Assembly (NCBI GenBank): GCA_000155695.1 | Contig: DS990592.1 | Span: 2,961,973-3,025,972 of the forward strand | Reading direction: 5' to 3' | From: Verrucomicrobiia bacterium DG1235 | Lineage (GTDB): Bacteria; Verrucomicrobiota; Verrucomicrobiia; Opitutales; Opitutaceae | DNA: 64,000 nt | In this document: one piece after another, positions 1-64,000 of the stretch | How the letters are laid out: each line of letters starts with the position of its first letter | How positions within the stretch are numbered: position 1 is the first letter of the stretch | Translations under genes and position numbers: made by a program | Notes under the pieces: model-generated | Told to the model about the DNA's origin: nothing | The model's input: only the letters and a program-made list of their open reading frames with translations | Database searches by the model: none

Positions 1-516
1 GACTGCAACACAACCCTACCGCGATTTCTAAATGAAAACCCCATACAAGAAAAGGAAGCATCATTCTGTCTTTTCGACCAAAGAAGCACCGAGTGTGCGT
101 GGGAAACTGTAAAATACGTAGCTGAACATAAAGGAGGTAAAGGCGGACATAAAATCGAACTCTTTTATTTCCTTCCGCAAGGATGGATAGACCGAACAAT
201 CAAAAGCTGGAAAAATGATGTCGAAAGTCGTTGTCTGCGATGGTGGGGACGCGCAGACGTTTTAAATTTTCTAAAGCTTCGCAGCAATGAACGGGGAATC
301 GCGATGGCCGATCGATTCAGAGAGGAACTAGGGTACAAATATTCCTTTCCATTCCCTATTCAAAAATTTGGCAAGAATGGGGCCGTCATGTTTTGGATGA
401 TACACGCGTCCGACCACAGCCGTGCAACTGACTTGATGAGACAATCCTACAATTTCATTGGTGCAGGTGGCGGCGTATCCGATCCCTGCGAACAATTCGA
501 ACTGAAAATTGAGTAA
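1..516 (+). CDS. TcmP-like (three-Cys-motif partner) protein, C-terminal part
   Basis: The frame is open from the first base, so about 171 C-terminal residues are seen and the start lies outside the window. The readable part has a FCLFDQRSTECAWETV segment, then KIELFYFLPQGWIDR, a WWGR segment, GYKYSFPFPI and MFWMIHASDHSRATDLM near the end. This order matches my recollection of the C-terminal half of the three-Cys-motif partner family (TcmP), whose biochemical role is unknown to me. The downstream NACHT gene begins at or within its stop codon, so the two are almost certainly co-translated. The ATG at position 304 is internal. Family assignment is from recognition only and the N-terminal half cannot be checked. 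Confidence 0.65.
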   Translation, partial: DCNTTLPRFLNENPIQEKEASFCLFDQRSTECAWETVKYVAEHKGGKGGHKIELFYFLPQGWIDRTIKSWKNDVESRCLRWWGRADVLNFLKLRSNERGIAMADRFREELGYKYSFPFPIQKFGKNGAVMFWMIHASDHSRATDLMRQSYNFIGAGGGVSDPCEQFELKIE

Positions 517-517
517 A

Positions 518-2314
518 ATGATTTTAGAAGCTGCAATTCCTCACCTAACAAAAAAAGCGATAGATGCTACGCTATCTAAAACTCAAAACAACTCTATAAC
601 CCAAGATGATCGGAAAATAGAGGAGGCAATAGCAGGCCACATCAAAGAAATGACAAACTGGTGCTCAGAAATCAGTTTCAAAGACTTAAAGCAACCAAAA
701 CCGATATCCGGCTTCTATATCCCGCTAGACTTCTACATTTTCCCTCAAAGCAGAAGAGTCAGCGGAGAAGAAAAGATAGAAAAACTAAGCATCTCAGAAA
801 TCTTTAACCAATCCAAGAGACATTCAATATTACTAGGGCAACCAGGAGCAGGAAAAACAACATCCATAAAGAACTTATGCAATCAGATCCTCAAAAACGA
901 TAAATTTGAATGCTACGACTTGTCTTTTCCTTTAGTGATCCGGCTCCGAGAGCTAAACAACGACAATAGCACACAGTCCATCGTCGAACACATCGCTTCC
1001 ACACTTCACTTCAAAATCCAGGCGGCTTCCAATGAATCGGAAAGAAAGGAAAATCGATCAAAAATAGCCAACTTCATCGAAGAATTAAAAATAATATTAA
1101 TCCTAGACGGATTCGATGAATTGTCGTCCAAGCCTAAAAGGGAAGACTATATCGAGGAGATCCGTTTCCTAGCACGTACGTTATCATCCTCACTACTACT
1201 GCTAACATCTCGAACCGGAGATTTTACTTATAACATTGAAAACGCTAATACATACGAACTCTGCTCACTAACCGACCAACAGGTATCCGAATTCGCTCAC
1301 AAATGGATTACCCCCAAGAAAGCCGCATTAAATTTTCTTGAAGAAATCAAGAACTCTCCATTTCACGATACTGCAATCAGACCTTTAACCATAGCCCACT
1401 TATGCGCTATATACGAAAGAATAGGTCGCATTCCTCAAAAACCAAAAACGGTTTACAAGAAAGTAATCCAACTTCTTTTAGAAGAATGGGACGAACAACG
1501 TTCAGTTTCCAGATTATCTCGATACGGAGCATTCGAATCTGATCGTAAATTCGATTTCCTTTCAAAAATAGCATTCGAGCTCTCCGCAAAACACTCAACA
1601 CCAATTTTCTATACCGATAGTTTAAAGGCTATCTATAAAAACTGCTACGAAGATTTTGACCTCCCAAAAAGCGAATCAACCAAGGTCATAACGGAAATCG
1701 AATCTCACAACGGTTTAATCCTCCGAACTGGATTCGAGAGATACGAATTTGCACACAAATCGCTACAGGAGTACTTGGCGGCTGAATACATAGTTCGACT
1801 TTCAGAAATACCCACAATCAAAAAAATTATTGAACGGATTCCGAACGAACTTGCAGTAGCAGTTTCGATATCTTCAGATCCTAGCCACTATCTCACTGAA
1901 CTAGTACTCAGCAGGTTCCAATCGTTCAAGCCAACAAAAGAGTACCTTTCAATTTTCATATCCAGACTCCTTTTGGAACGCCCTGACTTCAACAGAAATG
2001 AAGCGGTACAAATAGCATTCTCAGCACTATACTCCCAATATTGGGAAAGCAACATACACAGCGAGAACGACAAACAAATTCTTCTATTCCAAAGCGACTA
2101 TTTAAAGAATCAATTTTCTGATTTTTCGAAACATATATTTAAACGTAATTCTCTAAAACTCAAAAACTATTACAGTCATTCCCACTCTATAACGACAGCA
2201 CTAGAAACTAAATACGACGTTTACAAAAAACACACCCACAGCGTGACTTCACATAAGAGCTTCGTAATACCCCAGACACTGACCCTAGACCCCGAGATTA
2301 TCCCAAAATTCTGA
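518..2314 (+). CDS. NACHT-domain STAND NTPase
   Basis: About 598 residues. A short N-terminal region (roughly 100 residues, helical, unassigned) precedes a NACHT NTPase core: Walker A GQPGAGKTTS near residue 107 and Walker B IILILDGFDELSS near residue 195, followed by the NACHT winged-helix part and the signature FAHKSLQEYLAAEYI near residue 420. The last 150 residues lack obvious repeats and could be a sensor. STAND NTPases of this type act as signal-sensing switches, and bacterial NACHT proteins are known anti-phage factors. A TTG at 509 would extend it by three residues (MSK) and overlap the TcmP stop; either way the genes are coupled. No recognisable effector domain is fused, so TcmP is the natural candidate partner. 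Codon use is AT-rich compared with the rest of the window, which fits an acquired element. Confidence 0.85.
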   Translation: MILEAAIPHLTKKAIDATLSKTQNNSITQDDRKIEEAIAGHIKEMTNWCSEISFKDLKQPKPISGFYIPLDFYIFPQSRRVSGEEKIEKLSISEIFNQSKRHSILLGQPGAGKTTSIKNLCNQILKNDKFECYDLSFPLVIRLRELNNDNSTQSIVEHIASTLHFKIQAASNESERKENRSKIANFIEELKIILILDGFDELSSKPKREDYIEEIRFLARTLSSSLLLLTSRTGDFTYNIENANTYELCSLTDQQVSEFAHKWITPKKAALNFLEEIKNSPFHDTAIRPLTIAHLCAIYERIGRIPQKPKTVYKKVIQLLLEEWDEQRSVSRLSRYGAFESDRKFDFLSKIAFELSAKHSTPIFYTDSLKAIYKNCYEDFDLPKSESTKVITEIESHNGLILRTGFERYEFAHKSLQEYLAAEYIVRLSEIPTIKKIIERIPNELAVAVSISSDPSHYLTELVLSRFQSFKPTKEYLSIFISRLLLERPDFNRNEAVQIAFSALYSQYWESNIHSENDKQILLFQSDYLKNQFSDFSKHIFKRNSLKLKNYYSHSHSITTALETKYDVYKKHTHSVTSHKSFVIPQTLTLDPEIIPKF

Positions 2315-2334
2315 AAAGGAGATGCACATACAGG

Positions 2335-2419
2335 GTCAGCTCTTAAATTTTGATATAAATATAGGAGAGAAAAACAGAATACTCTAGCGAAGCAGCTAAC
2401 ATGATGCGGGAAGAATTCC
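2335..2419. repeat. Direct repeat A, copy 1 (5' region of the HNH gene)
   Basis: An approximately 85-base stretch ahead of and into the HNH gene that recurs at 3775-3855 with a few substitutions and small gaps. Both copies share CTCTTAAAT, TTGATATAAATATA, GAAGCAG, TAACA and the start region GGAAGAATTCC. It contains TATA-rich sequence that could be a -10 region, so the promoter and start seem to have been duplicated together with the gene. Confidence 0.8.
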
Positions 2420-3261
2420 AAAAGCACCTCAATGCTACGAATCTAAGCGGAAGCGGAAAGGCGAGCTCCTACCTCAGAGCCTTGGATCTGCTTTCTCAGA
2501 TGATTTCGACCGAACCGCTCGGTTTCGAGGATTGTCAGGACATTTGGTCTGTCACCTCAATCGACAGGCTTCATCAACTCTACGAACGGGCGAACGAAGA
2601 GAAACACCGCGGCCGCTCCAGTATCTGGATCATCAAAGGCATCCCGCGTAGCTACCTGCACAACGGCTACTGCACCGCCGCCGTCCGAGCCTACCAGGAA
2701 TTCCTCATACAATACTCCTACGAGAAGGAACTGCTCGATCGCTACACATCTTTCAGCGGCGACGCCGAAGCGCTGCCCAAACGACTCCAACGCAAACTGA
2801 CGATACCCAACCACCTACTCGAAAACTGGAACGGCCAAGAAGGAAAGGAAACCGTTCGAACGATAAAGGCGCGCAGCAACCAAAACGTCTTTCGCGGGAT
2901 GACTCTCCTAAACTACCAACAATCCTGCTGCATCACCGGAAACCCAATACCCACACTTCTCACCGCCAGCCACATCAAGCCCTGGAAGATCAGCACCGCG
3001 GAGGAGAAGCTCAACCCAGCCAACGGCCTCTGCCTCGCCAAGACCCAAGACGCCGCCTTCGACCAAGGCCTCATCACCCTCGACGAAAGCCTCCGAATAG
3101 TCCTCTCCAAGCGTATCCGCGATCACATGACAACCGATACGATGAAAGAAAACTTCCTCCAATACGAAGGCAAGCCCATCAGCCTCCCCCATCGCTTCAA
3201 CCCCGACTCCAGTTTCCTCGCTTACCACCGCGAACACATCTTCGAAAAGAAAGCCGTCTAA
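2404..3261 (+). CDS. HNH endonuclease (HNH_2-type restriction-like)
   Basis: About 285 residues. The C-terminal half carries an HNH_2-type nuclease core: CCITGNPIPTLLTASHIKPW near residues 176-196, then LNPANGLCLAKTQDAAFDQG, matching the pattern of putative restriction HNH endonucleases in which the SHIKPW histidine and the later N/D/H positions form the metal site. The N-terminal 150 residues look like a DNA-recognition or accessory region of unknown type. The second ATG (2404) is preferred because only it is conserved in the duplicated 5' copy at 3841. The gene follows the TcmP/NACHT pair by about 90 bases with its own possible promoter. A deleted copy (3841-3960) and a truncated paralogue (4949-5542) lie downstream, showing repeated duplication here. 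Confidence 0.85.
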   Translation: MREEFQKHLNATNLSGSGKASSYLRALDLLSQMISTEPLGFEDCQDIWSVTSIDRLHQLYERANEEKHRGRSSIWIIKGIPRSYLHNGYCTAAVRAYQEFLIQYSYEKELLDRYTSFSGDAEALPKRLQRKLTIPNHLLENWNGQEGKETVRTIKARSNQNVFRGMTLLNYQQSCCITGNPIPTLLTASHIKPWKISTAEEKLNPANGLCLAKTQDAAFDQGLITLDESLRIVLSKRIRDHMTTDTMKENFLQYEGKPISLPHRFNPDSSFLAYHREHIFEKKAV

Positions 3262-3268
3262 ACCTCCC
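3155..3268. repeat. Direct repeat B, copy 1 (3' end of the HNH gene)
   Basis: The last 35 codons of the HNH gene plus the bases just after its stop are repeated almost exactly at 3853-3968. A more diverged third version lies at about 5407-5460. The two near-identical copies imply a recent duplication, whereas the third is older. Confidence 0.85.
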
Positions 3269-3337
3269 CGACGATACCACCGCCCTCAGCCAACTCTCTC
3301 CAAACGAACACCGCGCCAACTTCGACTAAGAAGAACG

Positions 3338-3769
3338 ATCACCGCCAAAAAAGTCATCAAAGCGAAACGATACAAAGTCTACTATGCTGGAAAGCCAGAT
3401 GAGGCACTTTCTTTTCTCGCATCCGGCAATCTGGAAGCTGCAATTCTCTTTTTCTCCAACACACCTAGGACCAGAGCAATTTTTGTTGAGGACGAATCAG
3501 GATCAGAGTCGGTCTTCTACCCCGAAACGCTACGCGAGTGTATAGACGATTACCATGGAGCAATCACGACATCCGGCGATCAATCGGATTTGATTCGTGA
3601 CATCCTGATTCAGGAACACGATCTCTCCAAACCAGTCGAGAAACCCGCTATCGACAGTATTCTTGAAAGCCCTTTGGGTTGCCTTTTGATAAAGCTATGG
3701 GCGATAGCTGGTATCACCGGGCTTCTGGGTCTGGTCTGGTTCATCCAATGGCTGACCGGAAGGAGCTAA
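3338..3769 (+). pseudogene. Relic of a small single-pass membrane protein, no start codon
   Basis: An open frame of about 143 codons with no usable ATG at its 5' end; it continues open into the HNH gene in another frame, so its true start has been lost. It reads from TAKKVIKAKRYKVYYAGKPD through a soluble segment to a C-terminal hydrophobic helix (WAIAGITGLLGLVWFIQWL) followed by TGRS and a stop. I do not recognise the family. The last 45 codons match a second, more decayed copy at 6964-7105. It sits between the intact HNH gene and its deleted copy, so it was probably moved or cut during the same duplications. It could be translated from a rare start, but nothing supports that. Confidence 0.55.
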
Positions 3770-3774
3770 CAGGA

Positions 3775-3855
3775 GCTCAGCTCTTAAATCTTGATATAAA
3801 TATAAGAGCGAAAAAAAATTCTGCCGAAGCAGTTAACACGATGCTGGAAGAATTC
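3775..3855. repeat. Direct repeat A, copy 2
   Basis: Second copy of the 5' region of the HNH gene (first copy 2335-2419). It ends at ATGCTGGAAGAATTCC, where it joins straight into the 3' end of the gene (repeat B copy 2), so the whole middle of the HNH gene is missing here. Confidence 0.8.
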
Positions 3856-3960
3856 CTCCAATACGAAGGCAAGCCCATCAGCCTCCCCCATCGCTTCAAC
3901 CCCGACTCCAGTTTCCTCGCTTACCACCGCGAACACATCTTCGAAAAGAAAGCCGTCTAA
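3841..3960 (+). pseudogene. Internally deleted HNH gene copy (39 codons)
   Basis: This mini-gene keeps the duplicated upstream region, the first five codons (MLEEF) and then the last 34 codons (LQYEGKPISLPH through EKKAV) of the HNH gene in the same frame, with about 740 bases of the middle lost, including the HNH core. The join falls in a short shared TTCC at both ends, as expected for deletion by microhomology. It may be transcribed and give a 39-residue peptide but cannot be a nuclease. Confidence 0.75.
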
Positions 3961-4322
3961 ACCTCCCGTCGCCCAGCGACACCTACTCGGCCGCAGGACG
4001 ACCTGATTATCTATGGTTTTTTCAACCTCGGTATTCTGAAGACCGAATACTTAGCTATCCGATACGACAAAGACATCGGCTCCAGCTCCGGATGGCATTT
4101 ACGCCATGGAAACAAATCGCTCTTTCCGTCATGTCTAAGCGTCAACAATATGACGTATTAACACCCTACTCCCGCGCCAACTAGTCGGGCCGCTTTACGA
4201 ATCGCTCTTGGCAGATCCGGAAAAGTAAAAACTGGCCTAAGTAACCAAAAATTGGCGGATACAGTTCTAAAATATCGTTATCCCAACTAAAGGAACCAAA
4301 CAGGAACGAAAGGAGAAACGTC
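3961..4322. other. Intergenic stretch with a protein-like fragment
   Basis: No complete gene is visible. From about 4000 to 4161 a plus-strand frame stays open (DDLIIYGFFNLGILKTEYLA, then IRYDKDIGSSSGWHL, ending NNMTY before a stop). It has no start codon and I do not recognise it; it looks like another gene remnant. The end of repeat B copy 2 reaches about 3968. Confidence 0.4.
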
Positions 4323-4934
4323 ATGGGAATAAAAGATATAATTGATCTCATCAAAGACCTAGTGAAATCCAAAATAGGCCGCTGGGCATTGTCTATGGCA
4401 GCTGGAGGAGCAATCGCCTCTATGCTCTCCATAGCTATGGCCTTAGATCTCAAAGGAGCCGCCACTTGGGCAATTTTTGGCATAGCCATAGGTGTTAGCC
4501 AGTGGATGAATTTGCCTGAATTTCGCAACAGAGAGACGAACGCGCTCGAACTACATACGAGAGGAGCAAGCTGGATTCTATTTAGCGGGCTAGCGTGGTC
4601 GGTGATGCCCGCAATTGATCTTGGACCGTTTCTCACTTCCGCTATACCAGCATTTGCAGTTGGTGCCTCGCAAGGCATACTACTCAGCAAGACCCGTAAG
4701 CACGCCCTTCTTTGGGTTCCAACCAACATTCTGGCTTGGATTGTCGGAACCATCGCGGGTTTAGGGATAGCGGGTAGAATGAACGAGGCCGGACTCTACG
4801 GAATTGATTTCGTCGCGGGTATCGCGTGTGCCAGCATAACTGGAGCCTTTATACTTTGGGGTGGCCTCGCAAACATGCCTCTTAAAACCAACAAGAAAGA
4901 AGACATTAAAAGCGTAAATCAGCTGAAAGCTTAA
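4323..4934 (+). CDS. Multi-pass membrane protein of unknown function
   Basis: 203 residues starting ATGGGAATA with an upstream GGAGAAA that could be a ribosome-binding site. Five or six hydrophobic segments are seen (around residues 22-42, 45-60, 78-95, 100-118, 133-150, 160-185). Segments such as FGIAIGVSQWMNL and WVPTNILAWIVGTIAGLG recall a poorly characterised family with repeated GxxxGxxQWxxL and WxxAxxxGW motifs. The C-terminus is lysine-rich and cytosolic-looking (KTNKKEDIKSVNQLKA). It lies between a deleted HNH copy and a truncated HNH paralogue, so it may be cargo of the same unstable region. No function is proposed. Confidence 0.7.
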   Translation: MGIKDIIDLIKDLVKSKIGRWALSMAAGGAIASMLSIAMALDLKGAATWAIFGIAIGVSQWMNLPEFRNRETNALELHTRGASWILFSGLAWSVMPAIDLGPFLTSAIPAFAVGASQGILLSKTRKHALLWVPTNILAWIVGTIAGLGIAGRMNEAGLYGIDFVAGIACASITGAFILWGGLANMPLKTNKKEDIKSVNQLKA

Positions 4935-4948
4935 GGGATCAATGCTTT

Positions 4949-5542
4949 AAATTCCTCAAACAATACTCCTACGAGAATGAACTGCTCGATCGATACACAT
5001 CTTTCAGCGGCGAAGCCGAAGCGCTGCCCAAACGACTCCAACGCAAACTGGCGATACCCAACCACCTTCTCGAAAACTGGAACGGCCAAGAAGGAAAGGA
5101 AACCGTTCGAACGACAAAGGCGCGCGGCAACCAAAACGTCTTTCACGGAATGACTCTCCTAAACTTCCAGCAAGCCTGCTGCAGCACAGGAAACCCAATT
5201 CCCACACTCCTCACCGCCAGCCACATCAAGCCCTCGAGCGTGTGCACCGCCATAGAGAAGCTCAATCCAGCCAACGGCCTCTGCCTCGCCAACACCCAAG
5301 ACGCCGCCTTCGACCAAGGCCTCTTCACCATCTATGAAAGCCTCCGAGTCGTCCCCTCAAATCGTATCCATTATCACATGACAACCGATACAATGAAAGA
5401 AAACTTCCTCCAATACGAAGGCAAGCCCATCACCCTCCCCCATCACTTCAACCCCGACCCCAAATTGTTTCGTCACCTAGTTCCTCAAGTGTCACTTCGT
5501 TCGGTAGTAGACTACCACCGAGAAAACGTCTTTGTCGCTTAG
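4949..5542 (+). pseudogene. 5'-truncated HNH endonuclease paralogue
   Basis: A frame of about 197 codons that aligns with residues from roughly 100 onward of the intact HNH protein (KFLKQYSYENELLDRYTSF against EFLIQYSYEKELLDRYTSF). It keeps CCSTGNPIPTLLTASHIKP and LNPANGLCLANTQDAAFDQG, so the HNH core looks intact apart from W to S after KP. The N-terminal 100 codons and the promoter region are absent, and the C-terminus diverges after HHFNPDPK. Homology begins just after the stop of the upstream membrane protein. An internal ATG at 5150 could start a shorter 130-residue product, but I consider this a pseudogene. Confidence 0.75.
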
Positions 5543-5673
5543 TCAGTGAATTCTTTAGCTCTCATCTGTGCCCTCTGGGCAATTGTTTCGGCGCTACACT
5601 TCTCAAGTGCCGTCACTTCGCTAGTGGCTAAAAAAACGAACCAACAAATCCGTCATTAAAAAACAGATACACG

Positions 5674-6840
5674 CTAAGGCGCGTGGGAAGTATCTTCCAT
5701 GGCGGCGGATATACGAGCCGACACCTCTTCGAAACTGCCTTTACCGTCGATCTGCGCCACGCCGTGCAGCTGGTTGTACTTGCGAATAACGGGGACCGTC
5801 TTGATCTCGTGCTCTTCTAGGCGCTTGACGATCTTAGGGGTGCTACTGTCGTAGGGCATGCATCGGTCGGTCTTGCTGCGCGCGTCCAACCTTCGAATCA
5901 ACTCCAAGGTGGGAACGTCGATCTCAATCACCTTGGAAATGGATGAACCATGCTTTTCTAGCAAGCCGTCGAGAATGTAGGACTGTACCAAGGTGCGGGG
6001 AAAGCCCTTGAAAATGAAGCCTTTGACGTCGCCCGCATTCTCGATCCGACGCTCGATCAAGGGGACCACAATCTCATCCGGCACCAGCTGACCGCTGTCG
6101 TACAGTGACTGGATCTTCTTTCCCAATTCAGTGTTCGCCGCGATCTCCTCCTCCAACATCGGCCCCGTCGCCACAAACTCCAGTCCGTACTTGACGGCCA
6201 GCGCCCTTCCCTGGGAGCCACGACCCGAACCGGGATAGCCAAAGATGACCACATTGAGCAGAGTCTTGCGCAGCTCCTGCTCAACCACTTCCTTAATCGA
6301 TTCGTAGACCGCGTCGATCGAAGCCGTCGCATCCGCATCATGACACAGCCCCTTCTCCTTGTAGAAATTCAACACAGGTAAAGTCTTCTCGTTGTATTCG
6401 CGAAGCCGGTTACGAATCACCACTTCATTGTCGTCACTTCGTCCCGAGCTCTTGCCACGCTGAAGGAGTCGTTCGACTGACACTTCTTCCGGAACCTGCA
6501 AATTGATCAGGCAAGTCAAAGAGCTGTGCAGCTTAATCATCAAGCCTTCCAGAATGTAAGCCTGAATATAGGTACGCGGGAAGCCATCGAACAAAAACCC
6601 TTTCGCTTGATGATTGTCGGTAATGAACTTCTCGATGATCTGGACAATTATTTCGTCGGACACCAGCCCACCCGCGGCAATAATACTGCGAGCCTCTTCG
6701 CCCAATGGCGTCTTTTCCGCCATCTCCTTGCGCAATATTTCGCCGGTCGAGATGTAGTGCAGGTTATAGTCTTCAACCAGCCGCTCCGACTGAGTTCCTT
6801 TACCTGCTCCAGGGGGCCCAAACAATGCTATGTTCAACAT
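5674..6840 (-). CDS. Double-domain adenylate kinase with degenerate second domain
   Basis: 388 residues made of two adenylate kinase domains in tandem. Domain 1 (about 1-190) has a normal P-loop GPPGAGKGT (8-16), DGFPRT (85-90) and a short-LID type RSDDN...RL..Y motif (134-149), so it should phosphorylate AMP or a related nucleoside monophosphate with ATP. Domain 2 (about 193-388) has GYPGSGRGSQ (201-210), with arginine 207 replacing the catalytic lysine, KGFPRT instead of DGFPRT, and no clear RSDDN motif. It is probably inactive and may be regulatory or structural. Typical bacterial enzymes have one domain of 180-220 residues. The gene stands alone with no operon partner. Whether it is the cell's main adenylate kinase cannot be told from this window. 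Confidence 0.88.
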   Translation of the reverse strand: MLNIALFGPPGAGKGTQSERLVEDYNLHYISTGEILRKEMAEKTPLGEEARSIIAAGGLVSDEIIVQIIEKFITDNHQAKGFLFDGFPRTYIQAYILEGLMIKLHSSLTCLINLQVPEEVSVERLLQRGKSSGRSDDNEVVIRNRLREYNEKTLPVLNFYKEKGLCHDADATASIDAVYESIKEVVEQELRKTLLNVVIFGYPGSGRGSQGRALAVKYGLEFVATGPMLEEEIAANTELGKKIQSLYDSGQLVPDEIVVPLIERRIENAGDVKGFIFKGFPRTLVQSYILDGLLEKHGSSISKVIEIDVPTLELIRRLDARSKTDRCMPYDSSTPKIVKRLEEHEIKTVPVIRKYNQLHGVAQIDGKGSFEEVSARISAAMEDTSHAP

Positions 6841-7340
6841 GATCGCTTTATCTTAGAAGAGTTCGAGACAACCCCATAAAAGCCCAAACGAGCAAACGCA
6901 AGCATCCGGTGGACAGGTTCGCGTCTACCACCTGCCCAACCGGCGGTTAAAAAACACACAAACCCAACCCCGTCGAAAAACATGCTATCGACCGCATCCT
7001 TAGAAGCCCTTTTGGCCGCCCTGTCATAAAGCGATGAGCGATAGCTGGTATCGCCGAACTTTCGGGCCGAGTCTGACTCATTCAATGACTGACCGGAAAA
7101 CCAAAGGCTCACCCCACCACCATTGTCACCGGCAACTGAATACGAATCGAGAGGCCTTCCTCCCGTCAGGAAAAATAGGCAGCTTCGGGCAGGCGTACCA
7201 ATCGCCTAGCGTTCCTCGGGAATTCCGCTTCGCCGAGCCGGCGCAATAGACCGCATCGAACGCGTAGCCCGAAGGTGCCTCGAAGTCCGCAGGCTAGATT
7301 TCGGATTGCCTTTAGGTGCAATTTAATGCAACTATAACAA
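6841..7340. other. Intergenic stretch containing a decayed gene copy
   Basis: Apart from the membrane-protein relic at 6964-7105, I see no gene. The region separates the minus-strand adenylate kinase from the plus-strand hydrolase and must hold both promoters, but no confident -35/-10 pair was found. Confidence 0.5.
6964..7105 (+). pseudogene. Second, decayed copy of the small membrane protein C-terminus
   Basis: This stretch aligns with the end of the relic at 3338-3769. In frame it reads PVEKHAIDRILRSPFGRPVIKR, stop, AIAGIAELSGRV, stop, LIQ, stop, LTGK, against PVEKPAIDSILESPLGCLLI and the following hydrophobic helix. All three tryptophan codons (TGG) of the other copy are TGA here. The copies are about 3.2 kb apart with the double adenylate kinase between them. 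It is a pseudogene unless UGA is read as Trp, which the rest of the window argues against. Confidence 0.6.
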
Positions 7341-8396
7341 ATGGCACTAAAGAATTTCTACCCAAGGACCTTCACTCTTCTACTGCTACTTTCCCTTGTC
7401 GGAGTCACTGGCTGCCAAAAAAACGAACAGGCAATGCCGGTGGTAGTGCACGACGGACTGCTCCTCGTGGAAGGAGAGGTATTCGACATAAAAGGCATCT
7501 GTTGGAATCCGATTCCCAAAGGCCTAAAGCACCCGCAAGGATTGCCCTATCTCGCGGATGGCCCCGCCTACAACTTGGATTTCATCGAACGAGATTTGCG
7601 TCTAATCGCTGAAGCGGGATTCAACACCCTCAGACCCTATAAGGTCATCACAGACGAAAAGGTCCTCGACCTGATCGAGTCCTACGAGCTCAAGGTTATC
7701 ATTCCCGTGTTCAACGATCACCACATCGGCATCGATGAAGTTAAGGCCTCAGTCGCCGCCCTCAAGGACCACCCGACGAGTCTGTTTTGGGAAATCGGAA
7801 ACGAATGGAACTACAATAACCTCTACAATCCGGAAGGTAGTTTCGAACAATCCATCGCGCGTATTCAGGAAGTAATCACGACCATCAGATCAACAGACAA
7901 TCAGCTTCCCTTGGCGATCAACTACGGTGAGCTGCCGACTCGAGAAATCGAGAAAAGCCTGGATGTCGACCTATGGGGTCTGAACATCTACCGGTCCGAC
8001 GACTTTCGGGACGTATTCGAAGAATGGAAAAAGGTGAGCGATAAGCCGATGTACCTCGGCGAATACGGAGCGGACGCCATCGACAATCGAAACGGCGACG
8101 GTCTCTACGCGCCACAAGACCAAGCCTACGCAGTTGCGAAGCTGACCCAGCAAATCATTTCCCAGTACGCCTCCCAAGGACGCGGGCAAACGCTCGGAGG
8201 CGCTCTGTTTGAGTTCAGCGACGAGTGGTGGAAGGACTATCGAGGACTGCCGACCGAGCACGACATCGGTGGAATCGCCCCAGGAGGAGGCCCCTACCCT
8301 GACCTAGAGTTCAACGAAGAATGGTGGGGAATCGTCGACATCGACCGCAACCCACGGGCTGCCTACCATGCGATGAAAAAACTATACAATCCCTGA
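7341..8396 (+). CDS. Clan GH-A glycoside hydrolase-like lipoprotein
   Basis: 351 residues. A hydrophobic signal ends in VTGC with lipobox cysteine 25, so it should be a lipid-anchored envelope protein. The remainder is a TIM-barrel resembling GH2/GH5-type clan GH-A enzymes: ICWNPIPKG near residue 53, WEIGNEWNY with Asn154-Glu155 as likely acid/base pair, and YLGEYGAD with Glu241 as the probable nucleophile. Substrate and exact family are not clear; a glycan-cleaving or transglycosylating role on beta-linked polysaccharide is likely. It is followed 220 bases later by a GH43 enzyme on the same strand, suggesting a small polysaccharide-use locus. Confidence 0.8.
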   Translation: MALKNFYPRTFTLLLLLSLVGVTGCQKNEQAMPVVVHDGLLLVEGEVFDIKGICWNPIPKGLKHPQGLPYLADGPAYNLDFIERDLRLIAEAGFNTLRPYKVITDEKVLDLIESYELKVIIPVFNDHHIGIDEVKASVAALKDHPTSLFWEIGNEWNYNNLYNPEGSFEQSIARIQEVITTIRSTDNQLPLAINYGELPTREIEKSLDVDLWGLNIYRSDDFRDVFEEWKKVSDKPMYLGEYGADAIDNRNGDGLYAPQDQAYAVAKLTQQIISQYASQGRGQTLGGALFEFSDEWWKDYRGLPTEHDIGGIAPGGGPYPDLEFNEEWWGIVDIDRNPRAAYHAMKKLYNP

Positions 8397-8568
8397 GAAA
8401 GCCCCTCCCCTCCTCCAACGCTTCGGCGAAAGCAAGCGCAGCGCGCCTTATTCAATCCCCCGTTTTACGGATCCACAACCCACCTCGCTACGACTTCCAT
8501 ACTCAGGATAGACCCTCCATATAACCTGGGATATAGACTCAGCCATGGTTTTTCATGATCTAAAAACA

Positions 8569-8608
8569 GACCTGCAAATACTATTTACTTCCGCCAGAAT
8601 TGCAGGTC
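8569..8608. promoter_or_regulatory. Perfect 9-base inverted repeat before the GH43 gene
   Basis: Arms GACCTGCAA (8569-8577) and TTGCAGGTC (8600-8608) flank a 22-base AT-rich spacer and end ten bases before the GH43 start codon. It could be an operator for a dimeric regulator or an RNA stem affecting translation. No regulator gene is adjacent. Confidence 0.5.
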
Positions 8609-8618
8609 CCTTAGGTCC

Positions 8619-10301
8619 ATGAAGAGGAGAACACTAGTGAGCTCAATTGCCCTTTCAGTAGCGGCCCAATTCGCGATCGGCGAAACTGCCGCGCCCGTCG
8701 CCTTCGACTGGTTTTCCTACGAGGGAAAAGACGAAGTATTCCAGACGCCTCCTCCTGAAGGCCAATTCCAAAACCCCATCCTCGCAGGCTTCTACCCGGA
8801 CCCCACTTCCGTCCGTGTCGGCGACGACTTCTACGCCGTCAGCTCCAGCTTCACCTTCTTCCCCGGCCTGCCCATCTTCCACAGCGCCGACCTCGTTAAC
8901 TGGGAGCAAATCGGCCACATCCTCGATCGCCCGAGTCAGCTCACCGGCACCGAAGGCCTCGCCGCCTCCCGAGCCATCTTCGCCCCCACCCTTCGCCACC
9001 ACGACGGCGTGTTCTACCTGATCACCACCTCCGTCGACGCGATCAACAACTTCTACGTCACCGCCACCGACCCAGCCGGACCCTGGTCGGACCCCATACT
9101 GCTCCCATGGATCGACGGCATCGATCCCTCCCTCTTCTTCGACGACGACGGCCGCGTCTGGGTCACCCATAACGGCCCTCCCCCCAACCGCGATTCCCTC
9201 TACGAAGGACACCGCGCCGTCTGGCTCTGGGAGATGGACATGGAAACCGGCCAACCCATCGGCGACGGCAAGATCATCATCAACGGCGGCGTCGACCTCT
9301 CCCAGAAACCGGTCTGGATCGAAGCTCCCCACATCTTCAAACGGGGCGACTGGTACTACCTGACCTGCGCAGAAGGTGGCACCAGCATCCAGCACTCCCA
9401 AGTCATCTTCCGCACCAAGAGTCTCGACGAGGAATGGATCCCCTGGGACAACAACCCCATCCTCACCCAGCGCGACCTCCCAGCGGACCGCAAGCACCCC
9501 ATCATCGCAGCCGGTCACGCCGACTTCCTCGAGCTGCCAAACGACGAGTGGTGGGCCACCTTCCTCGCCATCCGCACCTACGGAGAAGAAGGCTTCTACA
9601 ACACCGGTCGCGAAATCTACATGCTCCCCATCTCCTGGACCGAAGACGGCTGGCCCATGATTCTCGAACGTGGCAAGGAAATCCCATGGCAGCTCGACAA
9701 GCCAAACCTTCCCGCAACCACCAAATCCGTCCCGCCCACCACCGGCAACTTCACCTGGAAAGACGACTTCGACAGCCCCGAGCTCGGCTACGAATGGATG
9801 TACCTCCGCACCCCCAAGGACGATTGGCTGGAAATCAGCGACGGTAAGCTGAAGATCCAGCCCAAAGCCGTTTCGCTCAACGAACTCGTAAACCCTTCCT
9901 TCATCTCCCGCCGGCAACAGCACGCCACCTTCGACGCAGCCACCCGATTCGAAGCCCCCGCCGCTGGCGCCTCCGCCGGCGTCGCCTCCTTCATCCGCGA
10001 GGACCACTATTTCTACTGCGGCGTTCGCCTCACCGAAAACGGCTACGAGGCCTTCCTTGAAAAAGCGGCCAACGGACCGGCGGAAGTCGTTTCATCGGTC
10101 AAGCTCCCGAAGCTCAAGCCCGGCCAAAGCGTAACGCTAAACATCGTCACAGACCAGGCCGAAGTCTCCTACTCAGTAGAGACGCCCAATGGGAAAACCG
10201 TCGTTGTTGCGACAAACGAAGACGCGACCATCCTCACCACCACACGAGCATGGGGCTTCATCGGAGCCATGATGGGCCCCTACGCCCGACTCGAAAAGTA
10301 G
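8619..10301 (+). CDS. GH43 beta-xylosidase / alpha-L-arabinofuranosidase
   Basis: 560 residues with an N-terminal signal peptide (MKRRTLVSSIALSVAAQFAIG). The five-bladed GH43 catalytic propeller follows (about 45-350) with the three acidic residues in order: Asp61 in FYPDPTSV (base), Asp169 in DGIDPSLFF (pKa modulator) and Glu235 in WIEAPHIF (acid). The C-terminal 190 residues form the beta-sandwich typical of xylosidase-type GH43 enzymes (FTWKDDFDSPELGYEWMYLR onward). It should release xylose or arabinose from plant or algal hemicellulose in the periplasm or outside the cell. A strong terminator lies just downstream, and an inverted repeat just upstream may control it. Confidence 0.92.
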   Translation: MKRRTLVSSIALSVAAQFAIGETAAPVAFDWFSYEGKDEVFQTPPPEGQFQNPILAGFYPDPTSVRVGDDFYAVSSSFTFFPGLPIFHSADLVNWEQIGHILDRPSQLTGTEGLAASRAIFAPTLRHHDGVFYLITTSVDAINNFYVTATDPAGPWSDPILLPWIDGIDPSLFFDDDGRVWVTHNGPPPNRDSLYEGHRAVWLWEMDMETGQPIGDGKIIINGGVDLSQKPVWIEAPHIFKRGDWYYLTCAEGGTSIQHSQVIFRTKSLDEEWIPWDNNPILTQRDLPADRKHPIIAAGHADFLELPNDEWWATFLAIRTYGEEGFYNTGREIYMLPISWTEDGWPMILERGKEIPWQLDKPNLPATTKSVPPTTGNFTWKDDFDSPELGYEWMYLRTPKDDWLEISDGKLKIQPKAVSLNELVNPSFISRRQQHATFDAATRFEAPAAGASAGVASFIREDHYFYCGVRLTENGYEAFLEKAANGPAEVVSSVKLPKLKPGQSVTLNIVTDQAEVSYSVETPNGKTVVVATNEDATILTTTRAWGFIGAMMGPYARLEK

Positions 10302-10322
10302 CATCCACTCACTCAATCAATG

Positions 10323-10350
10323 AAGGCCCCTTCCGGGGGCCTTTTTTTTG
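10323..10350 (+). terminator. Rho-independent terminator after GH43
   Basis: Stem AAGGCCCC / GGGGCCTT with a short loop, followed by a run of eight T, starting about 20 bases after the GH43 stop. Confidence 0.9.
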
Positions 10351-10716
10351 GCTAATCACCAAACACAGTGGAAATTAGATCCACCTCGGAGGGAGCCACT
10401 CTTGCCATCATGAATCCTGCCGAAAGAGGCAGATCCGCTATCCAGACCACTCAATCCACCCGCAAACACACAAACCCATTCGAATCCTGCTGGCCGCAGG
10501 CCACCCTGTTCCGGCCAAAGGCCGGATCTCTGTTAAACCAGTTCATCCTCGTCCACTCGATTTGACGATGAACCATTTTTTGCGTCAGCTCGCAGTCCCC
10601 GGCCCCTCGGGTTCGATGCCTCCCAACACTGGCGCCAAACTGAAAGTCTTTGGAACGAGGCAAGCAGACGAATGCAGACGTCGAGAGCTCCTCGGCATCC
10701 GCTACTTCTGCCTCCT
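10351..10716. other. Intergenic, no gene seen
   Basis: Short frames on both strands have no recognisable content. A small CCGGCC/GGCCGG hairpin is seen near 10513-10528. Nothing else is supported. Confidence 0.5.
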
Positions 10717-11610
10717 CTACTCCACCTCGAATCGATACTGGCCACGGGCGTCGAAACGCACGCGAAGCAGCAAATCCTTGCGAGCATAGTAGCCCTCTTC
10801 CGAACCAGGCGTAAAACGAGCTTTCTTCACCAGATTCATAGCAGTCGTTCCCACGAGAGCGTTCGTAGCCGAAAGCACGACATGGTCCACGCTATAGCCA
10901 CTATCGTTCACACCAAGGGCGATCAGGGCCTCTTCACCGGAAACAAGCCCTACTAGGCTCTCAGGCAAGGGCGACTTCGGCAGCCGCTCCAATCCGGGCT
11001 CGCTGTCGCCCGAAACATCCAAAGGCAAGGGCTTCTGTCTTTTCTTGCCAAGCTGGCAGCGAGTCGGAGCGAAATAGATCTCCTCGCCTCCGGAAAAGAA
11101 GTGATAGTAGTAGACGCCTCGATTCAGATCGTCGAAAGCCAGTTCAGGATCGATCCGCACTGTTTGAATCCGCCCCGCTCTCAAGTCCTCCATTTCGTAG
11201 GGAAGCAGATACTCGCGACCGTCCTGCGTGTAGAGTCGCAACACCACATAGCAATTCTCGTAGTCGCGACTGGGTTTGAGCTTAACGCTGAAATCGAAAA
11301 CCACCTTTTTCTTCCCCTGCAGAATCCGGCCAACGGGGCGATTGATCTCGAGGTATCCGTCAGCGTAGCTCGCAGCGGGCTCAAAGAAGAAACTGCTCGC
11401 CGCCAGGCAATCCACCCCATACTCGAAGTCGACCACGCACAGCGAGTCTTCCAAATCGAGCACTTCCAGCTGCTTCTCCACATCGAAAGGACTAGGCGTC
11501 ATCAATTGGTGCTGAGCGACTAGCGGCAGCGAGACGCCTGCAAGCAGTGATATCAAAAACAGATTACGAGCATGCCAAAACAACGGCAAACCCACGGGGT
11601 AAGTACGCAT
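10717..11610 (-). CDS. Exported protein with a TonB C-terminal-like domain
   Basis: 297 residues with a signal segment (LFLISLLAGVSLPLVAQ). Residues 40-190 form a beta-rich domain (FDFSVKLKPSRDYENCYVVL, YYYHFFSGGEEIYFAPT) that I do not recognise. Residues about 215-297 resemble the TonB C-terminal fold: ALIALGVNDSGYSVDHVVL, ALVGTTAMNLVKKARFTPG and a closing LLLRVRFD strand. There is no N-terminal proline-rich spanner like that of a true TonB, so it may be a periplasmic domain relative. It lies downstream of the aminotransferase that ends the TonB operon, but a terminator separates the two, so it is likely transcribed separately. Confidence 0.65.
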   Translation of the reverse strand: MRTYPVGLPLFWHARNLFLISLLAGVSLPLVAQHQLMTPSPFDVEKQLEVLDLEDSLCVVDFEYGVDCLAASSFFFEPAASYADGYLEINRPVGRILQGKKKVVFDFSVKLKPSRDYENCYVVLRLYTQDGREYLLPYEMEDLRAGRIQTVRIDPELAFDDLNRGVYYYHFFSGGEEIYFAPTRCQLGKKRQKPLPLDVSGDSEPGLERLPKSPLPESLVGLVSGEEALIALGVNDSGYSVDHVVLSATNALVGTTAMNLVKKARFTPGSEEGYYARKDLLLRVRFDARGQYRFEVE

Positions 11611-11734
11611 AATATTGTCTCCTAGAATTTGGGGTTTCGGAGAAACGTCGGGGTGACTCCCGACAATTTGGCGCGCCCGAGCCGCTCGGGCAAGTCATCA
11701 TGCGTATCGATCCCGCGCCAATCCACCCAAACGC

Positions 11735-11768
11735 AAAAAAGGCGGAGAAGCGCGAACGCCTCTCCGCC
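11735..11768 (-). terminator. Terminator of the TonB/aminotransferase operon
   Basis: On the minus strand, GGCGGAGA pairs with TCTCCGCC with further GCG/CGC pairing inside, followed by TTTTTTGCGTTT. It lies about 45 bases after the stop of the aminotransferase at 11815. Confidence 0.85.
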
Positions 11769-11814
11769 CCTATGAGGAGGCCGGGAAAATTAACTCTATC
11801 GGACCAACCGAGCT

Positions 11815-12954
11815 CTACTTTTTGGCCATCATTCCACCCATAAGAGAGAGGAACTCATCCATCTGAGACATAGTTCCAATACTCACACGCGCCCACTTCT
11901 CATACTTTTGCGCCGGCACGCCAGACACTCGAGAGCCACTGATCAATATGCCATTCTCCTTCATCGTGTCGCGCAGCAATTGCTGATCGATTCCAGAGTG
12001 GAAATAAACAAAGGCTCCATCGGGTTTCGCGTATTCGATGCCCAACTCGTCGAAGGTGTCACAAACGTGCTTCCTCACGGTCTGATAGTTCTCCACGTTT
12101 TTGGAGAGATGCGCCTCGTCTTTCAATGCCTCGCAAGCCGCAATGGCAGCCAAATAGCTCGGAGGACCCATGTAGAAATCGCTGATCAGCTCGATCACGT
12201 CGGGATGCGCCACGCCATAGCCAATGCGCATGCCCGCCAAACCGTAGCCTTTCGAGAACGTGCGCGTCACCATCAGATTCTTTCTGATCTTCGTCAGCGG
12301 GGCGCAGGTCGCCATCGCAAAGCTCGATTCGGTAAGCTCTAGGTAAGCCTCGTCCACGAAGACGAGAATGTGCGGGGGAACAGAAAGGACAAACTGCTTG
12401 AGAGCGTTGGAGTCTGCCAACACTCCAGTCGGGTTGTTCGGATTGCAGATGTACACGATCTTAGTGTTTTCGTCTATCGCATCTCCTAGCGCCTTGAAAT
12501 CGTATCCCATATCCTCGGACAAGGACGCGTACTTCACGTCTCCGCCACGCTGCTCAAACTTGCGAATCAGCTGCGTATAGCCCATTTCCGTGGTGACGAC
12601 GTTTACGCCGGGCTCAGCATAGGCCAGCGCCGTCATCATGAGCAAAGGCCCGGAGCCTGCCGTCGTCAGTATATAATCTTTGGATACGCCTTCCTTCTTG
12701 GCGCAGAGCGCTACGAGCTCCGATACGTTGTTTCGATTATAGTAGCTTCCAGCATCGAGCGCCTCTATCATGGCCTCTTTCGCCTTCGGCGTGTAGCCAA
12801 AGGCGTTCTCATTGCTACTGAGGCGAATTGGGCTGTTCTCGTAAGTGGGAGCGGGATCAGCGGCGAACGCGCATGCGCACAGACCGCTCGCAATAAAGGC
12901 TATCGTGAAAAAACCTTCGAACCGTCTACTGACGGGTGCAGACATCTTTTTCAT
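11815..12954 (-). CDS. Exported HisC-like PLP aminotransferase (copy 1)
   Basis: 379 residues. An N-terminal signal (FFTIAFIASGLCACAFA) precedes a complete class I/II fold: LSSNENAFGYTP, TAGSGPLLMM, YICNPNNPTGV, VFVDEAYLEL, the PLP-lysine motif RTFSKGYGLAGMRIGYG and the carboxylate-binding arginine in WARVSIGT. Such enzymes move the amino group between amino acids and 2-oxo acids. Cytosolic HisC enzymes lack the signal, so this is predicted to be periplasmic. It is the last gene of the receptor/TonB operon, 76 bases after the TPR gene. The second ATG (codon 4) lies in an AAAAAGATGTCT context shared with several genes of the cluster and may be the true start. Related to the copies at 25598 and 26900. 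Confidence 0.85.
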   Translation of the reverse strand: MKKMSAPVSRRFEGFFTIAFIASGLCACAFAADPAPTYENSPIRLSSNENAFGYTPKAKEAMIEALDAGSYYNRNNVSELVALCAKKEGVSKDYILTTAGSGPLLMMTALAYAEPGVNVVTTEMGYTQLIRKFEQRGGDVKYASLSEDMGYDFKALGDAIDENTKIVYICNPNNPTGVLADSNALKQFVLSVPPHILVFVDEAYLELTESSFAMATCAPLTKIRKNLMVTRTFSKGYGLAGMRIGYGVAHPDVIELISDFYMGPPSYLAAIAACEALKDEAHLSKNVENYQTVRKHVCDTFDELGIEYAKPDGAFVYFHSGIDQQLLRDTMKENGILISGSRVSGVPAQKYEKWARVSIGTMSQMDEFLSLMGGMMAKK

Positions 12955-13030
12955 AGGACGGAAATGTTGGAGATTAGTTTTAAAACACCCTGACCGAAAT
13001 CGGCAGCGATGGAGTAGATGAGCGAGACTG

Positions 13031-14389
13031 CTACATTCTCAAAGCAGCCTGCTCGATTCGGAGCAAATAATCGGCCACGTAGTCTTTCGGATCAATTTGC
13101 TGAGCCGAACGCAGAAACTTTGCGGCGGAATCATAGTCACGCTTGCCCACGTTGAGCTGAGCCAGCGAAAGGTAGGCGCGATGGGCGAAGGCGTCGATCT
13201 TGGTCGCGGATTCCGCGTAATATTCGGCTTTCGCAAGATCTCCACGGCTTTTCTCTAAATCTGAGAGCGACAACAAAGCGCCCCCGTTTAAAGGGTCGCG
13301 CTTAACAATCATAGAAAGATAGGAAGCCGCTCCATCCTGGTCGTCCTCTCTGAGGGCGAGACGGGCTTTCACATTGAGCAGGTCTAACTCCTGCCTAGGA
13401 CTCAGCTCATCGCCCATTGTCTCGCTCAACTTCGCCGCTAGCGTTTTCGCATAGGGAATCTGCTCCGAATAGACGAGCGAGTTTACAACTTCAATAATCC
13501 GCTGCGGGTGCGCTCCTTTCATTTCAAGAGCCACTAGATAACTATCGAGCGCCTCGTCGAAAATCCCTTCGTTTACCATTAGATCTCCAAGCAGCGCGAG
13601 CATCGCTCCATCCGCCTTGCCCATATCCTTAACAACAGTCAAATTAGAGGCAGCTCTCACAGTATCTCCAGACGCGACAAACTGGTTTGCCTGAAGCTTC
13701 CACCAGTCGGCATTCTGCGGTTCCTCATGAATAAATTCATACAGCAAACCAATGGCTGACTTCGAATCCTCGAGGGCAATGAGACATTGCAACTTACCAA
13801 GTTTCCAGTCCTTGCTCTTCGGCTGTAGCATAATCGCCGTGCGATAAGCATCGAGAGCTGTAGCCGGTTTTCCTATGTTCAGATAGCAGTATCCGATCAG
13901 GCCATACAGCGTCCCATCTCCCGTCTTTATCTTTAGAGAGTTTTGCAAACCGCTGAGAGCGTTCGCATAATCTCCTTGCGCCACGTAAACGCGACCTAGG
14001 TTATAGTAAGCCTGAGCATAATTCGGAAACTTCCTAATCGCCTCTGTATACGAGGAAATCGCCTTCTCGAATTCCCCTTCCTGATAATAAAGGTTTCCTA
14101 AAATAAAATCGAAGGCCCCACTGCTCTCAGGACCGATAGAGCTTGCGATCCGAGAAATCGCTGCACTTGGATCGCTACCAATAAGAGGGACAACCTCATC
14201 AAAAAGCCCTTTCTCGGCAGCGGTTATATTCGGATTCGTGGATGATTCGGCAATATAACTTTTCGCAAACCGGGCTCTAAACTCCGCGTTTTCGAAATGT
14301 TGCTCTTGGAGCTCATACACTTGCCCTCGAGTCATCGAGGCTATGCACAAAATCGTGAATACAGGTATATATAATCTAAACAGTTTCAT
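13031..14389 (-). CDS. Periplasmic TPR-repeat protein of the TonB operon
   Basis: 452 residues with a signal peptide (LYIPVFTILCIASMTRG). Repeated 34-residue TPR units run through most of the protein, for example FILGNLYYQEGEFEKAISSY, AYYNLGRVYVAQGDYANAL and YGLIGYCYLNIGKPATALDA, with more at the C-terminus (AYLSLAQLNVGKRDYDSAAK). It lies 18 bases after tonB. A TPR protein at this place is a known companion of TtpC/DUF3450-type TonB systems and probably helps couple TonB to the receptor. Confidence 0.9.
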   Translation of the reverse strand: MKLFRLYIPVFTILCIASMTRGQVYELQEQHFENAEFRARFAKSYIAESSTNPNITAAEKGLFDEVVPLIGSDPSAAISRIASSIGPESSGAFDFILGNLYYQEGEFEKAISSYTEAIRKFPNYAQAYYNLGRVYVAQGDYANALSGLQNSLKIKTGDGTLYGLIGYCYLNIGKPATALDAYRTAIMLQPKSKDWKLGKLQCLIALEDSKSAIGLLYEFIHEEPQNADWWKLQANQFVASGDTVRAASNLTVVKDMGKADGAMLALLGDLMVNEGIFDEALDSYLVALEMKGAHPQRIIEVVNSLVYSEQIPYAKTLAAKLSETMGDELSPRQELDLLNVKARLALREDDQDGAASYLSMIVKRDPLNGGALLSLSDLEKSRGDLAKAEYYAESATKIDAFAHRAYLSLAQLNVGKRDYDSAAKFLRSAQQIDPKDYVADYLLRIEQAALRM

Positions 14390-14407
14390 AGATAAAATTT
14401 TCTGGCG

Positions 14408-15079
14408 TTACTCCCAACTCACCGGAATATCCAAATTCATGCGGCACGAAACTGCCTTACCGGCAACAGTGGGAGCGGTGTAAGAAACAGATTCGAAATA
14501 CTTTTTAAACATTCGCCCGTATTCATCATCTATAGCTTGCTTTACCTCGACCGTGGATACGGACCCATCCGGACCAATTGTGAAGGCTACCTTAACCATC
14601 CCCTTCTTCTTCTCACGCTTCATGCGAGGACTGTAGGGCACCATCGGCCTGCCTTTAAGCCTTGGAGTCTGGTCTAGCTCGCTGATATCAAATAGACTGA
14701 TCTGCTCCATAGTCTCCGAGGCGCTTACTCCTACTTCACCAAGAGAGAATCCGCCCGCCAGAGCGTTTCCGATTCCAGGATTCAATGCCATGTTTAGCTG
14801 AGACAGAGAAAGCTGCGGGGGAGGAGGCTGCATATCTGGTGGCGGTTCCTGCTCGGGAGGAGGCTCGGGAGGGGGAGGCTCGGGAGGAGTGAACTGAGGT
14901 GGAGGCACCGTTACATTAAACTCTCTCACCTGCAGGTCGGGTTTCTTGAGCCCAGCCAAAAACTGCGTAAAGGGTAGCATGCCAAACATAGCAAGAACCG
15001 CCAAGGCTGAGAGCGTACCGGCTCCCAACGGGAGTTTCTTCGGTGCCGGACCTTTATAAATTGTGTATTTTGACCCCAT
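14408..15079 (-). CDS. tonB: TonB energy-transducing protein
   Basis: 223 residues: an N-terminal transmembrane anchor (about 20-42), a proline/glutamate-rich periplasmic spacer (about 55-90, repeated PPEPPPP) and a C-terminal TonB domain with GMVKVAFTIGPDGSVSTVEV and a final CRMNLDIPVSW strand. It links the proton-driven ExbB/ExbD motor to outer-membrane receptors. It lies 27 bases after exbD and before the TPR gene, in the order usual for a TonB2-type operon. Confidence 0.92.
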   Translation of the reverse strand: MGSKYTIYKGPAPKKLPLGAGTLSALAVLAMFGMLPFTQFLAGLKKPDLQVREFNVTVPPPQFTPPEPPPPEPPPEQEPPPDMQPPPPQLSLSQLNMALNPGIGNALAGGFSLGEVGVSASETMEQISLFDISELDQTPRLKGRPMVPYSPRMKREKKKGMVKVAFTIGPDGSVSTVEVKQAIDDEYGRMFKKYFESVSYTAPTVAGKAVSCRMNLDIPVSWE

Positions 15080-15106
15080 CGCTCGCGCTTACGCCGTGTA
15101 ACTCTT

Positions 15107-15511
15107 CTAACCCTCGGTAGCGAGATTCACCATATTCGCCCCGGCCAATTTGCACTCGTCATGTACGCGAGTATACAAATCAATCGATGCCGTCTTGTCC
15201 GCTTGGATGATGACTGGCATCTGATCTTTGGACACAAGCTGTCGCACGATCGAACGTACGCCGGAAAGACCAACCTCTTTACCTCCATAAACAACCTTAC
15301 CCTTATCTGTAATGGCTATCAGGATACTGTTCTTTTCAAGGTCGGCAGCGGAAGCTGCCTGCGGCTTGTTCACTTCCACGCCCGTTTCCTCCACGAATAC
15401 AGTGGTCACGATAAAAAATATCAGGAGAATGAAAACCATGTCGATCAATGGAGATATATTAATCTCATCGCTCTCCGCTTCACCCTCTAAAATTGAACGT
15501 CTTGATTTCAT
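15107..15511 (-). CDS. exbD: ExbD-type biopolymer transport protein
   Basis: 134 residues. After a short cytosolic start ([11 protein letters not shown]) comes a single membrane helix [18 protein letters not shown] containing the conserved aspartate used for proton movement, then a periplasmic domain ([19 protein letters not shown] and [19 protein letters not shown]). It partners the ExbB protein six bases upstream and energises TonB. Confidence 0.95.
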
Positions 15512-15517
15512 AAAACT

Positions 15518-16123
15518 CTAACTCGCTAGTCTGTGTTTCTCTAGTTTGAGAATTGTGAGGATCTCCATCCGAGTGAAAAATTGCTCAAGCTCTCCGAGCT
15601 GCTTCTTTACCACCGTAATCATGACATAAGCTGGAATCGCTAGAACCAAACCTGTCTGAGTAGTGATCAAAGCCTCGGAAATTCCACCAGCCACAAGGTC
15701 GATTGTGTTCCCTCCTGTGCTAACCGATAGACCGAAAAAAGTGCCAAGCATGCCAACGACCGTGCCAAGCAGTCCAGTCAGCGGAGCAGCCCCGATCAAT
15801 ATGTTGCAAAAATAGATTCTGCGTTGAAGAACTGGCAAATGACTTACACGAAGTTCGTCGAAACGTGCCCGAGTAAGATCTAGACTGCTCACCTCTCCTT
15901 GAGTAAACTGAATCATTTCCGAGACCTCGCCTTTCGCATCGCGTGGAACATCTATCCAATGCCCGAGCTCATTCAGATCCATTCGATAGAAAGAGTTCTT
16001 CTTCAAATCCAAATACAGTTCGAATATAGCGAAATAGATCACAGCCCCTAGCATAGCCAAAGGGATCATTAGCCACCCGCCAGCGAGCCAAAGCGTAACA
16101 GTCTCATTAATGATTCCGCTCAT
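15518..16123 (-). CDS. exbB: ExbB/MotA/TolQ-type motor protein (short form)
   Basis: 201 residues with three membrane segments (around 14-36, 110-135 and 150-175) and the signature APLTGLLGTVVGMLGTFFGL, followed by GGISEALITTQTGLVLAIPAY. This is the short ExbB that forms the proton channel with ExbD. It directly abuts the larger TtpC-like gene (stop and start adjacent), so the two are coupled. Confidence 0.93.
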   Translation of the reverse strand: MSGIINETVTLWLAGGWLMIPLAMLGAVIYFAIFELYLDLKKNSFYRMDLNELGHWIDVPRDAKGEVSEMIQFTQGEVSSLDLTRARFDELRVSHLPVLQRRIYFCNILIGAAPLTGLLGTVVGMLGTFFGLSVSTGGNTIDLVAGGISEALITTQTGLVLAIPAYVMITVVKKQLGELEQFFTRMEILTILKLEKHRLAS

Positions 16124-17512
16124 TTACGCTATTGTTTTAATGCCGTTAACGAAGCTGATCGACATTTTCTCCATGCGAGCCAGGTATCCTTTTGCCTTCC
16201 TCGAAAGGATTGCGTACAACAAGAGAGCAGGTATCGCTACGATCAATCCGAATTCTGTCGTAATCAGAGCTTCCGAAATCCCGCCAGACAAAGATTTCGC
16301 ATCGCCTGTACCAAAAATCTTAATACGATTAAAGGTGTTGATCATGCCAGTTACTGTTCCCAACAGCCCCAACAAGGGAGCAACCGCGGCTGTTACAGAT
16401 ATGAATGGCAAAAGACGCATAACCTTAGGTTGTGTATCAACCATGGATTCATAAAGAATCTCTTCCACGAGCTCAGGATCATGATCCGAATATTTCACTC
16501 CTTGCTGTATCATTTTTCCCATTGGGCCAGATGCCGTATTGGCAGCGTGAGCGGCGCCTTCCTTGTCTCTATTGGCAAGCTTTGAGAGCACTTCGGAAAG
16601 GAACCCTTCTTTCGGTTTTGGTAGTGAGGACAATTCGACAGTCTTGAACGCCGCAACCGCTAGGGAAAGAAATGCAAATCCAAGAATCGGATATATCCAA
16701 ATACCTCCTTTGCCTATATGATCGAGTATACTCTCCTTCGTAGCCGCAATTGCCATCGCGTTATCTAGAGTAGAATCGATAGGAAGAATACCCTTCGCGC
16801 CAGATGCGATGGATACGATTTCCTCGTCAAATTCACCCCCCATGATGGTTCTCACGACAGGTTCGGTTGATTCCCCCTGCTCCACCAGTCCCGCTTTACC
16901 AGACTCGCTGGCAAAAAAAGTAACCGGTCCAAAACGAACAAACGTACCATCTTCCAGCAAGCCTCCTGCAGTGATCGCCTTGCCAGCGTAGGTTGCCCCT
17001 CCAGACAGCGATTCCATCCGGTCTAGCCCCGCAGCCAAAATCGATTTCTGCGGACCCAGCTTTTCTAAAGCCGATATGTGAGGATCTTCTGCAGCCAGCT
17101 CGGAAGCTGAGATCTTGTCCTTGTAAAACGCGTACTCTGACGGATCAAGCTGCGAACCGAAAGTACGAGCAAACTCAGCGCTAAGACTAATGAGGTAGTC
17201 TACCATTTCACCCTGAGCGCTGAGCGTCGACTCGAAGCTCAACAGATCCGAACTCTGATTATCACTCAATCTCTGGGCCCGATTCGCAGCCCTTCGAAGG
17301 TCGCGAAGTTCGGCGAACAATGTATCTCGCTTTTTCGTAAGCGGAATCTTCTCGGAGCCAATCTCCTCGCGTAATTCCGCTAGTCGCTCCATCGATGCAT
17401 TTAGTCTCTCATGAGCCTGCAAAGAGGATTTCTCTAGGGCCGATTGCCCGGTCAAGGAGGAGGTCGCTACGAGTAGAGCTACCGTTAAATAGGAGAATAT
17501 TCTCATAAACAT
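16124..17512 (-). CDS. TtpC-like large ExbB-family protein
   Basis: 462 residues. A signal peptide (FSYLTVALLVATSSLTG) is followed by a long periplasmic coiled-coil region (about 25-120) and a mixed domain to about 250. The ExbB/TolQ membrane domain follows (about 265-450) with APLLGLLGTVTGMINTFNRI and GGISEALITTEFGLIVAIPA. This layout is that of TtpC, the extra ExbB-like subunit of Vibrio TonB2 systems, where the periplasmic extension is needed for energy transfer. The start MFMRIF has a second in-frame ATG two codons later. Confidence 0.9.
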   Translation of the reverse strand: MFMRIFSYLTVALLVATSSLTGQSALEKSSLQAHERLNASMERLAELREEIGSEKIPLTKKRDTLFAELRDLRRAANRAQRLSDNQSSDLLSFESTLSAQGEMVDYLISLSAEFARTFGSQLDPSEYAFYKDKISASELAAEDPHISALEKLGPQKSILAAGLDRMESLSGGATYAGKAITAGGLLEDGTFVRFGPVTFFASESGKAGLVEQGESTEPVVRTIMGGEFDEEIVSIASGAKGILPIDSTLDNAMAIAATKESILDHIGKGGIWIYPILGFAFLSLAVAAFKTVELSSLPKPKEGFLSEVLSKLANRDKEGAAHAANTASGPMGKMIQQGVKYSDHDPELVEEILYESMVDTQPKVMRLLPFISVTAAVAPLLGLLGTVTGMINTFNRIKIFGTGDAKSLSGGISEALITTEFGLIVAIPALLLYAILSRKAKGYLARMEKMSISFVNGIKTIA

Positions 17513-17529
17513 AAAATCTTAGTATTCCC

Positions 17530-18309
17530 TTATGGAGTCACTATTTGAGCCGGCAGACCCAGAAATTTCGCATCGATAGTCCTGTCGTATATTGCAACCA
17601 ACTGCGCTACGTCTTCGGCCATCGCCAAATCGGCGGTCCATTCCCAGCCATCATCAGACGGTTTACCAAAGCCGGCGTACTCGCCGCTACCATCTATAAA
17701 ATAGGCGTAAGCGAATCCGAAATACAAAGTGGTCACTTCCCGCGACTCGCCGTCTACATCTTGCACCCCGGTTTCTTTTGTGACTACACTTTGAAACTTA
17801 TCAAATTGTGAAAGTATCGCAACGACGTTCTGCAAACGAATGGTTATCGGCGTGTTCGCCTTTTGATCCTCACCAGGGATACGCTTAAGAAACGTTTCAA
17901 CAGTATCAAGAAATGAAGCGGGCCAAGACAGCGAAAGCTCCTTAATACGCTCCTCGTAACGCTCCACAGCTGCATTCATATCTTCCGAAGCCTCATCGAG
18001 GGCTCCTTTCTTTTCTTCGAGTTCGACTCGCTTTTTCTCTCCAACGGAAGAGGTCTCCTCAGCAGTCTTGATTATCTCTTTTAAACTACTGATTTCAGTC
18101 TCCATAAACTCTATGGAATTCTCGAGCACTTCCTTTTGCTCAATCCATTCGTTTTTCTCTTCGGAGACCTGCTTTTCTAGCGATATCCACTCGCTCAAGA
18201 CATGCTGCGTATCCTTTACAATATCAGCAGTTAATAAACAAGGAGCTAACAGCGACGAACCAAAAACGATAGTCCTCAATTTAAAAAATGTTCTATGAAA
18301 AATTGACAT
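17530..18309 (-). CDS. DUF3450-family TonB-associated coiled-coil protein
   Basis: 259 residues. After a signal peptide ending near CLLTADI there is a long coiled coil (about 35-130, rich in E and K), then a globular end containing TIRLQNVVAILSQFDKF, TTLYFGFAYAYFIDGSGEYA and GWEWTADLA. The order and position ahead of a TtpC-like ExbB match DUF3450 proteins of TonB operons. Its role is not settled; it probably extends or scaffolds the periplasmic part of the motor. Confidence 0.9.
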   Translation of the reverse strand: MSIFHRTFFKLRTIVFGSSLLAPCLLTADIVKDTQHVLSEWISLEKQVSEEKNEWIEQKEVLENSIEFMETEISSLKEIIKTAEETSSVGEKKRVELEEKKGALDEASEDMNAAVERYEERIKELSLSWPASFLDTVETFLKRIPGEDQKANTPITIRLQNVVAILSQFDKFQSVVTKETGVQDVDGESREVTTLYFGFAYAYFIDGSGEYAGFGKPSDDGWEWTADLAMAEDVAQLVAIYDRTIDAKFLGLPAQIVTP

Positions 18310-18354
18310 AATTGTGCTTCCTAGAAATGCAATTCCGTTAAAACGGAGGGGTAA

Positions 18355-18385
18355 GCTGCGGCAGCGATAAAAGTGCCGCCGCAGC
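18355..18385 (-). terminator. Hairpin between receptor gene and TonB machinery (possible attenuator)
   Basis: GCTGCGGC (18355-18362) pairs with GCCGCAGC (18378-18385) around a 15-base loop, between the receptor gene and the DUF3450 gene. There is no T run on the minus strand, so full termination is unlikely. It could reduce transcription of the downstream motor genes or stabilise the receptor mRNA 3' end. Confidence 0.5.
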
Positions 18386-18428
18386 CTATAATACCCAATG
18401 GATGGATCAGATTACGAACGAACAGACT

Positions 18429-21068
18429 CTAAAATTCAGTTTCCATGCGGAGGACAAAATTACGACCGCGATCTGCCAGCACCTGACCATCCTCATCATT
18501 GTAAGAACGCGCGTACCAGAAGTACTGATCAAACAGATTCGAAACGTTGAGCGATACCTTCCAACCTTCGAGTGCCGTATCGGATCTTCCACTATAACTT
18601 ATGCCTCCATCGAAAACAGTATAGGAACCAAGAGGCTGAGTGTTTAGTGTATTAACGTAAACCTCATCGTAATATTTTCCGCCAAAATTAAACCTAAAGT
18701 CGCCCTTCGTATAGATGGCATCGAAGTTCGCAGTTAAAAATGGTGTATTTCCAAGATCGTTCCCGCTGATGTCCTCGTAGATTTCGTAGGCGAGCGGATC
18801 GCTCGTCGCCGCGACACGATAGCCTGGATCCGCTGTCGGTATCGGATCACCCTCCTCGATAAAGACCACTGAATCTAGAAGATCTTCCTGAAAGGTCGTT
18901 TCCTGAATGGCGACAGAACCGCTGAACTTGAGGCCTTCAATCGCGGTCATCCAGTCACCAGAGGCTTCAACACCCCAGGAATCAACACCTCCAACATTCT
19001 GATAGACGCTATTGCCCGCCGCTCCGGCATTCGCAGAGTCGATCGGTACCGCCGAAGCAAGAATACGATCTGTATAACTGACATGGTAAGCCTGCAGCGT
19101 ATAGCTGCCTCCGGCCAAATTTCCACGCACGCCAACGTCAAAGTTTTCAGAATACTCTGGCTTTAGAATATCAGGATTGAAGGTATCTCCAGCAGTCGTG
19201 ATCGTACCTGAGTTTGGCGTAGCCATATTCTCCGAATAGTTGAAAAACAGTTCCGTACTATCGCCAAGCGCGTAGAGAAGACCAAACTGAGGAAGAAAAT
19301 AGTCCTCATAGCTAGTCGAACGAAACGTTTCTTCGTTTTTCAGCCATTCTCCAATACTCAGGAATCCATTTGCATCACGATCGAGAGTAATCGCCTTTGC
19401 ACCAGCGATAATGTCCAATTTCCCGTCCATAGCCGTATACGTATCCTGTACCCAAAACTGCATGACATCCTGATCGATGTAGCGGGTATAGTTCGTGAAG
19501 TTGAATTGATCATAGCGGTAAGCCCCGAGGATGGATCCACCATCCAAATTAAAGTTAGGACGCTCCGTTCCGTGATGGTCGAACTCATACCAACCCCCGA
19601 GGATTAGCTTATTGTTCTCCGTCTCCCAGGTGTAGGAGGCCGTTAATCCGTAACGGTGACCACCAAAGTTCTCATCACGAGCAGTACGCCCTGGGATACC
19701 TGCCACAAACTCTACGCCAGCAGAGTAGGTCGGCGTGCCAGGGGCGACAATCGCGTGCTCACTACTGTAGGCTTCAACAATCTCACCCGTTTCGCTGATC
19801 GCATTGTCGTCTGCGTCGTACCAAAGCTGCCCCCAGATATCCGTACGACTTGGATCGTTCATGTAAGCAGCGCGAACCTGATTTTGGGCGTAGGCCCGGT
19901 CACGACCCCACAAGCCATAATTGTCCTTATCCTGATAATAAGTAACCACTTCCATGGTCTTTCCATCATCGAAATCAAAATCGAACTTGAAGCGCTGCAA
20001 GGTATCCATACGCCCATTCTTCCATTTATCATAGTAGATAGCGTTTACGCCTTCCCCTGCCCCAACTGTCGAATCAAGGTACTTCACAGGTCCAAGGTTA
20101 CGCCCTTGATCGCTCAAATCACCATAGTTGAAGTTTCCAATTCCAGGATAGTCCCATGGCGTGAACTCTACGTAGCCCTGACCCGTGCCACGATAATTCC
20201 CAGCCTCGGCATCTACCCACTCGTCATAACTAAGACCAGCTGTATCAAAGTCGTCACGATCATTATAAGTTACAGCATAGGTGATATCTATTTTGTCAGA
20301 TGGAAGCTCGTACTTAAACTTAGCTTCATAACGACGAGCCATGCCTTTGCCAAGCCCTTCCAATCCACGTGGCGTAAATTCAAAATGCGACCCGCTTACA
20401 TAACCCGTGAAACCAGGAAATATTTCACCGAGTTCGTATTTACCGAAAAGACTTATATGATCAAAACTCCCGTAGGCGACACTAGCGTACGCGCCTTTTT
20501 CACTGGAGGGATCCTTGGTAAAGTACTGCAACGAACCACCCAAAGCTTGATAGGCAGGCGTGGTCACATCACCGGCGCCTTGAGAAACCTTGATCGCTGT
20601 CAGGTTTTGGGAGTCAACGAGGCGCCCTATCGGGCTTCCATAACGAGGGTCACTCGTTCCCACTGGCACGCCATCGAGCGTGACGCCTAGGTTAGAAATA
20701 TTAAATGCTCTGACGCGTATGTCATTGCCAAACTCATAGAAACCAAACGGGTCTCTAGTTACAACATTCACACCAGGAATCTTGTCCACCATCTTTTCCG
20801 GAAGCGCTCCCGGCATCGCAATCTCAAGCGCCTCCAGATTCAGAGAATTGTTTGCTCGGCTTTCACCTTGGCCGACGGCCGTGAAAGTTTCGAAGACTTC
20901 CATGCCGGAGCTGGAACTGTCCTGGGCCACAGTTTGGGTAGCGAATCCTGCGATTGCCAAAGCGACTGCGACCGAAACGAGAGAGCTCTTAGAGACAGAC
21001 CTCTCGCCGTCAGACGGACGTGCGCACATAGACGCGCTGCCCGTGTTGTACGGATTTGAATTAGACAT
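18429..21068 (-). CDS. TonB-dependent outer-membrane receptor with plug
   Basis: 879 residues. It starts at ATGTCTAAT in the shared AAAAAAGATGTCT context. A signal peptide (VAVALAIAGFATQTVAQ) is followed by a TonB-box-like METFTAVG-type stretch near 55-65, a plug with MVDKIPGVNVVTRDPFG, DIRVRAFNISNLGVTLDGVP and ALGGSLQYFTKDP, and a long beta-barrel ending in aromatic Phe (NFVLRMETEF). It imports a substrate too large or scarce for porins. It heads the operon that encodes its own DUF3450/TtpC/ExbB/ExbD/TonB/TPR machine and an exported aminotransferase, so the imported compound probably bears an amino group (inference). Confidence 0.93.
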   Translation of the reverse strand: MSNSNPYNTGSASMCARPSDGERSVSKSSLVSVAVALAIAGFATQTVAQDSSSSGMEVFETFTAVGQGESRANNSLNLEALEIAMPGALPEKMVDKIPGVNVVTRDPFGFYEFGNDIRVRAFNISNLGVTLDGVPVGTSDPRYGSPIGRLVDSQNLTAIKVSQGAGDVTTPAYQALGGSLQYFTKDPSSEKGAYASVAYGSFDHISLFGKYELGEIFPGFTGYVSGSHFEFTPRGLEGLGKGMARRYEAKFKYELPSDKIDITYAVTYNDRDDFDTAGLSYDEWVDAEAGNYRGTGQGYVEFTPWDYPGIGNFNYGDLSDQGRNLGPVKYLDSTVGAGEGVNAIYYDKWKNGRMDTLQRFKFDFDFDDGKTMEVVTYYQDKDNYGLWGRDRAYAQNQVRAAYMNDPSRTDIWGQLWYDADDNAISETGEIVEAYSSEHAIVAPGTPTYSAGVEFVAGIPGRTARDENFGGHRYGLTASYTWETENNKLILGGWYEFDHHGTERPNFNLDGGSILGAYRYDQFNFTNYTRYIDQDVMQFWVQDTYTAMDGKLDIIAGAKAITLDRDANGFLSIGEWLKNEETFRSTSYEDYFLPQFGLLYALGDSTELFFNYSENMATPNSGTITTAGDTFNPDILKPEYSENFDVGVRGNLAGGSYTLQAYHVSYTDRILASAVPIDSANAGAAGNSVYQNVGGVDSWGVEASGDWMTAIEGLKFSGSVAIQETTFQEDLLDSVVFIEEGDPIPTADPGYRVAATSDPLAYEIYEDISGNDLGNTPFLTANFDAIYTKGDFRFNFGGKYYDEVYVNTLNTQPLGSYTVFDGGISYSGRSDTALEGWKVSLNVSNLFDQYFWYARSYNDEDGQVLADRGRNFVLRMETEF

Positions 21069-21554
21069 CTTTTTTGTATGGTTTGAGTTTAGCTTAAAAC
21101 CAACTCGCCATCAGCATCATCAATGCCAAAACGCGGATTTTGTATGGCAAGTTGATAGAATCTCAAACTTGAGACATTTTGCCTAAGTCAATTCTACATA
21201 CTATAAAAGTCTTCAAGCATCGCCCGAAAACTTTGTACCCCTCCTGCCTATTTCGCTGTTATATAGCTTTCGTAAGTCACGAACCTCTAGGCATTTCCTC
21301 ATTTGCCGTATCCATCCTTGCACGAACCAAATCGATGTTAATTCAATATTATATATGGAATCGACACGAAGCAATCCTCCCGTCAACGGCCCTCTAAAAC
21401 GCAAAGGAGATCAAAATCGAGCACTTATCCGCGTTCCGTTTTTGCACGAAGTTCACCACAATCGCAAATTGACGTGAACTCACCCTCCAATGGCGCAAAG
21501 ACTGCTCGCGAACCAAACTGAATCGGTGGGTCCGCCACTCAAAAAGATGTCTAA
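21069..21554. promoter_or_regulatory. Divergent intergenic region between the two receptor genes
   Basis: The 486 bases separate two oppositely transcribed receptor genes and must contain promoters for both. TATA-rich sequence is present (CTATAAAAG near 21200, TATTATATATGG near 21346), but no convincing -35/-10 pair or operator was found and no regulator gene is nearby. No gene is seen here. Confidence 0.5.
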
Positions 21555-21558
21555 ATGA
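21547..21558 (+). other. Three-codon leader frame overlapping the second receptor start
   Basis: ATG TCT AAA TGA lies in the same AAAAAGATGTCTAA context that starts other genes here, and its stop overlaps the ATG of the receptor gene by the ATGA arrangement typical of coupled translation. It may be a leader that delivers ribosomes to the real start, or a relic of an older start disabled by a frame change. Confidence 0.45.
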
Positions 21559-23990
21559 AACCCTTTCGCTGCAATTTATCCGCGATTGCAAGGATGGCTT
21601 GTTGTTGCTGCACATTGGCAGCTATAGCCAACTCTCAAACCGCGCCCCAAACAACAGCTCTCGCTCAAACGACACGCGCTCCTCAAGCTCAGCAAGTTGA
21701 TTCGAAAGACGAAACCAATGCGAGTCCTCGCGAAAGGGGACGTATTCTAATCAAGAGAAACCCTATCGCATCAGAGTATCAAATATTTGGAGACATTGGT
21801 TCTAGTCCGGGAGCGGACGCAGATGCGGAAGGCGTAGATTATCGGGCATTTTTCCCAAGGGCCAACCCAGCGGACAACCCGATCGACTCAACTAAAGTCG
21901 GGTATATGCTCAATTTTAATGATTCTTCATCGAGATTTAAGAGCGGCTACACCCTTGGCTTCAACAGGGCTCTCGACTCCGAGAAAAGATGGAGCGCATC
22001 GATGCAACTCAAAAGCTCTGCGTCTGATCGAAAAATAGAACACTACGAATCCGTATGGCAAGAAGACGGCGACTCGGGAGAGTACCTCCTCGACCGGCCT
22101 CGCCTGTCTTTTGACGAGATTCATACACGAAACACCATCGCCACCGCTCAACTCGGATACAAACCCAACGAGAGACACTCTTGGTACGCTAAAACATACT
22201 ACCAAGACTACTCCGATTATTCATATCGCAACCGACTCGAGCTCCAATTCGGAAATGCTGATCGAATCAGAGCAAACGAGACGATGGCCGCGGATGGAAG
22301 CGTTACCCGTTCATCATTCAAGAACGCCCGCTCACGTCGATACTTTGGCGATACTCAAAACGAACGAGAACGACGTCACCATACCATCGGAGGCGCCTAT
22401 ACTGGCGCCGAATGGACGATCGATTACTCTCTGTATTCACACAAATGGGACTTGAATACAGTATGGAACAACTGGAACTTTACAGAATCAGGCTTAGGTC
22501 TCGGCTATACAATCGAAGATCCGCACTTCCCCACAATTTCTGAGAATGACGACACTGATCTCCAAAACATCAGCGCCGCCAATTTCTCAAGCCTCCGAGT
22601 CCACAATACTGATACAAAAGATAGAGACCTTGCAGCTCGACTGGACGCAGAACGAAAAATCCAAATAGGAAACCAAGAGCTTTGGATCCAGACCGGGGTT
22701 CTTCATCGAGAGAAAGAACGCGACACTCAACAGAAAATCAGTGTCTTCCTGCCCAGTTCAGAAACGAATTTCACACTGCAAGAAGTAGCGTATTCAGGAT
22801 CTGGGACAAGCATTCTCGATGGTTCCTACACCGTACCTCTCGGACTAGACCCGCAAAAATCTCGTTCGTTCGTCAGCAGTGAGCAGCACTACTTCTCCCC
22901 TAATGACTATCGATCAAAAGTCGAAACTGCTCCTCAATCTTACTCTGCTCGCGAATCTGTCACATCCGCCTACCTGCAAGGAATTCGAACGCAGGGCGAC
23001 CTAACAATTGAATTTGGTGGACGAATCGAAAGAACCAAAACGGAAACACGCGGAACTGTAGTAATACCAGAACCAATAAACGATCCCAACGAAGGAACAG
23101 AGCTAGAAACAATTCTAAATCCGAGCAGTCAAACACTGCAAATAATCAAGAATCTGTATTCAAGAAATGATTACAATAGCTTTACTCCTAGCGCTGAACT
23201 CACCTTCCAAACCACCCCATACACGAACATCAAAGCCGCATGGTACCAACTTCTCATGCGCCCCCAATACTTCAATATCGTAGACTACCGAAGAGTAAGC
23301 ATTCCAACTAGGAGCATATCAGAGGGAAACCCAAACCTAGAACCAACCGAAATAGACAAATTTCGTCTCGCGTGGACGAGGGAAAGCGTAGCCACTGGAA
23401 CTCTTTCGATTGAGACCTACCTGATAAAGGTTGAAAATTTCTTTTACGGCTCTGTATCACAAGAAAGCATACAGGAAAGCGGTGTACCTACCCCGTATCG
23501 CGTTAGTCGAGTTGAGAACGGCAAAGAGGCGAATATAAAGGGATTCGAAGTACAGTGGAGGAAAACCGTTTCAGATTTCGCTTTCTTCGACCAAGTCTCT
23601 ACCACCTTAGCCTACACGTTTTCAGATTCAGAAGCTTCCGTTGATTCGCGCCCGAACGAGAGCCTCCCCACACCCGAACGCTCAGATCATCTGTTCAAAG
23701 TCAACTGGACAGGCGCGATTGGAGACTACAGCAGCTCCATAGACATGACCTATCAAAGCGAAGCTCTCGACGACCTCGGCAATTCCCGGGCTGAAGACAA
23801 ATACCGAGAGCCTGTCTTGAATGTTTCAATACAGAATTCATACTCCATAAACCAAAATACTTCAGTTTCGTTAAACCTTTTCAACGTGACTGATCATCCG
23901 GAACGTTCCTACGAAGGCTCGCCACTACGCGTCACCCGAAATCAGTACAGCTCTTGGTTCACTAGTCTCATTTTTACGCGCTCATTTTAA
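21555..23990 (+). CDS. TonB-receptor-like outer-membrane barrel without visible plug
   Basis: 811 residues. A short signal region (ARMACCCCTLAAIANSQ) leads into a Gln/Ala/Thr-rich linker. From about residue 100 the protein reads as beta-barrel strands, e.g. VGYMLNFNDSSSRFKSGYTL, through the receptor barrel signature SEGNPNLEPTEIDKFRLAW near 590 to a final aromatic FTSLIFTRSF. I cannot find a plug: no LxxVPGV, IRG or GGxVN-type motifs. The barrel resembles Caulobacter-type TonB receptors, which are usually longer and do carry a plug. It is followed eight bases later by an MFS transporter, suggesting outer- and inner-membrane steps for the same compound. Confidence 0.8.
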   Translation: MKPFRCNLSAIARMACCCCTLAAIANSQTAPQTTALAQTTRAPQAQQVDSKDETNASPRERGRILIKRNPIASEYQIFGDIGSSPGADADAEGVDYRAFFPRANPADNPIDSTKVGYMLNFNDSSSRFKSGYTLGFNRALDSEKRWSASMQLKSSASDRKIEHYESVWQEDGDSGEYLLDRPRLSFDEIHTRNTIATAQLGYKPNERHSWYAKTYYQDYSDYSYRNRLELQFGNADRIRANETMAADGSVTRSSFKNARSRRYFGDTQNERERRHHTIGGAYTGAEWTIDYSLYSHKWDLNTVWNNWNFTESGLGLGYTIEDPHFPTISENDDTDLQNISAANFSSLRVHNTDTKDRDLAARLDAERKIQIGNQELWIQTGVLHREKERDTQQKISVFLPSSETNFTLQEVAYSGSGTSILDGSYTVPLGLDPQKSRSFVSSEQHYFSPNDYRSKVETAPQSYSARESVTSAYLQGIRTQGDLTIEFGGRIERTKTETRGTVVIPEPINDPNEGTELETILNPSSQTLQIIKNLYSRNDYNSFTPSAELTFQTTPYTNIKAAWYQLLMRPQYFNIVDYRRVSIPTRSISEGNPNLEPTEIDKFRLAWTRESVATGTLSIETYLIKVENFFYGSVSQESIQESGVPTPYRVSRVENGKEANIKGFEVQWRKTVSDFAFFDQVSTTLAYTFSDSEASVDSRPNESLPTPERSDHLFKVNWTGAIGDYSSSIDMTYQSEALDDLGNSRAEDKYREPVLNVSIQNSYSINQNTSVSLNLFNVTDHPERSYEGSPLRVTRNQYSSWFTSLIFTRSF

Positions 23991-23997
23991 AACAACC

Positions 23998-25296
23998 ATG
24001 ATGAGGAACCGTAAGCATCCCCAGCAAAGCGAGTCAAAGGCGTGGAAAACTCTTTTTCTCGTCAGCTTTATTAACTCCGCTCAAACTTCGCTAGCCGTAG
24101 TTGGTATCCCATCACACGTCGTTCAGACCGAAATGAGCCAGGCTCAGCTTGGTTTGCTTCTCGGAGCTATGCCGCTATTCGCTGGTCTATCGGCGTTTTG
24201 CTCAGGCTTCCTCTCGGACTTCTTGGGGAGGAAAAGCTTGCTGATTGCGGGCCTGGCCCTTCTTGGCACCTCCCTATCGCTCCATGCATTTGCCAGTTCG
24301 TTTCCCATTCTGCTAACGCTTCGCAGCTTCACAGGACTTTCGACCGGCATTATCATGGGCCTTCCCTCCGCCCTGCTAAGCGACAGCTACCCTACATCTC
24401 GACAGCAAACCCTCACCGGAAAGACGCTTTGCGGATACGCGATAGGACAGACTATCGGTATACCTATCGGAATCCTCTTCATGGACTGGACCGACTTCCT
24501 TCTTCTCTGCTCTTTGCTAGGATTTTTCACTCTCCTCGTTATCCCTCTCGCAAGGGCCTACGTTCCTTCAACCCAAACTCAAATACCTCGCAAGAACAAG
24601 TGGGCGTCAACCTACTTAAAGCTAGCCAGATCCACCATTCGGGACCCCCAATTCGCCCTCGTATCCTGCAACTCATTTCTAAGCTTCATGGCTCTCTCGA
24701 TCTTCTACGTAACCTTTGCCCTTTGGCTATTTGATACCGCAAAGCTGAGGCCGGCGGAAGTCGCCCCGATGTACCTTGGAGCCGGAATTCTTCAAATCAT
24801 AGTGTTTGCATACCTAGTTCAACTTACCGCTAAGCTAAACGTTCGCACCACTATTGCGACCTCGCTTCTCGTGAACTCTCTCTTGTTTGCGACCGCCTAT
24901 CTGGCGTTTCAAAGCCTCACTTCAGCTGCAGTGCTCTTTGCTCTAACACTGGCCACTGTCTCGGCCCGGATTCCCGGACTACAGTTCCTGATGAACAATT
25001 GCGGCGAAGCCCCCCAAAAAGGACTACGCATTAGCATTGTTCAAACCTGCGGACACATCGGAAAGGCTATTGGTTCGGTTGCCGCGAGCTTTCTCTTCAC
25101 TCGAATAGAAGCGCATCAGACCTTGCTAATTTGCAGCGGCATAACGCTCATCTGCTGCATTCTTTTCATTACCCCCGTCTTCTTGGAAACAAACTCTGCT
25201 CAAGCTTCAACTAAAACGGAACAAAAGCAGAAATTGGGGTTAGGTGAAGTTCCCGATAACTCCAGAAAGAAGTGGCTCTGGCACGCACGATGCTAA
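23998..25296 (+). CDS. MFS transporter
   Basis: 432 residues with about twelve hydrophobic segments. The loop motif GFLSDFLGRKSLLIAGL near residue 70 is the classical MFS motif A. The protein begins with a short basic cytosolic segment (RNRKHPQQSESKAW). It most likely carries a small organic compound across the inner membrane. It is eight bases downstream of the plug-less barrel gene, so the two form an operon. The substrate cannot be told from sequence; an amino acid or its deamination product would fit the neighbours. Confidence 0.88.
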   Translation: MMRNRKHPQQSESKAWKTLFLVSFINSAQTSLAVVGIPSHVVQTEMSQAQLGLLLGAMPLFAGLSAFCSGFLSDFLGRKSLLIAGLALLGTSLSLHAFASSFPILLTLRSFTGLSTGIIMGLPSALLSDSYPTSRQQTLTGKTLCGYAIGQTIGIPIGILFMDWTDFLLLCSLLGFFTLLVIPLARAYVPSTQTQIPRKNKWASTYLKLARSTIRDPQFALVSCNSFLSFMALSIFYVTFALWLFDTAKLRPAEVAPMYLGAGILQIIVFAYLVQLTAKLNVRTTIATSLLVNSLLFATAYLAFQSLTSAAVLFALTLATVSARIPGLQFLMNNCGEAPQKGLRISIVQTCGHIGKAIGSVAASFLFTRIEAHQTLLICSGITLICCILFITPVFLETNSAQASTKTEQKQKLGLGEVPDNSRKKWLWHARC

Positions 25297-25597
25297 ATGA
25301 AGATGTCTAGTAAACATTTAACGACTACATGCCAAAGCCAGATAAGGTGAATAGAACAGGTCATCATAAGATCAATTCAAAATTATCTTCGCTTAGAAGA
25401 TTTTTCTTCATACTAAATTGAAATTTCTATCATCCGTATCGGAGGCATAACTACGTATCCACATACGTTTCAGCGCTTCGAAAGCCTTTGAGCAGGCTAA
25501 CGCCTGCTCAAAGGTGCTTCAGTGCCGTGCCTCCTGTGGCCGCTGAGCTGCTGGCCAGAGACGCTAGACAGAACTCTAGCTTACCGGGCAAAACTAC
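25297..25597. other. Intergenic stretch with hairpin and an orphan start-like motif
   Basis: Just after the MFS stop, GAAGATGTCTAGTAAA (25299-25314) repeats the start context of neighbouring genes but opens only a 15-codon frame (MSSKHLTTTCQSQIR). Farther on, a perfect 12-base stem CTTTGAGCAGGC / GCCTGCTCAAAG (25486-25513, loop of four) lies between two converging genes. It lacks a T run but may end transcription from both sides. No gene is seen. Confidence 0.5.
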
Positions 25598-26749
25598 TCA
25601 CCCGAAGACCTCGCGCATCGCCTTCTCGTACTTTTGCATTTCCTCAACAGTGCCGATGCTGATCCTGCACCAGTCGTCATAGGGCGGAAACGGTCGCCCA
25701 ACGAGAAACCCGCGCCGCTTCATCAATTCCTGAAACTCCCGAATATCGATGCCTGTCTGATGAAAGACAAAATTTCCCACCGAAGGGATGTAATCCAGAC
25801 TCAAGGCTTCGAGCAGAGAGCTGAAGCGCTCGCGACCTTCGCGAATGAAACGTCGAGACTGCCGGTGAAATCCTTCATCCCCTAAACTAGCGGTCGCTGC
25901 GACCACTCCAAGATAACTAGGACTCGACATCCTATGTTTACCAAGTCTCTCGACAAGCTCAGGCGTCGTAACCGCATATCCAATACGATGGCCGGCGAGT
26001 CCATGCATTTTAGAAAACGAACGACCGATAACGACCGGCAAACCTTCCCTTACCAAATCAACTTGAGTTTGCTCAGAAAAATCCTCCAGCAGCTCCAAGT
26101 ACACTTCATCCAGAAAAACCACCCCATTTTCGCAAGCGGAGCGACAGAAAGCCTCCACAGATTCAGGCGACAAAATAGTACCAGATGGCGTATCCGGATT
26201 ACAAATATACGTGAGGTCCGCAGATCGCCTAACGACCTGCTCAAGCATTCCGTCCAGATCGTGACGCATCGATTCAAGATGTTCCACCCACTCGACATGA
26301 GCTCCCTGCTTTTCCGCATATTCCATCAGTTGCAGGTAAGTGGGACGAGATGCCACAATAGTCGCTCCGGGCTTCCCGAATTCCCTACCCGCTAGCGAAA
26401 GGATCTCATCGCAACCATTGCCCAAGAGAATGTTCTCCGAACCGACACCTTCACGCTCGGCGATTCTTTCCTTTAGAATCACTTCTTCACGAAACGGATA
26501 GCGACAGCTGTTCTTCACTTCTCGCATGATCGCCATACTGACTCTCTGCGAGGGACCGAACGGATTCTCATTACCCGCAAGGTTTATGTACTTTAATTCT
26601 GGGTACTTAACCGCAGTCTCAAGGCTTTTACCAGGTAGCGACTGACCAAGTCCCGATCTGGCTAGAGCTAGACCTAAAGCAGATACACCAGCTCGACGTA
26701 TCCATTCCCTCCTGCTCGTCACTGCCTCAAAACCCTGATTCCCCTTCAT
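25598..26749 (-). CDS. Tat-exported HisC-like PLP aminotransferase (copy 2)
   Basis: 383 residues from the ATG chosen here (a TTG 18 bases upstream is an alternative). The N-terminus holds SRREWIRRAGVSALGLALA, a good twin-arginine signal, which would allow export of a folded, PLP-loaded enzyme. The core has NLAGNENPFGPS, LLGNGCDEILSLAG, YICNPDTPSGT, FLDEVYLELL, the PLP-lysine motif GRSFSKMHGLAGHRIGY and the arginine in WCRISIGT. It lies 150 bases downstream of copy 3 on the same strand. All three copies share the end KAM/VSIGT-type layout and probably act on amino acids in the periplasm. Confidence 0.88.
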   Translation of the reverse strand: MKGNQGFEAVTSRREWIRRAGVSALGLALARSGLGQSLPGKSLETAVKYPELKYINLAGNENPFGPSQRVSMAIMREVKNSCRYPFREEVILKERIAEREGVGSENILLGNGCDEILSLAGREFGKPGATIVASRPTYLQLMEYAEKQGAHVEWVEHLESMRHDLDGMLEQVVRRSADLTYICNPDTPSGTILSPESVEAFCRSACENGVVFLDEVYLELLEDFSEQTQVDLVREGLPVVIGRSFSKMHGLAGHRIGYAVTTPELVERLGKHRMSSPSYLGVVAATASLGDEGFHRQSRRFIREGRERFSSLLEALSLDYIPSVGNFVFHQTGIDIREFQELMKRRGFLVGRPFPPYDDWCRISIGTVEEMQKYEKAMREVFG

Positions 26750-26899
26750 ATCCACGAACGCCCTCAACGCAGGCAGAAAGGCCGGCTCAACCCATCTCGA
26801 CTCTTCGAATCTATGGCTTGAACCGGCCCCTTGTTAATCATCTAAATTTTCCGTTTTCGAGAAACTTTCAATGCATGTTTTCGAGAGTCGAGCCCTCGC

Positions 26900-28051
26900 C
26901 TAAAGCTTACCTTTCGCTTTCATTACTTCTTCGAAAACGCTCAAAAAGACACCCATTTCCTCTTCGGTTCCAATGCTCACTCGACACCAGTCAAGCATCG
27001 GAGGGAAAGGTCGCCCTACCATGACCTGTTCAGCTTCCATCAAGGTCTGGAACTCCTTGATCGGAACGCCAGTTTTCATAAAGACAAAGCTACCCTGGGG
27101 GTACGCATATTCGACTCCGAGCTCGTCCAGCTTATCCGTAACCATTTTCCGAACCGTCCGATAGTTTGTTACGCTTTCCTCGAAAAACATCGTGTCCTGC
27201 AGAGAGGCGACCGCGGCCACACAGCCGAGCTTGTTGGGCCCTCCCATGTGATACTTCGCGAGCTTTGCCTTCGTATCGGGTTTCATGATACCGTAACCGA
27301 CACGAAGACCTGCCATACCGAATACCTTAGAAAAGGTCCGAGCTAGAATAACATCCCTGCCTTCTCGCACCAAGCCAATCATACTATTCGCCTCGAGCCC
27401 GCCATCCGCCAACTCAAGGTAAGCCTCGTCGACAAAGGCCGTAACACCGGGGGGCAGTTCCCGAATGAAGGCCTTCAAAGCCTCAGGGTCCACTGTCGTC
27501 CCAGTCGGATTGTTCGGATTGCAAAGATAGACCATCACCGTGTTCTCGTCGATCGCTGCCTTGACCGCAGGCAGATCGTACTCGAGCTTTTCGTTTAACG
27601 GAACCGACTTAACATCACCTCCGAACTCCTTGAACTTTCGGACCAATTGAGTGTACCCAGGAGCAACCGTTACTACATTCTTGCCCGGCTGAGCGTAGGC
27701 AATCGCCGCCATTACCAAAACCGGCCCGGACCCTGCCGTGGGCAGGACGAACTCTGAAGGCACGAGCTCTCGAGCCGAAATCGCCTCAACGAGGGCGACA
27801 GACTCCTCCCACGCATAGCGATTAATATCGGGAAGCTCCTGCATAATGGACATCATCGCCATCTGCGAGTAGCCAAATGCGTTTTCGTTGCCGTTAATTT
27901 TTACAGGACCCCGTCCCCCTTCGTCAGAATCCACCTCATGTTGCCCAAAGGCAAACTGAGGAGAAAGTAAAAGCGTCGCGATTGCGAAGATCGACGCGAT
28001 AGCAGACGCGGAGCGAGACCCCGCTTTTTTCGGTACCAGTGTAGTAGACAT
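26900..28051 (-). CDS. Exported HisC-like PLP aminotransferase (copy 3)
   Basis: 383 residues from MSTTLVPKK; this start is chosen because it lies in the AAAAAAGATGTCT context shared by neighbouring genes, although an ATG 45 bases upstream is in frame. A Sec-type signal (SIFAIATLLLSPQFAFG) precedes the aminotransferase fold: INGNENAFGYSQ, LPTAGSGPVLVMA, YLCNPNNPTGTT, FVDEAYLEL, ARTFSKVFGMAGLRVGYG and WCRVSIGTEEEM. It is closest in sequence to copy 1. It diverges from the amine-oxidase operon, so the two could share a control region. Confidence 0.87.
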   Translation of the reverse strand: MSTTLVPKKAGSRSASAIASIFAIATLLLSPQFAFGQHEVDSDEGGRGPVKINGNENAFGYSQMAMMSIMQELPDINRYAWEESVALVEAISARELVPSEFVLPTAGSGPVLVMAAIAYAQPGKNVVTVAPGYTQLVRKFKEFGGDVKSVPLNEKLEYDLPAVKAAIDENTVMVYLCNPNNPTGTTVDPEALKAFIRELPPGVTAFVDEAYLELADGGLEANSMIGLVREGRDVILARTFSKVFGMAGLRVGYGIMKPDTKAKLAKYHMGGPNKLGCVAAVASLQDTMFFEESVTNYRTVRKMVTDKLDELGVEYAYPQGSFVFMKTGVPIKEFQTLMEAEQVMVGRPFPPMLDWCRVSIGTEEEMGVFLSVFEEVMKAKGKL

Positions 28052-28287
28052 CTTTTTTGGTTTGTTGATTACTTCTAAACAAAGCTCACCCAGCATGGAA
28101 TATGCCCACCAGCGAGAAGGAGGAGGATTTCGCTACAAATTTCGAAACAACCCGCCTCGTATATAATAATGTAACCGCTGCAAAAAATATTACATACCCG
28201 ACCCCGACATTCTTTTTATCAAACTTTTAGGCACGCCCTTTGCTACTGCCCCCGAAAGGGCGCCTAGCGCTCCATTTTATACAAAAG
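28052..28287. promoter_or_regulatory. Divergent promoter region, aminotransferase / amine oxidase
   Basis: Contains TATAAT (28162-28167) on the plus strand without a clear -35, and an inverted repeat ATGTAA (28169-28174) / TTACAT (28190-28195). Either could serve the plus-strand catabolic operon. The call rests on position and these short motifs only. Confidence 0.45.
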
Positions 28288-29865
28288 ATGTCTAAAAAAG
28301 CGAAACTCACTCGCCGGAATTTCATTCGGCAAGTCGGGGCGTACAGCGGTTGTGCCTTCACATCACTGACCGTGCTCGGACTTATGACTCAAGCAAGCGG
28401 CCATGGAGCGGAGCTCGCAGGCCTTCCGCATATCGGAGACAAGCCGAAGAAGCGGGTTCTCATTCTCGGAGCTGGAATAGCGGGGCTCACGACTGCCTAC
28501 GAACTTGGAAAGCTCGGCTTCGAATGCACCATCATCGAGCCGAGATCCATTCCTGGCGGACGATCTATGACCCTACGGCGGGGCGACTCCATCACCGAGA
28601 CAAACGGCTTTTCGCAAACATGCGATTTCGACGAGGGCCTCTACTTCAATCCCGGACCCTCGCGTTTTCCCCAGTGGCATGTAACGATGGACTATTGCCG
28701 CGAACTCGGAGTCGAAATTCAACCCTTCGTCAATCTGAACGAAAACGCCTACTACTACGGGGAGGGAGACATAGGTCCCCTTTCCGGAAAAGTTGCCCGT
28801 ATCAGAGAAATAAAGACAGATCTCCGCGGCTATACCAACGAACTGCTGGCAAAAGTCGCAGACGACGAGGCGCTCGATGCAGAGCTCACGGCCGCAGACA
28901 CAGAAGCGCTCATAGACTTCCTCCACTACGAAGGAGGTCTAAGCGGCTCCAAGCACGAGTACAAAGGACACAATCGACGCGGATACAAAGTTTGGCCTGG
29001 AGGTGGCCTACAGGAGGGCGAACTGGGAGATCCCTACACTCTCTCTGAACTCCTGCAATCTGGTTTCGGAAAACTCTTCCATCGCGCGAACGAATACCAA
29101 TACCAATCTCAAATGTTCACTCCAGTCGGTGGAATGGACAAGATACCGATTGCCCTCGCCGAACGCGTAAAGGACAAGATTATATACGGAGCGCAAGTGA
29201 AGGAAATCCGCCGCTCAAATCCAGGGGCGCGTATCGTCTACTCTGCTGACGGAGTCGACAAGGAACTCTCCGGCGATTTCTGCGTCTGCACTATTCCGCC
29301 TACGATTCTCCGACGCTTGCAGACTGACTTCTCGCCCATGTTGAAGAACACGCTCAACATCGTGCCTTTTCAAAATTCAGGCAAAATCGGCATGCAGTTC
29401 AAGCGACGCTTCTGGGAAGAGGATGATCGCATATTTGGCGGCATTTCATGGACCAACCAACCGGTTAGCGAACTTTGGTATCCATCTTCTGGATTCATGG
29501 AGAAAAAAGGAATCATGGGCGGCTATTACATATTTGGTCCCAATTCAGATCGACTCGGCCGCATGAACCCCTCTGAACGCCTAGAGTTCGCCCTCGAGCA
29601 TGGCGAAAAGATCCATCCGCAATACAGGCAAGAATTCGAGAACGCGTTCTCGGTTAACTGGTCCACTATTCCCCATATCGAGGGTTGTCTCGCTCATTTT
29701 CCGCAGGCGATGCTCAAGACTTTCTACCCGCTTCTTGTCAAGCCCGAGGGGGAACTCTACCTCGCAGCAAGCTGGGCGAGTCATCTCGGTGGCTGGCAAG
29801 CAGGAGCATTCGAAGCCGCCCGCATTGCAGTCAAGAGCATCCACGAGCGAACCATGGCTTCCTGA
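28288..29865 (+). CDS. Tat-exported flavin amine / L-amino-acid oxidase
   Basis: 525 residues from MSKKAKLTRRNFIRQVG, a clear twin-arginine signal; an upstream in-frame ATG at 28240 is less likely because the ATG at 28288 lies in the shared start context. The FAD-binding motif VLILGAGIAGLTTAYELGKL is followed by IIEPRSIPGGRS. The C-terminal flavin motif is ASHLGGWQAGAFEAAR. The fold belongs to the monoamine/L-amino-acid oxidase family, which converts amines or amino acids to imines that hydrolyse to oxo-acid or aldehyde plus ammonia. Its stop overlaps the cytochrome c start (TGATG), hinting that electrons go to the cytochrome. Amt and RidA downstream fit an ammonia- and imine-producing enzyme. 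Confidence 0.9.
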   Translation: MSKKAKLTRRNFIRQVGAYSGCAFTSLTVLGLMTQASGHGAELAGLPHIGDKPKKRVLILGAGIAGLTTAYELGKLGFECTIIEPRSIPGGRSMTLRRGDSITETNGFSQTCDFDEGLYFNPGPSRFPQWHVTMDYCRELGVEIQPFVNLNENAYYYGEGDIGPLSGKVARIREIKTDLRGYTNELLAKVADDEALDAELTAADTEALIDFLHYEGGLSGSKHEYKGHNRRGYKVWPGGGLQEGELGDPYTLSELLQSGFGKLFHRANEYQYQSQMFTPVGGMDKIPIALAERVKDKIIYGAQVKEIRRSNPGARIVYSADGVDKELSGDFCVCTIPPTILRRLQTDFSPMLKNTLNIVPFQNSGKIGMQFKRRFWEEDDRIFGGISWTNQPVSELWYPSSGFMEKKGIMGGYYIFGPNSDRLGRMNPSERLEFALEHGEKIHPQYRQEFENAFSVNWSTIPHIEGCLAHFPQAMLKTFYPLLVKPEGELYLAASWASHLGGWQAGAFEAARIAVKSIHERTMAS

Positions 29866-30248
29866 TGAGGACGACCAATCACTTCACTGGCATGGTAGGC
29901 CTCATTTTCACGTGCGTCTGCTCACACGCGGCAGCAAGCCCTCACCCTGCTGATCCGCCCGAAGCTTCCCTCGATCCCGCTTCGATAGATAAAGGGAAAA
30001 ACAACTACGCCATGTTCTGCCAAGCCTGCCACGGAGCGGAAGACGCCGGCATCGACTCGCCGAGCAACCTCTTCGATCCAAAATGGTACTACGGCGGAAG
30101 TCGCTCTGGCATCGAGCTCACCATTCGCAACGGTATTATCGACAAAGGAATGCCAGCATGGGGCGAAATGATTCCCGAGGAAGATATCAACGCCCTCGTA
30201 GATTACATAATCAGTTTCCAAAAATCCGAATCCACCATCAATGAATAA
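29865..30248 (+). CDS. Periplasmic class I cytochrome c
   Basis: 127 residues starting MRTTNHF, one base overlapping the oxidase stop. A signal peptide (GMVGLIFTCVCSHAAA) precedes a single-haem domain with CQACHG and a distal methionine in DKGMPAWGEMIP, ending in the helix EEDINALVDYIISF. It is a small electron carrier. Translational coupling to the flavin oxidase suggests it accepts electrons from that enzyme, which would then act as a dehydrogenase rather than an oxygen-consuming oxidase. Its 3' end overlaps the Amt start by eight bases. Confidence 0.93.
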   Translation: MRTTNHFTGMVGLIFTCVCSHAAASPHPADPPEASLDPASIDKGKNNYAMFCQACHGAEDAGIDSPSNLFDPKWYYGGSRSGIELTIRNGIIDKGMPAWGEMIPEEDINALVDYIISFQKSESTINE

Positions 30249-31599
30249 TATATTCAATTTCCAAAGATTTTTAAGAATCGCCTTGTTTACGATATCTATC
30301 GCCTTCGCGCTTGGCCAAACAGGCGAACTAATCGCCCAACATCGAGTCACCGAACCCAACTACGATGAGTACATTGATACCGTAACCTCTGAAGAATCGT
30401 TTTTCACCATTGGGAATGTTTGGGTCCTCGTCTGCGCCGTCCTGGTCTTCATAATGCACCTTGGATTTGCAACGCTTGAGTCCGGTCTTACGAGATCGAA
30501 GAACACCATTAATATAATATTCAAAAATCTTTTTGTCATCAGCTCAGGCCTATTGCTTTACGCTCTAGTGGGATTCCGAACCATGTATCCAGGAGTTGAA
30601 TTCAACGGATTCTTTTCGCTAGGATTTTGGATTGATGTCAACCCCGGCGACTATCTCGACATCATGAGCGCCAAATACGCTAACTACACATGGTGGACGG
30701 ATTTCATCTTCCAAGCCATGTTCGCCGCTACTGCTGCGACCATTGTATCGGGCGCCGTAGCCGAACGCGTAAAATTAAGCAGCTTCATGATTTTCGCCCT
30801 TTTCATAGTCGGACTCGCCTACCCCGTCGCAGGCTCGTGGGAATGGGGATCGGGTTGGCTTGATCGAAACGGTTTTCATGATTTCGCCGGCTCTTCCGTC
30901 GTACATGCATTCGGCGGATTCTCAGCCCTCGCGTGCGTCATCCTTCTGGGACCAAGACGGGGTAAGTACGCGACTGACGGACCATCGAAACCACTCCTCG
31001 GCCACAGCATGCCACTCGCAGCTATCGGCGTTTTCATTCTATGGTTCGGATGGTTTGGATTCAACGGCGGCTCCGTTCTCAGCGCCCATCCAGAGCTGAT
31101 CGGGCTCGTCATCGCAAACACAGCGCTCGCCGGAGCTGGAGGCTGCCTCGCCTCTATGGTATCAACCCAAATAATACTGAAAAAGCCCGACGTCTCCATG
31201 GCGCTCAACGGCGTCCTCGCCGGCCTAGTAGGCATCACGGCGGGCGCGGATTCCATGATGCCTGGCTCTGCAATCCTAGTCGGATCCATTTCCGGTGTTC
31301 TTGTCGTTCTATCCATTCTCTTCTTCGAGAAAATCAAGATCGACGACCCAGTCGGCGCCACCTCCGTACACGGCACCTGCGGGATCTGGGGAACCCTCGC
31401 CGTGGGATTCTTCGGCGAAGCTCCAGTGCTCTGGCAACTCATCGGAGCCATGTCTTACGCCCTCTTCGCATTCGCATTCTCATTCCTGGTCTTCCTCGCA
31501 ATCAAGCTGACAATTGGAATCCGAGTCACCGCGGAAGAAGAAGATGTTGGACTCGATATCTCCGAACATGGCCAGGAAGCCTACGCCTTCGATAAATAG
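30241..31599 (+). CDS. amtB: Amt-family ammonium channel
   Basis: 452 residues with an N-terminal signal-like segment followed by eleven membrane helices. The twin pore histidines are in DFAGSSVVHAFGG and DPVGATSVHGTCGIWG, and the aromatic gate in LWFGWFGFNGG. The C-terminal tail carries RVTAEEEDVGLDISEHGQEAY, the conserved regulatory tail that docks to GlnK. No glnK is next to it, which is unusual because the two are often paired. Its place, overlapping the cytochrome c gene in a deamination operon, suggests it recaptures ammonium released in the periplasm. Confidence 0.95.
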   Translation: MNNIFNFQRFLRIALFTISIAFALGQTGELIAQHRVTEPNYDEYIDTVTSEESFFTIGNVWVLVCAVLVFIMHLGFATLESGLTRSKNTINIIFKNLFVISSGLLLYALVGFRTMYPGVEFNGFFSLGFWIDVNPGDYLDIMSAKYANYTWWTDFIFQAMFAATAATIVSGAVAERVKLSSFMIFALFIVGLAYPVAGSWEWGSGWLDRNGFHDFAGSSVVHAFGGFSALACVILLGPRRGKYATDGPSKPLLGHSMPLAAIGVFILWFGWFGFNGGSVLSAHPELIGLVIANTALAGAGGCLASMVSTQIILKKPDVSMALNGVLAGLVGITAGADSMMPGSAILVGSISGVLVVLSILFFEKIKIDDPVGATSVHGTCGIWGTLAVGFFGEAPVLWQLIGAMSYALFAFAFSFLVFLAIKLTIGIRVTAEEEDVGLDISEHGQEAYAFDK

Positions 31600-31625
31600 C
31601 CATCTGGGAATACCGCGTATCCAAT

Positions 31626-33059
31626 ATGAGCCTACTTCCGCAACATCGACTGAGATACGTCCTGGCCATCTTCGCTCTTGCTCTAGGAGCGTATGTTGGA
31701 CTGCGCTACCTCGGATCATATTCCAATCAGCGCATCACCGTCTACCAGAGAGCAGAGTTACCCTACGCAGATGTCGTCGAAGTCTCACCTGGCTCGGAAT
31801 ACTTCTACACTTGGGGCGTCACCGCAAGCCCGCGCATGAAGGAGATCGCCCGCAACAGCGTTGAGAATCGCTATGGCGACACCTATCAACAGAGCTACAG
31901 CGTCTTCTCGCAACTGAGCAAAGATCTCGCTGAAGTTGGGCTCACCCTGCGCGACGTCGTAAACGTCCGAGCATACATCGTCGCTGATCCCGAACCAGAT
32001 TTCGACGGTTGGAATAGAGCATTCACCGAATTCTTCGGAACCGCTACCAACCCACACAAGCCCGCTCGAACCACCATCGGCATCTCTCGCCTTTTTCACT
32101 CCGACTATCGAGTCGAAGTGGAATTCATCGCCATATTCCCCGATGGGAAAGGACCTCACGTAAGCGGATCCCGACAAAACGAACGCTACACTCGACTCGG
32201 TCGCTCCGAAACCAGCGATCGATGGAAATCCTACGGACGGCCTGTCTGGCCGATGAGCACAGGCAAGGCGACAATCGCCGAGACTGGCATGTTCTATTCA
32301 TCCTCCGTGCGACCGCAGTCTATGATTCCCAACCCCCCTCCGGGCTTTTTCATGTACGGAAACATTTCCCAGCAATCCGCTTCTCTCTTCAAGCAAATGG
32401 ACGCCCAACTCAAGCAAGCTAAGCTCAGCTTTGAAGACGTTTTTTTCATCCGAGCCTGCGTCTACCCAGGAAAGGACTCCATCGGAAAAAGCTTCGCTGC
32501 CTTCAACAAGGAATACGAAAAATACTTCAACAATGCCAAGAATCCAAATCGACCGACGCGAACAGTCATGTCGACTCCAGGTTTCAACTACAGAAAACAA
32601 AGCATATCCATCGAATACTACGCTGCGTATCCAGGTTCTTCTGACATCGCTTTCGAGTCCGCCAAGAAACCAGTCGGAAACAGTTTCAGCGTTATCGACG
32701 CCAAGCCTCTTGCTTCAGCCGGCACCGTAGTCTCCCCAGATGCTAGTATGCTATTCCTCGCAGGCAACATATCGGCCGTGGAAGGTGGCATGAAAGAGCA
32801 AGCGGCATCCGCTCTCGAAGCCCTGAAAAATAGAGCTGAGATCGCCGGCGCCACACTCGAGGATATTGTTCACATCCGAGCCTATATCGCAAACGCGAAC
32901 CAAAAAGTCTTAGATGCTCGCATCGCCGACTGGGAGAGCCTCTACAAAGAGACTTTCGGGGATGAAAACGCTCCCGCTATCACCACCTTGCCCGTCGACT
33001 CGATCGTAGGAGGAGGCATGATCGAACTGGAAGCCGCTGCGGCGCTTTTCCCGAAATGA
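31626..33059 (+). CDS. Membrane-anchored protein with three RidA domains
   Basis: 477 residues. An N-terminal membrane helix (RYVLAIFALALGAYVGL) would place the rest in the periplasm. Three RidA/YjgF domains follow: about 40-180, 215-345 and 355-477, each with the typical end of strand-helix plus VE(F/Y/A)-type motif. The catalytic arginine is kept in domain 1 (PARTTIGISRL) and domain 2 (PTRTVMSTPGF) but is isoleucine in domain 3 (PAITTLPVDSI). RidA proteins hydrolyse reactive enamine/imine products of PLP enzymes and amino-acid oxidases. An exported, triplicated form next to exported enzymes of both types is very suggestive. Single-domain RidA proteins are only about 130 residues and cytosolic. 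Confidence 0.88.
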   Translation: MSLLPQHRLRYVLAIFALALGAYVGLRYLGSYSNQRITVYQRAELPYADVVEVSPGSEYFYTWGVTASPRMKEIARNSVENRYGDTYQQSYSVFSQLSKDLAEVGLTLRDVVNVRAYIVADPEPDFDGWNRAFTEFFGTATNPHKPARTTIGISRLFHSDYRVEVEFIAIFPDGKGPHVSGSRQNERYTRLGRSETSDRWKSYGRPVWPMSTGKATIAETGMFYSSSVRPQSMIPNPPPGFFMYGNISQQSASLFKQMDAQLKQAKLSFEDVFFIRACVYPGKDSIGKSFAAFNKEYEKYFNNAKNPNRPTRTVMSTPGFNYRKQSISIEYYAAYPGSSDIAFESAKKPVGNSFSVIDAKPLASAGTVVSPDASMLFLAGNISAVEGGMKEQAASALEALKNRAEIAGATLEDIVHIRAYIANANQKVLDARIADWESLYKETFGDENAPAITTLPVDSIVGGGMIELEAAAALFPK

Positions 33060-33112
33060 ATCTGTATCCATCAGTTAACAACACTTAGGGGCAAGGCTTG
33101 GCCCCTTTCGAA

Positions 33113-34525
33113 ATGGCAAAAACGTTTCTCAGCATGGTTACGATTGGAGGTTGTTCCTTTAAGGGAGAGCAAGGTTTCGAAGTGATCAACCCCGCCACTG
33201 AACTTCCATTCGCATCCGCTCCGCTTTGCGGAGAACAAGAGCTTGAGGACGCAGTCTCGTCAGCGCAAACCGCTTTCCCCAAATGGGCCGCCTCGGAACG
33301 TGACCGCAGAGCCGCGCTTCACGCCTGCGCCAACAGCATCGCCGCCAATTCAGATGAGCTCGCCCGACTGATCACTTTCGAACAAGGCAAGCCGCTCAAC
33401 GAAGCAGTTAGCGAAGTCGCATACGCTGTCGAGGTCTTAAACGAGTATGCCATCCTCAAAGTTCCGAGTGTTGACTTATCGCTTAGCCCCAAAACACGAT
33501 CTCTCCTGCTGAACCGCCCTTTCGGAATAGTTGGCTTAATGACTCCGTGGAACTTTCCCCTCGGAACCATTGCGGTTAAACTCGCCCCAGCTCTGCTAGC
33601 TGGAAACGTCGTCATTCTCAAGCCATCTCCAAATGCTCCGCTGTCGCCTCTTCTCCTAGGGAAACTTCTGAACAAAATATTGCCCGCCGGCGTATTGAAC
33701 ACGCTTTCTGGCTCGAAAGAGCTAGGGGAGGCAATTGCGCGACATCCCAAAATTCGAAAGCTATCGGTCACGGGATCCATAAGTACCGGTAAGTCTATTC
33801 TTAAAAACGCCGCTTCAGAAATAAAATCTGTGACATTGGAGCTGGGAGGAAACGACCCAGCTATCGTACTAGCTGATTGCGATCCTAAGACGATCGCTAA
33901 CAACCTCCTCGACTCTGCTTGGAGAAATGCTGGGCAAGTCTGTAGCGCTATCAAGAGGGTTTACGTGCACGAGTCGATCTACCAAAAGCTCCTAGTCGCC
34001 CTTTCAGAACAAATTCCCAACTACATCGTTGGCAATGGGCTTACGGAAGGCGTACGTATCGGACCGCTCACTACAGAATCGTCATTGCGTCGCGCCAATG
34101 GTATCCTCGAATCAGTATCCAGATCAGGCGCAAAAAGCCTTCGCAATTCTCAATCGAAACAAGATTCAGGATTCTTCGTCGCCCCATCCATTGTTTATGA
34201 TATTGATCCTCTACACCCGCTTGTCCTAGAGGAGCAGTTCGCGCCCATTCTGCCGATCATAAGCTATCAGACGATTGATCAAGCTATCGAGTGGTCAAAT
34301 CAAACGAACTATGGCCTATCGGCATCCGTATGGACATCGAATCCAAGTATCGGATACGAAATAGCTGCCCAGATCGAATGTGGACGCGTAGGAATCAACG
34401 GCCATAGACGGGCAAAACCATCTGCTCCATTCGGCGGCTTCAAGCACTCCGGAATCGGAAGGGAACTGGGAATTTGGGGACTCTCAGAAATGTGCGAAAC
34501 GCAGGTGGTCAACATTTTCAGGTAA
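33113..34525 (+). CDS. NAD(P)-dependent aldehyde dehydrogenase (succinate-semialdehyde type)
   Basis: 470 residues from the ATG chosen; a TTG 15 bases upstream is an alternative. No signal peptide is seen, so it is cytosolic. The ALDH core shows MTPWNFPLGTIAVKLAPALL, the catalytic glutamate in VTLELGGNDP and the nucleophile cysteine in AGQVCSA, with the C-terminal PFGGFKHSGIGRELG. The general pattern is closest to succinate-semialdehyde or similar dehydrogenases. It would oxidise an aldehyde made by amine oxidation after import. It sits between the RidA and DUF6797 genes, with a short gap to each. Confidence 0.9.
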   Translation: MAKTFLSMVTIGGCSFKGEQGFEVINPATELPFASAPLCGEQELEDAVSSAQTAFPKWAASERDRRAALHACANSIAANSDELARLITFEQGKPLNEAVSEVAYAVEVLNEYAILKVPSVDLSLSPKTRSLLLNRPFGIVGLMTPWNFPLGTIAVKLAPALLAGNVVILKPSPNAPLSPLLLGKLLNKILPAGVLNTLSGSKELGEAIARHPKIRKLSVTGSISTGKSILKNAASEIKSVTLELGGNDPAIVLADCDPKTIANNLLDSAWRNAGQVCSAIKRVYVHESIYQKLLVALSEQIPNYIVGNGLTEGVRIGPLTTESSLRRANGILESVSRSGAKSLRNSQSKQDSGFFVAPSIVYDIDPLHPLVLEEQFAPILPIISYQTIDQAIEWSNQTNYGLSASVWTSNPSIGYEIAAQIECGRVGINGHRRAKPSAPFGGFKHSGIGRELGIWGLSEMCETQVVNIFR

Positions 34526-34537
34526 GCAGGGACAGAG

Positions 34538-37429
34538 ATGAGACTGCCACTTCCCAGCCTTACCCGTCTCCTATGCCTGTTGCTTCTGATTGATTTAGAC
34601 GTCGATTCAGGGCTTTGCCAAACCTATGCAGCTTCCCCGCCGGCAGCAGGATATGCAGATCCACGCATTCACCCCTACGCAGACACGAAAAGAGGACGGG
34701 GCGCCTATCGATTTAGCAAAGTCGCTAAGCTCCAGCACCGACTCTATGACTTCTATAGCCGTCAGGCTGAATTCTATCGCAGTAGCGATCAAGTCCCATC
34801 GATATTGCCTGCTTTCCCCGGCCTGGACGGAGGCCAATTCGGTCATTGGGGTAAAAATAGCGAGATGGGTAGACTGGACGGACGGTGGGACCGAATGGAT
34901 ATCGGACCGAGCCTCGCCTGTACCTTGCAGATTGGAAATCATACAGTCAAAAAAGCCCTCGCTCTGAGGCTCGGAGCAAAATCGGGACTGCACATTGCCT
35001 TCGACACGGAACAAGCTACCTACCGCGCTTTTTGGACGGGAGGCTTTCTGCAATTCTCAGAATCGCGTTGGGGCCTAATGGGATATCCTCAAACAGCTGG
35101 TTCAATCCTTGCGAGCTGCTTCAACAAGAACACATCCAATCAAGAAATACACTATTCCGGTTATTTCATCAACGATCACAATATTATCATCGACTACAGC
35201 ATCAACAAACAACGCCTGCTCGAACTGCCGTCAACGGAATCAAACATCGATTCCCACCGCTTTACTAGAATAATAGAATTCCCCAATGGAGCAGAATATA
35301 TATATATTCCAATTATAGATACATCGCCTGACTTCGAACTTGATCAAAGCCAATCGGAACAAACAAAGACGACTATTAGAGTCAGGTCGAACCACGAAAC
35401 GAATATAAACATAGAGATATCTGGAAGTCAGATTTCGCCACGCTACCATCTTGAAAACAAAGACAATCTACTGGCTTTATTCGTAAGCGAAGCCTCGGAA
35501 GCTTCCGTCCTCTCAATCGAGCTTACTATGAGCTCTGAGGACAAGGATCTCGCTTTCCAAGAAGTTCTGCCCTCCGAATTCCCCCTTCCGAGCGAGCTCA
35601 TTCGAGGAGGCAAGCCCAGATGGCCCCTGACTATCCCGATGCCAGGAAATCTGGGAAATTCTAAAAACGCTTACGTCGTGGACTCGCTTGGTGTGCCTCT
35701 CGGAAACCCCTATCAGTCTCCGATGTTCCTGTCCGGGCTGGATTTTTTCAAAAACGGAGAAGCTGCAATCTCTACATTCTTTGGAGACGTTTGGATCGTA
35801 TCCAACATTGACCAAGGGCTAAAGAACCTGAACTGGAAGCGGTTCGCTTCCGGACTGCATCAACCTCTCGGCCTAGAAATCATAGACGGCACCATATATA
35901 CAATTGGACGAGATCAGATCACCGCTCTTCACGATCTAAACAAAGACAAGGAAGCGGATTTCTACGAAAACATATTCAATGGCTTTGAAACATTTACCGG
36001 AAGCCACGACTACAACACCGGGCTGCAATCGGACGATAAAAGAAATCTCTACTTTGCTTCAGCAAAAGGCGGAGTGCGGCAGTATTCCCTTCTCGATGGA
36101 GCCACGCACGTACTGGCGGACCAAATACGCAATCCTAATGGAATTGGAGTATCCCCAACGGGGAAGGTACTCACTTCCGCGCAGGAGGGCGAATGGACCC
36201 CTGCTTCCATGATAATCGACGCAAGCAGCGGAGGCTCCTATGGCTGGAGTCTGGAGAGTGACTCGCATGAGCCTACGCCTCCCCTAGCCTACATACCAAG
36301 AGGTGTGGACAACTCAAGCGGTGGCCAAACCTATGTATCGAGCGAAAAATGGGGCCCTTTTTCAGGCTCCTTCATTGGGCTTTCCTACGGAGATTGCTCA
36401 CACTATCTGATTCTAGAAAGCGAGGACCGGCACGGCGCCATCATCCCACTTGAAGGTGAATTCCTATCAGGCATCCATCGCGCGAGATTCCACCCTATCG
36501 ATGGTCAGCTATACACAATTGGCACTCAAGGCTGGGGCACCTACGCTCAATACGATGGGTCCTTCGAAAGAGTGCGCTACCTCGGAAGAGAAACCGGAAA
36601 GCCAATCTCTTTTCGTGTATTTGAAAACGGAGTACGACTCGACTTTGCAACTCCTATATCATTCGAAGGCAGCAACATCACTCCCAAAAACTTCTTTTGC
36701 CAACAATGGAATTATCGATACTCTTCCGGATACGGTTCCCCCGAATACTCCATTCAAAACCCTAAAATAATTGGTCATGACCCAATAGAAATCCAATCCA
36801 TACACATACTCGAAAATGGTTCATCCCTATTCATTGAAATGACCGACCTTCAGGCAGCCATGCAAACTCACCTGCACTACGCCTTTGAAGATGAGCGGCC
36901 AAATCCCCTCTCCGGCGATTTGTTTATCACCGCCCTTGATCTCGAAAACACCTTCCAGCTCGATGGCCAGAGCATGGCAAAGTCAAAGACTCTAAATATT
37001 TCCGAATTCGTAACCAAGACGTCCATACGAAAAGAGAATTCGAGTAGGGATCCAAATGCTAGAACCATAATCCTCAAAGCCTTGCCAGGGCTGAAATACG
37101 ATAAAAACAGCATTACAGTTTCCGCAGGAGAACGTATCACACTCCGCTTTGAAAATGCTGACGCTATGCCGCACAACTGGATTCTCGGAAGAAGCGGAAG
37201 CTATAATCGAATCGGGGCGCTAGCGGATTCTGAACTAGCAGATCCTGCTTTCTCAGAAAATGGCTACGTCTCAAAAAGCGACGACATCATCGCCGCCATT
37301 CCTACCGTTAATCCAAAAGGTCAGAGTGAAACCACTTTTTACGCGCCGAATCAGCCGGGGACGTATCCATTCCTATGCACTTACCCCGGCCACTGGAAGA
37401 TTATGAAAGGCACCTTAATCGTCTACTAG
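34538..37429 (+). CDS. DUF6797 / beta-propeller / cupredoxin multidomain exported protein
   Basis: 963 residues with a signal peptide. The N-terminal third resembles DUF6797 of Planctomycetes and Verrucomicrobia (LALRLGAKSGLHIAFDTEQA, AFWTGGFLQFS). The middle (about 380-690) is a sorbosone-dehydrogenase-like beta-propeller with NPNGIGVSPTGKVLTSAQEG. The C-terminal 120 residues form an azurin-like cupredoxin with a complete type 1 copper site: His879, Cys947, His952, Met956. No CxxCH haem motif is present, although related proteins often carry one. It may be a periplasmic dehydrogenase that passes electrons to copper. The substrate is unknown. Confidence 0.8.
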   Translation: MRLPLPSLTRLLCLLLLIDLDVDSGLCQTYAASPPAAGYADPRIHPYADTKRGRGAYRFSKVAKLQHRLYDFYSRQAEFYRSSDQVPSILPAFPGLDGGQFGHWGKNSEMGRLDGRWDRMDIGPSLACTLQIGNHTVKKALALRLGAKSGLHIAFDTEQATYRAFWTGGFLQFSESRWGLMGYPQTAGSILASCFNKNTSNQEIHYSGYFINDHNIIIDYSINKQRLLELPSTESNIDSHRFTRIIEFPNGAEYIYIPIIDTSPDFELDQSQSEQTKTTIRVRSNHETNINIEISGSQISPRYHLENKDNLLALFVSEASEASVLSIELTMSSEDKDLAFQEVLPSEFPLPSELIRGGKPRWPLTIPMPGNLGNSKNAYVVDSLGVPLGNPYQSPMFLSGLDFFKNGEAAISTFFGDVWIVSNIDQGLKNLNWKRFASGLHQPLGLEIIDGTIYTIGRDQITALHDLNKDKEADFYENIFNGFETFTGSHDYNTGLQSDDKRNLYFASAKGGVRQYSLLDGATHVLADQIRNPNGIGVSPTGKVLTSAQEGEWTPASMIIDASSGGSYGWSLESDSHEPTPPLAYIPRGVDNSSGGQTYVSSEKWGPFSGSFIGLSYGDCSHYLILESEDRHGAIIPLEGEFLSGIHRARFHPIDGQLYTIGTQGWGTYAQYDGSFERVRYLGRETGKPISFRVFENGVRLDFATPISFEGSNITPKNFFCQQWNYRYSSGYGSPEYSIQNPKIIGHDPIEIQSIHILENGSSLFIEMTDLQAAMQTHLHYAFEDERPNPLSGDLFITALDLENTFQLDGQSMAKSKTLNISEFVTKTSIRKENSSRDPNARTIILKALPGLKYDKNSITVSAGERITLRFENADAMPHNWILGRSGSYNRIGALADSELADPAFSENGYVSKSDDIIAAIPTVNPKGQSETTFYAPNQPGTYPFLCTYPGHWKIMKGTLIVY

Positions 37430-37477
37430 GCCAAGAACTGCCGAATACGCCTGATCAATAACTTTAACCAACAAACA

Positions 37478-39199
37478 ATGATCAACATACACCAACTTTT
37501 CGCTATCGCCTCGCTTTGTATTTCCGTTTCCCTATCGGGAACGCCCGAGCCGCCTATCTATAATAGCCTTTCGACCAGCCACCCCGAATCCGCCCTGCAA
37601 GGCATGGTCGCCAGTCGTGAGAAACTCGCAAGCGAAGCAGCCCTGACTGTTCTAAGAAATGGCGGAAACGCTATCGACGCCGCGGTTACGCTAGGTTTCG
37701 CCATGGCCGTGACAACACCTCAAGCCGGCAATATCGGAGGCGGCGGATTCATGCTGATCCATTCTGCGGATACAGACACTACTGTTGCTATTGACTATCG
37801 CGAGAAAGCACCGCTCGCCGCAAAACGAGACATGTTCCTCGACGAAGACGGAAACGTAGACAAGGAGCTCTCTCGCTACAGTCACCTCTCAGCAGGTGTA
37901 CCGGGCACAGTAGCCGGTTTCGCTCTTGCTCTCGAAAAATATGGGACGATCACTCTCGCTGAAGCCCTCGCTCCCGCAATCGAACTGGCGAAAAAGGGGT
38001 TTCCTATCAATGAGGATCTCTATCAATCCCTCAAGACAGGTAAAGCGCGCATCGAGAAACACGCCCCGCACGCCATCGACCTCTTCTACGACGAAGACGG
38101 AAAAGCGCTTCCTCCCGGTCACACAATTAGACTCCCCGAACTCGCTAAGACCCTAGCCTTGATTGCTGAGCAAGGTGCCGACGCCTTCTACAAAGGCCCC
38201 ATCGCAGACCTCATCGTATCCGACATGCAAAGCAATGGCGGCATTATAACGAAGCAGGACCTCGCTCAATACCAGGCCGTAGTGAGAGAACCAGTACGCG
38301 GCACCTACAAGGGGTACGAAATCGTATCAATGCCACCCCCTAGCTCGGGCGGCGTACACATCGTTCAGATTCTCAATATCCTCGAGCCTTTCGACCTCAA
38401 AGAATCCGGACACAATAGCGCTAGAACGATCCATCTCATGGCTGAAGCTATGAAATTCGCCTACGCAGATCGTTCGAAACACCTCGGCGATAGCGACTTC
38501 AATCCCATACCCGTCAACTGGCTAACCTCCAAGACCTACGCCACTGACATTCGATCTCGCATGAACCTTGATCACGCGACGCCCAGCCTCAAAATTCTGC
38601 CGGGAGAGCCTATCCACGAAGGATTAGACACCACCAATTTTACAGTAATGGACAAGCACGGTAATGCCGTGGCGAATACATACACGGTCAACTTCTCCTT
38701 TGGCTCCAAAATCATGCCTCCCGGAACTGGATTCTTCCTCAACAACGAAATGGACGACTTTTCTTCCAAACCTGGCGTCCCTAACGCCTACGGGCTTATC
38801 GGAGGAGAGTACAATTCAATCGAATCCGAAAAACGCATGCTCAGCTCCATGTCCCCCACCCTTGTACTCAAAGACGGTAAGCCTTTCCTGCTCTCCGGAA
38901 GCCGCGGCGGCAGCCAAATCATCACCGTCACTCTCCAAGTGCTGCTCAACGTGCTGGAGCACGGCATGAATCTCTCCGAGGCTGTATCAGCTCCTAGAAT
39001 ACATCACCAATGGCTTCCTGACGTACTCCGCATGGAGGAAGGCATCAGCGCCGATACACAAAATCTGCTCGAAGACATGGGATACGAAGTGAAGGTTGGT
39101 GGAGCCATGGGAACCGCTAACTCGGTATCACTGCAAGACGACGTTTTCTACGGAGCGGGCGATCCGCGCCGCCCTGATACTCACGCTGTTGGCTTCTAA
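37478..39199 (+). CDS. ggt: Gamma-glutamyltransferase
   Basis: 573 residues with a signal peptide (HQLFAIASLCISVSLSG). The full N-terminal nucleophile hydrolase is present: GMVASREKLASEAALTVLRN early, GNIGGGGFML, the autoprocessing site before DTTNFTVMDKHGNAVANTYT (the threonine that becomes the catalytic nucleophile), GFFLNNEMDDFSSKPGVPN and SSMSPTLVLKDG. It should release glutamate from glutathione or other gamma-glutamyl compounds in the periplasm. The next gene is a dipeptidase that could split the remaining Cys-Gly, and glutamate could feed the periplasmic aminotransferases or oxidase. Confidence 0.94.
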   Translation: MINIHQLFAIASLCISVSLSGTPEPPIYNSLSTSHPESALQGMVASREKLASEAALTVLRNGGNAIDAAVTLGFAMAVTTPQAGNIGGGGFMLIHSADTDTTVAIDYREKAPLAAKRDMFLDEDGNVDKELSRYSHLSAGVPGTVAGFALALEKYGTITLAEALAPAIELAKKGFPINEDLYQSLKTGKARIEKHAPHAIDLFYDEDGKALPPGHTIRLPELAKTLALIAEQGADAFYKGPIADLIVSDMQSNGGIITKQDLAQYQAVVREPVRGTYKGYEIVSMPPPSSGGVHIVQILNILEPFDLKESGHNSARTIHLMAEAMKFAYADRSKHLGDSDFNPIPVNWLTSKTYATDIRSRMNLDHATPSLKILPGEPIHEGLDTTNFTVMDKHGNAVANTYTVNFSFGSKIMPPGTGFFLNNEMDDFSSKPGVPNAYGLIGGEYNSIESEKRMLSSMSPTLVLKDGKPFLLSGSRGGSQIITVTLQVLLNVLEHGMNLSEAVSAPRIHHQWLPDVLRMEEGISADTQNLLEDMGYEVKVGGAMGTANSVSLQDDVFYGAGDPRRPDTHAVGF

Positions 39200-39220
39200 A
39201 CCTGAAACACCCGATCCAAA

Positions 39221-40480
39221 TTGAAAACGAAAAATACGGTTACCGCCTTCCTTGTCTTAGTCGCAATGGCTACACTTCCCGCCAGCGAGGAGCAGAGAGT
39301 TCCCCGCTCCGACTGGTCCGACGAAGAGCTCCTCGAACTCGCATGGAAGGTCCACGACAATTGTCTCACCCTTGATACGCACATGGATGTACCCATCGTT
39401 CTCAAGCGTCCGGGCTTCGATATTTCCGAGGAACACAGCTGGCACGATCACGCGAGCCAGGTCGATTTCCCGCGCATGAAAAAAGGCGGCATGGATGGAG
39501 GCTTCTTCGTCGTCTATGTGGGCCAGGGGGAGCTCACCCACTCCGGCCGCGCCAACGCGATCAAGATGGGCTTCGAAATAGCAGACCTGATACACGCAAC
39601 GGTAAACGAACACCCTGATCTCGCGGCCATCGCCACTAACTCCGCCGAAGCCCAAGACATTCGCAAGGCTGGCAAGCGCGTCATTTTCCTCGGTATCGAA
39701 AATGGTTACACCATTGGAAGAAACATTGATCTGCTCCAAGACTACTACAACAGGGGAGTCCGCTATTTCGGCGTAACGCATTCCAAAAACAACGACCTCG
39801 GAGATTCTTCGACCGACCCGAACGGAAACCTCCACATGGGGCTTTCTCACCTGGGCAGAGCCGCCCTCGAAGAATGCAATCGCCTCGGCATCATGATCGA
39901 TATTTCGCACGCATCCGACAAGACCGCTTGGGACATACTCGAACTTTCTAAAACTCCCGTCATCGCCTCTCACAGCGCTTGCTACGCCTGCTATCCGCAT
40001 CCGCGAAACCTCAACGACGCATTGCTCAAAGAAATAGCCGCTCGCAAAGGCGTCGTACAAATGAACATGTTCAGCGCCTACATGATGAAAGTGGAGCCAG
40101 ACCAAGAGCGCTCCGACGCGATGCGCTCATGGTTCGAAAAATACCGCAGTGGCCGCGAGCTCAGCGAAGTCGAAAAACTCGCTTCTGTAGCAGAGTTCGT
40201 CGCCCTGCAGAAAAAATACCCCAAGCCACTTTCTACCGTATCCGCCGTCGTCGACCACATCGACCATATGGTCGATGTCATGGGTATCGACCATGTTGGA
40301 ATTAGCGGCGATTTTGACGGTGGGGGCGGTGTCGATGGTTCGATGGACATCGGACAAATGATGCCAGTCACCGTGGAAATGCTTCGCCGTGGATACACCG
40401 AAAAAGACCTCGAAAAGTTCTGGGGCGCCAACGTCATGCGCGTTCTCGACGCCTGTCAGGACTACGCCAGCAGCCTCTAG
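39221..40480 (+). CDS. Exported M19 membrane (renal-type) dipeptidase
   Basis: 419 residues. The likely start is TTG at 39221, giving MKTKNTVTAFLVLVAMATL, a signal peptide. Zinc ligands and signatures of the M19 family follow: LDTHMDVP, FLGIENGYTIG, VTHSKNNDLGDSS, IDISHASDKT and IASHSACYACYPHPRN, then HVGISGDFDGGG. These enzymes hydrolyse dipeptides, including Cys-Gly from glutathione. It is 22 bases downstream of ggt, so the pair can strip gamma-glutamyl tripeptides to free amino acids. It is the last gene of the plus-strand cluster. Confidence 0.93.
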   Translation: MKTKNTVTAFLVLVAMATLPASEEQRVPRSDWSDEELLELAWKVHDNCLTLDTHMDVPIVLKRPGFDISEEHSWHDHASQVDFPRMKKGGMDGGFFVVYVGQGELTHSGRANAIKMGFEIADLIHATVNEHPDLAAIATNSAEAQDIRKAGKRVIFLGIENGYTIGRNIDLLQDYYNRGVRYFGVTHSKNNDLGDSSTDPNGNLHMGLSHLGRAALEECNRLGIMIDISHASDKTAWDILELSKTPVIASHSACYACYPHPRNLNDALLKEIAARKGVVQMNMFSAYMMKVEPDQERSDAMRSWFEKYRSGRELSEVEKLASVAEFVALQKKYPKPLSTVSAVVDHIDHMVDVMGIDHVGISGDFDGGGGVDGSMDIGQMMPVTVEMLRRGYTEKDLEKFWGANVMRVLDACQDYASSL

Positions 40481-40500
40481 GAGTCAGCTGTGAATCACTT

Positions 40501-40728
40501 TTATCCAGTAGAAGCGTCACCGCCGGAATCAGCATAACAGTGTGCGAATCTGGATTTCCATGAAACACGATTTCGGAAAGTCGTTTCTTCAAACTCCGGA
40601 TGCGCGATCCACGAATCCTGGTGGGTGGCGACGGATGCGGGATTCTGCGGAGGGGTGTAGGCAACCAAGTCGATAGTGTCGCTTGAATCGAAGACCTCAA
40701 CATACCGCCTAGATCGTCCAAGGCTCAC
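40501..40728 (-). other. Possible small remnant frame
   Basis: A minus-strand frame of 75 codons overlapping the end of the Gfo/Idh gene reads RRYVEVFDSSDTIDLVAYTP and QDSWIAHPEFEETTFRNRVS. It looks protein-like but is short, and I do not recognise it. It may be a fragment of a lost gene. Confidence 0.25.
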
Positions 40729-42019
40729 GCATCGGTATTTCGATGACCTTCCTGGCAGACTGATCGCCCACTAGCTTCTCGGCTTTCGGGTCCCATTCGA
40801 TCGCCGCTCCGCCTAGTTTCATCGAAGCATGATGCAGCACGCAAACCGTGTTCGATCGATGCCCGACTTCCACCGGACAGGCTGGATCCCTCCCCTCGCG
40901 CGCCGCAGTCAAAAAATCCTCCATGTGATTTTTGCTTCGGTACAAGGACACTTCGCTGTCCTTGGGCCGGCGACGCAGCAGCTCGGGCTTGCTACACTCG
41001 AATCCGCCTCGTTTGCAGTAGGCCCAGCCGTCCTTAGTCACAAATTTGACGCCGGGCAAATCAGCCGTCGACGTCATGCGAACGCCATTCCCGTAAAACG
41101 CTTCGCCTTGATAGCCAACATGCACGTTAAACAATCCGCGATCCGGAAACTCCCCCTTCACGCTATAGCGAACTGGCCCCCCATCGACGTCCTCACCCAT
41201 CGCCCACTGCGCAACATCGTACATATGCGTTCCCCAACCAGTAACCATACCCAAACAATATTGCTCGCGTTGCAGCCAACCGGGCCGACTGAAGTCCGCC
41301 TGCGGGTGCACACCTCCTTCGTAATACGGCACAGGCTCCCTCGGCCCCAACCACATGTCGTAGTTTAAATTCACCGGCACCTGGTCGGGCGCAGCTACGA
41401 ACATATCGCCCTTGTCCTTAGGCACGCCAACGTGAATCTCCGTCAACTCCCCCAACCATTGATTGCGAATGATCGTGCACACCTGATGAAAATAGACAGA
41501 CGAACGCTGCTGAGTGCCGACTTGAAGCGTTACGCCGTTTTCGCGCACAGCCCGCACCAAAGCCTTACCCTCCGCGATCGAATAGGTCATCGGCTTCTGC
41601 ATGTACATGTGCTTGCCCGTATCCGCCGCAGCGATACCGATTACCGCGTGCCAAGCCTCCGGAGTCGAAATGATCACCGCATCGATATCGTCCCGAGCCA
41701 GCATCTCCCGAAAATCCTCATAAACCGCTACATCGACATTCGCCTCGCCCTGCTCCTTGTAGAACGCCTCAGCCTCCTGCTTGGCATGAGCCACCCGCCT
41801 GCTGTCAACATCACACACCGCCACCATGCGGGCGTTCACCTTCTTACGCAGCCCCACCGTCATCGCCACCTGCATGTCGCCATGCCCCATCCGCCCCGTA
41901 CCAATCTGACCGATACGCATCGTGTCGTTGTTGAAAGTGGCTCCGAACGAATGTTTGGGTAAAACCAAGGCAGCCGCGCCGGCCGAAAGGGAAGCTCTAA
42001 TAAAGGCTCTTCTTTTCAT
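40709..42019 (-). CDS. Tat-exported Gfo/Idh/MocA-family oxidoreductase
   Basis: 436 residues. The N-terminus MKRRAFIRASLSAGAAALVL is a twin-arginine signal, common for this family in Verrucomicrobia. The Rossmann part has RIGQIGTGRMGHGDM, with AVCDVDSRR and then DAVIISTPEAWHAVIGIAAADTGKHMYMQKP, where the EKP-type lysine motif is QKP. The C-terminal part contains WGTHMYDVAQWAMG. Members use NAD(P) or act on sugars or glycosidic bonds, and exported versions are thought to act on carbohydrate. It is not obviously part of the nitrogen cluster and may belong with the glycoside genes on either side. Confidence 0.9.
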   Translation of the reverse strand: MKRRAFIRASLSAGAAALVLPKHSFGATFNNDTMRIGQIGTGRMGHGDMQVAMTVGLRKKVNARMVAVCDVDSRRVAHAKQEAEAFYKEQGEANVDVAVYEDFREMLARDDIDAVIISTPEAWHAVIGIAAADTGKHMYMQKPMTYSIAEGKALVRAVRENGVTLQVGTQQRSSVYFHQVCTIIRNQWLGELTEIHVGVPKDKGDMFVAAPDQVPVNLNYDMWLGPREPVPYYEGGVHPQADFSRPGWLQREQYCLGMVTGWGTHMYDVAQWAMGEDVDGGPVRYSVKGEFPDRGLFNVHVGYQGEAFYGNGVRMTSTADLPGVKFVTKDGWAYCKRGGFECSKPELLRRRPKDSEVSLYRSKNHMEDFLTAAREGRDPACPVEVGHRSNTVCVLHHASMKLGGAAIEWDPKAEKLVGDQSARKVIEIPMREPWTI

Positions 42020-42344
42020 CGATAATCAAGGGGTATGGGGGTTAACGCCGGTCAAAGAATCTCCGCATTCGAGATCCCTAGCGGGAGGTTTCAGATGCCG
42101 TTCAAAATGAACAACGGCAATACAAGAAACCCAAACTTCTAAGGGTCGCCCGAAAGACTGCAATACAACACCCGCGAAAAGAGCTACCCGACTTTACGCA
42201 GTCCCTTCGCGAATAGCTCCAACAAAAGTCCTGCGCCGCCTCGCAACCCCTCGAGACTCCACCACAAGCTAAACACTGGCCTTGTTCGCGGATATCCGTT
42301 TAGAGTCAGAAACACTCTTTAGTCGATCTATCCCAGTACTCCCC

Positions 42345-45199
42345 ATGGAAGCCATCTTCGTAATTCTCGCGTTTGGTTTTGTTCTCCTACCACTCCCGCT
42401 TTGCATCTACCTGCTCATCCAACGCAAGCAGCTTTCCGAGCGTCTCGACCACGTCGAAGAACAGCTCAAGACCAAGCGCTCAAGCCCCCAAGCCCCGAGT
42501 CCCACTCCGCAAGCCAAACCGGCTGAAGCCTCACCCGAAGCCACAAAACCGGTCGAACACCCCGTCCCGAAACCGATCCAGCCTGCAGTCACCTCCGAAC
42601 CAATACCCACCAAGAAACCCGCTCCCAAACCGCGCCCCACCCCCACGCCAACACCCCCGAAGCCCAAACCTGCCCCGCCGGCCATTCCCGCGTTTCTCCG
42701 CTCCATCGGCCTGCTCCCTCCTCTTGACATGCAACGAAACGAGGCGGGCATCATCCAGTGGTGGGCCCTACGCATTGGAGGTCTCCTAGCAGTTCTGACC
42801 GCCATCTTTTTCTCGGTCTACATTTCTAAGAACACATCTCCTCTCGTCCGCTTCATCGAATTGCTCGCTGCGGACGCGGCCGTTCTAGGTCTAGGAGCCT
42901 ACTTCTGGAAGCGACGCCAACGCTTCGCCACCATACTCGTCACCGTCGGCCTCTGCATGCTCTACGTCAGTATGGTTTCCGGATACGCCGCTTCGCCGGT
43001 TCGCGTATTCACAAATCCCATCATCGGCATATTCGCCCAGTTCGCCGTCATCGCTCTCATTTACGGAACCAGCATTCGGCTCAAAGAGCAAAGCATCGCC
43101 TTCCTCGCCACCTTGCTCGGCTTTTTCTCCTCCATCTTTTCCGCGTACGTGGGGCTAAACGAAGGAGCCCTCATCTCCGCCATCGTTCTCCAGTGCATCG
43201 GCTGCGCCTTTGGATACAGATGGAAACACGTCCCCCTCTTTACCTTGTCAATACTCGGCGTTTTCCTCCCCGTCGCCACCTTCTGCGGACTCACCATCAT
43301 CCGATCACAGAGCTTCACCCTGCCCTACGGCTCAGCGTCATAGCGTTTCTGGCAATCGCCGTATCCACTTTCCCATTTATCGCATGGCGATGGAAACTCG
43401 CCGATCTCTTCTCCCACTCAAGCTATCGAATTCTCGCCATCGCCAATACTTCCCTGTGCGGAGCTTTTGGATACGCCTTCCTCAAGCTGACTCATGGCGA
43501 CCTAACTCCATTCTACGGTATTCTCGCCCTCGTCTTCCTTACCTGGTCAGTCCTACACGCCAAAGCCGGACTCAACACCCTGCTTTTCCAGCTCTTTTTC
43601 CTTAAAGGCAGCGGCCTCGCCGCCCTCTGGCTCGTCCACTACTTTTCGGGCGAAGCGCGCTGGTTCGCCCTCGCGATCGAGTGCCTGCTGCTCGCATGGT
43701 CCACGCGAAAGTCGAAATCTCCCTGGAGCGAGACAGCAACCATCGTCCTCTGGGCAGTCGCCCTCTTCATGGCTCTCGAGGAGCTTAAACTCCCCGCCGC
43801 CATCGCGCCGTGGACCGTCCCCTTCATTCTCTACTCCCTCCTCCCTCTTCTCGGAACCGCCGCCCTTGCCTTCCAACTGCCCGCCGTCGCTCAATCAAAA
43901 GCTCGCGCAACGCTCTACGCTTTCGGCGGCCTGATCAACGGCGGCAGCATCGTCTTCATCCTCAGTTTCACCACCCTGAGCGACGCCCACTTTCCCATCT
44001 ACCTCGCCTGCCTCGCTACCTTGTTCGCTGGCCTCGCCCTTATTCCAAACTTCTCTAAAATCCCGCCCGCTACCGCCTTCACAGCCCCCATACTAGGAAG
44101 TCACATCACCTTTTGGTCTACCCCAGAGACCTCGCTCTCCTTCATCGTCGCCTTTGGCGTCTCCATCGCGTTCGCATTCGCCGCAGCCAAGAAAACCCAC
44201 AAATTCAACTCGAAACTACACAAGCTCCCGGAGCTCGTCCTTCTCGGCCTATCAGTCGTCACAGTCTATTCGTATCTCTACAGCGGATACAGCCAATCAA
44301 ACTGGTTCCCCTTCCTCGCCCCTGCATTCGCGATCGCGCTCAAGCTAATCCGCCTCCGCCCCTTTCATACGCTGGCCGACCTCTTTCTGCTGCCACTTCT
44401 CCTCGACCTCGTCTTTTTCGTCGATTCCGGGCAAGCATTCGCCACCCGCGCCATCGTCCTTGCTCTCTACGGACTCCTGCTCGCCAGCCCTATCATCTGG
44501 CCCAGAACCGAGCGAAACCTCTGCTTCCTGCACCGCTTCGGAATCGGACGCAAAACAGCCCATGTCCTCGTCGCCATCCTCGCCTTCGTCAACGCAAGCC
44601 ATATGGAAAGCTGGCTGCAGTCTCAGATCACCCTCCTCGCCGCTGCCATTTTCTTCTTCGCTATTTGGCGCTTCCACCGCCACCGAATTGCATTTATCGC
44701 TTGCATCGCTTTCACCGGAAGTCTCCTCCTCTCCCTCTTTGATCAATTCGTAAGCCACCGTTCCAATTCCCCCTGGTCCTGGCAAATCCTCCTCATCGGC
44801 CTCTCGCTTTGCCTATTCGCTCTGGTCGCTGGATCCATCGTTAAGCTTCGCCCCACGCGACGCATCGGCAGCCGAAACATCACCCTAACCGCCTACCTCG
44901 CAGCCATTGCCAGCTACCTCGCAGCCGCCTTCACATTCGCCTATCCACCGCTGTCATTGGATTCCTACTACACGCCAATCATAGCCGTCTACTGTCTCGC
45001 CCTCATCAGCTTAGGCATCGCTAAAAGAATTAAACCCTTCCGCATCGTGGCTCTCGCCGGATTCCTCCTACCGCTGGGTCGCCTCTTTTTCATCGACATT
45101 CAAGAAACCCTGCACCGCATCATCGCATTCGCCGTGCTTGCGGTGCTGTTCACCACCATCGGCTACCTCTACACCCGCTTCGCCTCTCGAATTGAATAA
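42345..45199 (+). pseudogene. DUF2339 multi-pass membrane protein, broken by a frame change
   Basis: The first frame starts at ATG 42345 with a membrane helix, a coiled segment and a long Pro/Lys-rich linker (PTPTPTPPKPKPAPPAIPAF), then about six membrane helices before ending at a TAG at 43341-43343. The second frame (open from 43193, useful from about 43315) continues the hydrophobic pattern, LRLSVIAFLAIAVSTFPFIA, through more than fifteen further helices to 45199. Together they match the length and layout of DUF2339 proteins (large inner-membrane proteins of unknown role). A one-base change near 43310-43330 would restore a single protein. It may be a true mutation, a sequence error or, less likely, programmed shifting; no classical slippery heptamer is seen. 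Confidence 0.75.
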
Positions 45200-45214
45200 G
45201 CCCACGACACTCCC

Positions 45215-47056
45215 ATGATTCGCTACGCCCCACTCCTTGTACTTCTTCTCACAAGCAGCTGCGCCCCAGTCGCCCAAAGACCTACCCCGACAGCCCTTCT
45301 CCAAAACCATACAATAACGCTATCCTTCAAGGGTCCAGCCACCTCAGAAGACGCGGAAGACAATCCCTTCACCGACACTCGCCTCCTTGTTACCTTCACC
45401 CACAAGGACTCCGGCGAAACCCACACCATCCGCGGATTCTACGCAGCCGACGGCAACGCAGCCGAAACCTCCGCCGATTCGGGCGATATCTGGCAAACCC
45501 GCTTCGCTCCTCCCAAACTCGGCGACTGGTCCTACTCCGCCACACTCCATACAGGACCACTCATTGCCATCGATGACGATCCCTCCGCCGGCGAAGCATA
45601 CCCCCTCAAAAACGCCACAAGCACCTTCACCGTCATTCCCGGACCTGCCTACGGTCCTGACTTCCGAGACTTCGGGCGACTCACAGTCGATCGCAATACC
45701 GGCTATTTCCGTTCCCAAAATTCGGATACATACTTCCTCAAAGGCGGAGCCGACAGTCCGGAGAATTTCCTTGGCTACGCCGACTTCGACGGGACCTATA
45801 AGCACAGTCTCGAATTCCGAGAAGGCGAATCCCGCCCCACCGAAGGCCTTCATACCTACGCCACTCACCTTGGCGACTGGAACGAAGGCGACCCATCTTG
45901 GCAAAACGGAAAGGGCAAGGGAATCATCGGCGCCCTCAACTACCTCGCCTCCACCGGCATGAACGCCGTCTACTTTCTCACCCTCAACATCGATGGCGAC
46001 GGCAAGGACGTCTGGCCCTACCGCGACCACCTAGACTTCACCCGCTTCGACTGTTCCAAGCTCGATCAATGGGAGATCGTCTTCTCGCACGCCCAATCCC
46101 TCGGCATCCTACTACACGTCGTCACCCAGGAAACCGAAAACGAACGCCTGCTCGACGACGGCGAAACCGAAACGTATCGAAAACTCTACTACCGAGAGCT
46201 CATCGCCCGATTCGCCCACCACCCAGCCATCGTCTGGAACCTCGGCGAAGAAAATGGCCCCGCCGACTTCTCTCCGAACGGTCAGACCTCCGCCCAGCAA
46301 CGGACTATGGCTTCCTACCTAAAAACCACAGACCCCTATAAAAACACCGTCGTCATCCATACCCACTCCGTCGATACGCAAAAGGACGAGCTCCTTCCAC
46401 CCCTTCTCAACCACACGCCCCTCGACGGCCTCTCCTTTCAAGTCAACGAACCAACCCAAGTCCATGATGAAATCAAAAAATGGATACACCTCTCGCGCGA
46501 AGCAGGACATCGTTGGCTCATCGCCATGGATGAAATCGGCCCCTGGCAAATCGGCGCCGCAGCCGACGTCGACGACCCCGACCACGACTCACTCCGCCAC
46601 CACGTCCTCTGGGGCAGCCTCATGGGCGGAGCCGCTGGCGTAGAGTGGTACTTCGGCGCCCACCAAAAAGGCAACGACCTCGATACCGAAGACTGGCGCA
46701 GCCGAGCCAATCTCTGGGCCCAAACCCGCCACGCCCTCGACTTCTTCGAAACCTACCTGCCCTACCCGCAAATGCAGCCAGCCGACGAGCTTACCCCAGC
46801 CGCCGACGACTACTGCCTCGCTCTTCCCGGCCAAATCTACGCCATCTACCTCCCCTCCAATAGCGAACCGCCCCAGCTCGATCTCGCCAAGCACTCCGGC
46901 TCCTACACCATCCATTGGTTCTCGCCCAAAAACGGAGGCACCCTTCAAACCGGAGACACCCCCACCATCAACGGTCCCGGCCTCCAGCCACTCGGCTCGC
47001 CCCCTTCCGACAAAACCTCAGACTGGACCATCCTCGTCCGAAAAACTACGCCCTGA
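45215..47056 (+). CDS. DUF5060 / apiosidase-like glycosidase lipoprotein
   Basis: 613 residues. The N-terminal LLVLLLTSSCAP gives a lipoprotein signal with a lipobox cysteine. A DUF5060 beta-sandwich follows (about 30-140, IWQTRFAPPKLGDWSYSATL). The TIM-barrel part (about 150-500) has YFLKGGADSPENFLGYADFD, HHPAIVWNLGEENGPADFS with a probable catalytic glutamate, and WLIAMDEIGPWQ. The end resembles the putative collagen-binding or closing beta domain found with such barrels (GSYTIHWFSPKNGGTL). Proteins like this act on complex polysaccharides, possibly agar- or pectin-type; the exact substrate is unknown. It is 15 bases after the DUF2339 gene. Confidence 0.85.
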   Translation: MIRYAPLLVLLLTSSCAPVAQRPTPTALLQNHTITLSFKGPATSEDAEDNPFTDTRLLVTFTHKDSGETHTIRGFYAADGNAAETSADSGDIWQTRFAPPKLGDWSYSATLHTGPLIAIDDDPSAGEAYPLKNATSTFTVIPGPAYGPDFRDFGRLTVDRNTGYFRSQNSDTYFLKGGADSPENFLGYADFDGTYKHSLEFREGESRPTEGLHTYATHLGDWNEGDPSWQNGKGKGIIGALNYLASTGMNAVYFLTLNIDGDGKDVWPYRDHLDFTRFDCSKLDQWEIVFSHAQSLGILLHVVTQETENERLLDDGETETYRKLYYRELIARFAHHPAIVWNLGEENGPADFSPNGQTSAQQRTMASYLKTTDPYKNTVVIHTHSVDTQKDELLPPLLNHTPLDGLSFQVNEPTQVHDEIKKWIHLSREAGHRWLIAMDEIGPWQIGAAADVDDPDHDSLRHHVLWGSLMGGAAGVEWYFGAHQKGNDLDTEDWRSRANLWAQTRHALDFFETYLPYPQMQPADELTPAADDYCLALPGQIYAIYLPSNSEPPQLDLAKHSGSYTIHWFSPKNGGTLQTGDTPTINGPGLQPLGSPPSDKTSDWTILVRKTTP

Positions 47057-47123
47057 GCTCCAGCTCATTAACAACACCAGCAAAGCCCTTCCAACACTCA
47101 AAATACATCCTATTCTAAAACAC

Positions 47124-47468
47124 ATGACTACCCCACACCGCCAGTTCCTCAAGGACGCAGCCCTCGCCTCCGCCGCCATCGGCCTCGCCACAAACGCCAT
47201 CGCTACTCCAAAAAACAACTCATCGTTCGACTTCGCTAGCCGCTTCGACCCCGACGCGCCACAGCTCCTCATCGGGGAAAGTATCGCCGTAGCGGATACA
47301 GCCAAAGGCCGTATCAAAGGCTTCATCATGCGTAACGGAAATCCAAATACGCCCAATCTCCCCCATTGGCCATAATGCGACTCCGTAAATGGCGCCACCA
47401 TGGTCCTCGACGAAGCCCGCCACCTACGCAACGACCCAGACCGAGAAGCCCGTAAAGCCCTCAGTTAA
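47124..47468 (+). pseudogene. Collapsed type-B carboxylesterase
   Basis: The start has a signal-like N-terminus (HRQFLKDAALASAAIGLATN) and then SIAVADTAKGRIKGF, the opening strand of a para-nitrobenzyl-esterase type carboxylesterase. Immediately after, RNGNPNTPNLPHWP, a TAA stop, and in the same frame GATMVLDEARHLRNDPDREA follow, which are the last 45 residues of such enzymes. About 1.3 kb of the middle, including the catalytic triad, is gone, and the tyrosine usually after WP is replaced by a stop. Confidence 0.75.
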
Positions 47469-47583
47469 AACCTAGCCTGCCCCGGCCCCTAGAAAAAGCC
47501 TACCCCAACCCCTACCTAGGGTAACTTTCGTTCATCCTCATTTGCCAGATGCCCAATATAGGGAATAGCTTCCCACCCAAAAT

Positions 47584-48063
47584 ATGGAGAAAAGAAAGAT
47601 ACTGTTCCTCTGCACCGGGAATTACTACCGCAGCCGCTTCGCCGAAGAGACCTTCAACCACCTCGCGAAAAAATCCGGCCTCGACTGGGAAGCGGATTCT
47701 GCCGGCCTCATGGTACCCGAGTCGAAAGAACACAATATCGGTCCTATATCGGAACACGCCATCGCAGCCCTGAAGCGCGCCAAAATTCCGCCCCTCAAGG
47801 CCACTCGCTTCCCAAGCCAAGCTACAGACGAAGACTTCGACCGCTCCGCCCTCACCATCGCCCTCTGCCAGCGTGAGCACCAGCCCATGCTCAACAACCT
47901 CTTCCCCCAACGCCTGAATGACATCGTATTCTGGCACACCGAAGACATCCCCCTCGAAATTCCCGAAAAAGCTACCCAGCAAATCCTCGACGGCATCCGC
48001 CGCCTCATCGATCGCCTCTCCAAAAACCAGGCCAAACAAAGCTCACCCCCCGCCCGCCCCTAA
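47584..48063 (+). CDS. Low-molecular-weight protein-tyrosine-phosphatase-like protein
   Basis: 159 residues. The N-terminal ILFLCTGNYYRSRFAEETF contains the CX5R phosphate-binding loop (Cys10, Arg16) of LMW phosphatases and related arsenate reductases. DSAGLMVPE and a late HTEDIPLE acidic segment (possible general acid) support the fold. It could remove phosphate from tyrosine or arginine side chains, or from another small substrate. It stands between a pseudogene and gpmI with no evident operon partner. Confidence 0.82.
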   Translation: MEKRKILFLCTGNYYRSRFAEETFNHLAKKSGLDWEADSAGLMVPESKEHNIGPISEHAIAALKRAKIPPLKATRFPSQATDEDFDRSALTIALCQREHQPMLNNLFPQRLNDIVFWHTEDIPLEIPEKATQQILDGIRRLIDRLSKNQAKQSSPPARP

Positions 48064-48235
48064 GCCCAACCCCCTCTATTTCCTCGTCTGAAAAAGAGAC
48101 TCCGCAAGGCATCTACCCCAAAATCTCGCCTACATTCCGCCGCCCTCGCCCATTTACCCGACCTAATTCCACAGTCCGCCCTTGCCCCCGTTCCGCTTCT
48201 GCCCCTAGTAGGGTGACCGAAAATTCATCACTATC

Positions 48236-49810
48236 ATGAGCGAAGCGAAAAAACCTGTACTCCTCGTCATCCGCGATGGCTGGGGCGCTAACCATCACGC
48301 CGAACAAGACGGCTACAACGCGATCAAACTCGCCAACATCCCCGTCTCCAATCGACTCTCCGCCGAGTGGCCGCGCACCGAGCTCGCCGCCTGCGGCCTC
48401 GATGTCGGCGTCCCAGAAGGTATCATGGGCAACTCCGAGGTCGGCCACCAAAACATCGGCGCCGGCCGCATCGTCGACCAGGAGATCGTGCGCATCACCA
48501 AAGCCTTCAAGGACGGAGTCGTCACCGGCAACAAAGCCCTCGAAGGCGCCTTCACCACGGCCAAGTCCGGCGGCAAGCTCCACTATATGGGCATCGCCTC
48601 CGACGCCGGAGTGCACGGCCTCCTCGAGCACCTCTACGGCCTCCTCGAAGAAGCCAAGAAAGCGGGAGTAGAAGAAGTCTACATCCACCTCTTCACCGAC
48701 GGACGCGACACCCCTCCGCACTCCGGCAAAGGCTTCGCCGAGCAGGCGGAGGCCAAATGCAAGGAGCTCGGCATCGGAAAAATCGCCTCCGTCTGCGGAC
48801 GCTTCTGGTGCATGGACCGCGACAATCGCTGGGACCGCGTCGGCAAAGCCTACAACATGCTCACCGGCAAGGAAGGCGAGAAAGCCAAGTCCGCCCCCGA
48901 AGCCATCCAAGCTTACTACGACAATCCCACTTCATCCTCCAACACAGGCGACGAATTCGTAGCCCCGACCTGGATCGTCGACGAATCCGGCAACCCCATC
49001 GCCACCATCGGAAACGGCGATGCCGTAGTTTTCTACAACTACAGAGGCGACCGCCCACGCGAGCTCGCTAGCGCCTTTATTCAAGACGACTTCGACGGAT
49101 TCGAACGCGGCGAAAAGCTCGACCTCTTCTTCGTCGCCATGACCGAATGGAAAAAGGACATGTGCGAAAACGTCGTCTTCTATAAGCCGGAAAAAATGAA
49201 GAACGTGCTCGGCTCCTACCTCGCCGACAAGGGCCTCACCCAGTTCCGCTCCGCCGAAACCGAGAAGTTCCCCCACGTCACCTTCTTCTTCAACGACTAC
49301 CGCGAAGAGCCCTTCCCAGGCGAAGATCGCGGCATGGCCAAGTCGCCAAAAGTCGCCACCTACGACCTACAGCCGGAAATGTCTGCCGACGAAGTCACAG
49401 GACTCGTCAAGGACGCCATCCTCTCCGGCAAGTACGACTTCGTCCTCGTCAACTACGCCAACCCAGACATGGTCGGCCACACCGGCAACCTCGAAGCCGT
49501 TAAGAAAGCCTGCGCCAAGGTCGACGAAGGCATCGGCATCCTCCTAGAAGCCATTGACCAGATGAACGGCTCAGCCCTCGTCACAGCCGACCACGGAAAC
49601 GCAGACCAGCTCTGGGATCCCACCGTCGACGGCCCGCACACCGCCCACACCCTCAACCCCGTCGAGATCGTCCTCTACGGAAAAGGCCTCCAAAACAAGG
49701 AGCTCGTCAACGATGGCGACCGCCGCCTCGCAGACATCGCCCCCACCATCCTCGACCTCATGGGACTCGAGAAACCGGCCGAAATGACCGGCATCAGCCT
49801 CATAAAATAG
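48236..49810 (+). CDS. gpmI: 2,3-bisphosphoglycerate-independent phosphoglycerate mutase
   Basis: 524 residues, the normal length for this glycolytic enzyme that converts 3- to 2-phosphoglycerate with two manganese ions. Near the start, [10 protein letters not shown] holds the first metal aspartate and [17 protein letters not shown] the catalytic serine. Then come [17 protein letters not shown]-type [28 protein letters not shown], and late [14 protein letters not shown] and [13 protein letters not shown] with metal ligands. A strong terminator follows. No operon partner is seen. Confidence 0.97.
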
Positions 49811-49855
49811 AGTTGCCGGAAAGCGACCTCGTGTCGCGATCTACTTCCAAACACC

Positions 49856-49892
49856 AAGCGGCGTCGAGTTCTCCAAACTCGCGCCGCTTTTT
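49856..49892 (+). terminator. Terminator after gpmI
   Basis: AAGCGGCG pairs with CGCCGCTT with an inner CGAGTT/AACTCG extension around a short loop, followed by TTTTT on the plus strand. As it lies between converging genes, it may act in both directions. Confidence 0.88.
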
Positions 49893-49912
49893 CGTATCTC
49901 AAAAACCAATAC

Positions 49913-50353
49913 CTACCCCTCTCGCTTACGCCACATCGTAGCGCCGTGAGCCTTAAGAAGACGCCGCACCTTGAAACGCCCAAACATCGTAGCAAAAAGC
50001 AAAGGAGCCTTTCCTCCACCATTATCGGCATTCACATCCGCCCCATGCTCGATAAGAAGTTCCACCAAATCGAGATAACCCTTGAAAGCAACTCCGCCTA
50101 GCGGCGTCTGCCCCCGATCGTTACGCTGCTCCGTATCCGCTCCGCGCTCCAGCAACATACGAGTGGTTTCTAGCTGCTCATTGTAGCTCGCGAGCATGAG
50201 TAGCGTATTGCCCTTCGCGTCACTCAGGTTGACAGGCATCCCGGCATCGAGCATCGAGGCCAGCGTATTTGCCTCGCCCATACGCGCGAAGTCCAAAGCC
50301 CGCTCTTGCAGTTCAGCATATCTATCCAACTCCTCCTGCGATATCGTATCCAT
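49913..50353 (-). CDS. Ankyrin-repeat protein paired with catalase
   Basis: 146 residues. About four ankyrin repeats are seen: SMLDAGMPVNLSDAKGNTLL, RMLLERGADTEQRNDRGQTP, ELLIEHGADVNADNGGGKAP and the capping RRLLKAHGATMW. There is no signal peptide, so it should be cytosolic. It follows catalase on the same strand. In Pseudomonas an ankyrin protein encoded beside a catalase supports catalase function, and a similar support role is plausible here. A hairpin lies between the two genes, so expression may be only partly joint. Confidence 0.88.
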   Translation of the reverse strand: MDTISQEELDRYAELQERALDFARMGEANTLASMLDAGMPVNLSDAKGNTLLMLASYNEQLETTRMLLERGADTEQRNDRGQTPLGGVAFKGYLDLVELLIEHGADVNADNGGGKAPLLFATMFGRFKVRRLLKAHGATMWRKREG

Positions 50354-50393
50354 TATTATAACACACTATAATTTAAACTCCCAACAAAGAGGA

Positions 50394-50414
50394 GGCCTTG
50401 GATAAGCCAAGGCC
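50394..50414 (-). terminator. Hairpin between catalase and ankyrin genes
   Basis: GGCCTTGG (50394-50401) pairs with CCAAGGCC (50407-50414). The minus-strand downstream bases CTCCTCTTTG contain only a weak T stretch, so it may be a leaky terminator that lowers ankyrin expression. Confidence 0.5.
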
Positions 50415-50525
50415 CCCTTGATCAGTAAAACGAAACTAGTTGATCCAACCCAATCTAGCTCCGCCCAAGACCCGAGGTCCCCCAACCAAGAAAAACCCCA
50501 GACCCGACTGAAAACCAATTCGAAC

Positions 50526-51995
50526 CTAAGCCTCGCTTGGCTTGAACTCGACTCCGAGCGCATCAGCGATCCCCTTCGCATACGCAGGATCGCACTTGTG
50601 GAAATGATTGAGCTGCTTCTCGATGATTCCAGCTGGCACGCCATCCATCGCTTCCGCGATGTTGTGATGCAAACGGTTCTTCTGCTCGTCATTAAAAATC
50701 CGATACAAATTCCCTGGCTGCGTGTAGTCATCGTTGCCTTCGCGATGGTTGTAGCGATCCGCGTCTCCAGAAATGCGCAGTGGCGGTTCCTTTACAGACG
50801 GATCCTCCTTTGCGGACCCTTCCACCGTGTTCGGTTCGTAGTACGCATCCGGATTGCCAAAATCGTTCGTGAAAAACCGCATCGCCCCATCCTTATGGTA
50901 GTGATTGAGTTCAGACTTGGGACGGTTCACCGGCAGCGCTTCGTAGTGAGTGCCGAGACGGTAGCGGTGCGCGTCCGCATAAGAGAACACCCGCGCCTGC
51001 AGCATCTTATCCGGTGAGAAACCAATCCCCGGAACGACGTTGGAAGGCGAATACGCAGCCATCTCGATATCGGTAAAGTAGTTGTCCGCGTTGCGGTTGA
51101 GCTCGAACTCGCCAACCTCGATCAACGGATACTCGCCGTGCGGCCAAACCTTGGTCAAGTCGAACGGATTGTACGAAGTCTTCTCCGCCTCGGCCTCGGG
51201 CATGACCTGCACGTACATCGTCCACTTCGGAAACTCCCCCTTCTCTATCGCGCCAAAAAGGTCTTCCTGATAAGTCTCTCGACTCTGTCCAATCACCTCC
51301 GCCGCCTCCGCATTCGTGTAATGACGGTGTCCTTGCTGAGTCTTGAAGTGGAACTTCACCCAATAGCGCTCGCCCGCCTCGTTCCAAAAACTGTAGGTGT
51401 GCGAGCCGTATCCATTCATATACATCGGCGCCGTCGGTATGCCACGGTCGCTCATCAAAATCGTCACCTGGTGCAGGCTCTCCGGAGAAAGCGACCAAAA
51501 GTCCCAAGCAGCCTTGCCGGAGCGAAGGTTCGTGCGCGGGTGACGCTTCTGCGTGTGAATGAAATCGGGAAACTTATATGGATCGCGAATGAAGAATACC
51601 GGCGTGTTGTTGCCAACCACGTCCCAATTGCCCTCGTCCGTATAGAACTTCAGCGAGAAGCCACGCACGTCGCGCTCCGCGTCAGCCGCGCCAAGCTCGC
51701 CCGCAACCGTCGAAAAACGGGATACCAACTCCGTCTTCTTGCCGATTTCAGAGAACACCTTCGCGCAGGTATACTTGGTGATGTCATGCGTCACGGTGAA
51801 AGTGCCAAACGCTCCCCAACCTTTGGCATGAACCACACGCTCGGGTATGCGCTCACGGTTCTGGTGAGCCAGCTTTTCGATCAGCTGGTAGTCTTGCATC
51901 AACAGCGGGCCACGCGCCCCGGCGCTGAGTGAGTTCTGGTTGTCGGCGATGGGATTACCAGCCGAAGTCGTTAGTCTAGGATTGTTAGAGCTCAT
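50526..51995 (-). CDS. katA: Haem catalase
   Basis: 489 residues from [20 protein letters not shown], a typical start for small-subunit monofunctional catalases; longer upstream frame is antisense to oxyR and not part of the gene. The active-site region [19 protein letters not shown] carries the distal histidine, [18 protein letters not shown] follows, and [17 protein letters not shown] contains the proximal tyrosine. It breaks hydrogen peroxide into water and oxygen in the cytosol. It diverges from oxyR, and an OxyR-type site lies between the start codons, so peroxide induction is expected. The oxidative enzymes in the cluster could be one source of peroxide (inference). Confidence 0.96.
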
Positions 51996-52035
51996 AAGAG
52001 GGCCGCACCTTATCATAAACTTCCTGATAGACATA

Positions 52036-52072
52036 ATCGAATGAATCGATACTCTTGATAGACATATTCTAT
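52036..52072. promoter_or_regulatory. OxyR-type binding site
   Basis: Four tetranucleotides spaced by exactly seven bases: ATCG-N7-CGAT-N7-ATAG-N7-CTAT. This is the architecture of OxyR tetramer sites, with the second half matching ATAG/CTAT exactly. The last two bases enter the oxyR start codon, so binding should also repress oxyR itself, while catalase transcription to the left would be activated. Confidence 0.7.
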
Positions 52073-52964
52073 GGAGTTTAATCAATTGAAATGCTTCCTC
52101 GCCGTCGCTCGAGAACAGAGCTTCACCCGGGCCGCCAAAGCCTGCAACCTCAGCCAGCCCTCCCTCAGCTACCAAATCGCCAAACTGGAGGAAGAGCTCG
52201 GCGAATCCCTCTTCATCCGAAAGCCCAAAGGCGTCGAACTGAGCGAACCGGGCAAGCTGCTGCTCGACGGCGCCCACCGAATTCGCGAAGAACAGGAGAA
52301 GATAGTATCCACTTTCCGAACACGCGAAAAACTCATGGCAGGCGAAGTTCGCTTTGGCATCATTCCCACTATCGCCCCCTACCTGCTGCCTCCGCTCATG
52401 AAAGCCTTTCGACGCGAATACCCGCAAATACGACTCATCGTACGCGAGTCGCGTACCTCCCAGCTCGTCAAGGAAGTCGTCGACGGAGAACTGGAGTTCG
52501 CAGTGGTGAGCGACATCGCCCAACCCCTCCTCAAAAAATACTCCCTCCACCTCAACAAGCTCTTCGAAGAAGAACTTCTCCTCGCCGTACCCAACGCCCA
52601 CCCTGCCTGCGCCCTCCCGGAACTGCGCGTCCAATCCATCGACGAAAGCGAGCTCATCCTTCTCAGCGAGGGCAACTGCCTGCGAGACCAGACCATGCAA
52701 CTCTGCCAAAGAGGCGACAAGCTCAGCTCCCTCGTCTGCGAGCAACTCCCCACTCAGCTCGCCATGGTCAGCGGCGGACTGGGCGTCGCCATCGTCCCGG
52801 AAATGGCTGTCAAAAATGCCAGCAGCGCCGAGCTCACCTTCCTCCACTTCAAGTCCCCCGGCACCAAGCGCCTGATCGGACTCCTCAAGAAACGCGGAGG
52901 AAAACTCAGCCTCGCCGCCAACGAATTCCTCAAGCGCATCAAAGGAGGATCAGAGGTCAGCTAA
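52071..52964 (+). CDS. oxyR: OxyR, LysR-family peroxide sensor
   Basis: 297 residues. The N-terminal winged helix ([38 protein letters not shown]) is typical of LysR regulators. The sensor cysteine lies in [13 protein letters not shown]: Cys203 and Cys212 are nine residues apart, as Cys199 and Cys208 in Escherichia coli OxyR, so it should form the activating disulfide with peroxide. It diverges from catalase with a 75-base gap containing the binding site. Confidence 0.95.
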
Positions 52965-52972
52965 GAGACTGG

Positions 52973-53986
52973 CTACAACTCGTCCTTATACTTTCGATAC
53001 AAGGATCGAAATTGATTGTAGCTCAACCCAAGCTTGTTGGCCGCCGCTTGCTGCTTAAACCCCGTCTCCATCAAAGCCTTTTTAAGAAGCCGAATCTCGA
53101 GAGCCTTAACTTGCTTCGATAAGGGAACAGACAGGTCCAGCTTCCCAGACGATCCCTCGCCCGCATCACGCGAGGCGTCTCCCGACTCGTACGGATTTAC
53201 AAACGGATCGAACTCTATCCGCTCGATGCGTCCACCACCCGAGCGATACACGCTGCGCTCGACCACGTTTTTCAGCTCGCGAATGTTACCCGGCCAGTCG
53301 TGAGCATTTAGACTCTCGATCGCCCCTTCGCTAAACTCCGGCACCGCCTCCAGCTCTAGCTCTCGCGTCATTCCCGCCGCGAAATGCATCGCCAAAAACG
53401 CGATATCCTCCTGCCGCGCCCGCAAAGGCGGCAGATACAACACGTCAAAAGAAAGACGATCCAACAAGTCGCTCTTGAACTTCCCGTCCCGCGACATCTC
53501 CAGAAGGTCCGCATTTGTCGCACCCACGATGCGAGCGTTCACCTTCACCGACGACGAGCCGCCCACCCGCTGAAAGACGCCGTACTCCACCGCCCGCAGG
53601 ATCTTCTCCTGCACCGTCATCGAAACCAGCCCGATCTCGTCGAGAAACAGCGTCCCCCCATCCGCCGCCTCGAACCGCCCCGCCCGACGCTTCACCGCCC
53701 CCGTAAACGCCCCGACCTCATGTCCGAAAAGCTCCGATTCCAAAACCGACTCCGACAAAGCCGCGCAATTCAAAGCCACCAGCGGTCCCTGCCAACGCTG
53801 CGAGAGGTAGTGCAAACGGGCCGCCGCCAACTCCTTGCCCGTACCCCGCTCCCCAATGATCAAAACCGGCCGGTCAATCTTCGCCACCGCCGACAACTTC
53901 TCCTGGAAATCCAGAAACGCTTCCGAAACCCCCAAAGCTTCCGGCAAGGATCCCATTTCAAAACCTTCGGTTTCCATTTGGCTCAT
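52973..53986 (-). CDS. pspF: PspF-type sigma-54 enhancer-binding activator
   Basis: 337 residues from MSQMETEGF (a TTG 21 bases upstream is possible). It has no receiver or sensor domain and starts almost directly with the AAA+ domain: Walker A GERGTGKE, the sigma-54 contact loop GAFTGAVKR, Walker [11 protein letters not shown] and [14 protein letters not shown]. The C-terminal helix-turn-helix is [20 protein letters not shown]. This layout is that of PspF, normally held inactive by PspA, whose gene is divergent. Its end lies nine bases from that of oxyR. Confidence 0.94.
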
Positions 53987-54021
53987 ATACTTGGTTTTGT
54001 TTACCAAAATTCGGTCTTAAA

Positions 54022-54037
54022 ACAATGTAAATATTGT
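54022..54037. promoter_or_regulatory. Possible PspF upstream activating site
   Basis: ACAAT-N6-ATTGT inverted repeat (54022-54026 and 54033-54037), about 80-90 bases upstream of the sigma-54-like promoter of pspA, a usual distance for an enhancer site. Confidence 0.45.
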
Positions 54038-54114
54038 CCAATTTGCTACTGATAAAATAATCCACTTTTTTAAATACCTCTAAAGCAATATCTTAGGACA
54101 TTTTTTGTAACCGT

Positions 54115-54131
54115 TGGCACGCATCGTGTTA
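54115..54131 (+). promoter_or_regulatory. Sigma-54-like promoter of the psp operon
   Basis: TTGGCACGCATCGTGTT resembles TGGCAC-N5-TTGC: the -24 GG is perfect and ten bases later comes GT rather than the usual GC at -12. The presence of the PspF gene and UAS-like repeat upstream supports the assignment, and about 40 bases separate it from the pspA start. Confidence 0.65.
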
Positions 54132-54169
54132 ATAAGGGTTCAAACACCAAACTTTAACCAAAAAACATC

Positions 54170-54841
54170 ATGGGAATATTCACACGCTTCAAAGACATCG
54201 TCTCCGCCAACATCAACGCCATGCTAGACAAGGCTGAAGACCCGGAGAAGATGATCAAACTGATGATTCAGGAAATGGAAGACACGCTCGTGGAAATCAA
54301 AGCCTCCTGCGCCGCAACCATGGCCACCAAGTCAAAAGTCGCTCGGGCCCTCGACGACGTTCAGTACCGCGTCGACGACTGGGGCAACAAGGCTCGCCTC
54401 GCCGTAACTAAGGGACGCGAAGACCTAGCCCGCGAAGCCCTCGCCGAAAAGCGAGTCTTCAGCGAAGAGTCGGAACGCCTCCAAAAGGAAATCGACCAGC
54501 TCGAAGCCATCGTCACCAAGTACCAGGGCGACATCACACAGCTCGAAGAAAAGCTCACCAACGCCCGCAAAAAGCACCAGATCCTTCTCCAGCGCCACAC
54601 GCAGGCACAGAAGAGCTACAAGGCCCAGAGCGTCCTTCGCAAGAACGACAACGTAGACGCATTCGCCCGCTTCGACGCATTCGAAAATCGCATCGAGCGC
54701 ATGGAAGCCGACGCCGAACTCGTCAACGCAAAGGCTCGCCCCTCCATCGAGGACGAATTTGCCAAGCTCGAAGGCGACGAGACTCTTGAAAACGAACTTG
54801 CGGCCCTCAAAGCCGAGATCGAGAATAAGTCTTCCGAGTAA
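54170..54841 (+). CDS. pspA: Phage shock protein A
   Basis: 223 residues, the usual length. It starts GIFTRFKDIVSANINAMLDK followed by AEDPEKMIKLMIQEMEDTL, the conserved amphipathic N-terminus and first helices of the PspA/Vipp1/ESCRT-III family. The rest is a long coiled coil (FSEESERLQKEIDQLEAIV). It forms membrane-binding assemblies that protect the inner membrane and inhibits PspF in resting cells. First gene of the operon behind a sigma-54 promoter. Confidence 0.97.
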   Translation: MGIFTRFKDIVSANINAMLDKAEDPEKMIKLMIQEMEDTLVEIKASCAATMATKSKVARALDDVQYRVDDWGNKARLAVTKGREDLAREALAEKRVFSEESERLQKEIDQLEAIVTKYQGDITQLEEKLTNARKKHQILLQRHTQAQKSYKAQSVLRKNDNVDAFARFDAFENRIERMEADAELVNAKARPSIEDEFAKLEGDETLENELAALKAEIENKSSE

Positions 54842-54889
54842 TCTAAAAGACGCCACCCTAGGTCGAAGCCTTCAACGCATCCAAATCTA

Positions 54890-55126
54890 ATGAACCCCTT
54901 CCACTTTCTAATCGAAATGATGCCCTTCGTGATACCAATCGCAATCGTGGGCATCGTGTTCGGATCCATCACGTCGATCGTAAAATCCCGTCATGAGAAA
55001 TCCGCGCGAGAAGGGAACGGGCTAAGCGAAGAGGAATCGCGCATCATGAAAGACCTCTACAACTCGCTCCAGAAAATGGAGAAACGAGTCGAAGCACTCG
55101 AGACCATCATCATCAACAAAAAGTAG
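54890..55126 (+). CDS. pspB: PspB-like small membrane protein
   Basis: 78 residues. One N-terminal membrane helix (MMPFVIPIAIVGIVFGSIT) is followed by a charged helix with LSEEESRIMKDLYNSLQKME and a leucine-zipper-like end (RVEALETIII). Size and order fit PspB, which senses membrane stress together with PspC. It lies between pspA and pspC. Confidence 0.8.
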   Translation: MNPFHFLIEMMPFVIPIAIVGIVFGSITSIVKSRHEKSAREGNGLSEEESRIMKDLYNSLQKMEKRVEALETIIINKK

Positions 55127-55157
55127 CCAAGGCTACCTCGCCAGCGAAACCACAGCA

Positions 55158-55535
55158 ATGAGCACAAAACTTTACCGATCCAACAACCGCGTCATCTTCG
55201 GCATCTGCCAAGGCCTCGCAGATCACTTCGACCTATCAGTAGTCTGGATACGCTTCGGCCTCGTAGCCGCCACCTTCTTCACCGGTTTCTTCCCAGTCCC
55301 CGTCTTCTACGCAGTCGCCGCCCTCATTATTAAGCCAGAGCCCGAAAGAGTAGAACGAAAAAAAGAAACCTACTTCGAAGAAGACTACTTCGACACCGAC
55401 GTCTCAAACCGCACCCTCAGCCTCCGCAGGCTGAAGAACAAGTTCGACTCCATCGAAGCTCGTATCCGCAGAATGGAGACATACGTCACCAACAAGTCCT
55501 ACGACTGGGAACGCCGCTTCAACTCCGGCAAGTAA
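55158..55535 (+). CDS. pspC: PspC-domain membrane protein
   Basis: 125 residues. The PspC domain opens with KLYRSNNRVIFGICQGLADH and continues FDLSVVWIRFGLVAATFFTG with a membrane helix, followed by FYAVAALIIKPEP. The cytosolic C-terminus has a coiled coil (LKNKFDSIEARIRRMETYV). With PspB it relays envelope stress to PspA. It is 31 bases after pspB. Confidence 0.93.
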   Translation: MSTKLYRSNNRVIFGICQGLADHFDLSVVWIRFGLVAATFFTGFFPVPVFYAVAALIIKPEPERVERKKETYFEEDYFDTDVSNRTLSLRRLKNKFDSIEARIRRMETYVTNKSYDWERRFNSGK

Positions 55536-55630
55536 GGCCCAAGCCCAGCCCCCTCCTTCACGAAACAGCCTCGAAACAGGCGCCAAAGCTACTGCTTCGC
55601 CCGCATCTCTCGCCCTAGCCACCGTCAGCC

Positions 55631-56092
55631 ATGAAAAAACAAGCAAAACGCGTCGCCGCCATCTTCGCCGCTGCCAGCTTAAGCCTCTTCGCCGTCACGA
55701 AAATCCTAGCAGACCAACAGCCTGCTCAGTCAACAGTCACGTATTCAACCACTGGACACGGCCCCAGCATCCTCCTCCTGCACGACTCCTCCGCGAGCGA
55801 CCAAGCCTGGGCAGAAACAGCCCGAGAACTCGCGACTCGCTTCGAAGTCACTCTCGTCGACATCACCGAACTCGTCAACGACAGCAAAGCCGTCAAGCGC
55901 CTCCGCCAAGCCTTCCGCGAACTCGACATCAACGACACACGCATCGCCGGCTCAGCCCACGCCGAACAACTCGCCCTCCGCTACGCCCTTTCCTACCCGA
56001 GCCAAAGCTCCAGCTTCATTCTACCACACACCAGCGAAGACCTAGAAATCCTCGCCGACCTTATAAACTCAACACCTCTTTCAAAATCATGA
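55631..56092 (+). CDS. Exported alpha/beta-hydrolase-like protein lacking the nucleophile
   Basis: 153 residues with a signal peptide (VAAIFAAASLSLFAVTKIL). GHGPSILLLHDSSASDQAW and FEVTLVDITELV match the first strands of the alpha/beta-hydrolase fold, but where the GxSxG elbow is expected it reads AGSAHAEQ, so the serine seems to be alanine. It is only half the usual length of 260-300 residues, ending after one more strand. It may be a shortened, inactive relative with a structural or binding role. It ends in a four-base overlap with the next gene, and both follow pspC on the same strand, so it may be part of the psp operon. Confidence 0.6.
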   Translation: MKKQAKRVAAIFAAASLSLFAVTKILADQQPAQSTVTYSTTGHGPSILLLHDSSASDQAWAETARELATRFEVTLVDITELVNDSKAVKRLRQAFRELDINDTRIAGSAHAEQLALRYALSYPSQSSSFILPHTSEDLEILADLINSTPLSKS

Positions 56093-56313
56093 ACGGACAA
56101 GGAACAGCCGGAAACGTAATCGCAGCACTCTGCAGCTTCTTCTTCCCAGGACTCGGCCAGCTCCTGCAAGGCCGCCTCATCACCGCCATCTGCCACTTCG
56201 TATTCGCATGGCTGCTCTGGCTCGTCCTGCTCGGCTGGGTCGTGCACATCTGGTCGATAATCGACGCCGCCAAGTACGAAGCCCCCGGACGCTACCGCTA
56301 CTGCAGATACTAG
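56089..56313 (+). CDS. Small two-helix membrane protein, psp-linked
   Basis: 74 residues with two hydrophobic segments (GNVIAALCSFFFPGLGQLL and FVFAWLLWLVLLGWVVHIWS), a GLGQLLQGR turn between them and a short aromatic tail (APGRYRYCRY). The FFPGLGQL...G pattern recalls TM2/DUF5683-like small membrane proteins. Its ATG overlaps the stop of the preceding gene by four bases (ATGA), implying coupled translation. Confidence 0.75.
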   Translation: MNGQGTAGNVIAALCSFFFPGLGQLLQGRLITAICHFVFAWLLWLVLLGWVVHIWSIIDAAKYEAPGRYRYCRY

Positions 56314-56460
56314 CGTCCCAAGCCAGTCAACCCACTCTCCCCGAGGCTCGGTCTACACCGGGCCTTTCTTACGTTCAGATCCCGCACCCGTAGCTGATTT
56401 CGGTCATGCGCGTATCAGTAGTGTTGTCCCCTGTTCTCCAACACAGCTCCAAAACGCCCC

Positions 56461-59382
56461 ATGACCTGCCATCGCATACGCCTCGTTAGCGGACTGCTTG
56501 CCCTCGCGGCAGCCTTCGCCCCAGCCGCCTTCCCCGCCTACCAAATGGAAAATCTCGGCCGGGGACTCGTTGCGATTCGCTCCAACCAAAGCGATGTCTA
56601 CCTCGGCTGGCGCCTCCTCGGGACCGACCCCGAAAGCACGAGCTTCAATGTCTACCGAGCCGCCGAAGATGGCCCAGCCCTCAAGATAAACGGAGCTCCC
56701 ATCACCGACTCGACCAATTTCGTCGACCACGGAGCCGATCCCTCCCAAAACCTCCGCTACTCCGTTCGAGCAATCATAGACGGAATCAAGCAAGACCCCA
56801 GCCAAGCCTTCCACCTCCCCGCAAACTCCCCCATCGAACAATACTTCAGCATCCCGCTCGACAAGCCCGAGGATGCCCCCAACTACAGCTACTCCGCAAA
56901 CGACTGCTCAGTCGCCGACCTCGACAACGACGGAGCCTACGAAATCGTCGTCAAGTGGGACCCCTCCAACTCCCACGACAACTCCCACGACGGAACCACC
57001 GGAAACGTAATCCTGGATGCCTACGAAATGGATGGCACTCGACTCTGGCGCATCGACCTGGGGCGCAACATCCGAGCCGGCGCCCACTACACCCAGTTCA
57101 TCGTCTATGATCTCGATGGAGACGGACAAGCCGAGCTCGCCTGCAAAACCGCCGACGGCACCCTGTCAGGAACAGGTGAATACATAGGCGACGAAACCGC
57201 AGACTACCGCAATCCATTCGGACGCATCCTAGAAGGCCCCGAGTTTTTCACCATCTTTGACGGAGCCACCGGCGCCGCCCTCGCCACCACCGACTACGTC
57301 TCGGCCCGCGGAACCGTATCCGCTTGGGGAGACAGCTACGGCAACCGCGTCGATCGCTTCGTCGCCGGACTCGCCTATCTCGACGGCGAAAAGCCGAGCG
57401 TCATCATGTGCCGCGGCTACTACACCCGCACCGTCCTCGCAGCCTGGGACTGGCGCGACGGACAGCTCACCCAACGCTGGACCTTCGACACCGGCCATAC
57501 CGGAGGAGACCTCTCCGCCTACCGCGGACAAGGCGCCCACAGCCTCACCATCGGAGACCTCGACTCGGACGGCATGGACGAGATCGTCTACGGGGCCTGC
57601 GCTATCGACCACGACGGAACAGCCTTCTTTAGCACCGGCCTCGGCCACGGCGACGCCCTGCACCTATCCGACATGGATCCAAACCGACCCGGCCAAGAAA
57701 TCTGGATGGTCCACGAAAGCCCGTCCGTCTACGGCGACTACGGCTCCGACATGCGCGACGCCGCCACTGGCGAACTCATCTACGGCGTCAGCGGACAAGG
57801 AACGGATGTCGGACGCGGCGTCGCGGCAGATATCGACCCGCGCCACCTCGGCTTCGAAACCTGGGCCTCGCGAGGCGGTCTTCACAACGCCTCCGGAACC
57901 AACATTTCAAGCAACCGACCGGGAGCCATGAACTTCCTCTGCTACTGGGACGACGATCTTCTCCGAGAAACGCTCGACGGAACCACCATCGCCAAATGGG
58001 ATTGGAACGCCGAAACCCTCGTACCCCTTTTCCAGCCAAGCGGCGTTCTCTCAAACAACGGCACCAAGGCAACCCCTGCTCTTTCGGCCGACCTCATCGG
58101 CGACTGGCGCGAAGAAGTGATCTGGAGAGCCGAAGACAGCTCGCACCTTCGCCTCTACACCACCACCATTCCTACCACGCACCGCATCACCACCCTCATG
58201 CACAACCCGCAGTACCGCGTCGCTATCGCCTGGCAAAACGCGGGCTACAACCAGCCGCCCCACCCAAGCTTCTACCTCGGCGAAGGCATGCAAACACCCC
58301 CGCGAATCGAAATCGCCCCAAGCGGAAATGGCGTATCCAGCGGAACAATACCCATTGCCGATCGCTTCCCAAACTGGCTGCAAGACCGAAGCCTGCCGAT
58401 CGACTCCGACCCCCTCGCCGATTCGGACGGAAACGGCTATACCCTGCAAGGCGAGTACCTATTCGACATAGCCCCGGGAAGTCAGCCGCCCCTCCGCATC
58501 GATTTCGACAAAGAAGGAAACACTTCCCTCTCCCTCGCAACTCCTCGAGACGAGTTCGACTACAAGCTCGAACACTCGAGCGACTTGGAAAACTGGACCA
58601 GCCTTGCCACCATGATCGGCCACGCGCCGCGCATCGACTTCCTGCCCCCAGACGGCGAAGCAAGCTCCTTCTACAGACTCTCCGTTTCAGAACAAGAGGA
58701 ATACAACGCCTTCCCCAGCGTCAGCATCGTCTCTCCAGAAACGAGAACAAGCGTGGAAGAAGGCGAATCCATGAGCTTCGCAGCCAACGCTTCAGACCCG
58801 GACGGAACCATCGTTTCCGTGGAATTCCTCCTCGATGGAACATCCTTCGAGACAATTGAAACGCCACCCTACTCCACCGCATGGGAGACAGCAGGAGACG
58901 GCGCCCACGAGCTCCGCACCATAGCCACCGACAACCAAGGCGGTCGAGGATACTCCGACATCATAACATTCCACGTCATATCAACCAGCAGCTCAGAGGG
59001 CTCCGTATACCCCGCGGAAACCGCTACGAACAGCGGAGGCATCCTCGAAACAACAAACTCTGGATACAACGGAAGCAGCTACTTCAATTTCGATACTACA
59101 AACTCTTCGCTCGAATTCTCATCCGTCGATGGCGGAAGCGCCGGATCCGTGTCATTGAAATTTCGCTACGCGCTCGGATCCGAAACCAGCCGAACCGGTC
59201 AACTCTCGATCAATGGCGAAATCCAACCAATAACCTTCGCTCCCACCGGATTGTGGACCGCGTGGCAATACCACGAAGTCATCGCCACCCTCAATAGCGG
59301 CACCGACAACACCGTCACGCTCAGCTCCAACGGCGAAGACCTTGCAAACGTCGACGAGCTCCTCGTGATCCCGCAACAGTGA
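56461..59382 (+). CDS. PL11 rhamnogalacturonan lyase
   Basis: 973 residues with a signal peptide (LVSGLLALAAAFAPAAFPA). The catalytic eight-bladed propeller of PL11 starts MENLGRGLVAIRSNQSDVYL and WRLLGTDPESTSFNVYR, with repeated calcium-site motifs such as ADLDNDGAYEIVVKWDPSNS and YDLDGDGQAELACKTADGT, and later RGYYTRTVLAAWDWRDG. It should cleave the rhamnogalacturonan-I backbone of pectin. After about residue 620 there are added beta-rich domains: a short linker domain, an Ig-like domain (VEFLLDGTSFETIETPPYST) and a CBM35-like end (VSLKFRYALGSETSRTGQLS). Those may anchor it to substrate. It stands alone, convergent with lhr five bases away. Confidence 0.92.
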   Translation: MTCHRIRLVSGLLALAAAFAPAAFPAYQMENLGRGLVAIRSNQSDVYLGWRLLGTDPESTSFNVYRAAEDGPALKINGAPITDSTNFVDHGADPSQNLRYSVRAIIDGIKQDPSQAFHLPANSPIEQYFSIPLDKPEDAPNYSYSANDCSVADLDNDGAYEIVVKWDPSNSHDNSHDGTTGNVILDAYEMDGTRLWRIDLGRNIRAGAHYTQFIVYDLDGDGQAELACKTADGTLSGTGEYIGDETADYRNPFGRILEGPEFFTIFDGATGAALATTDYVSARGTVSAWGDSYGNRVDRFVAGLAYLDGEKPSVIMCRGYYTRTVLAAWDWRDGQLTQRWTFDTGHTGGDLSAYRGQGAHSLTIGDLDSDGMDEIVYGACAIDHDGTAFFSTGLGHGDALHLSDMDPNRPGQEIWMVHESPSVYGDYGSDMRDAATGELIYGVSGQGTDVGRGVAADIDPRHLGFETWASRGGLHNASGTNISSNRPGAMNFLCYWDDDLLRETLDGTTIAKWDWNAETLVPLFQPSGVLSNNGTKATPALSADLIGDWREEVIWRAEDSSHLRLYTTTIPTTHRITTLMHNPQYRVAIAWQNAGYNQPPHPSFYLGEGMQTPPRIEIAPSGNGVSSGTIPIADRFPNWLQDRSLPIDSDPLADSDGNGYTLQGEYLFDIAPGSQPPLRIDFDKEGNTSLSLATPRDEFDYKLEHSSDLENWTSLATMIGHAPRIDFLPPDGEASSFYRLSVSEQEEYNAFPSVSIVSPETRTSVEEGESMSFAANASDPDGTIVSVEFLLDGTSFETIETPPYSTAWETAGDGAHELRTIATDNQGGRGYSDIITFHVISTSSSEGSVYPAETATNSGGILETTNSGYNGSSYFNFDTTNSSLEFSSVDGGSAGSVSLKFRYALGSETSRTGQLSINGEIQPITFAPTGLWTAWQYHEVIATLNSGTDNTVTLSSNGEDLANVDELLVIPQQ

Positions 59383-59386
59383 GACG

Positions 59387-62300
59387 CTAAAGAATTCCCT
59401 CCACGATCACCTGCTTGTGGTCGGAGTGTAGCCTCAGTACCGAACCTATGCTTTCAAGATAAGCGCTACAGCGAGCGTCCTCACCATTGATAGTCTCGAT
59501 CTTCAGCTGAGCCATAGCTCCCAAGCCTAGCGCGTCGGCAAGTGTTGATATGACCTGCGGCAGGTCCGCGTCTCCCGCCTCTACATGAAACGCCAAAGCC
59601 TTGCCTCCCCTTTGCGATTCGCAAACGAGTTCCGAACCACGATACACCAATCGGTTGCTGCCCACTCGCTTCGGCAAGACCCCTTTCAACTCGTCTACTC
59701 CAAGCCCACAGAGCGATGCCGGATCCGTGGCTGACAGCCAGTAGATCGCCTTCTCAGGCAAAGGTTTCCTAAGGCCGCGTAGCGCTTCCTTAGATACAAA
59801 CTGAAGTCCCTGTATCCCCTCGAAAAATCGTCCGCCTACAATTTCGCCCGAAAGTTCCAGCAATCGGAAAGCTCGAAAAACATCCTTCCATCGAAAACCC
59901 TCTTCCTCCCGGAGCAAAAGTTCGCGAAACACCACACCATAGCGATCCAGCACGATCCGAGCTCTCTCCTTTTCAGCTTCAAGAACCGCAACCACGTCAC
60001 TCTCCACATCCAGTTCCGGAAGAGCGTACCAGCTCCCCGGATACGAAACCGTACGACTTGCTCGAGCTCGCCTACCCATGCGAATTGCCCGCGAACTTGG
60101 CACTCGATTCGATTCGCTCGCGCAAAGCTGAAATTTCCCCGCCGCCCCGCGTCGCGCCGACGCAAACGCGTCGTTGCTAACTCTCCCCTGCCAAACAAGC
60201 TGCCACAGAGCCTCCTCCAAATCGCTAGAACGACACCCAAGCAACTCGATCAACTTTAGAAACGAATACTTCCCACCCGTATCCAAAACTTGAATAATGC
60301 TCTCTCCTAGTTCCGCCAAGAGCACATTCCCAGAGTCCCCAATCAAATCCCAGTCCTCCGGCAAGCAAAAGCCAACCCGAGCCTCCGAAGTTCCATACCA
60401 AAACGATCCGTCCTCTAGCAAAACCGCGTCCAACAGATTCGCGCCATAGTCGCTCACGCGAGCAGCCAAAAGGGACCTCTCCCAATCCTCGATCCGCTCG
60501 GTCCATCCCAAAAGCCGATCAAGCGCCTCTCGAACCCCATCGACTCCTACGCGCTCCTTCGCCAATCCTTGCCACTGCGCGAGAAACAGCCCCAGCTTCT
60601 CCAAAGGCAATGGTTCGAAACTCGGACGGCCGCGCGCCCGTCTCATTCGAAGCAAGATCTCGAAATTCTCCGCCTCGCACACGCAAAGCGAATCATCGCC
60701 TTCGATCAACGTTCCCGACACAAGGCGACGATCATCCTCAAGCGTATCGATCAAGGCCGTAAGAACGCTCGCGTCACAACCTAGCCAATTCCGTATCCGC
60801 TCCACAGATACCGCTCCATAATAGGAAAGAAACTCGATCAACAGCTCCGGATCCGGCGACGGACAAAACAACAAGTCCTTCCGCTTCGCTTCTTCCTCGA
60901 GATAAACCCACTCTCCCGACGCTTCCACCGAAACCTCACCCTCGACCAACTCCCTAAAACGCTCCCAAACCGACTTTTCGATCACGATCCGATCACGCAA
61001 CCACTCCTTCAACTCCAAAGCATCGCCTGGAGCATAGCCTTCCGCCAAACGCTGACGCTTCTCCTCGAATGCCCGTATCAGCTCCACATCTACGCGCGGC
61101 CGATTCGCCGCATCGAACGCCACGGTTGAAACTAAGTCCTCGCGAAGATTCGACTTGCCCGCAGAACCCGGACTATCCGTCGCGTACATATATTCCTCGT
61201 TTATCTGCCGCCAAGCTACGCTCGATGCAAACGGACTCGCCTTGCTACCGCGCGAAATACTGACCGCAATATCGCCTTGCTCGAGCTCCCCTAGCACCAG
61301 CCGCAACGACTCCATGTCGAACTCGTCCTTCAAACAACTTCTCCACGCTTCAAGCAAAAGCGGGAAATCGTCATAACGCTGAACCGACTCGAACAATTTC
61401 TTCGCCCGCATCCGACTCAGCCAAAGCGGCAATCGCTGCCCCGCCTTATTCCGAGTCACCAGCAATGACGTCCCCGCAGCCTCGCGAAAACGAGCCCCGA
61501 AAAACCCAGAACCTTCCAGTCTACTCCGCAAGAAAGTATCCACATTTTGTAGACTGACCAAACCTATCACTTCTTCGATCGAAACCTCGCAGGACAAAAC
61601 CACCACCACGCAGTCGTTGTTCACATAGACTTCCGTGCGATGCCCAAAAGCCTCGTTCCACGCCGCATCCAATGCTAAGGCAAACGGCCGATTCACCCGC
61701 CCACCCCAATGCGTGTGCAAGACCAGCTGCTGCCCCGGAGCCCCTCCGGGAGCCGCATCAATGATCTCCGCAAGAATATGGTGACGATGCGGCAAGTCCT
61801 GACCGGTGACTAGCCGTTGCTGCCTCAGAAAATCGAGAAGGGCCTTGGAGGCTACCTCGTCCATTCTGAAACGCTCCTGCAACTCGCCGACAAACCCCGC
61901 GTCATTCAATCGCTCATTCGCCCACTCGAGAAACTCTCCTATGCGATTCGAATAATGAAAATCGCGATCAAAGGTTTCCGCCTTCCAAAACGGTGGAGCC
62001 ACCTCTCCACTAGCCGCTGGCGAAACAAGCACGTCATTGTAGGTTATCTGATCAATCTTCCAACTTTGTACCCCAAGCGTGAATACATCGCCAATCGCGC
62101 GTTCCCAGACAAATTCCTCGTCAAGCTCGCCAATCCGACTTCCGTTGCCGCTGTGGCGAAGATGGAAGTAACCACGATCCGGAATGACGCCGCCAGAGAA
62201 ATAGAAAGCCATCAACGCGCCCTTTCTCAAAGTCGCCGTGTTCTCCGCACGGTCAATCGCTATACGGGCCTTGAGCTCTCGCAAACGACTTCCCGCGTAG

Positions 62301-63676
62301 CGGCCGGCTTGCATATTGATCACGAGATCAAAGACTTCACGCGAAAGTTCCCGATAAGGATAGGCGCATTTTATCTGAGAAAAAAGCTCATCAATATCCC
62401 AGGGACCCGTTCCGAGAATCGAGACAATCACCTGAGCAAGCACATCAAGCGGCGCCTCTACAGGCCGCACCGCCTCGATGTCGCGATCCTGTATTGCTTT
62501 TGACAATACAGCCGACTCCAGAAAATCTCGGGAGTAGGATGGGAAAACCACCGCTCGACTTACCGCCCCCACCTGATGTCCCGCTCGCCCTACCTTTTGC
62601 ACAGCGGAAGAAACGACGCCCGGACACTGCACCATGACCACACAGTCGAGCGATCCCACATCAATCCCCATCTCAAGAGAATTCGTGGCGACAATCGCTT
62701 TTAGCTCCCCGTTCTTCAAGCGTTGCTCGACCGCGAAGCGAAACTCCTTCGACAAAGATCCATGATGTGAATACGCGATAGGATCCGCCTCTTCGAAATT
62801 GATCTTATAAGCAAGCTTCTCGCAAAGCTTTCGACTGTTCACGAAAATCAGAGTCGAATTGTTTTTCGCGATCAAGGCCTTCAAATCCCGAACAATAGGA
62901 TGCCAAAAATCGTCGTCATCCCCCTGCTCGTTCGAATCAGCAGGAAACCTCACCTCAATTTCGTATCGCTTCGTCGCTGAGGATTGCGCAAGCGAAACGC
63001 GCCTCGGCTTTCCGTTAGAAAACCCTCCGACATAAGCCGCCACCAACTCCATTGGCCGCACGGTCGCAGAGAGAGCGACCCGCTGAAACTCGCCATTCAA
63101 ACGAGCAAGGTGCTCTACTCCCGTCATCAGATAAACGCCACGCTTGCTGCCGACTATTGAATGAACCTCGTCGATGATGACGGACCGAATCCCAAGCAAG
63201 GCCCGCTGCCCATCCTTCGAGGTTAGCAGTAGATTAAGACTCTCCGGAGTCGTAATCAAAATCTCAGGCGGATGCCTCAGCATCTTTCGCCGATCGCTCT
63301 GCTCGGTATCGCCACTTCGCGTCATCACTCGGATATCCGGCCAAGCGACCCCCTCCTCGCGAAAGAGAGCCTCGAGCTCAGCAAGCGGTCCGAGCAAATT
63401 TCGACGAATATCGTTATTCAGCGCCTTCAGCGGCGACACATAAAGAACCCGCGTCTGCCCGAGCTCCCAGGCTCCCGAAGCGAGCTGGCTGATCGCCCAC
63501 AAAAACGACGCCAAGGTCTTCCCGCTACCCGTAGCAGCGGATATAAGACAATGCTCGCCGGTAGCTATCAGCTTCCAAGCCTCCTCCTGAATCTCCGTCG
63601 GCCGCCCGAACCTCTCCTCGAACCACTTGGCCACAAGGGGGTGAAACGATTTCAGGCAAGAAGAGACAGACGGCAT
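59387..63676 (-). CDS. lhr: Lhr-type DEAD/DEAH-box helicase
   Basis: 1429 residues from ATG at 63676 (a TTG 27 bases upstream is also in frame). Core helicase motifs: Q-motif GRPTEIQEEAWKLIATGEHC, Walker A SAATGSGKTLASFLWA, LYVSPLKALNNDIRRNL, TTPESLNLLL, DEVH in VIIDEVHSIVGSKRG, SATV, TLIFVNSRKLCEKL, ATNSLEMGID and QKVGRAGHQVGAVSRA. A long C-terminal region of about 650 residues with winged-helix segments follows, as in full-length Lhr proteins (about 1400-1500 residues). These enzymes unwind DNA or RNA-DNA hybrids and are linked to repair. No partner nuclease or phosphatase gene is adjacent. Confidence 0.95.
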   Translation of the reverse strand: MPSVSSCLKSFHPLVAKWFEERFGRPTEIQEEAWKLIATGEHCLISAATGSGKTLASFLWAISQLASGAWELGQTRVLYVSPLKALNNDIRRNLLGPLAELEALFREEGVAWPDIRVMTRSGDTEQSDRRKMLRHPPEILITTPESLNLLLTSKDGQRALLGIRSVIIDEVHSIVGSKRGVYLMTGVEHLARLNGEFQRVALSATVRPMELVAAYVGGFSNGKPRRVSLAQSSATKRYEIEVRFPADSNEQGDDDDFWHPIVRDLKALIAKNNSTLIFVNSRKLCEKLAYKINFEEADPIAYSHHGSLSKEFRFAVEQRLKNGELKAIVATNSLEMGIDVGSLDCVVMVQCPGVVSSAVQKVGRAGHQVGAVSRAVVFPSYSRDFLESAVLSKAIQDRDIEAVRPVEAPLDVLAQVIVSILGTGPWDIDELFSQIKCAYPYRELSREVFDLVINMQAGRYAGSRLRELKARIAIDRAENTATLRKGALMAFYFSGGVIPDRGYFHLRHSGNGSRIGELDEEFVWERAIGDVFTLGVQSWKIDQITYNDVLVSPAASGEVAPPFWKAETFDRDFHYSNRIGEFLEWANERLNDAGFVGELQERFRMDEVASKALLDFLRQQRLVTGQDLPHRHHILAEIIDAAPGGAPGQQLVLHTHWGGRVNRPFALALDAAWNEAFGHRTEVYVNNDCVVVVLSCEVSIEEVIGLVSLQNVDTFLRSRLEGSGFFGARFREAAGTSLLVTRNKAGQRLPLWLSRMRAKKLFESVQRYDDFPLLLEAWRSCLKDEFDMESLRLVLGELEQGDIAVSISRGSKASPFASSVAWRQINEEYMYATDSPGSAGKSNLREDLVSTVAFDAANRPRVDVELIRAFEEKRQRLAEGYAPGDALELKEWLRDRIVIEKSVWERFRELVEGEVSVEASGEWVYLEEEAKRKDLLFCPSPDPELLIEFLSYYGAVSVERIRNWLGCDASVLTALIDTLEDDRRLVSGTLIEGDDSLCVCEAENFEILLRMRRARGRPSFEPLPLEKLGLFLAQWQGLAKERVGVDGVREALDRLLGWTERIEDWERSLLAARVSDYGANLLDAVLLEDGSFWYGTSEARVGFCLPEDWDLIGDSGNVLLAELGESIIQVLDTGGKYSFLKLIELLGCRSSDLEEALWQLVWQGRVSNDAFASARRGAAGKFQLCASESNRVPSSRAIRMGRRARASRTVSYPGSWYALPELDVESDVVAVLEAEKERARIVLDRYGVVFRELLLREEEGFRWKDVFRAFRLLELSGEIVGGRFFEGIQGLQFVSKEALRGLRKPLPEKAIYWLSATDPASLCGLGVDELKGVLPKRVGSNRLVYRGSELVCESQRGGKALAFHVEAGDADLPQVISTLADALGLGAMAQLKIETINGEDARCSAYLESIGSVLRLHSDHKQVIVEGIL

Positions 63677-63821
63677 AAGACCCAACAGCCTAGAGCTGAA
63701 CAACCATCTGCCAATCTCGATCCGAAATTATTGCCAAAAAGACCGAGGACAAAACGTATTCAAGCATTCGCTACGCTTGAGCCGGAAAATCAATCCCCCG
63801 ATACTCGCCTATTCGATTTCT

Positions 63822-63858
63822 AAATAAAAAAGCGGCCGAGCTTGATGCTCGGCCGCTT
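63822..63858 (-). terminator. Terminator after ahcY
   Basis: AAGCGGCCGAGC (63830-63841) pairs perfectly with GCTCGGCCGCTT (63847-63858) around a five-base loop; on the minus strand it is followed by TTTTTATTTA. It lies about 27 bases after the ahcY stop. Confidence 0.95.
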
Positions 63859-63884
63859 GAAAGTATCTGAACTGGTCTGCGCGT

Positions 63885-64000
63885 TTAGTAACGGTAGTGA
63901 GCCGGCTTGTAGGGACCCTTTTGGTCAACGCCGATGTAGGAAGCCTGATCAGGAGTAAGGGTCGTGAGCTTTACGCCAATCTTATCGAGGTGAAGACGAG
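63885..64000 (-). CDS. ahcY: Adenosylhomocysteinase, C-terminal end
   Basis: Only the last 37 codons are in the window; the frame enters from the right edge. They read [18 protein letters not shown] then [19 protein letters not shown] and stop TAA. The KPxHYRY end is the hallmark of S-adenosylhomocysteine hydrolase, which turns S-adenosylhomocysteine into adenosine and homocysteine. A strong terminator follows. Confidence 0.93.

Follow-up and report, generated by a model that had tools for sequence, protein, structure and literature searches.

Three HisC-like aminotransferases with predicted export signals beside a putative cytochrome c-linked L-amino acid dehydrogenase operon in Verrucomicrobiia bacterium DG1235

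Introduction

Enzymes with cofactors are the textbook reason for export by the Tat pathway, and Sec is normally unable to carry a preloaded vitamin B6 cofactor. The window analyzed here, a stretch of 64,000 nucleotides from contig DS990592.1 of Verrucomicrobiia bacterium DG1235, holds three genes for HisC-like aminotransferases (AT1, AT2, and AT3) that appear to carry export signals, which raises the question of what such PLP enzymes might do outside the cytoplasmic membrane and how they are equipped there. Our main reading, to which we give a probability of roughly 0.55, is that AT1 to AT3 are part of a conserved periplasmic L-amino-acid deamination module in which cytochrome c would receive the electrons and the transporter Amt the ammonium. 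It is built on signal-like N termini, catalytic residues, and a conserved cluster, all read from sequence.

Aminotransferase genes and their family

The three open reading frames (ORFs) are intact (Table 1) and belong to class I; all match Aminotran_1_2 (PF00155), with 165.3, 125.2, and 146.8 bits against a gathering cutoff of 19.7, which bears out the first-pass annotation of three paralogous HisC-like aminotransferases. The sequence AAAAAG precedes the start of AT3 in the window copy and in the four orthologs nearest to it. The AT3 start, 28051, is also the end coordinate of the first-pass annotation.

Table 1. Features of the window, with strand and remarks
Feature	Position	Strand	Description
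AT1	11815..12954	-	Exported HisC-like aminotransferase, final gene of TonB run; likely start M1
AT1 predicted signal	12862..12954	-	Sec-like with weak SRR; ~residues 1-31, AFA before cut; cleavage site by eye
TPR protein, TonB, ExbD, ExbB, MotA/ExbB, DUF3450 genes	13031..18309	-	
TBDR1	18429..21068	-	TonB-dependent receptor
TBDR2	21555..23990	+	TonB-dependent receptor; no Pfam match at threshold applied
MFS transporter	23998..25296	+	
AT2	25598..26749	-	Tat-exported HisC-like aminotransferase, Thr replaces PLP-ring Asn; likely start M7 of listed ORF 25598-26767
AT2 SRR	26708..26716	-	Part of twin-arginine motif SRREWIRR
AT3	26900..28051	-	Sec-type exported HisC-like aminotransferase; likely start M16 of listed ORF 26900-28096
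AT3 predicted signal	27944..28051	-	Sec type; ~36 residues, FAFG before cut; cleavage site by eye
LAAO	28288..29865	+	Flavin amine oxidoreductase, homologous to L-amino acid oxidase; signal of Tat type; start predicted from orthologs (listed ORF begins at 28240)
cytC	29865..30248	+	Small cytochrome c, signal-like N terminus
cytC CxxCH	30018..30032	+	Heme-binding motif (CQACH)
Amt	30241..31599	+	Ammonium transporter
Rid3	31626..33059	+	Three Rid (YjgF/RidA) domains behind N-terminal membrane segment (by eye)
ALDH	33098..34525	+	Aldehyde dehydrogenase, no visible signal
GGT	37478..39199	+	Gamma-glutamyltransferase, signal-like N terminus
M19	39221..40480	+	Dipeptidase-family protein, signal-like N terminus

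Against narrower models, all three proteins scored below cutoff: 213.5, 228.4, and 196.9 bits for the HisC histidinol-phosphate transaminase model TIGR01141 (equivalog cutoff, 276.55), 171.7, 166.7, and 201.2 bits for the PtaA model NF051461 (equivalog cutoff, 500), and 209.4, 214.0, and 246.6 bits for the PRK09105 subfamily NF006580 (cutoff, 444). They are exported PLP aminotransferases near, yet outside, the PtaA and PRK09105 families, and histidinol phosphate is an unlikely substrate because all three fall below the HisC cutoff. The best structural match of an AT3 model (mean pLDDT, 84.2) was 3ly1 (Z, 43.2; rmsd, 1.8; 336 aligned), a comparison that places AT3 among HisC-like folds only and is silent on substrate.

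The family was surveyed in 286 genomes, with at most six candidates scored per genome. For signal scoring, ORFs with an aminotransferase match of >110 bits and >230 aligned residues were taken and identical copies removed; near-duplicates such as L062/L150 and L057/L152 remain. N termini were labeled by a crude home-made rule, which scored 134 rows as Tat (n = 56), Sec-like (n = 18), or none (n = 60); another 14 had no recognized core. Three "none" rows that carry RR (second copies in L082, L086, and L092) were relabeled Tat by eye, and 16 of the other 57 entered the tree, as did four of the 14 rows without a recognized core, added by hand (three Tat by eye, with L153 unlabeled).

HisC-like aminotransferases with export signals are a large family among the matches listed (81 of the 97 tree rows) and are mostly of Tat type; those with Tat signals occur in many genomes, one of the underlying searches covering 80 of 540 rows. 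A comparison with cytosolic HisC had been proposed in the first-pass annotation, and here the clade of 81 rows excluded all 16 rows scored "none," so that signal labels and tree agree, the rooting having used those 16 rows. A single clade with good support, itself placed within the Tat proteins, holds both AT1 and AT3, in a tree that was a short search without bootstrap and carries a long-branch warning for L006, L083, L004, L132, L085, L080, and L072. A strict Tat motif was found in 0 of 21 members of this clade versus 54 of 56 elsewhere, suggesting that the AT1/AT3 clade lost it. Cytosolic HisC duplicates were ruled out as an explanation by the scores below the HisC cutoff and the separate clade, and chance paralogs by a gene order maintained in several genomes.

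PtaA and PvdN are described as periplasmic PLP enzymes (PMC6206403), and a study of Pseudomonas aeruginosa Tat substrates lists the aminotransferase PA2531 besides PvdN (PMC6085387). With these and many Tat-bearing HisC-like relatives, an exported PLP aminotransferase is not unusual as such, contrary to what had first been supposed. The oddity is that two copies, AT1 and AT3, are without a good Tat motif, not export itself.

Export signals

Export of all three aminotransferases is well supported by their predicted N termini. AT2 has a clear Tat signal (SRREWIRRAG), and a Tat motif is also present in its orthologs in G089, G019, G063, and G008, confirming the twin-arginine signal initially assigned. 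AT3 is Sec-like, as was also first proposed, with RR absent in 10 of 10 rows; residues 1 to 61 of its model (P0003) had pLDDT values of <50 nearly throughout. The signal of AT1 is mixed. Its earlier designation as Sec-like holds in that its core is strongly hydrophobic and the strict Tat pattern occurs in 0 of 11 rows, but the window copy carries SRRFEGFF, RR occurs in 6 of 11 rows, and under a looser rule four rows of the AT1 clade, the window copy among them, came out as Tat. The Sec/Tat rule is imperfect, as it also labeled as Sec-like a Balneola row that lies outside the AT1/AT3 clade and has RK instead of RR. TatC is encoded in the genome. False signals produced by wrong starts were ruled out, as N termini agree across five genomes, and lipoprotein signals were likewise discarded, with no conserved lipobox seen by eye in the aligned N termini of the aminotransferases.

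Active site and phosphate loop

The catalytic Lys and substrate Arg, which the first-pass annotation had reported as kept, are present in all three proteins and in every aligned ortholog row, and none of the Lys, Arg, and Tyr contacts varies across 12 AT1, 10 AT3, and 9 AT2 rows. The Asn of the NPTG motif, which we take from aspartate aminotransferase to be a PLP-ring contact, is nearly universal and is present in 12 of 12 AT1 and 10 of 10 AT3 rows, with Thr in its place in AT2 (9 of 9); AT2, lacking this Asn, may therefore not be an ordinary transaminase. The AT1/AT3 clade has a private loop motif, GSGP, at the expected PLP phosphate site in 22 of 22 rows, compared with 0 of 75 others. Neither the Thr of AT2 nor the GSGP loop appears in the first-pass annotation.

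With the Tat motif lost and the loop altered to GSGP, AT1 and AT3 might no longer be aminotransferases, being exported without cofactor in the absence of Tat and acting as binding or structural proteins. When the PLP enzyme GadB was fused to PelB (Sec), its total activity in Escherichia coli is reported to have been lower than with TorA (Tat) (PMC4993724), which would favor this explanation. We consider it very unlikely, given that the catalytic residues are invariant in 12 of 12 AT1 and 10 of 10 AT3 rows and that periplasmically active PLP racemases are known, from accounts that leave their export route unstated (PMC6034422; PMC7890096). With less than even confidence, we propose instead that a PLP aminotransferase lineage switched from Tat to Sec and folds and captures PLP in the periplasm, aided by the rebuilt phosphate loop GSGP. 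This would imply a usable periplasmic vitamin B6 pool and complete transamination and deamination outside the cytoplasmic membrane, with electrons passing to cytochrome c.

Gene neighborhood and its conservation

AT1 is the last gene of the TonB run, matching the description of the first copy as closing a TonB operon. Copies 2 and 3 had been said to face an oxidase operon; AT3 is indeed divergent from LAAO, but the operon is better read from its genes as a cytochrome c-linked L-amino acid dehydrogenase operon. LAAO matches 2jae, the L-amino acid oxidase of Rhodococcus opacus, at 4e-100 and has a Tat signal (TRRNFIRQ in the window), the RR motif being seen by eye in 9 of 9 cluster copies. Dehydrogenases that use CytC are reported to be well predicted by a Tat signal together with an adjacent CytC gene (PMC12224317). 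The start of cytC overlaps the LAAO stop (TGATG) and its end overlaps the Amt start; the frame is also listed from an upstream TTG (29685-30248). A cytC match adjoins LAAO in 9 of 9 genomes, with CxxCH read in eight (not G063) and an export signal, judged by eye, whose clarity varies between copies. The cytC gene was unnamed in the first-pass annotation. ALDH looks cytosolic. A role as electron acceptor was weighed for the DUF6797/azurin-like gene (34538-37429) and dropped, as no match to it lies between ALDH and GGT in G089, G019, and G063.

The run LAAO-cytC-Amt-Rid3 is contiguous in all nine genomes with an AT3 ortholog, which are not independent, as four are of one genus. In eight of the nine, TonB receptors also lie alongside; AT3 adjoins LAAO in divergent orientation in eight, and AT2 adjoins AT3 in eight. 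GGT and M19 were found in the stretches around the cluster in five of nine genomes; in G008 they adjoin AT1 and lie outside the LAAO run, and the link therefore outlasts rearrangement. LAAO and an exported aminotransferase relative are adjacent in the Balneola record L085, while in G025 and G003 LAAO is present with no family aminotransferase within 20 kb around it.

The proximity of TonB receptors, GGT, and M19 would also suit a tailoring role, in which the aminotransferases would act on the free alpha-amino group of some larger molecule, imported or exported, for instance on a gamma-glutamyl residue in a compound resembling a siderophore; GGT and M19 would trim that molecule and the TonB receptors carry it. 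All three proteins have the model of PtaA, a family acting on the pyoverdine glutamate, among their five best NCBIfam matches, and PtaA is described as acting on gamma-linked glutamate (PMC6206403). This role is nevertheless unlikely: scores of 167 to 201 compare with a PtaA cutoff of 500, the 20 neighbor proteins scanned included none for the biosynthesis of such a compound, and Amt, Rid, and cytochrome c suit bulk amino-acid deamination better. LAAO and the aminotransferases could alternatively serve auxin signaling by making aromatic keto acids outside the cell, tryptophan giving indole-3-pyruvate and ALDH contributing to indole-3-acetate. In Gluconacetobacter diazotrophicus, lao insertion mutants, in which cccA and ridA transcripts are reduced, are reported to lose auxin formation (PMC5053998), periplasmic LAO1 of Chlamydomonas is reported to make indole-3-pyruvate (PMC10805672), and ALDH matches include phenylacetaldehyde dehydrogenases, below cutoff. 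Against this, no keto-acid decarboxylase was found among the 20 neighbor proteins scanned, Amt points to nitrogen gain, and ALDH is poorly conserved outside the genus (28 to 31 percent in G008, G321, G201, and G244; no match in the G219 stretch around the cluster), making an auxin role highly improbable.

Proposed deamination module

In the periplasmic deamination module that we favor, peptides or amino compounds would enter via the TonB receptors, and amino acids would be freed by GGT and M19 dipeptidase in the genomes that have them. The Tat-type LAAO homologue would oxidize L-amino acids, with electrons going to the cytochrome c of the operon and not to O2; the membrane-anchored Rid protein would hydrolyze the imines to keto acids and ammonium, and Amt would import the ammonium. 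Beside LAAO, we infer that the aminotransferases shift amino groups from poor LAAO substrates onto keto acids regenerated by LAAO and Rid, a periplasmic transdeamination that would pool amino groups. The amino acceptor would thus be made in place, and LAAO-derived keto acids could be the acceptor whose need the first-pass annotation had raised. AT2 would cross via Tat folded, with PLP aboard; AT1 and AT3, having switched to Sec, would have to acquire PLP after export.

A clade that drops the Tat motif and keeps a full PLP active site opens PLP delivery to the periplasm to direct testing, and AT2, at the same locus, provides an internal Tat control. The cluster unites in one conserved unit components for taking nitrogen from amino acids ahead of their passage across the inner membrane, and seems, from its gene content, to strip that nitrogen outside it.

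Comparison with known systems

The periplasmic transaminase A of Pseudomonas fluorescens, PtaA, is described as a PLP enzyme exported with its cofactor by Tat (PMC6206403), as AT2 appears to be; AT3 has no Tat signal and AT1 only a weak SRR. Two of the three copies thus differ from PtaA in being without a good Tat motif, their gene setting is different, and scores for NF051461 are far below cutoff. NF006580 (PRK09105) is the best or second-best NCBIfam match of the aminotransferases and covers the AT2 signal region (profile from position 4). 3ly1 is also the best PDB sequence match of all three, sharing GRxFPPxxxWCR with AT2 and AT3, whereas AT1 lacks GRxFPP.

A lao-cccA-ridA operon is known from G. 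diazotrophicus (PMC5053998); the cluster here additionally has Amt, exported aminotransferases, and TonB receptors, and its Rid protein has three domains preceded by a membrane segment. LAAO has a Tat signal and an exported cytochrome c encoded next to it, as is described for NicA2 and Pnao, dehydrogenases of the flavoprotein amine oxidoreductase superfamily that use CytC (PMC12224317). The periplasmic LAO1 of Chlamydomonas, with LAO2/RidA, likewise deaminates extracellular L-amino acids to ammonium, but that system is eukaryotic, is said to yield hydrogen peroxide, and is presented in the cited account with no aminotransferase partner (PMC10805672). The individual parts of the cluster are known.

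The aminotransferases and their gene setting

Three intact HisC-like class I aminotransferase genes (AT1, AT2, and AT3) were found in the window, as the first-pass annotation had stated, and they are real and conserved. Their best NCBIfam models include HisC (TIGR01141), PRK09105 (NF006580), and the periplasmic transaminase PtaA (NF051461); the curated cutoffs of these models were reached by none of the three. The AlphaFold model of AT3 has a mean pLDDT of 84.2 (below 50 for nearly all of residues 1 to 61; helix at 31 to 44), and its top structural match was 3ly1 (Z 43.2, rmsd 1.8, 336 residues).

Features located in the window
Feature	Coordinates	Strand	Description
AT1	11815-12954	minus	intact HisC-like class I aminotransferase
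AT2	25598-26767	minus	intact HisC-like class I aminotransferase
AT3	26900-28096	minus	intact HisC-like class I aminotransferase
cytC (small cytochrome c)	29865-30248	plus	signal-like N terminus, CQACH, PF13442 (2.7e-14)
DUF6797 protein	34538-37429		lies between ALDH and GGT; azurin-like cupredoxin domain at the C terminus
Secreted-looking protein	10717-11610		no Pfam match
Adenylate kinase-like protein	5674-6840		two adenylate kinase stretches

AT1 is the last gene of the run TBDR1-DUF3450-MotA-ExbB-ExbD-TonB-TPR-AT1, where TBDR1 is a TonB-dependent receptor; a second receptor (TBDR2) and an MFS gene are oriented opposite to this run. Facing AT2 and AT3 is an operon on the plus strand, with the order LAAO (L-amino acid oxidase homolog)-cytC-Amt (ammonium transporter)-Rid3 (three-Rid-domain protein)-ALDH (aldehyde dehydrogenase), followed by the DUF6797/azurin-like gene, GGT (gamma-glutamyltransferase), and M19 (dipeptidase-family protein). 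The placement described at first reading, with AT1 closing the TonB run and the other two facing the LAAO operon, was correct; the cytC gene had gone unnamed. Its start overlaps the LAAO stop and its end the Amt start, and a mechanical ORF list begins the frame at a TTG farther upstream (29685-30248). The signal of LAAO is of the Tat type, and its match to the L-amino acid oxidase of Rhodococcus opacus (2jae) reaches 4e-100. By eye, Rid3 has an N-terminal membrane segment, and the arginine of the PART/PTRT stretch, presumably catalytic, is present in domains 1 and 2 and absent from domain 3 of its three Rid matches.

The DUF6797/azurin-like gene had no match at the same place in genomes G089, G019, and G063. 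The secreted-looking protein also lies beside AT1 in G089, G019, and a Pelagicoccus record (L058). The adenylate kinase-like protein is possibly a fused duplicate.

Export signals and descent

AT2 carries the twin-arginine signal originally ascribed to it (SRREWIRRAG), and a Tat motif was present in the AT2 copies of all five genomes read (G000, the window's genome, and G089, G019, G063, and G008). Sec-like signals had been proposed for the other two copies. This holds for AT3, with a Sec-type signal starting at M16 (28051), and in part for AT1, whose N terminus reads SRRFEGFF before a very hydrophobic core, yet the strict Tat pattern was found in 0 of 11 AT1 rows of the wider set (AT3, 0/10; AT2, 6/7; other exported rows, 48/49). 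Median hydrophobic-core values were higher in AT1 (2.25) and AT3 (2.08) than in AT2 (1.79) and the other exported rows (1.62) (Mann-Whitney P = 2.4e-10, shared descent ignored). Under a looser rule, 56 rows were scored as Tat, 18 as Sec-like, and 60 as signal-free, with 14 left unscored; 17 of the 18 Sec-like rows were AT1 or AT3 orthologs, the remaining one being a Balneola row with RK. Judged from sequence, AT1 to AT3 are very probably exported.

A tree of 97 rows, including an outgroup of 16 scored as signal-free, was inferred by a short search without bootstrap, which warned of several long branches. The remaining 81 rows, of which 80 were labeled Tat or Sec-like (6 by eye) and one was unlabeled, formed a single clade (SH-aLRT 97). 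Within it, AT1 and AT3 orthologs made up one 22-row clade (100), with subclades of 12 (99) and 10 (88) rows, respectively, and AT2 orthologs a separate 9-row clade (100). Because several AT1 rows still retain RR, decay of the Tat motif is most simply placed on the AT1/AT3 stem or later.

A fourth HisC-like aminotransferase of this genome, with a Tat-type signal (MKRREWIKNA), lies outside the window and far from the cluster (G000:C6:4733057-4734040; L004, L160); its best model is PRK09105, with a score under the cutoff. Another family genome, G321, has five exported-family matches on separate contigs (L148 to L152), including a divergent AT2-like and AT1-like pair (L148). In mostly Bacteroidota loci (L069 to L092), SusC/SusD-like genes are frequent neighbors of Tat-type relatives (9 to 10 loci, by eye), echoing the link to TonB-dependent uptake, as is an AEC-type-permease-like gene (16 loci, named by eye).

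Active sites

Across 12 AT1, 10 AT3, and 9 AT2 rows, no variation was seen at the Lys, Arg, Asp, Asn193, and Tyr positions examined, which upholds the retention of the PLP lysine and substrate arginine noted earlier. The Asn of NPTG, which corresponds in aspartate aminotransferase to a residue in contact with the PLP ring, is Thr in all nine AT2 rows; outside AT2 it is kept in 72/72 exported rows (AT1, AT3, and the others) and 15/16 outgroup rows. A GSGP loop was confined to AT1 (12/12) and AT3 (10/10), with 0 of 75 others carrying it. In the AT3 model it lies between a strand (117 to 120) and a helix (124 to 134) that should cap the PLP phosphate.

Conservation of the cluster

AT3 orthologs of at least 65% identity were identified in 5 of 100 family genomes drawn, and LAAO (E 1e-40) in 7, including the same 5; among 286 class genomes drawn, AT1 matches (E 1e-55) occurred in the window's genome and four more. 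The resulting nine genomes include four of one genus and so are not nine independent cases. LAAO-cytC-Amt-Rid3 was contiguous in 9/9, AT3 adjoined LAAO in 8/9 (G321 has AT3-MFS-LAAO), AT2 adjoined AT3 in 8/9, and a TonB receptor match fell within the fetched stretch in 8/9. GGT and M19 were in the fetched stretches of five (G000, G089, G019, G063, and G008), beside AT1 in G008. The TBDR1-to-AT1 run also occurs in Pelagicoccus sp. SDUM812002 (L058) at identities like those of same-genus genomes (AT1, 76% versus 72 to 79%), which makes Pelagicoccus the probable genus of the window. In a Balneola record, an exported aminotransferase relative adjoins LAAO.

A Hint-module protein adjoins that Balneola pair (L085:6294-7298). 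In L158 (G025), LAAO is followed by a Rid protein with its own Sec-like signal; a family aminotransferase was not found in the stretch fetched around this LAAO.

Proposed role and known systems

The surprising part is the apparent Tat-to-Sec change together with the private loop of AT1 and AT3; the remaining parts are of known kinds. As to how AT1 and AT3 might obtain PLP, PtaA and PvdN are described as carrying it through Tat (PMC6206403), and PLP racemases as acting in the periplasm (PMC6034422, PMC7890096); total activity of the PLP enzyme GadB was reportedly lower as a Sec fusion than as a Tat fusion (PMC4993724). The genome encodes TatC. Keto acids formed by the LAAO module would serve as acceptor for the aminotransferases, and their production in place would answer the earlier concern over an amino acceptor; the aminotransferases may collect amino groups on behalf of LAAO.

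CytC-using dehydrogenases are reported among the flavin amine oxidoreductases that carry a Tat signal and have a CytC gene next to their own (PMC12224317), and in the Gluconacetobacter diazotrophicus lao-cccA-ridA operon, lao insertion mutants are reported to lose auxin formation from tryptophan (PMC5053998). As Amt sits in the LAAO operon, its simplest purpose would be ammonium gain from L-amino acids, resembling that described for Chlamydomonas LAO1 (PMC10805672).
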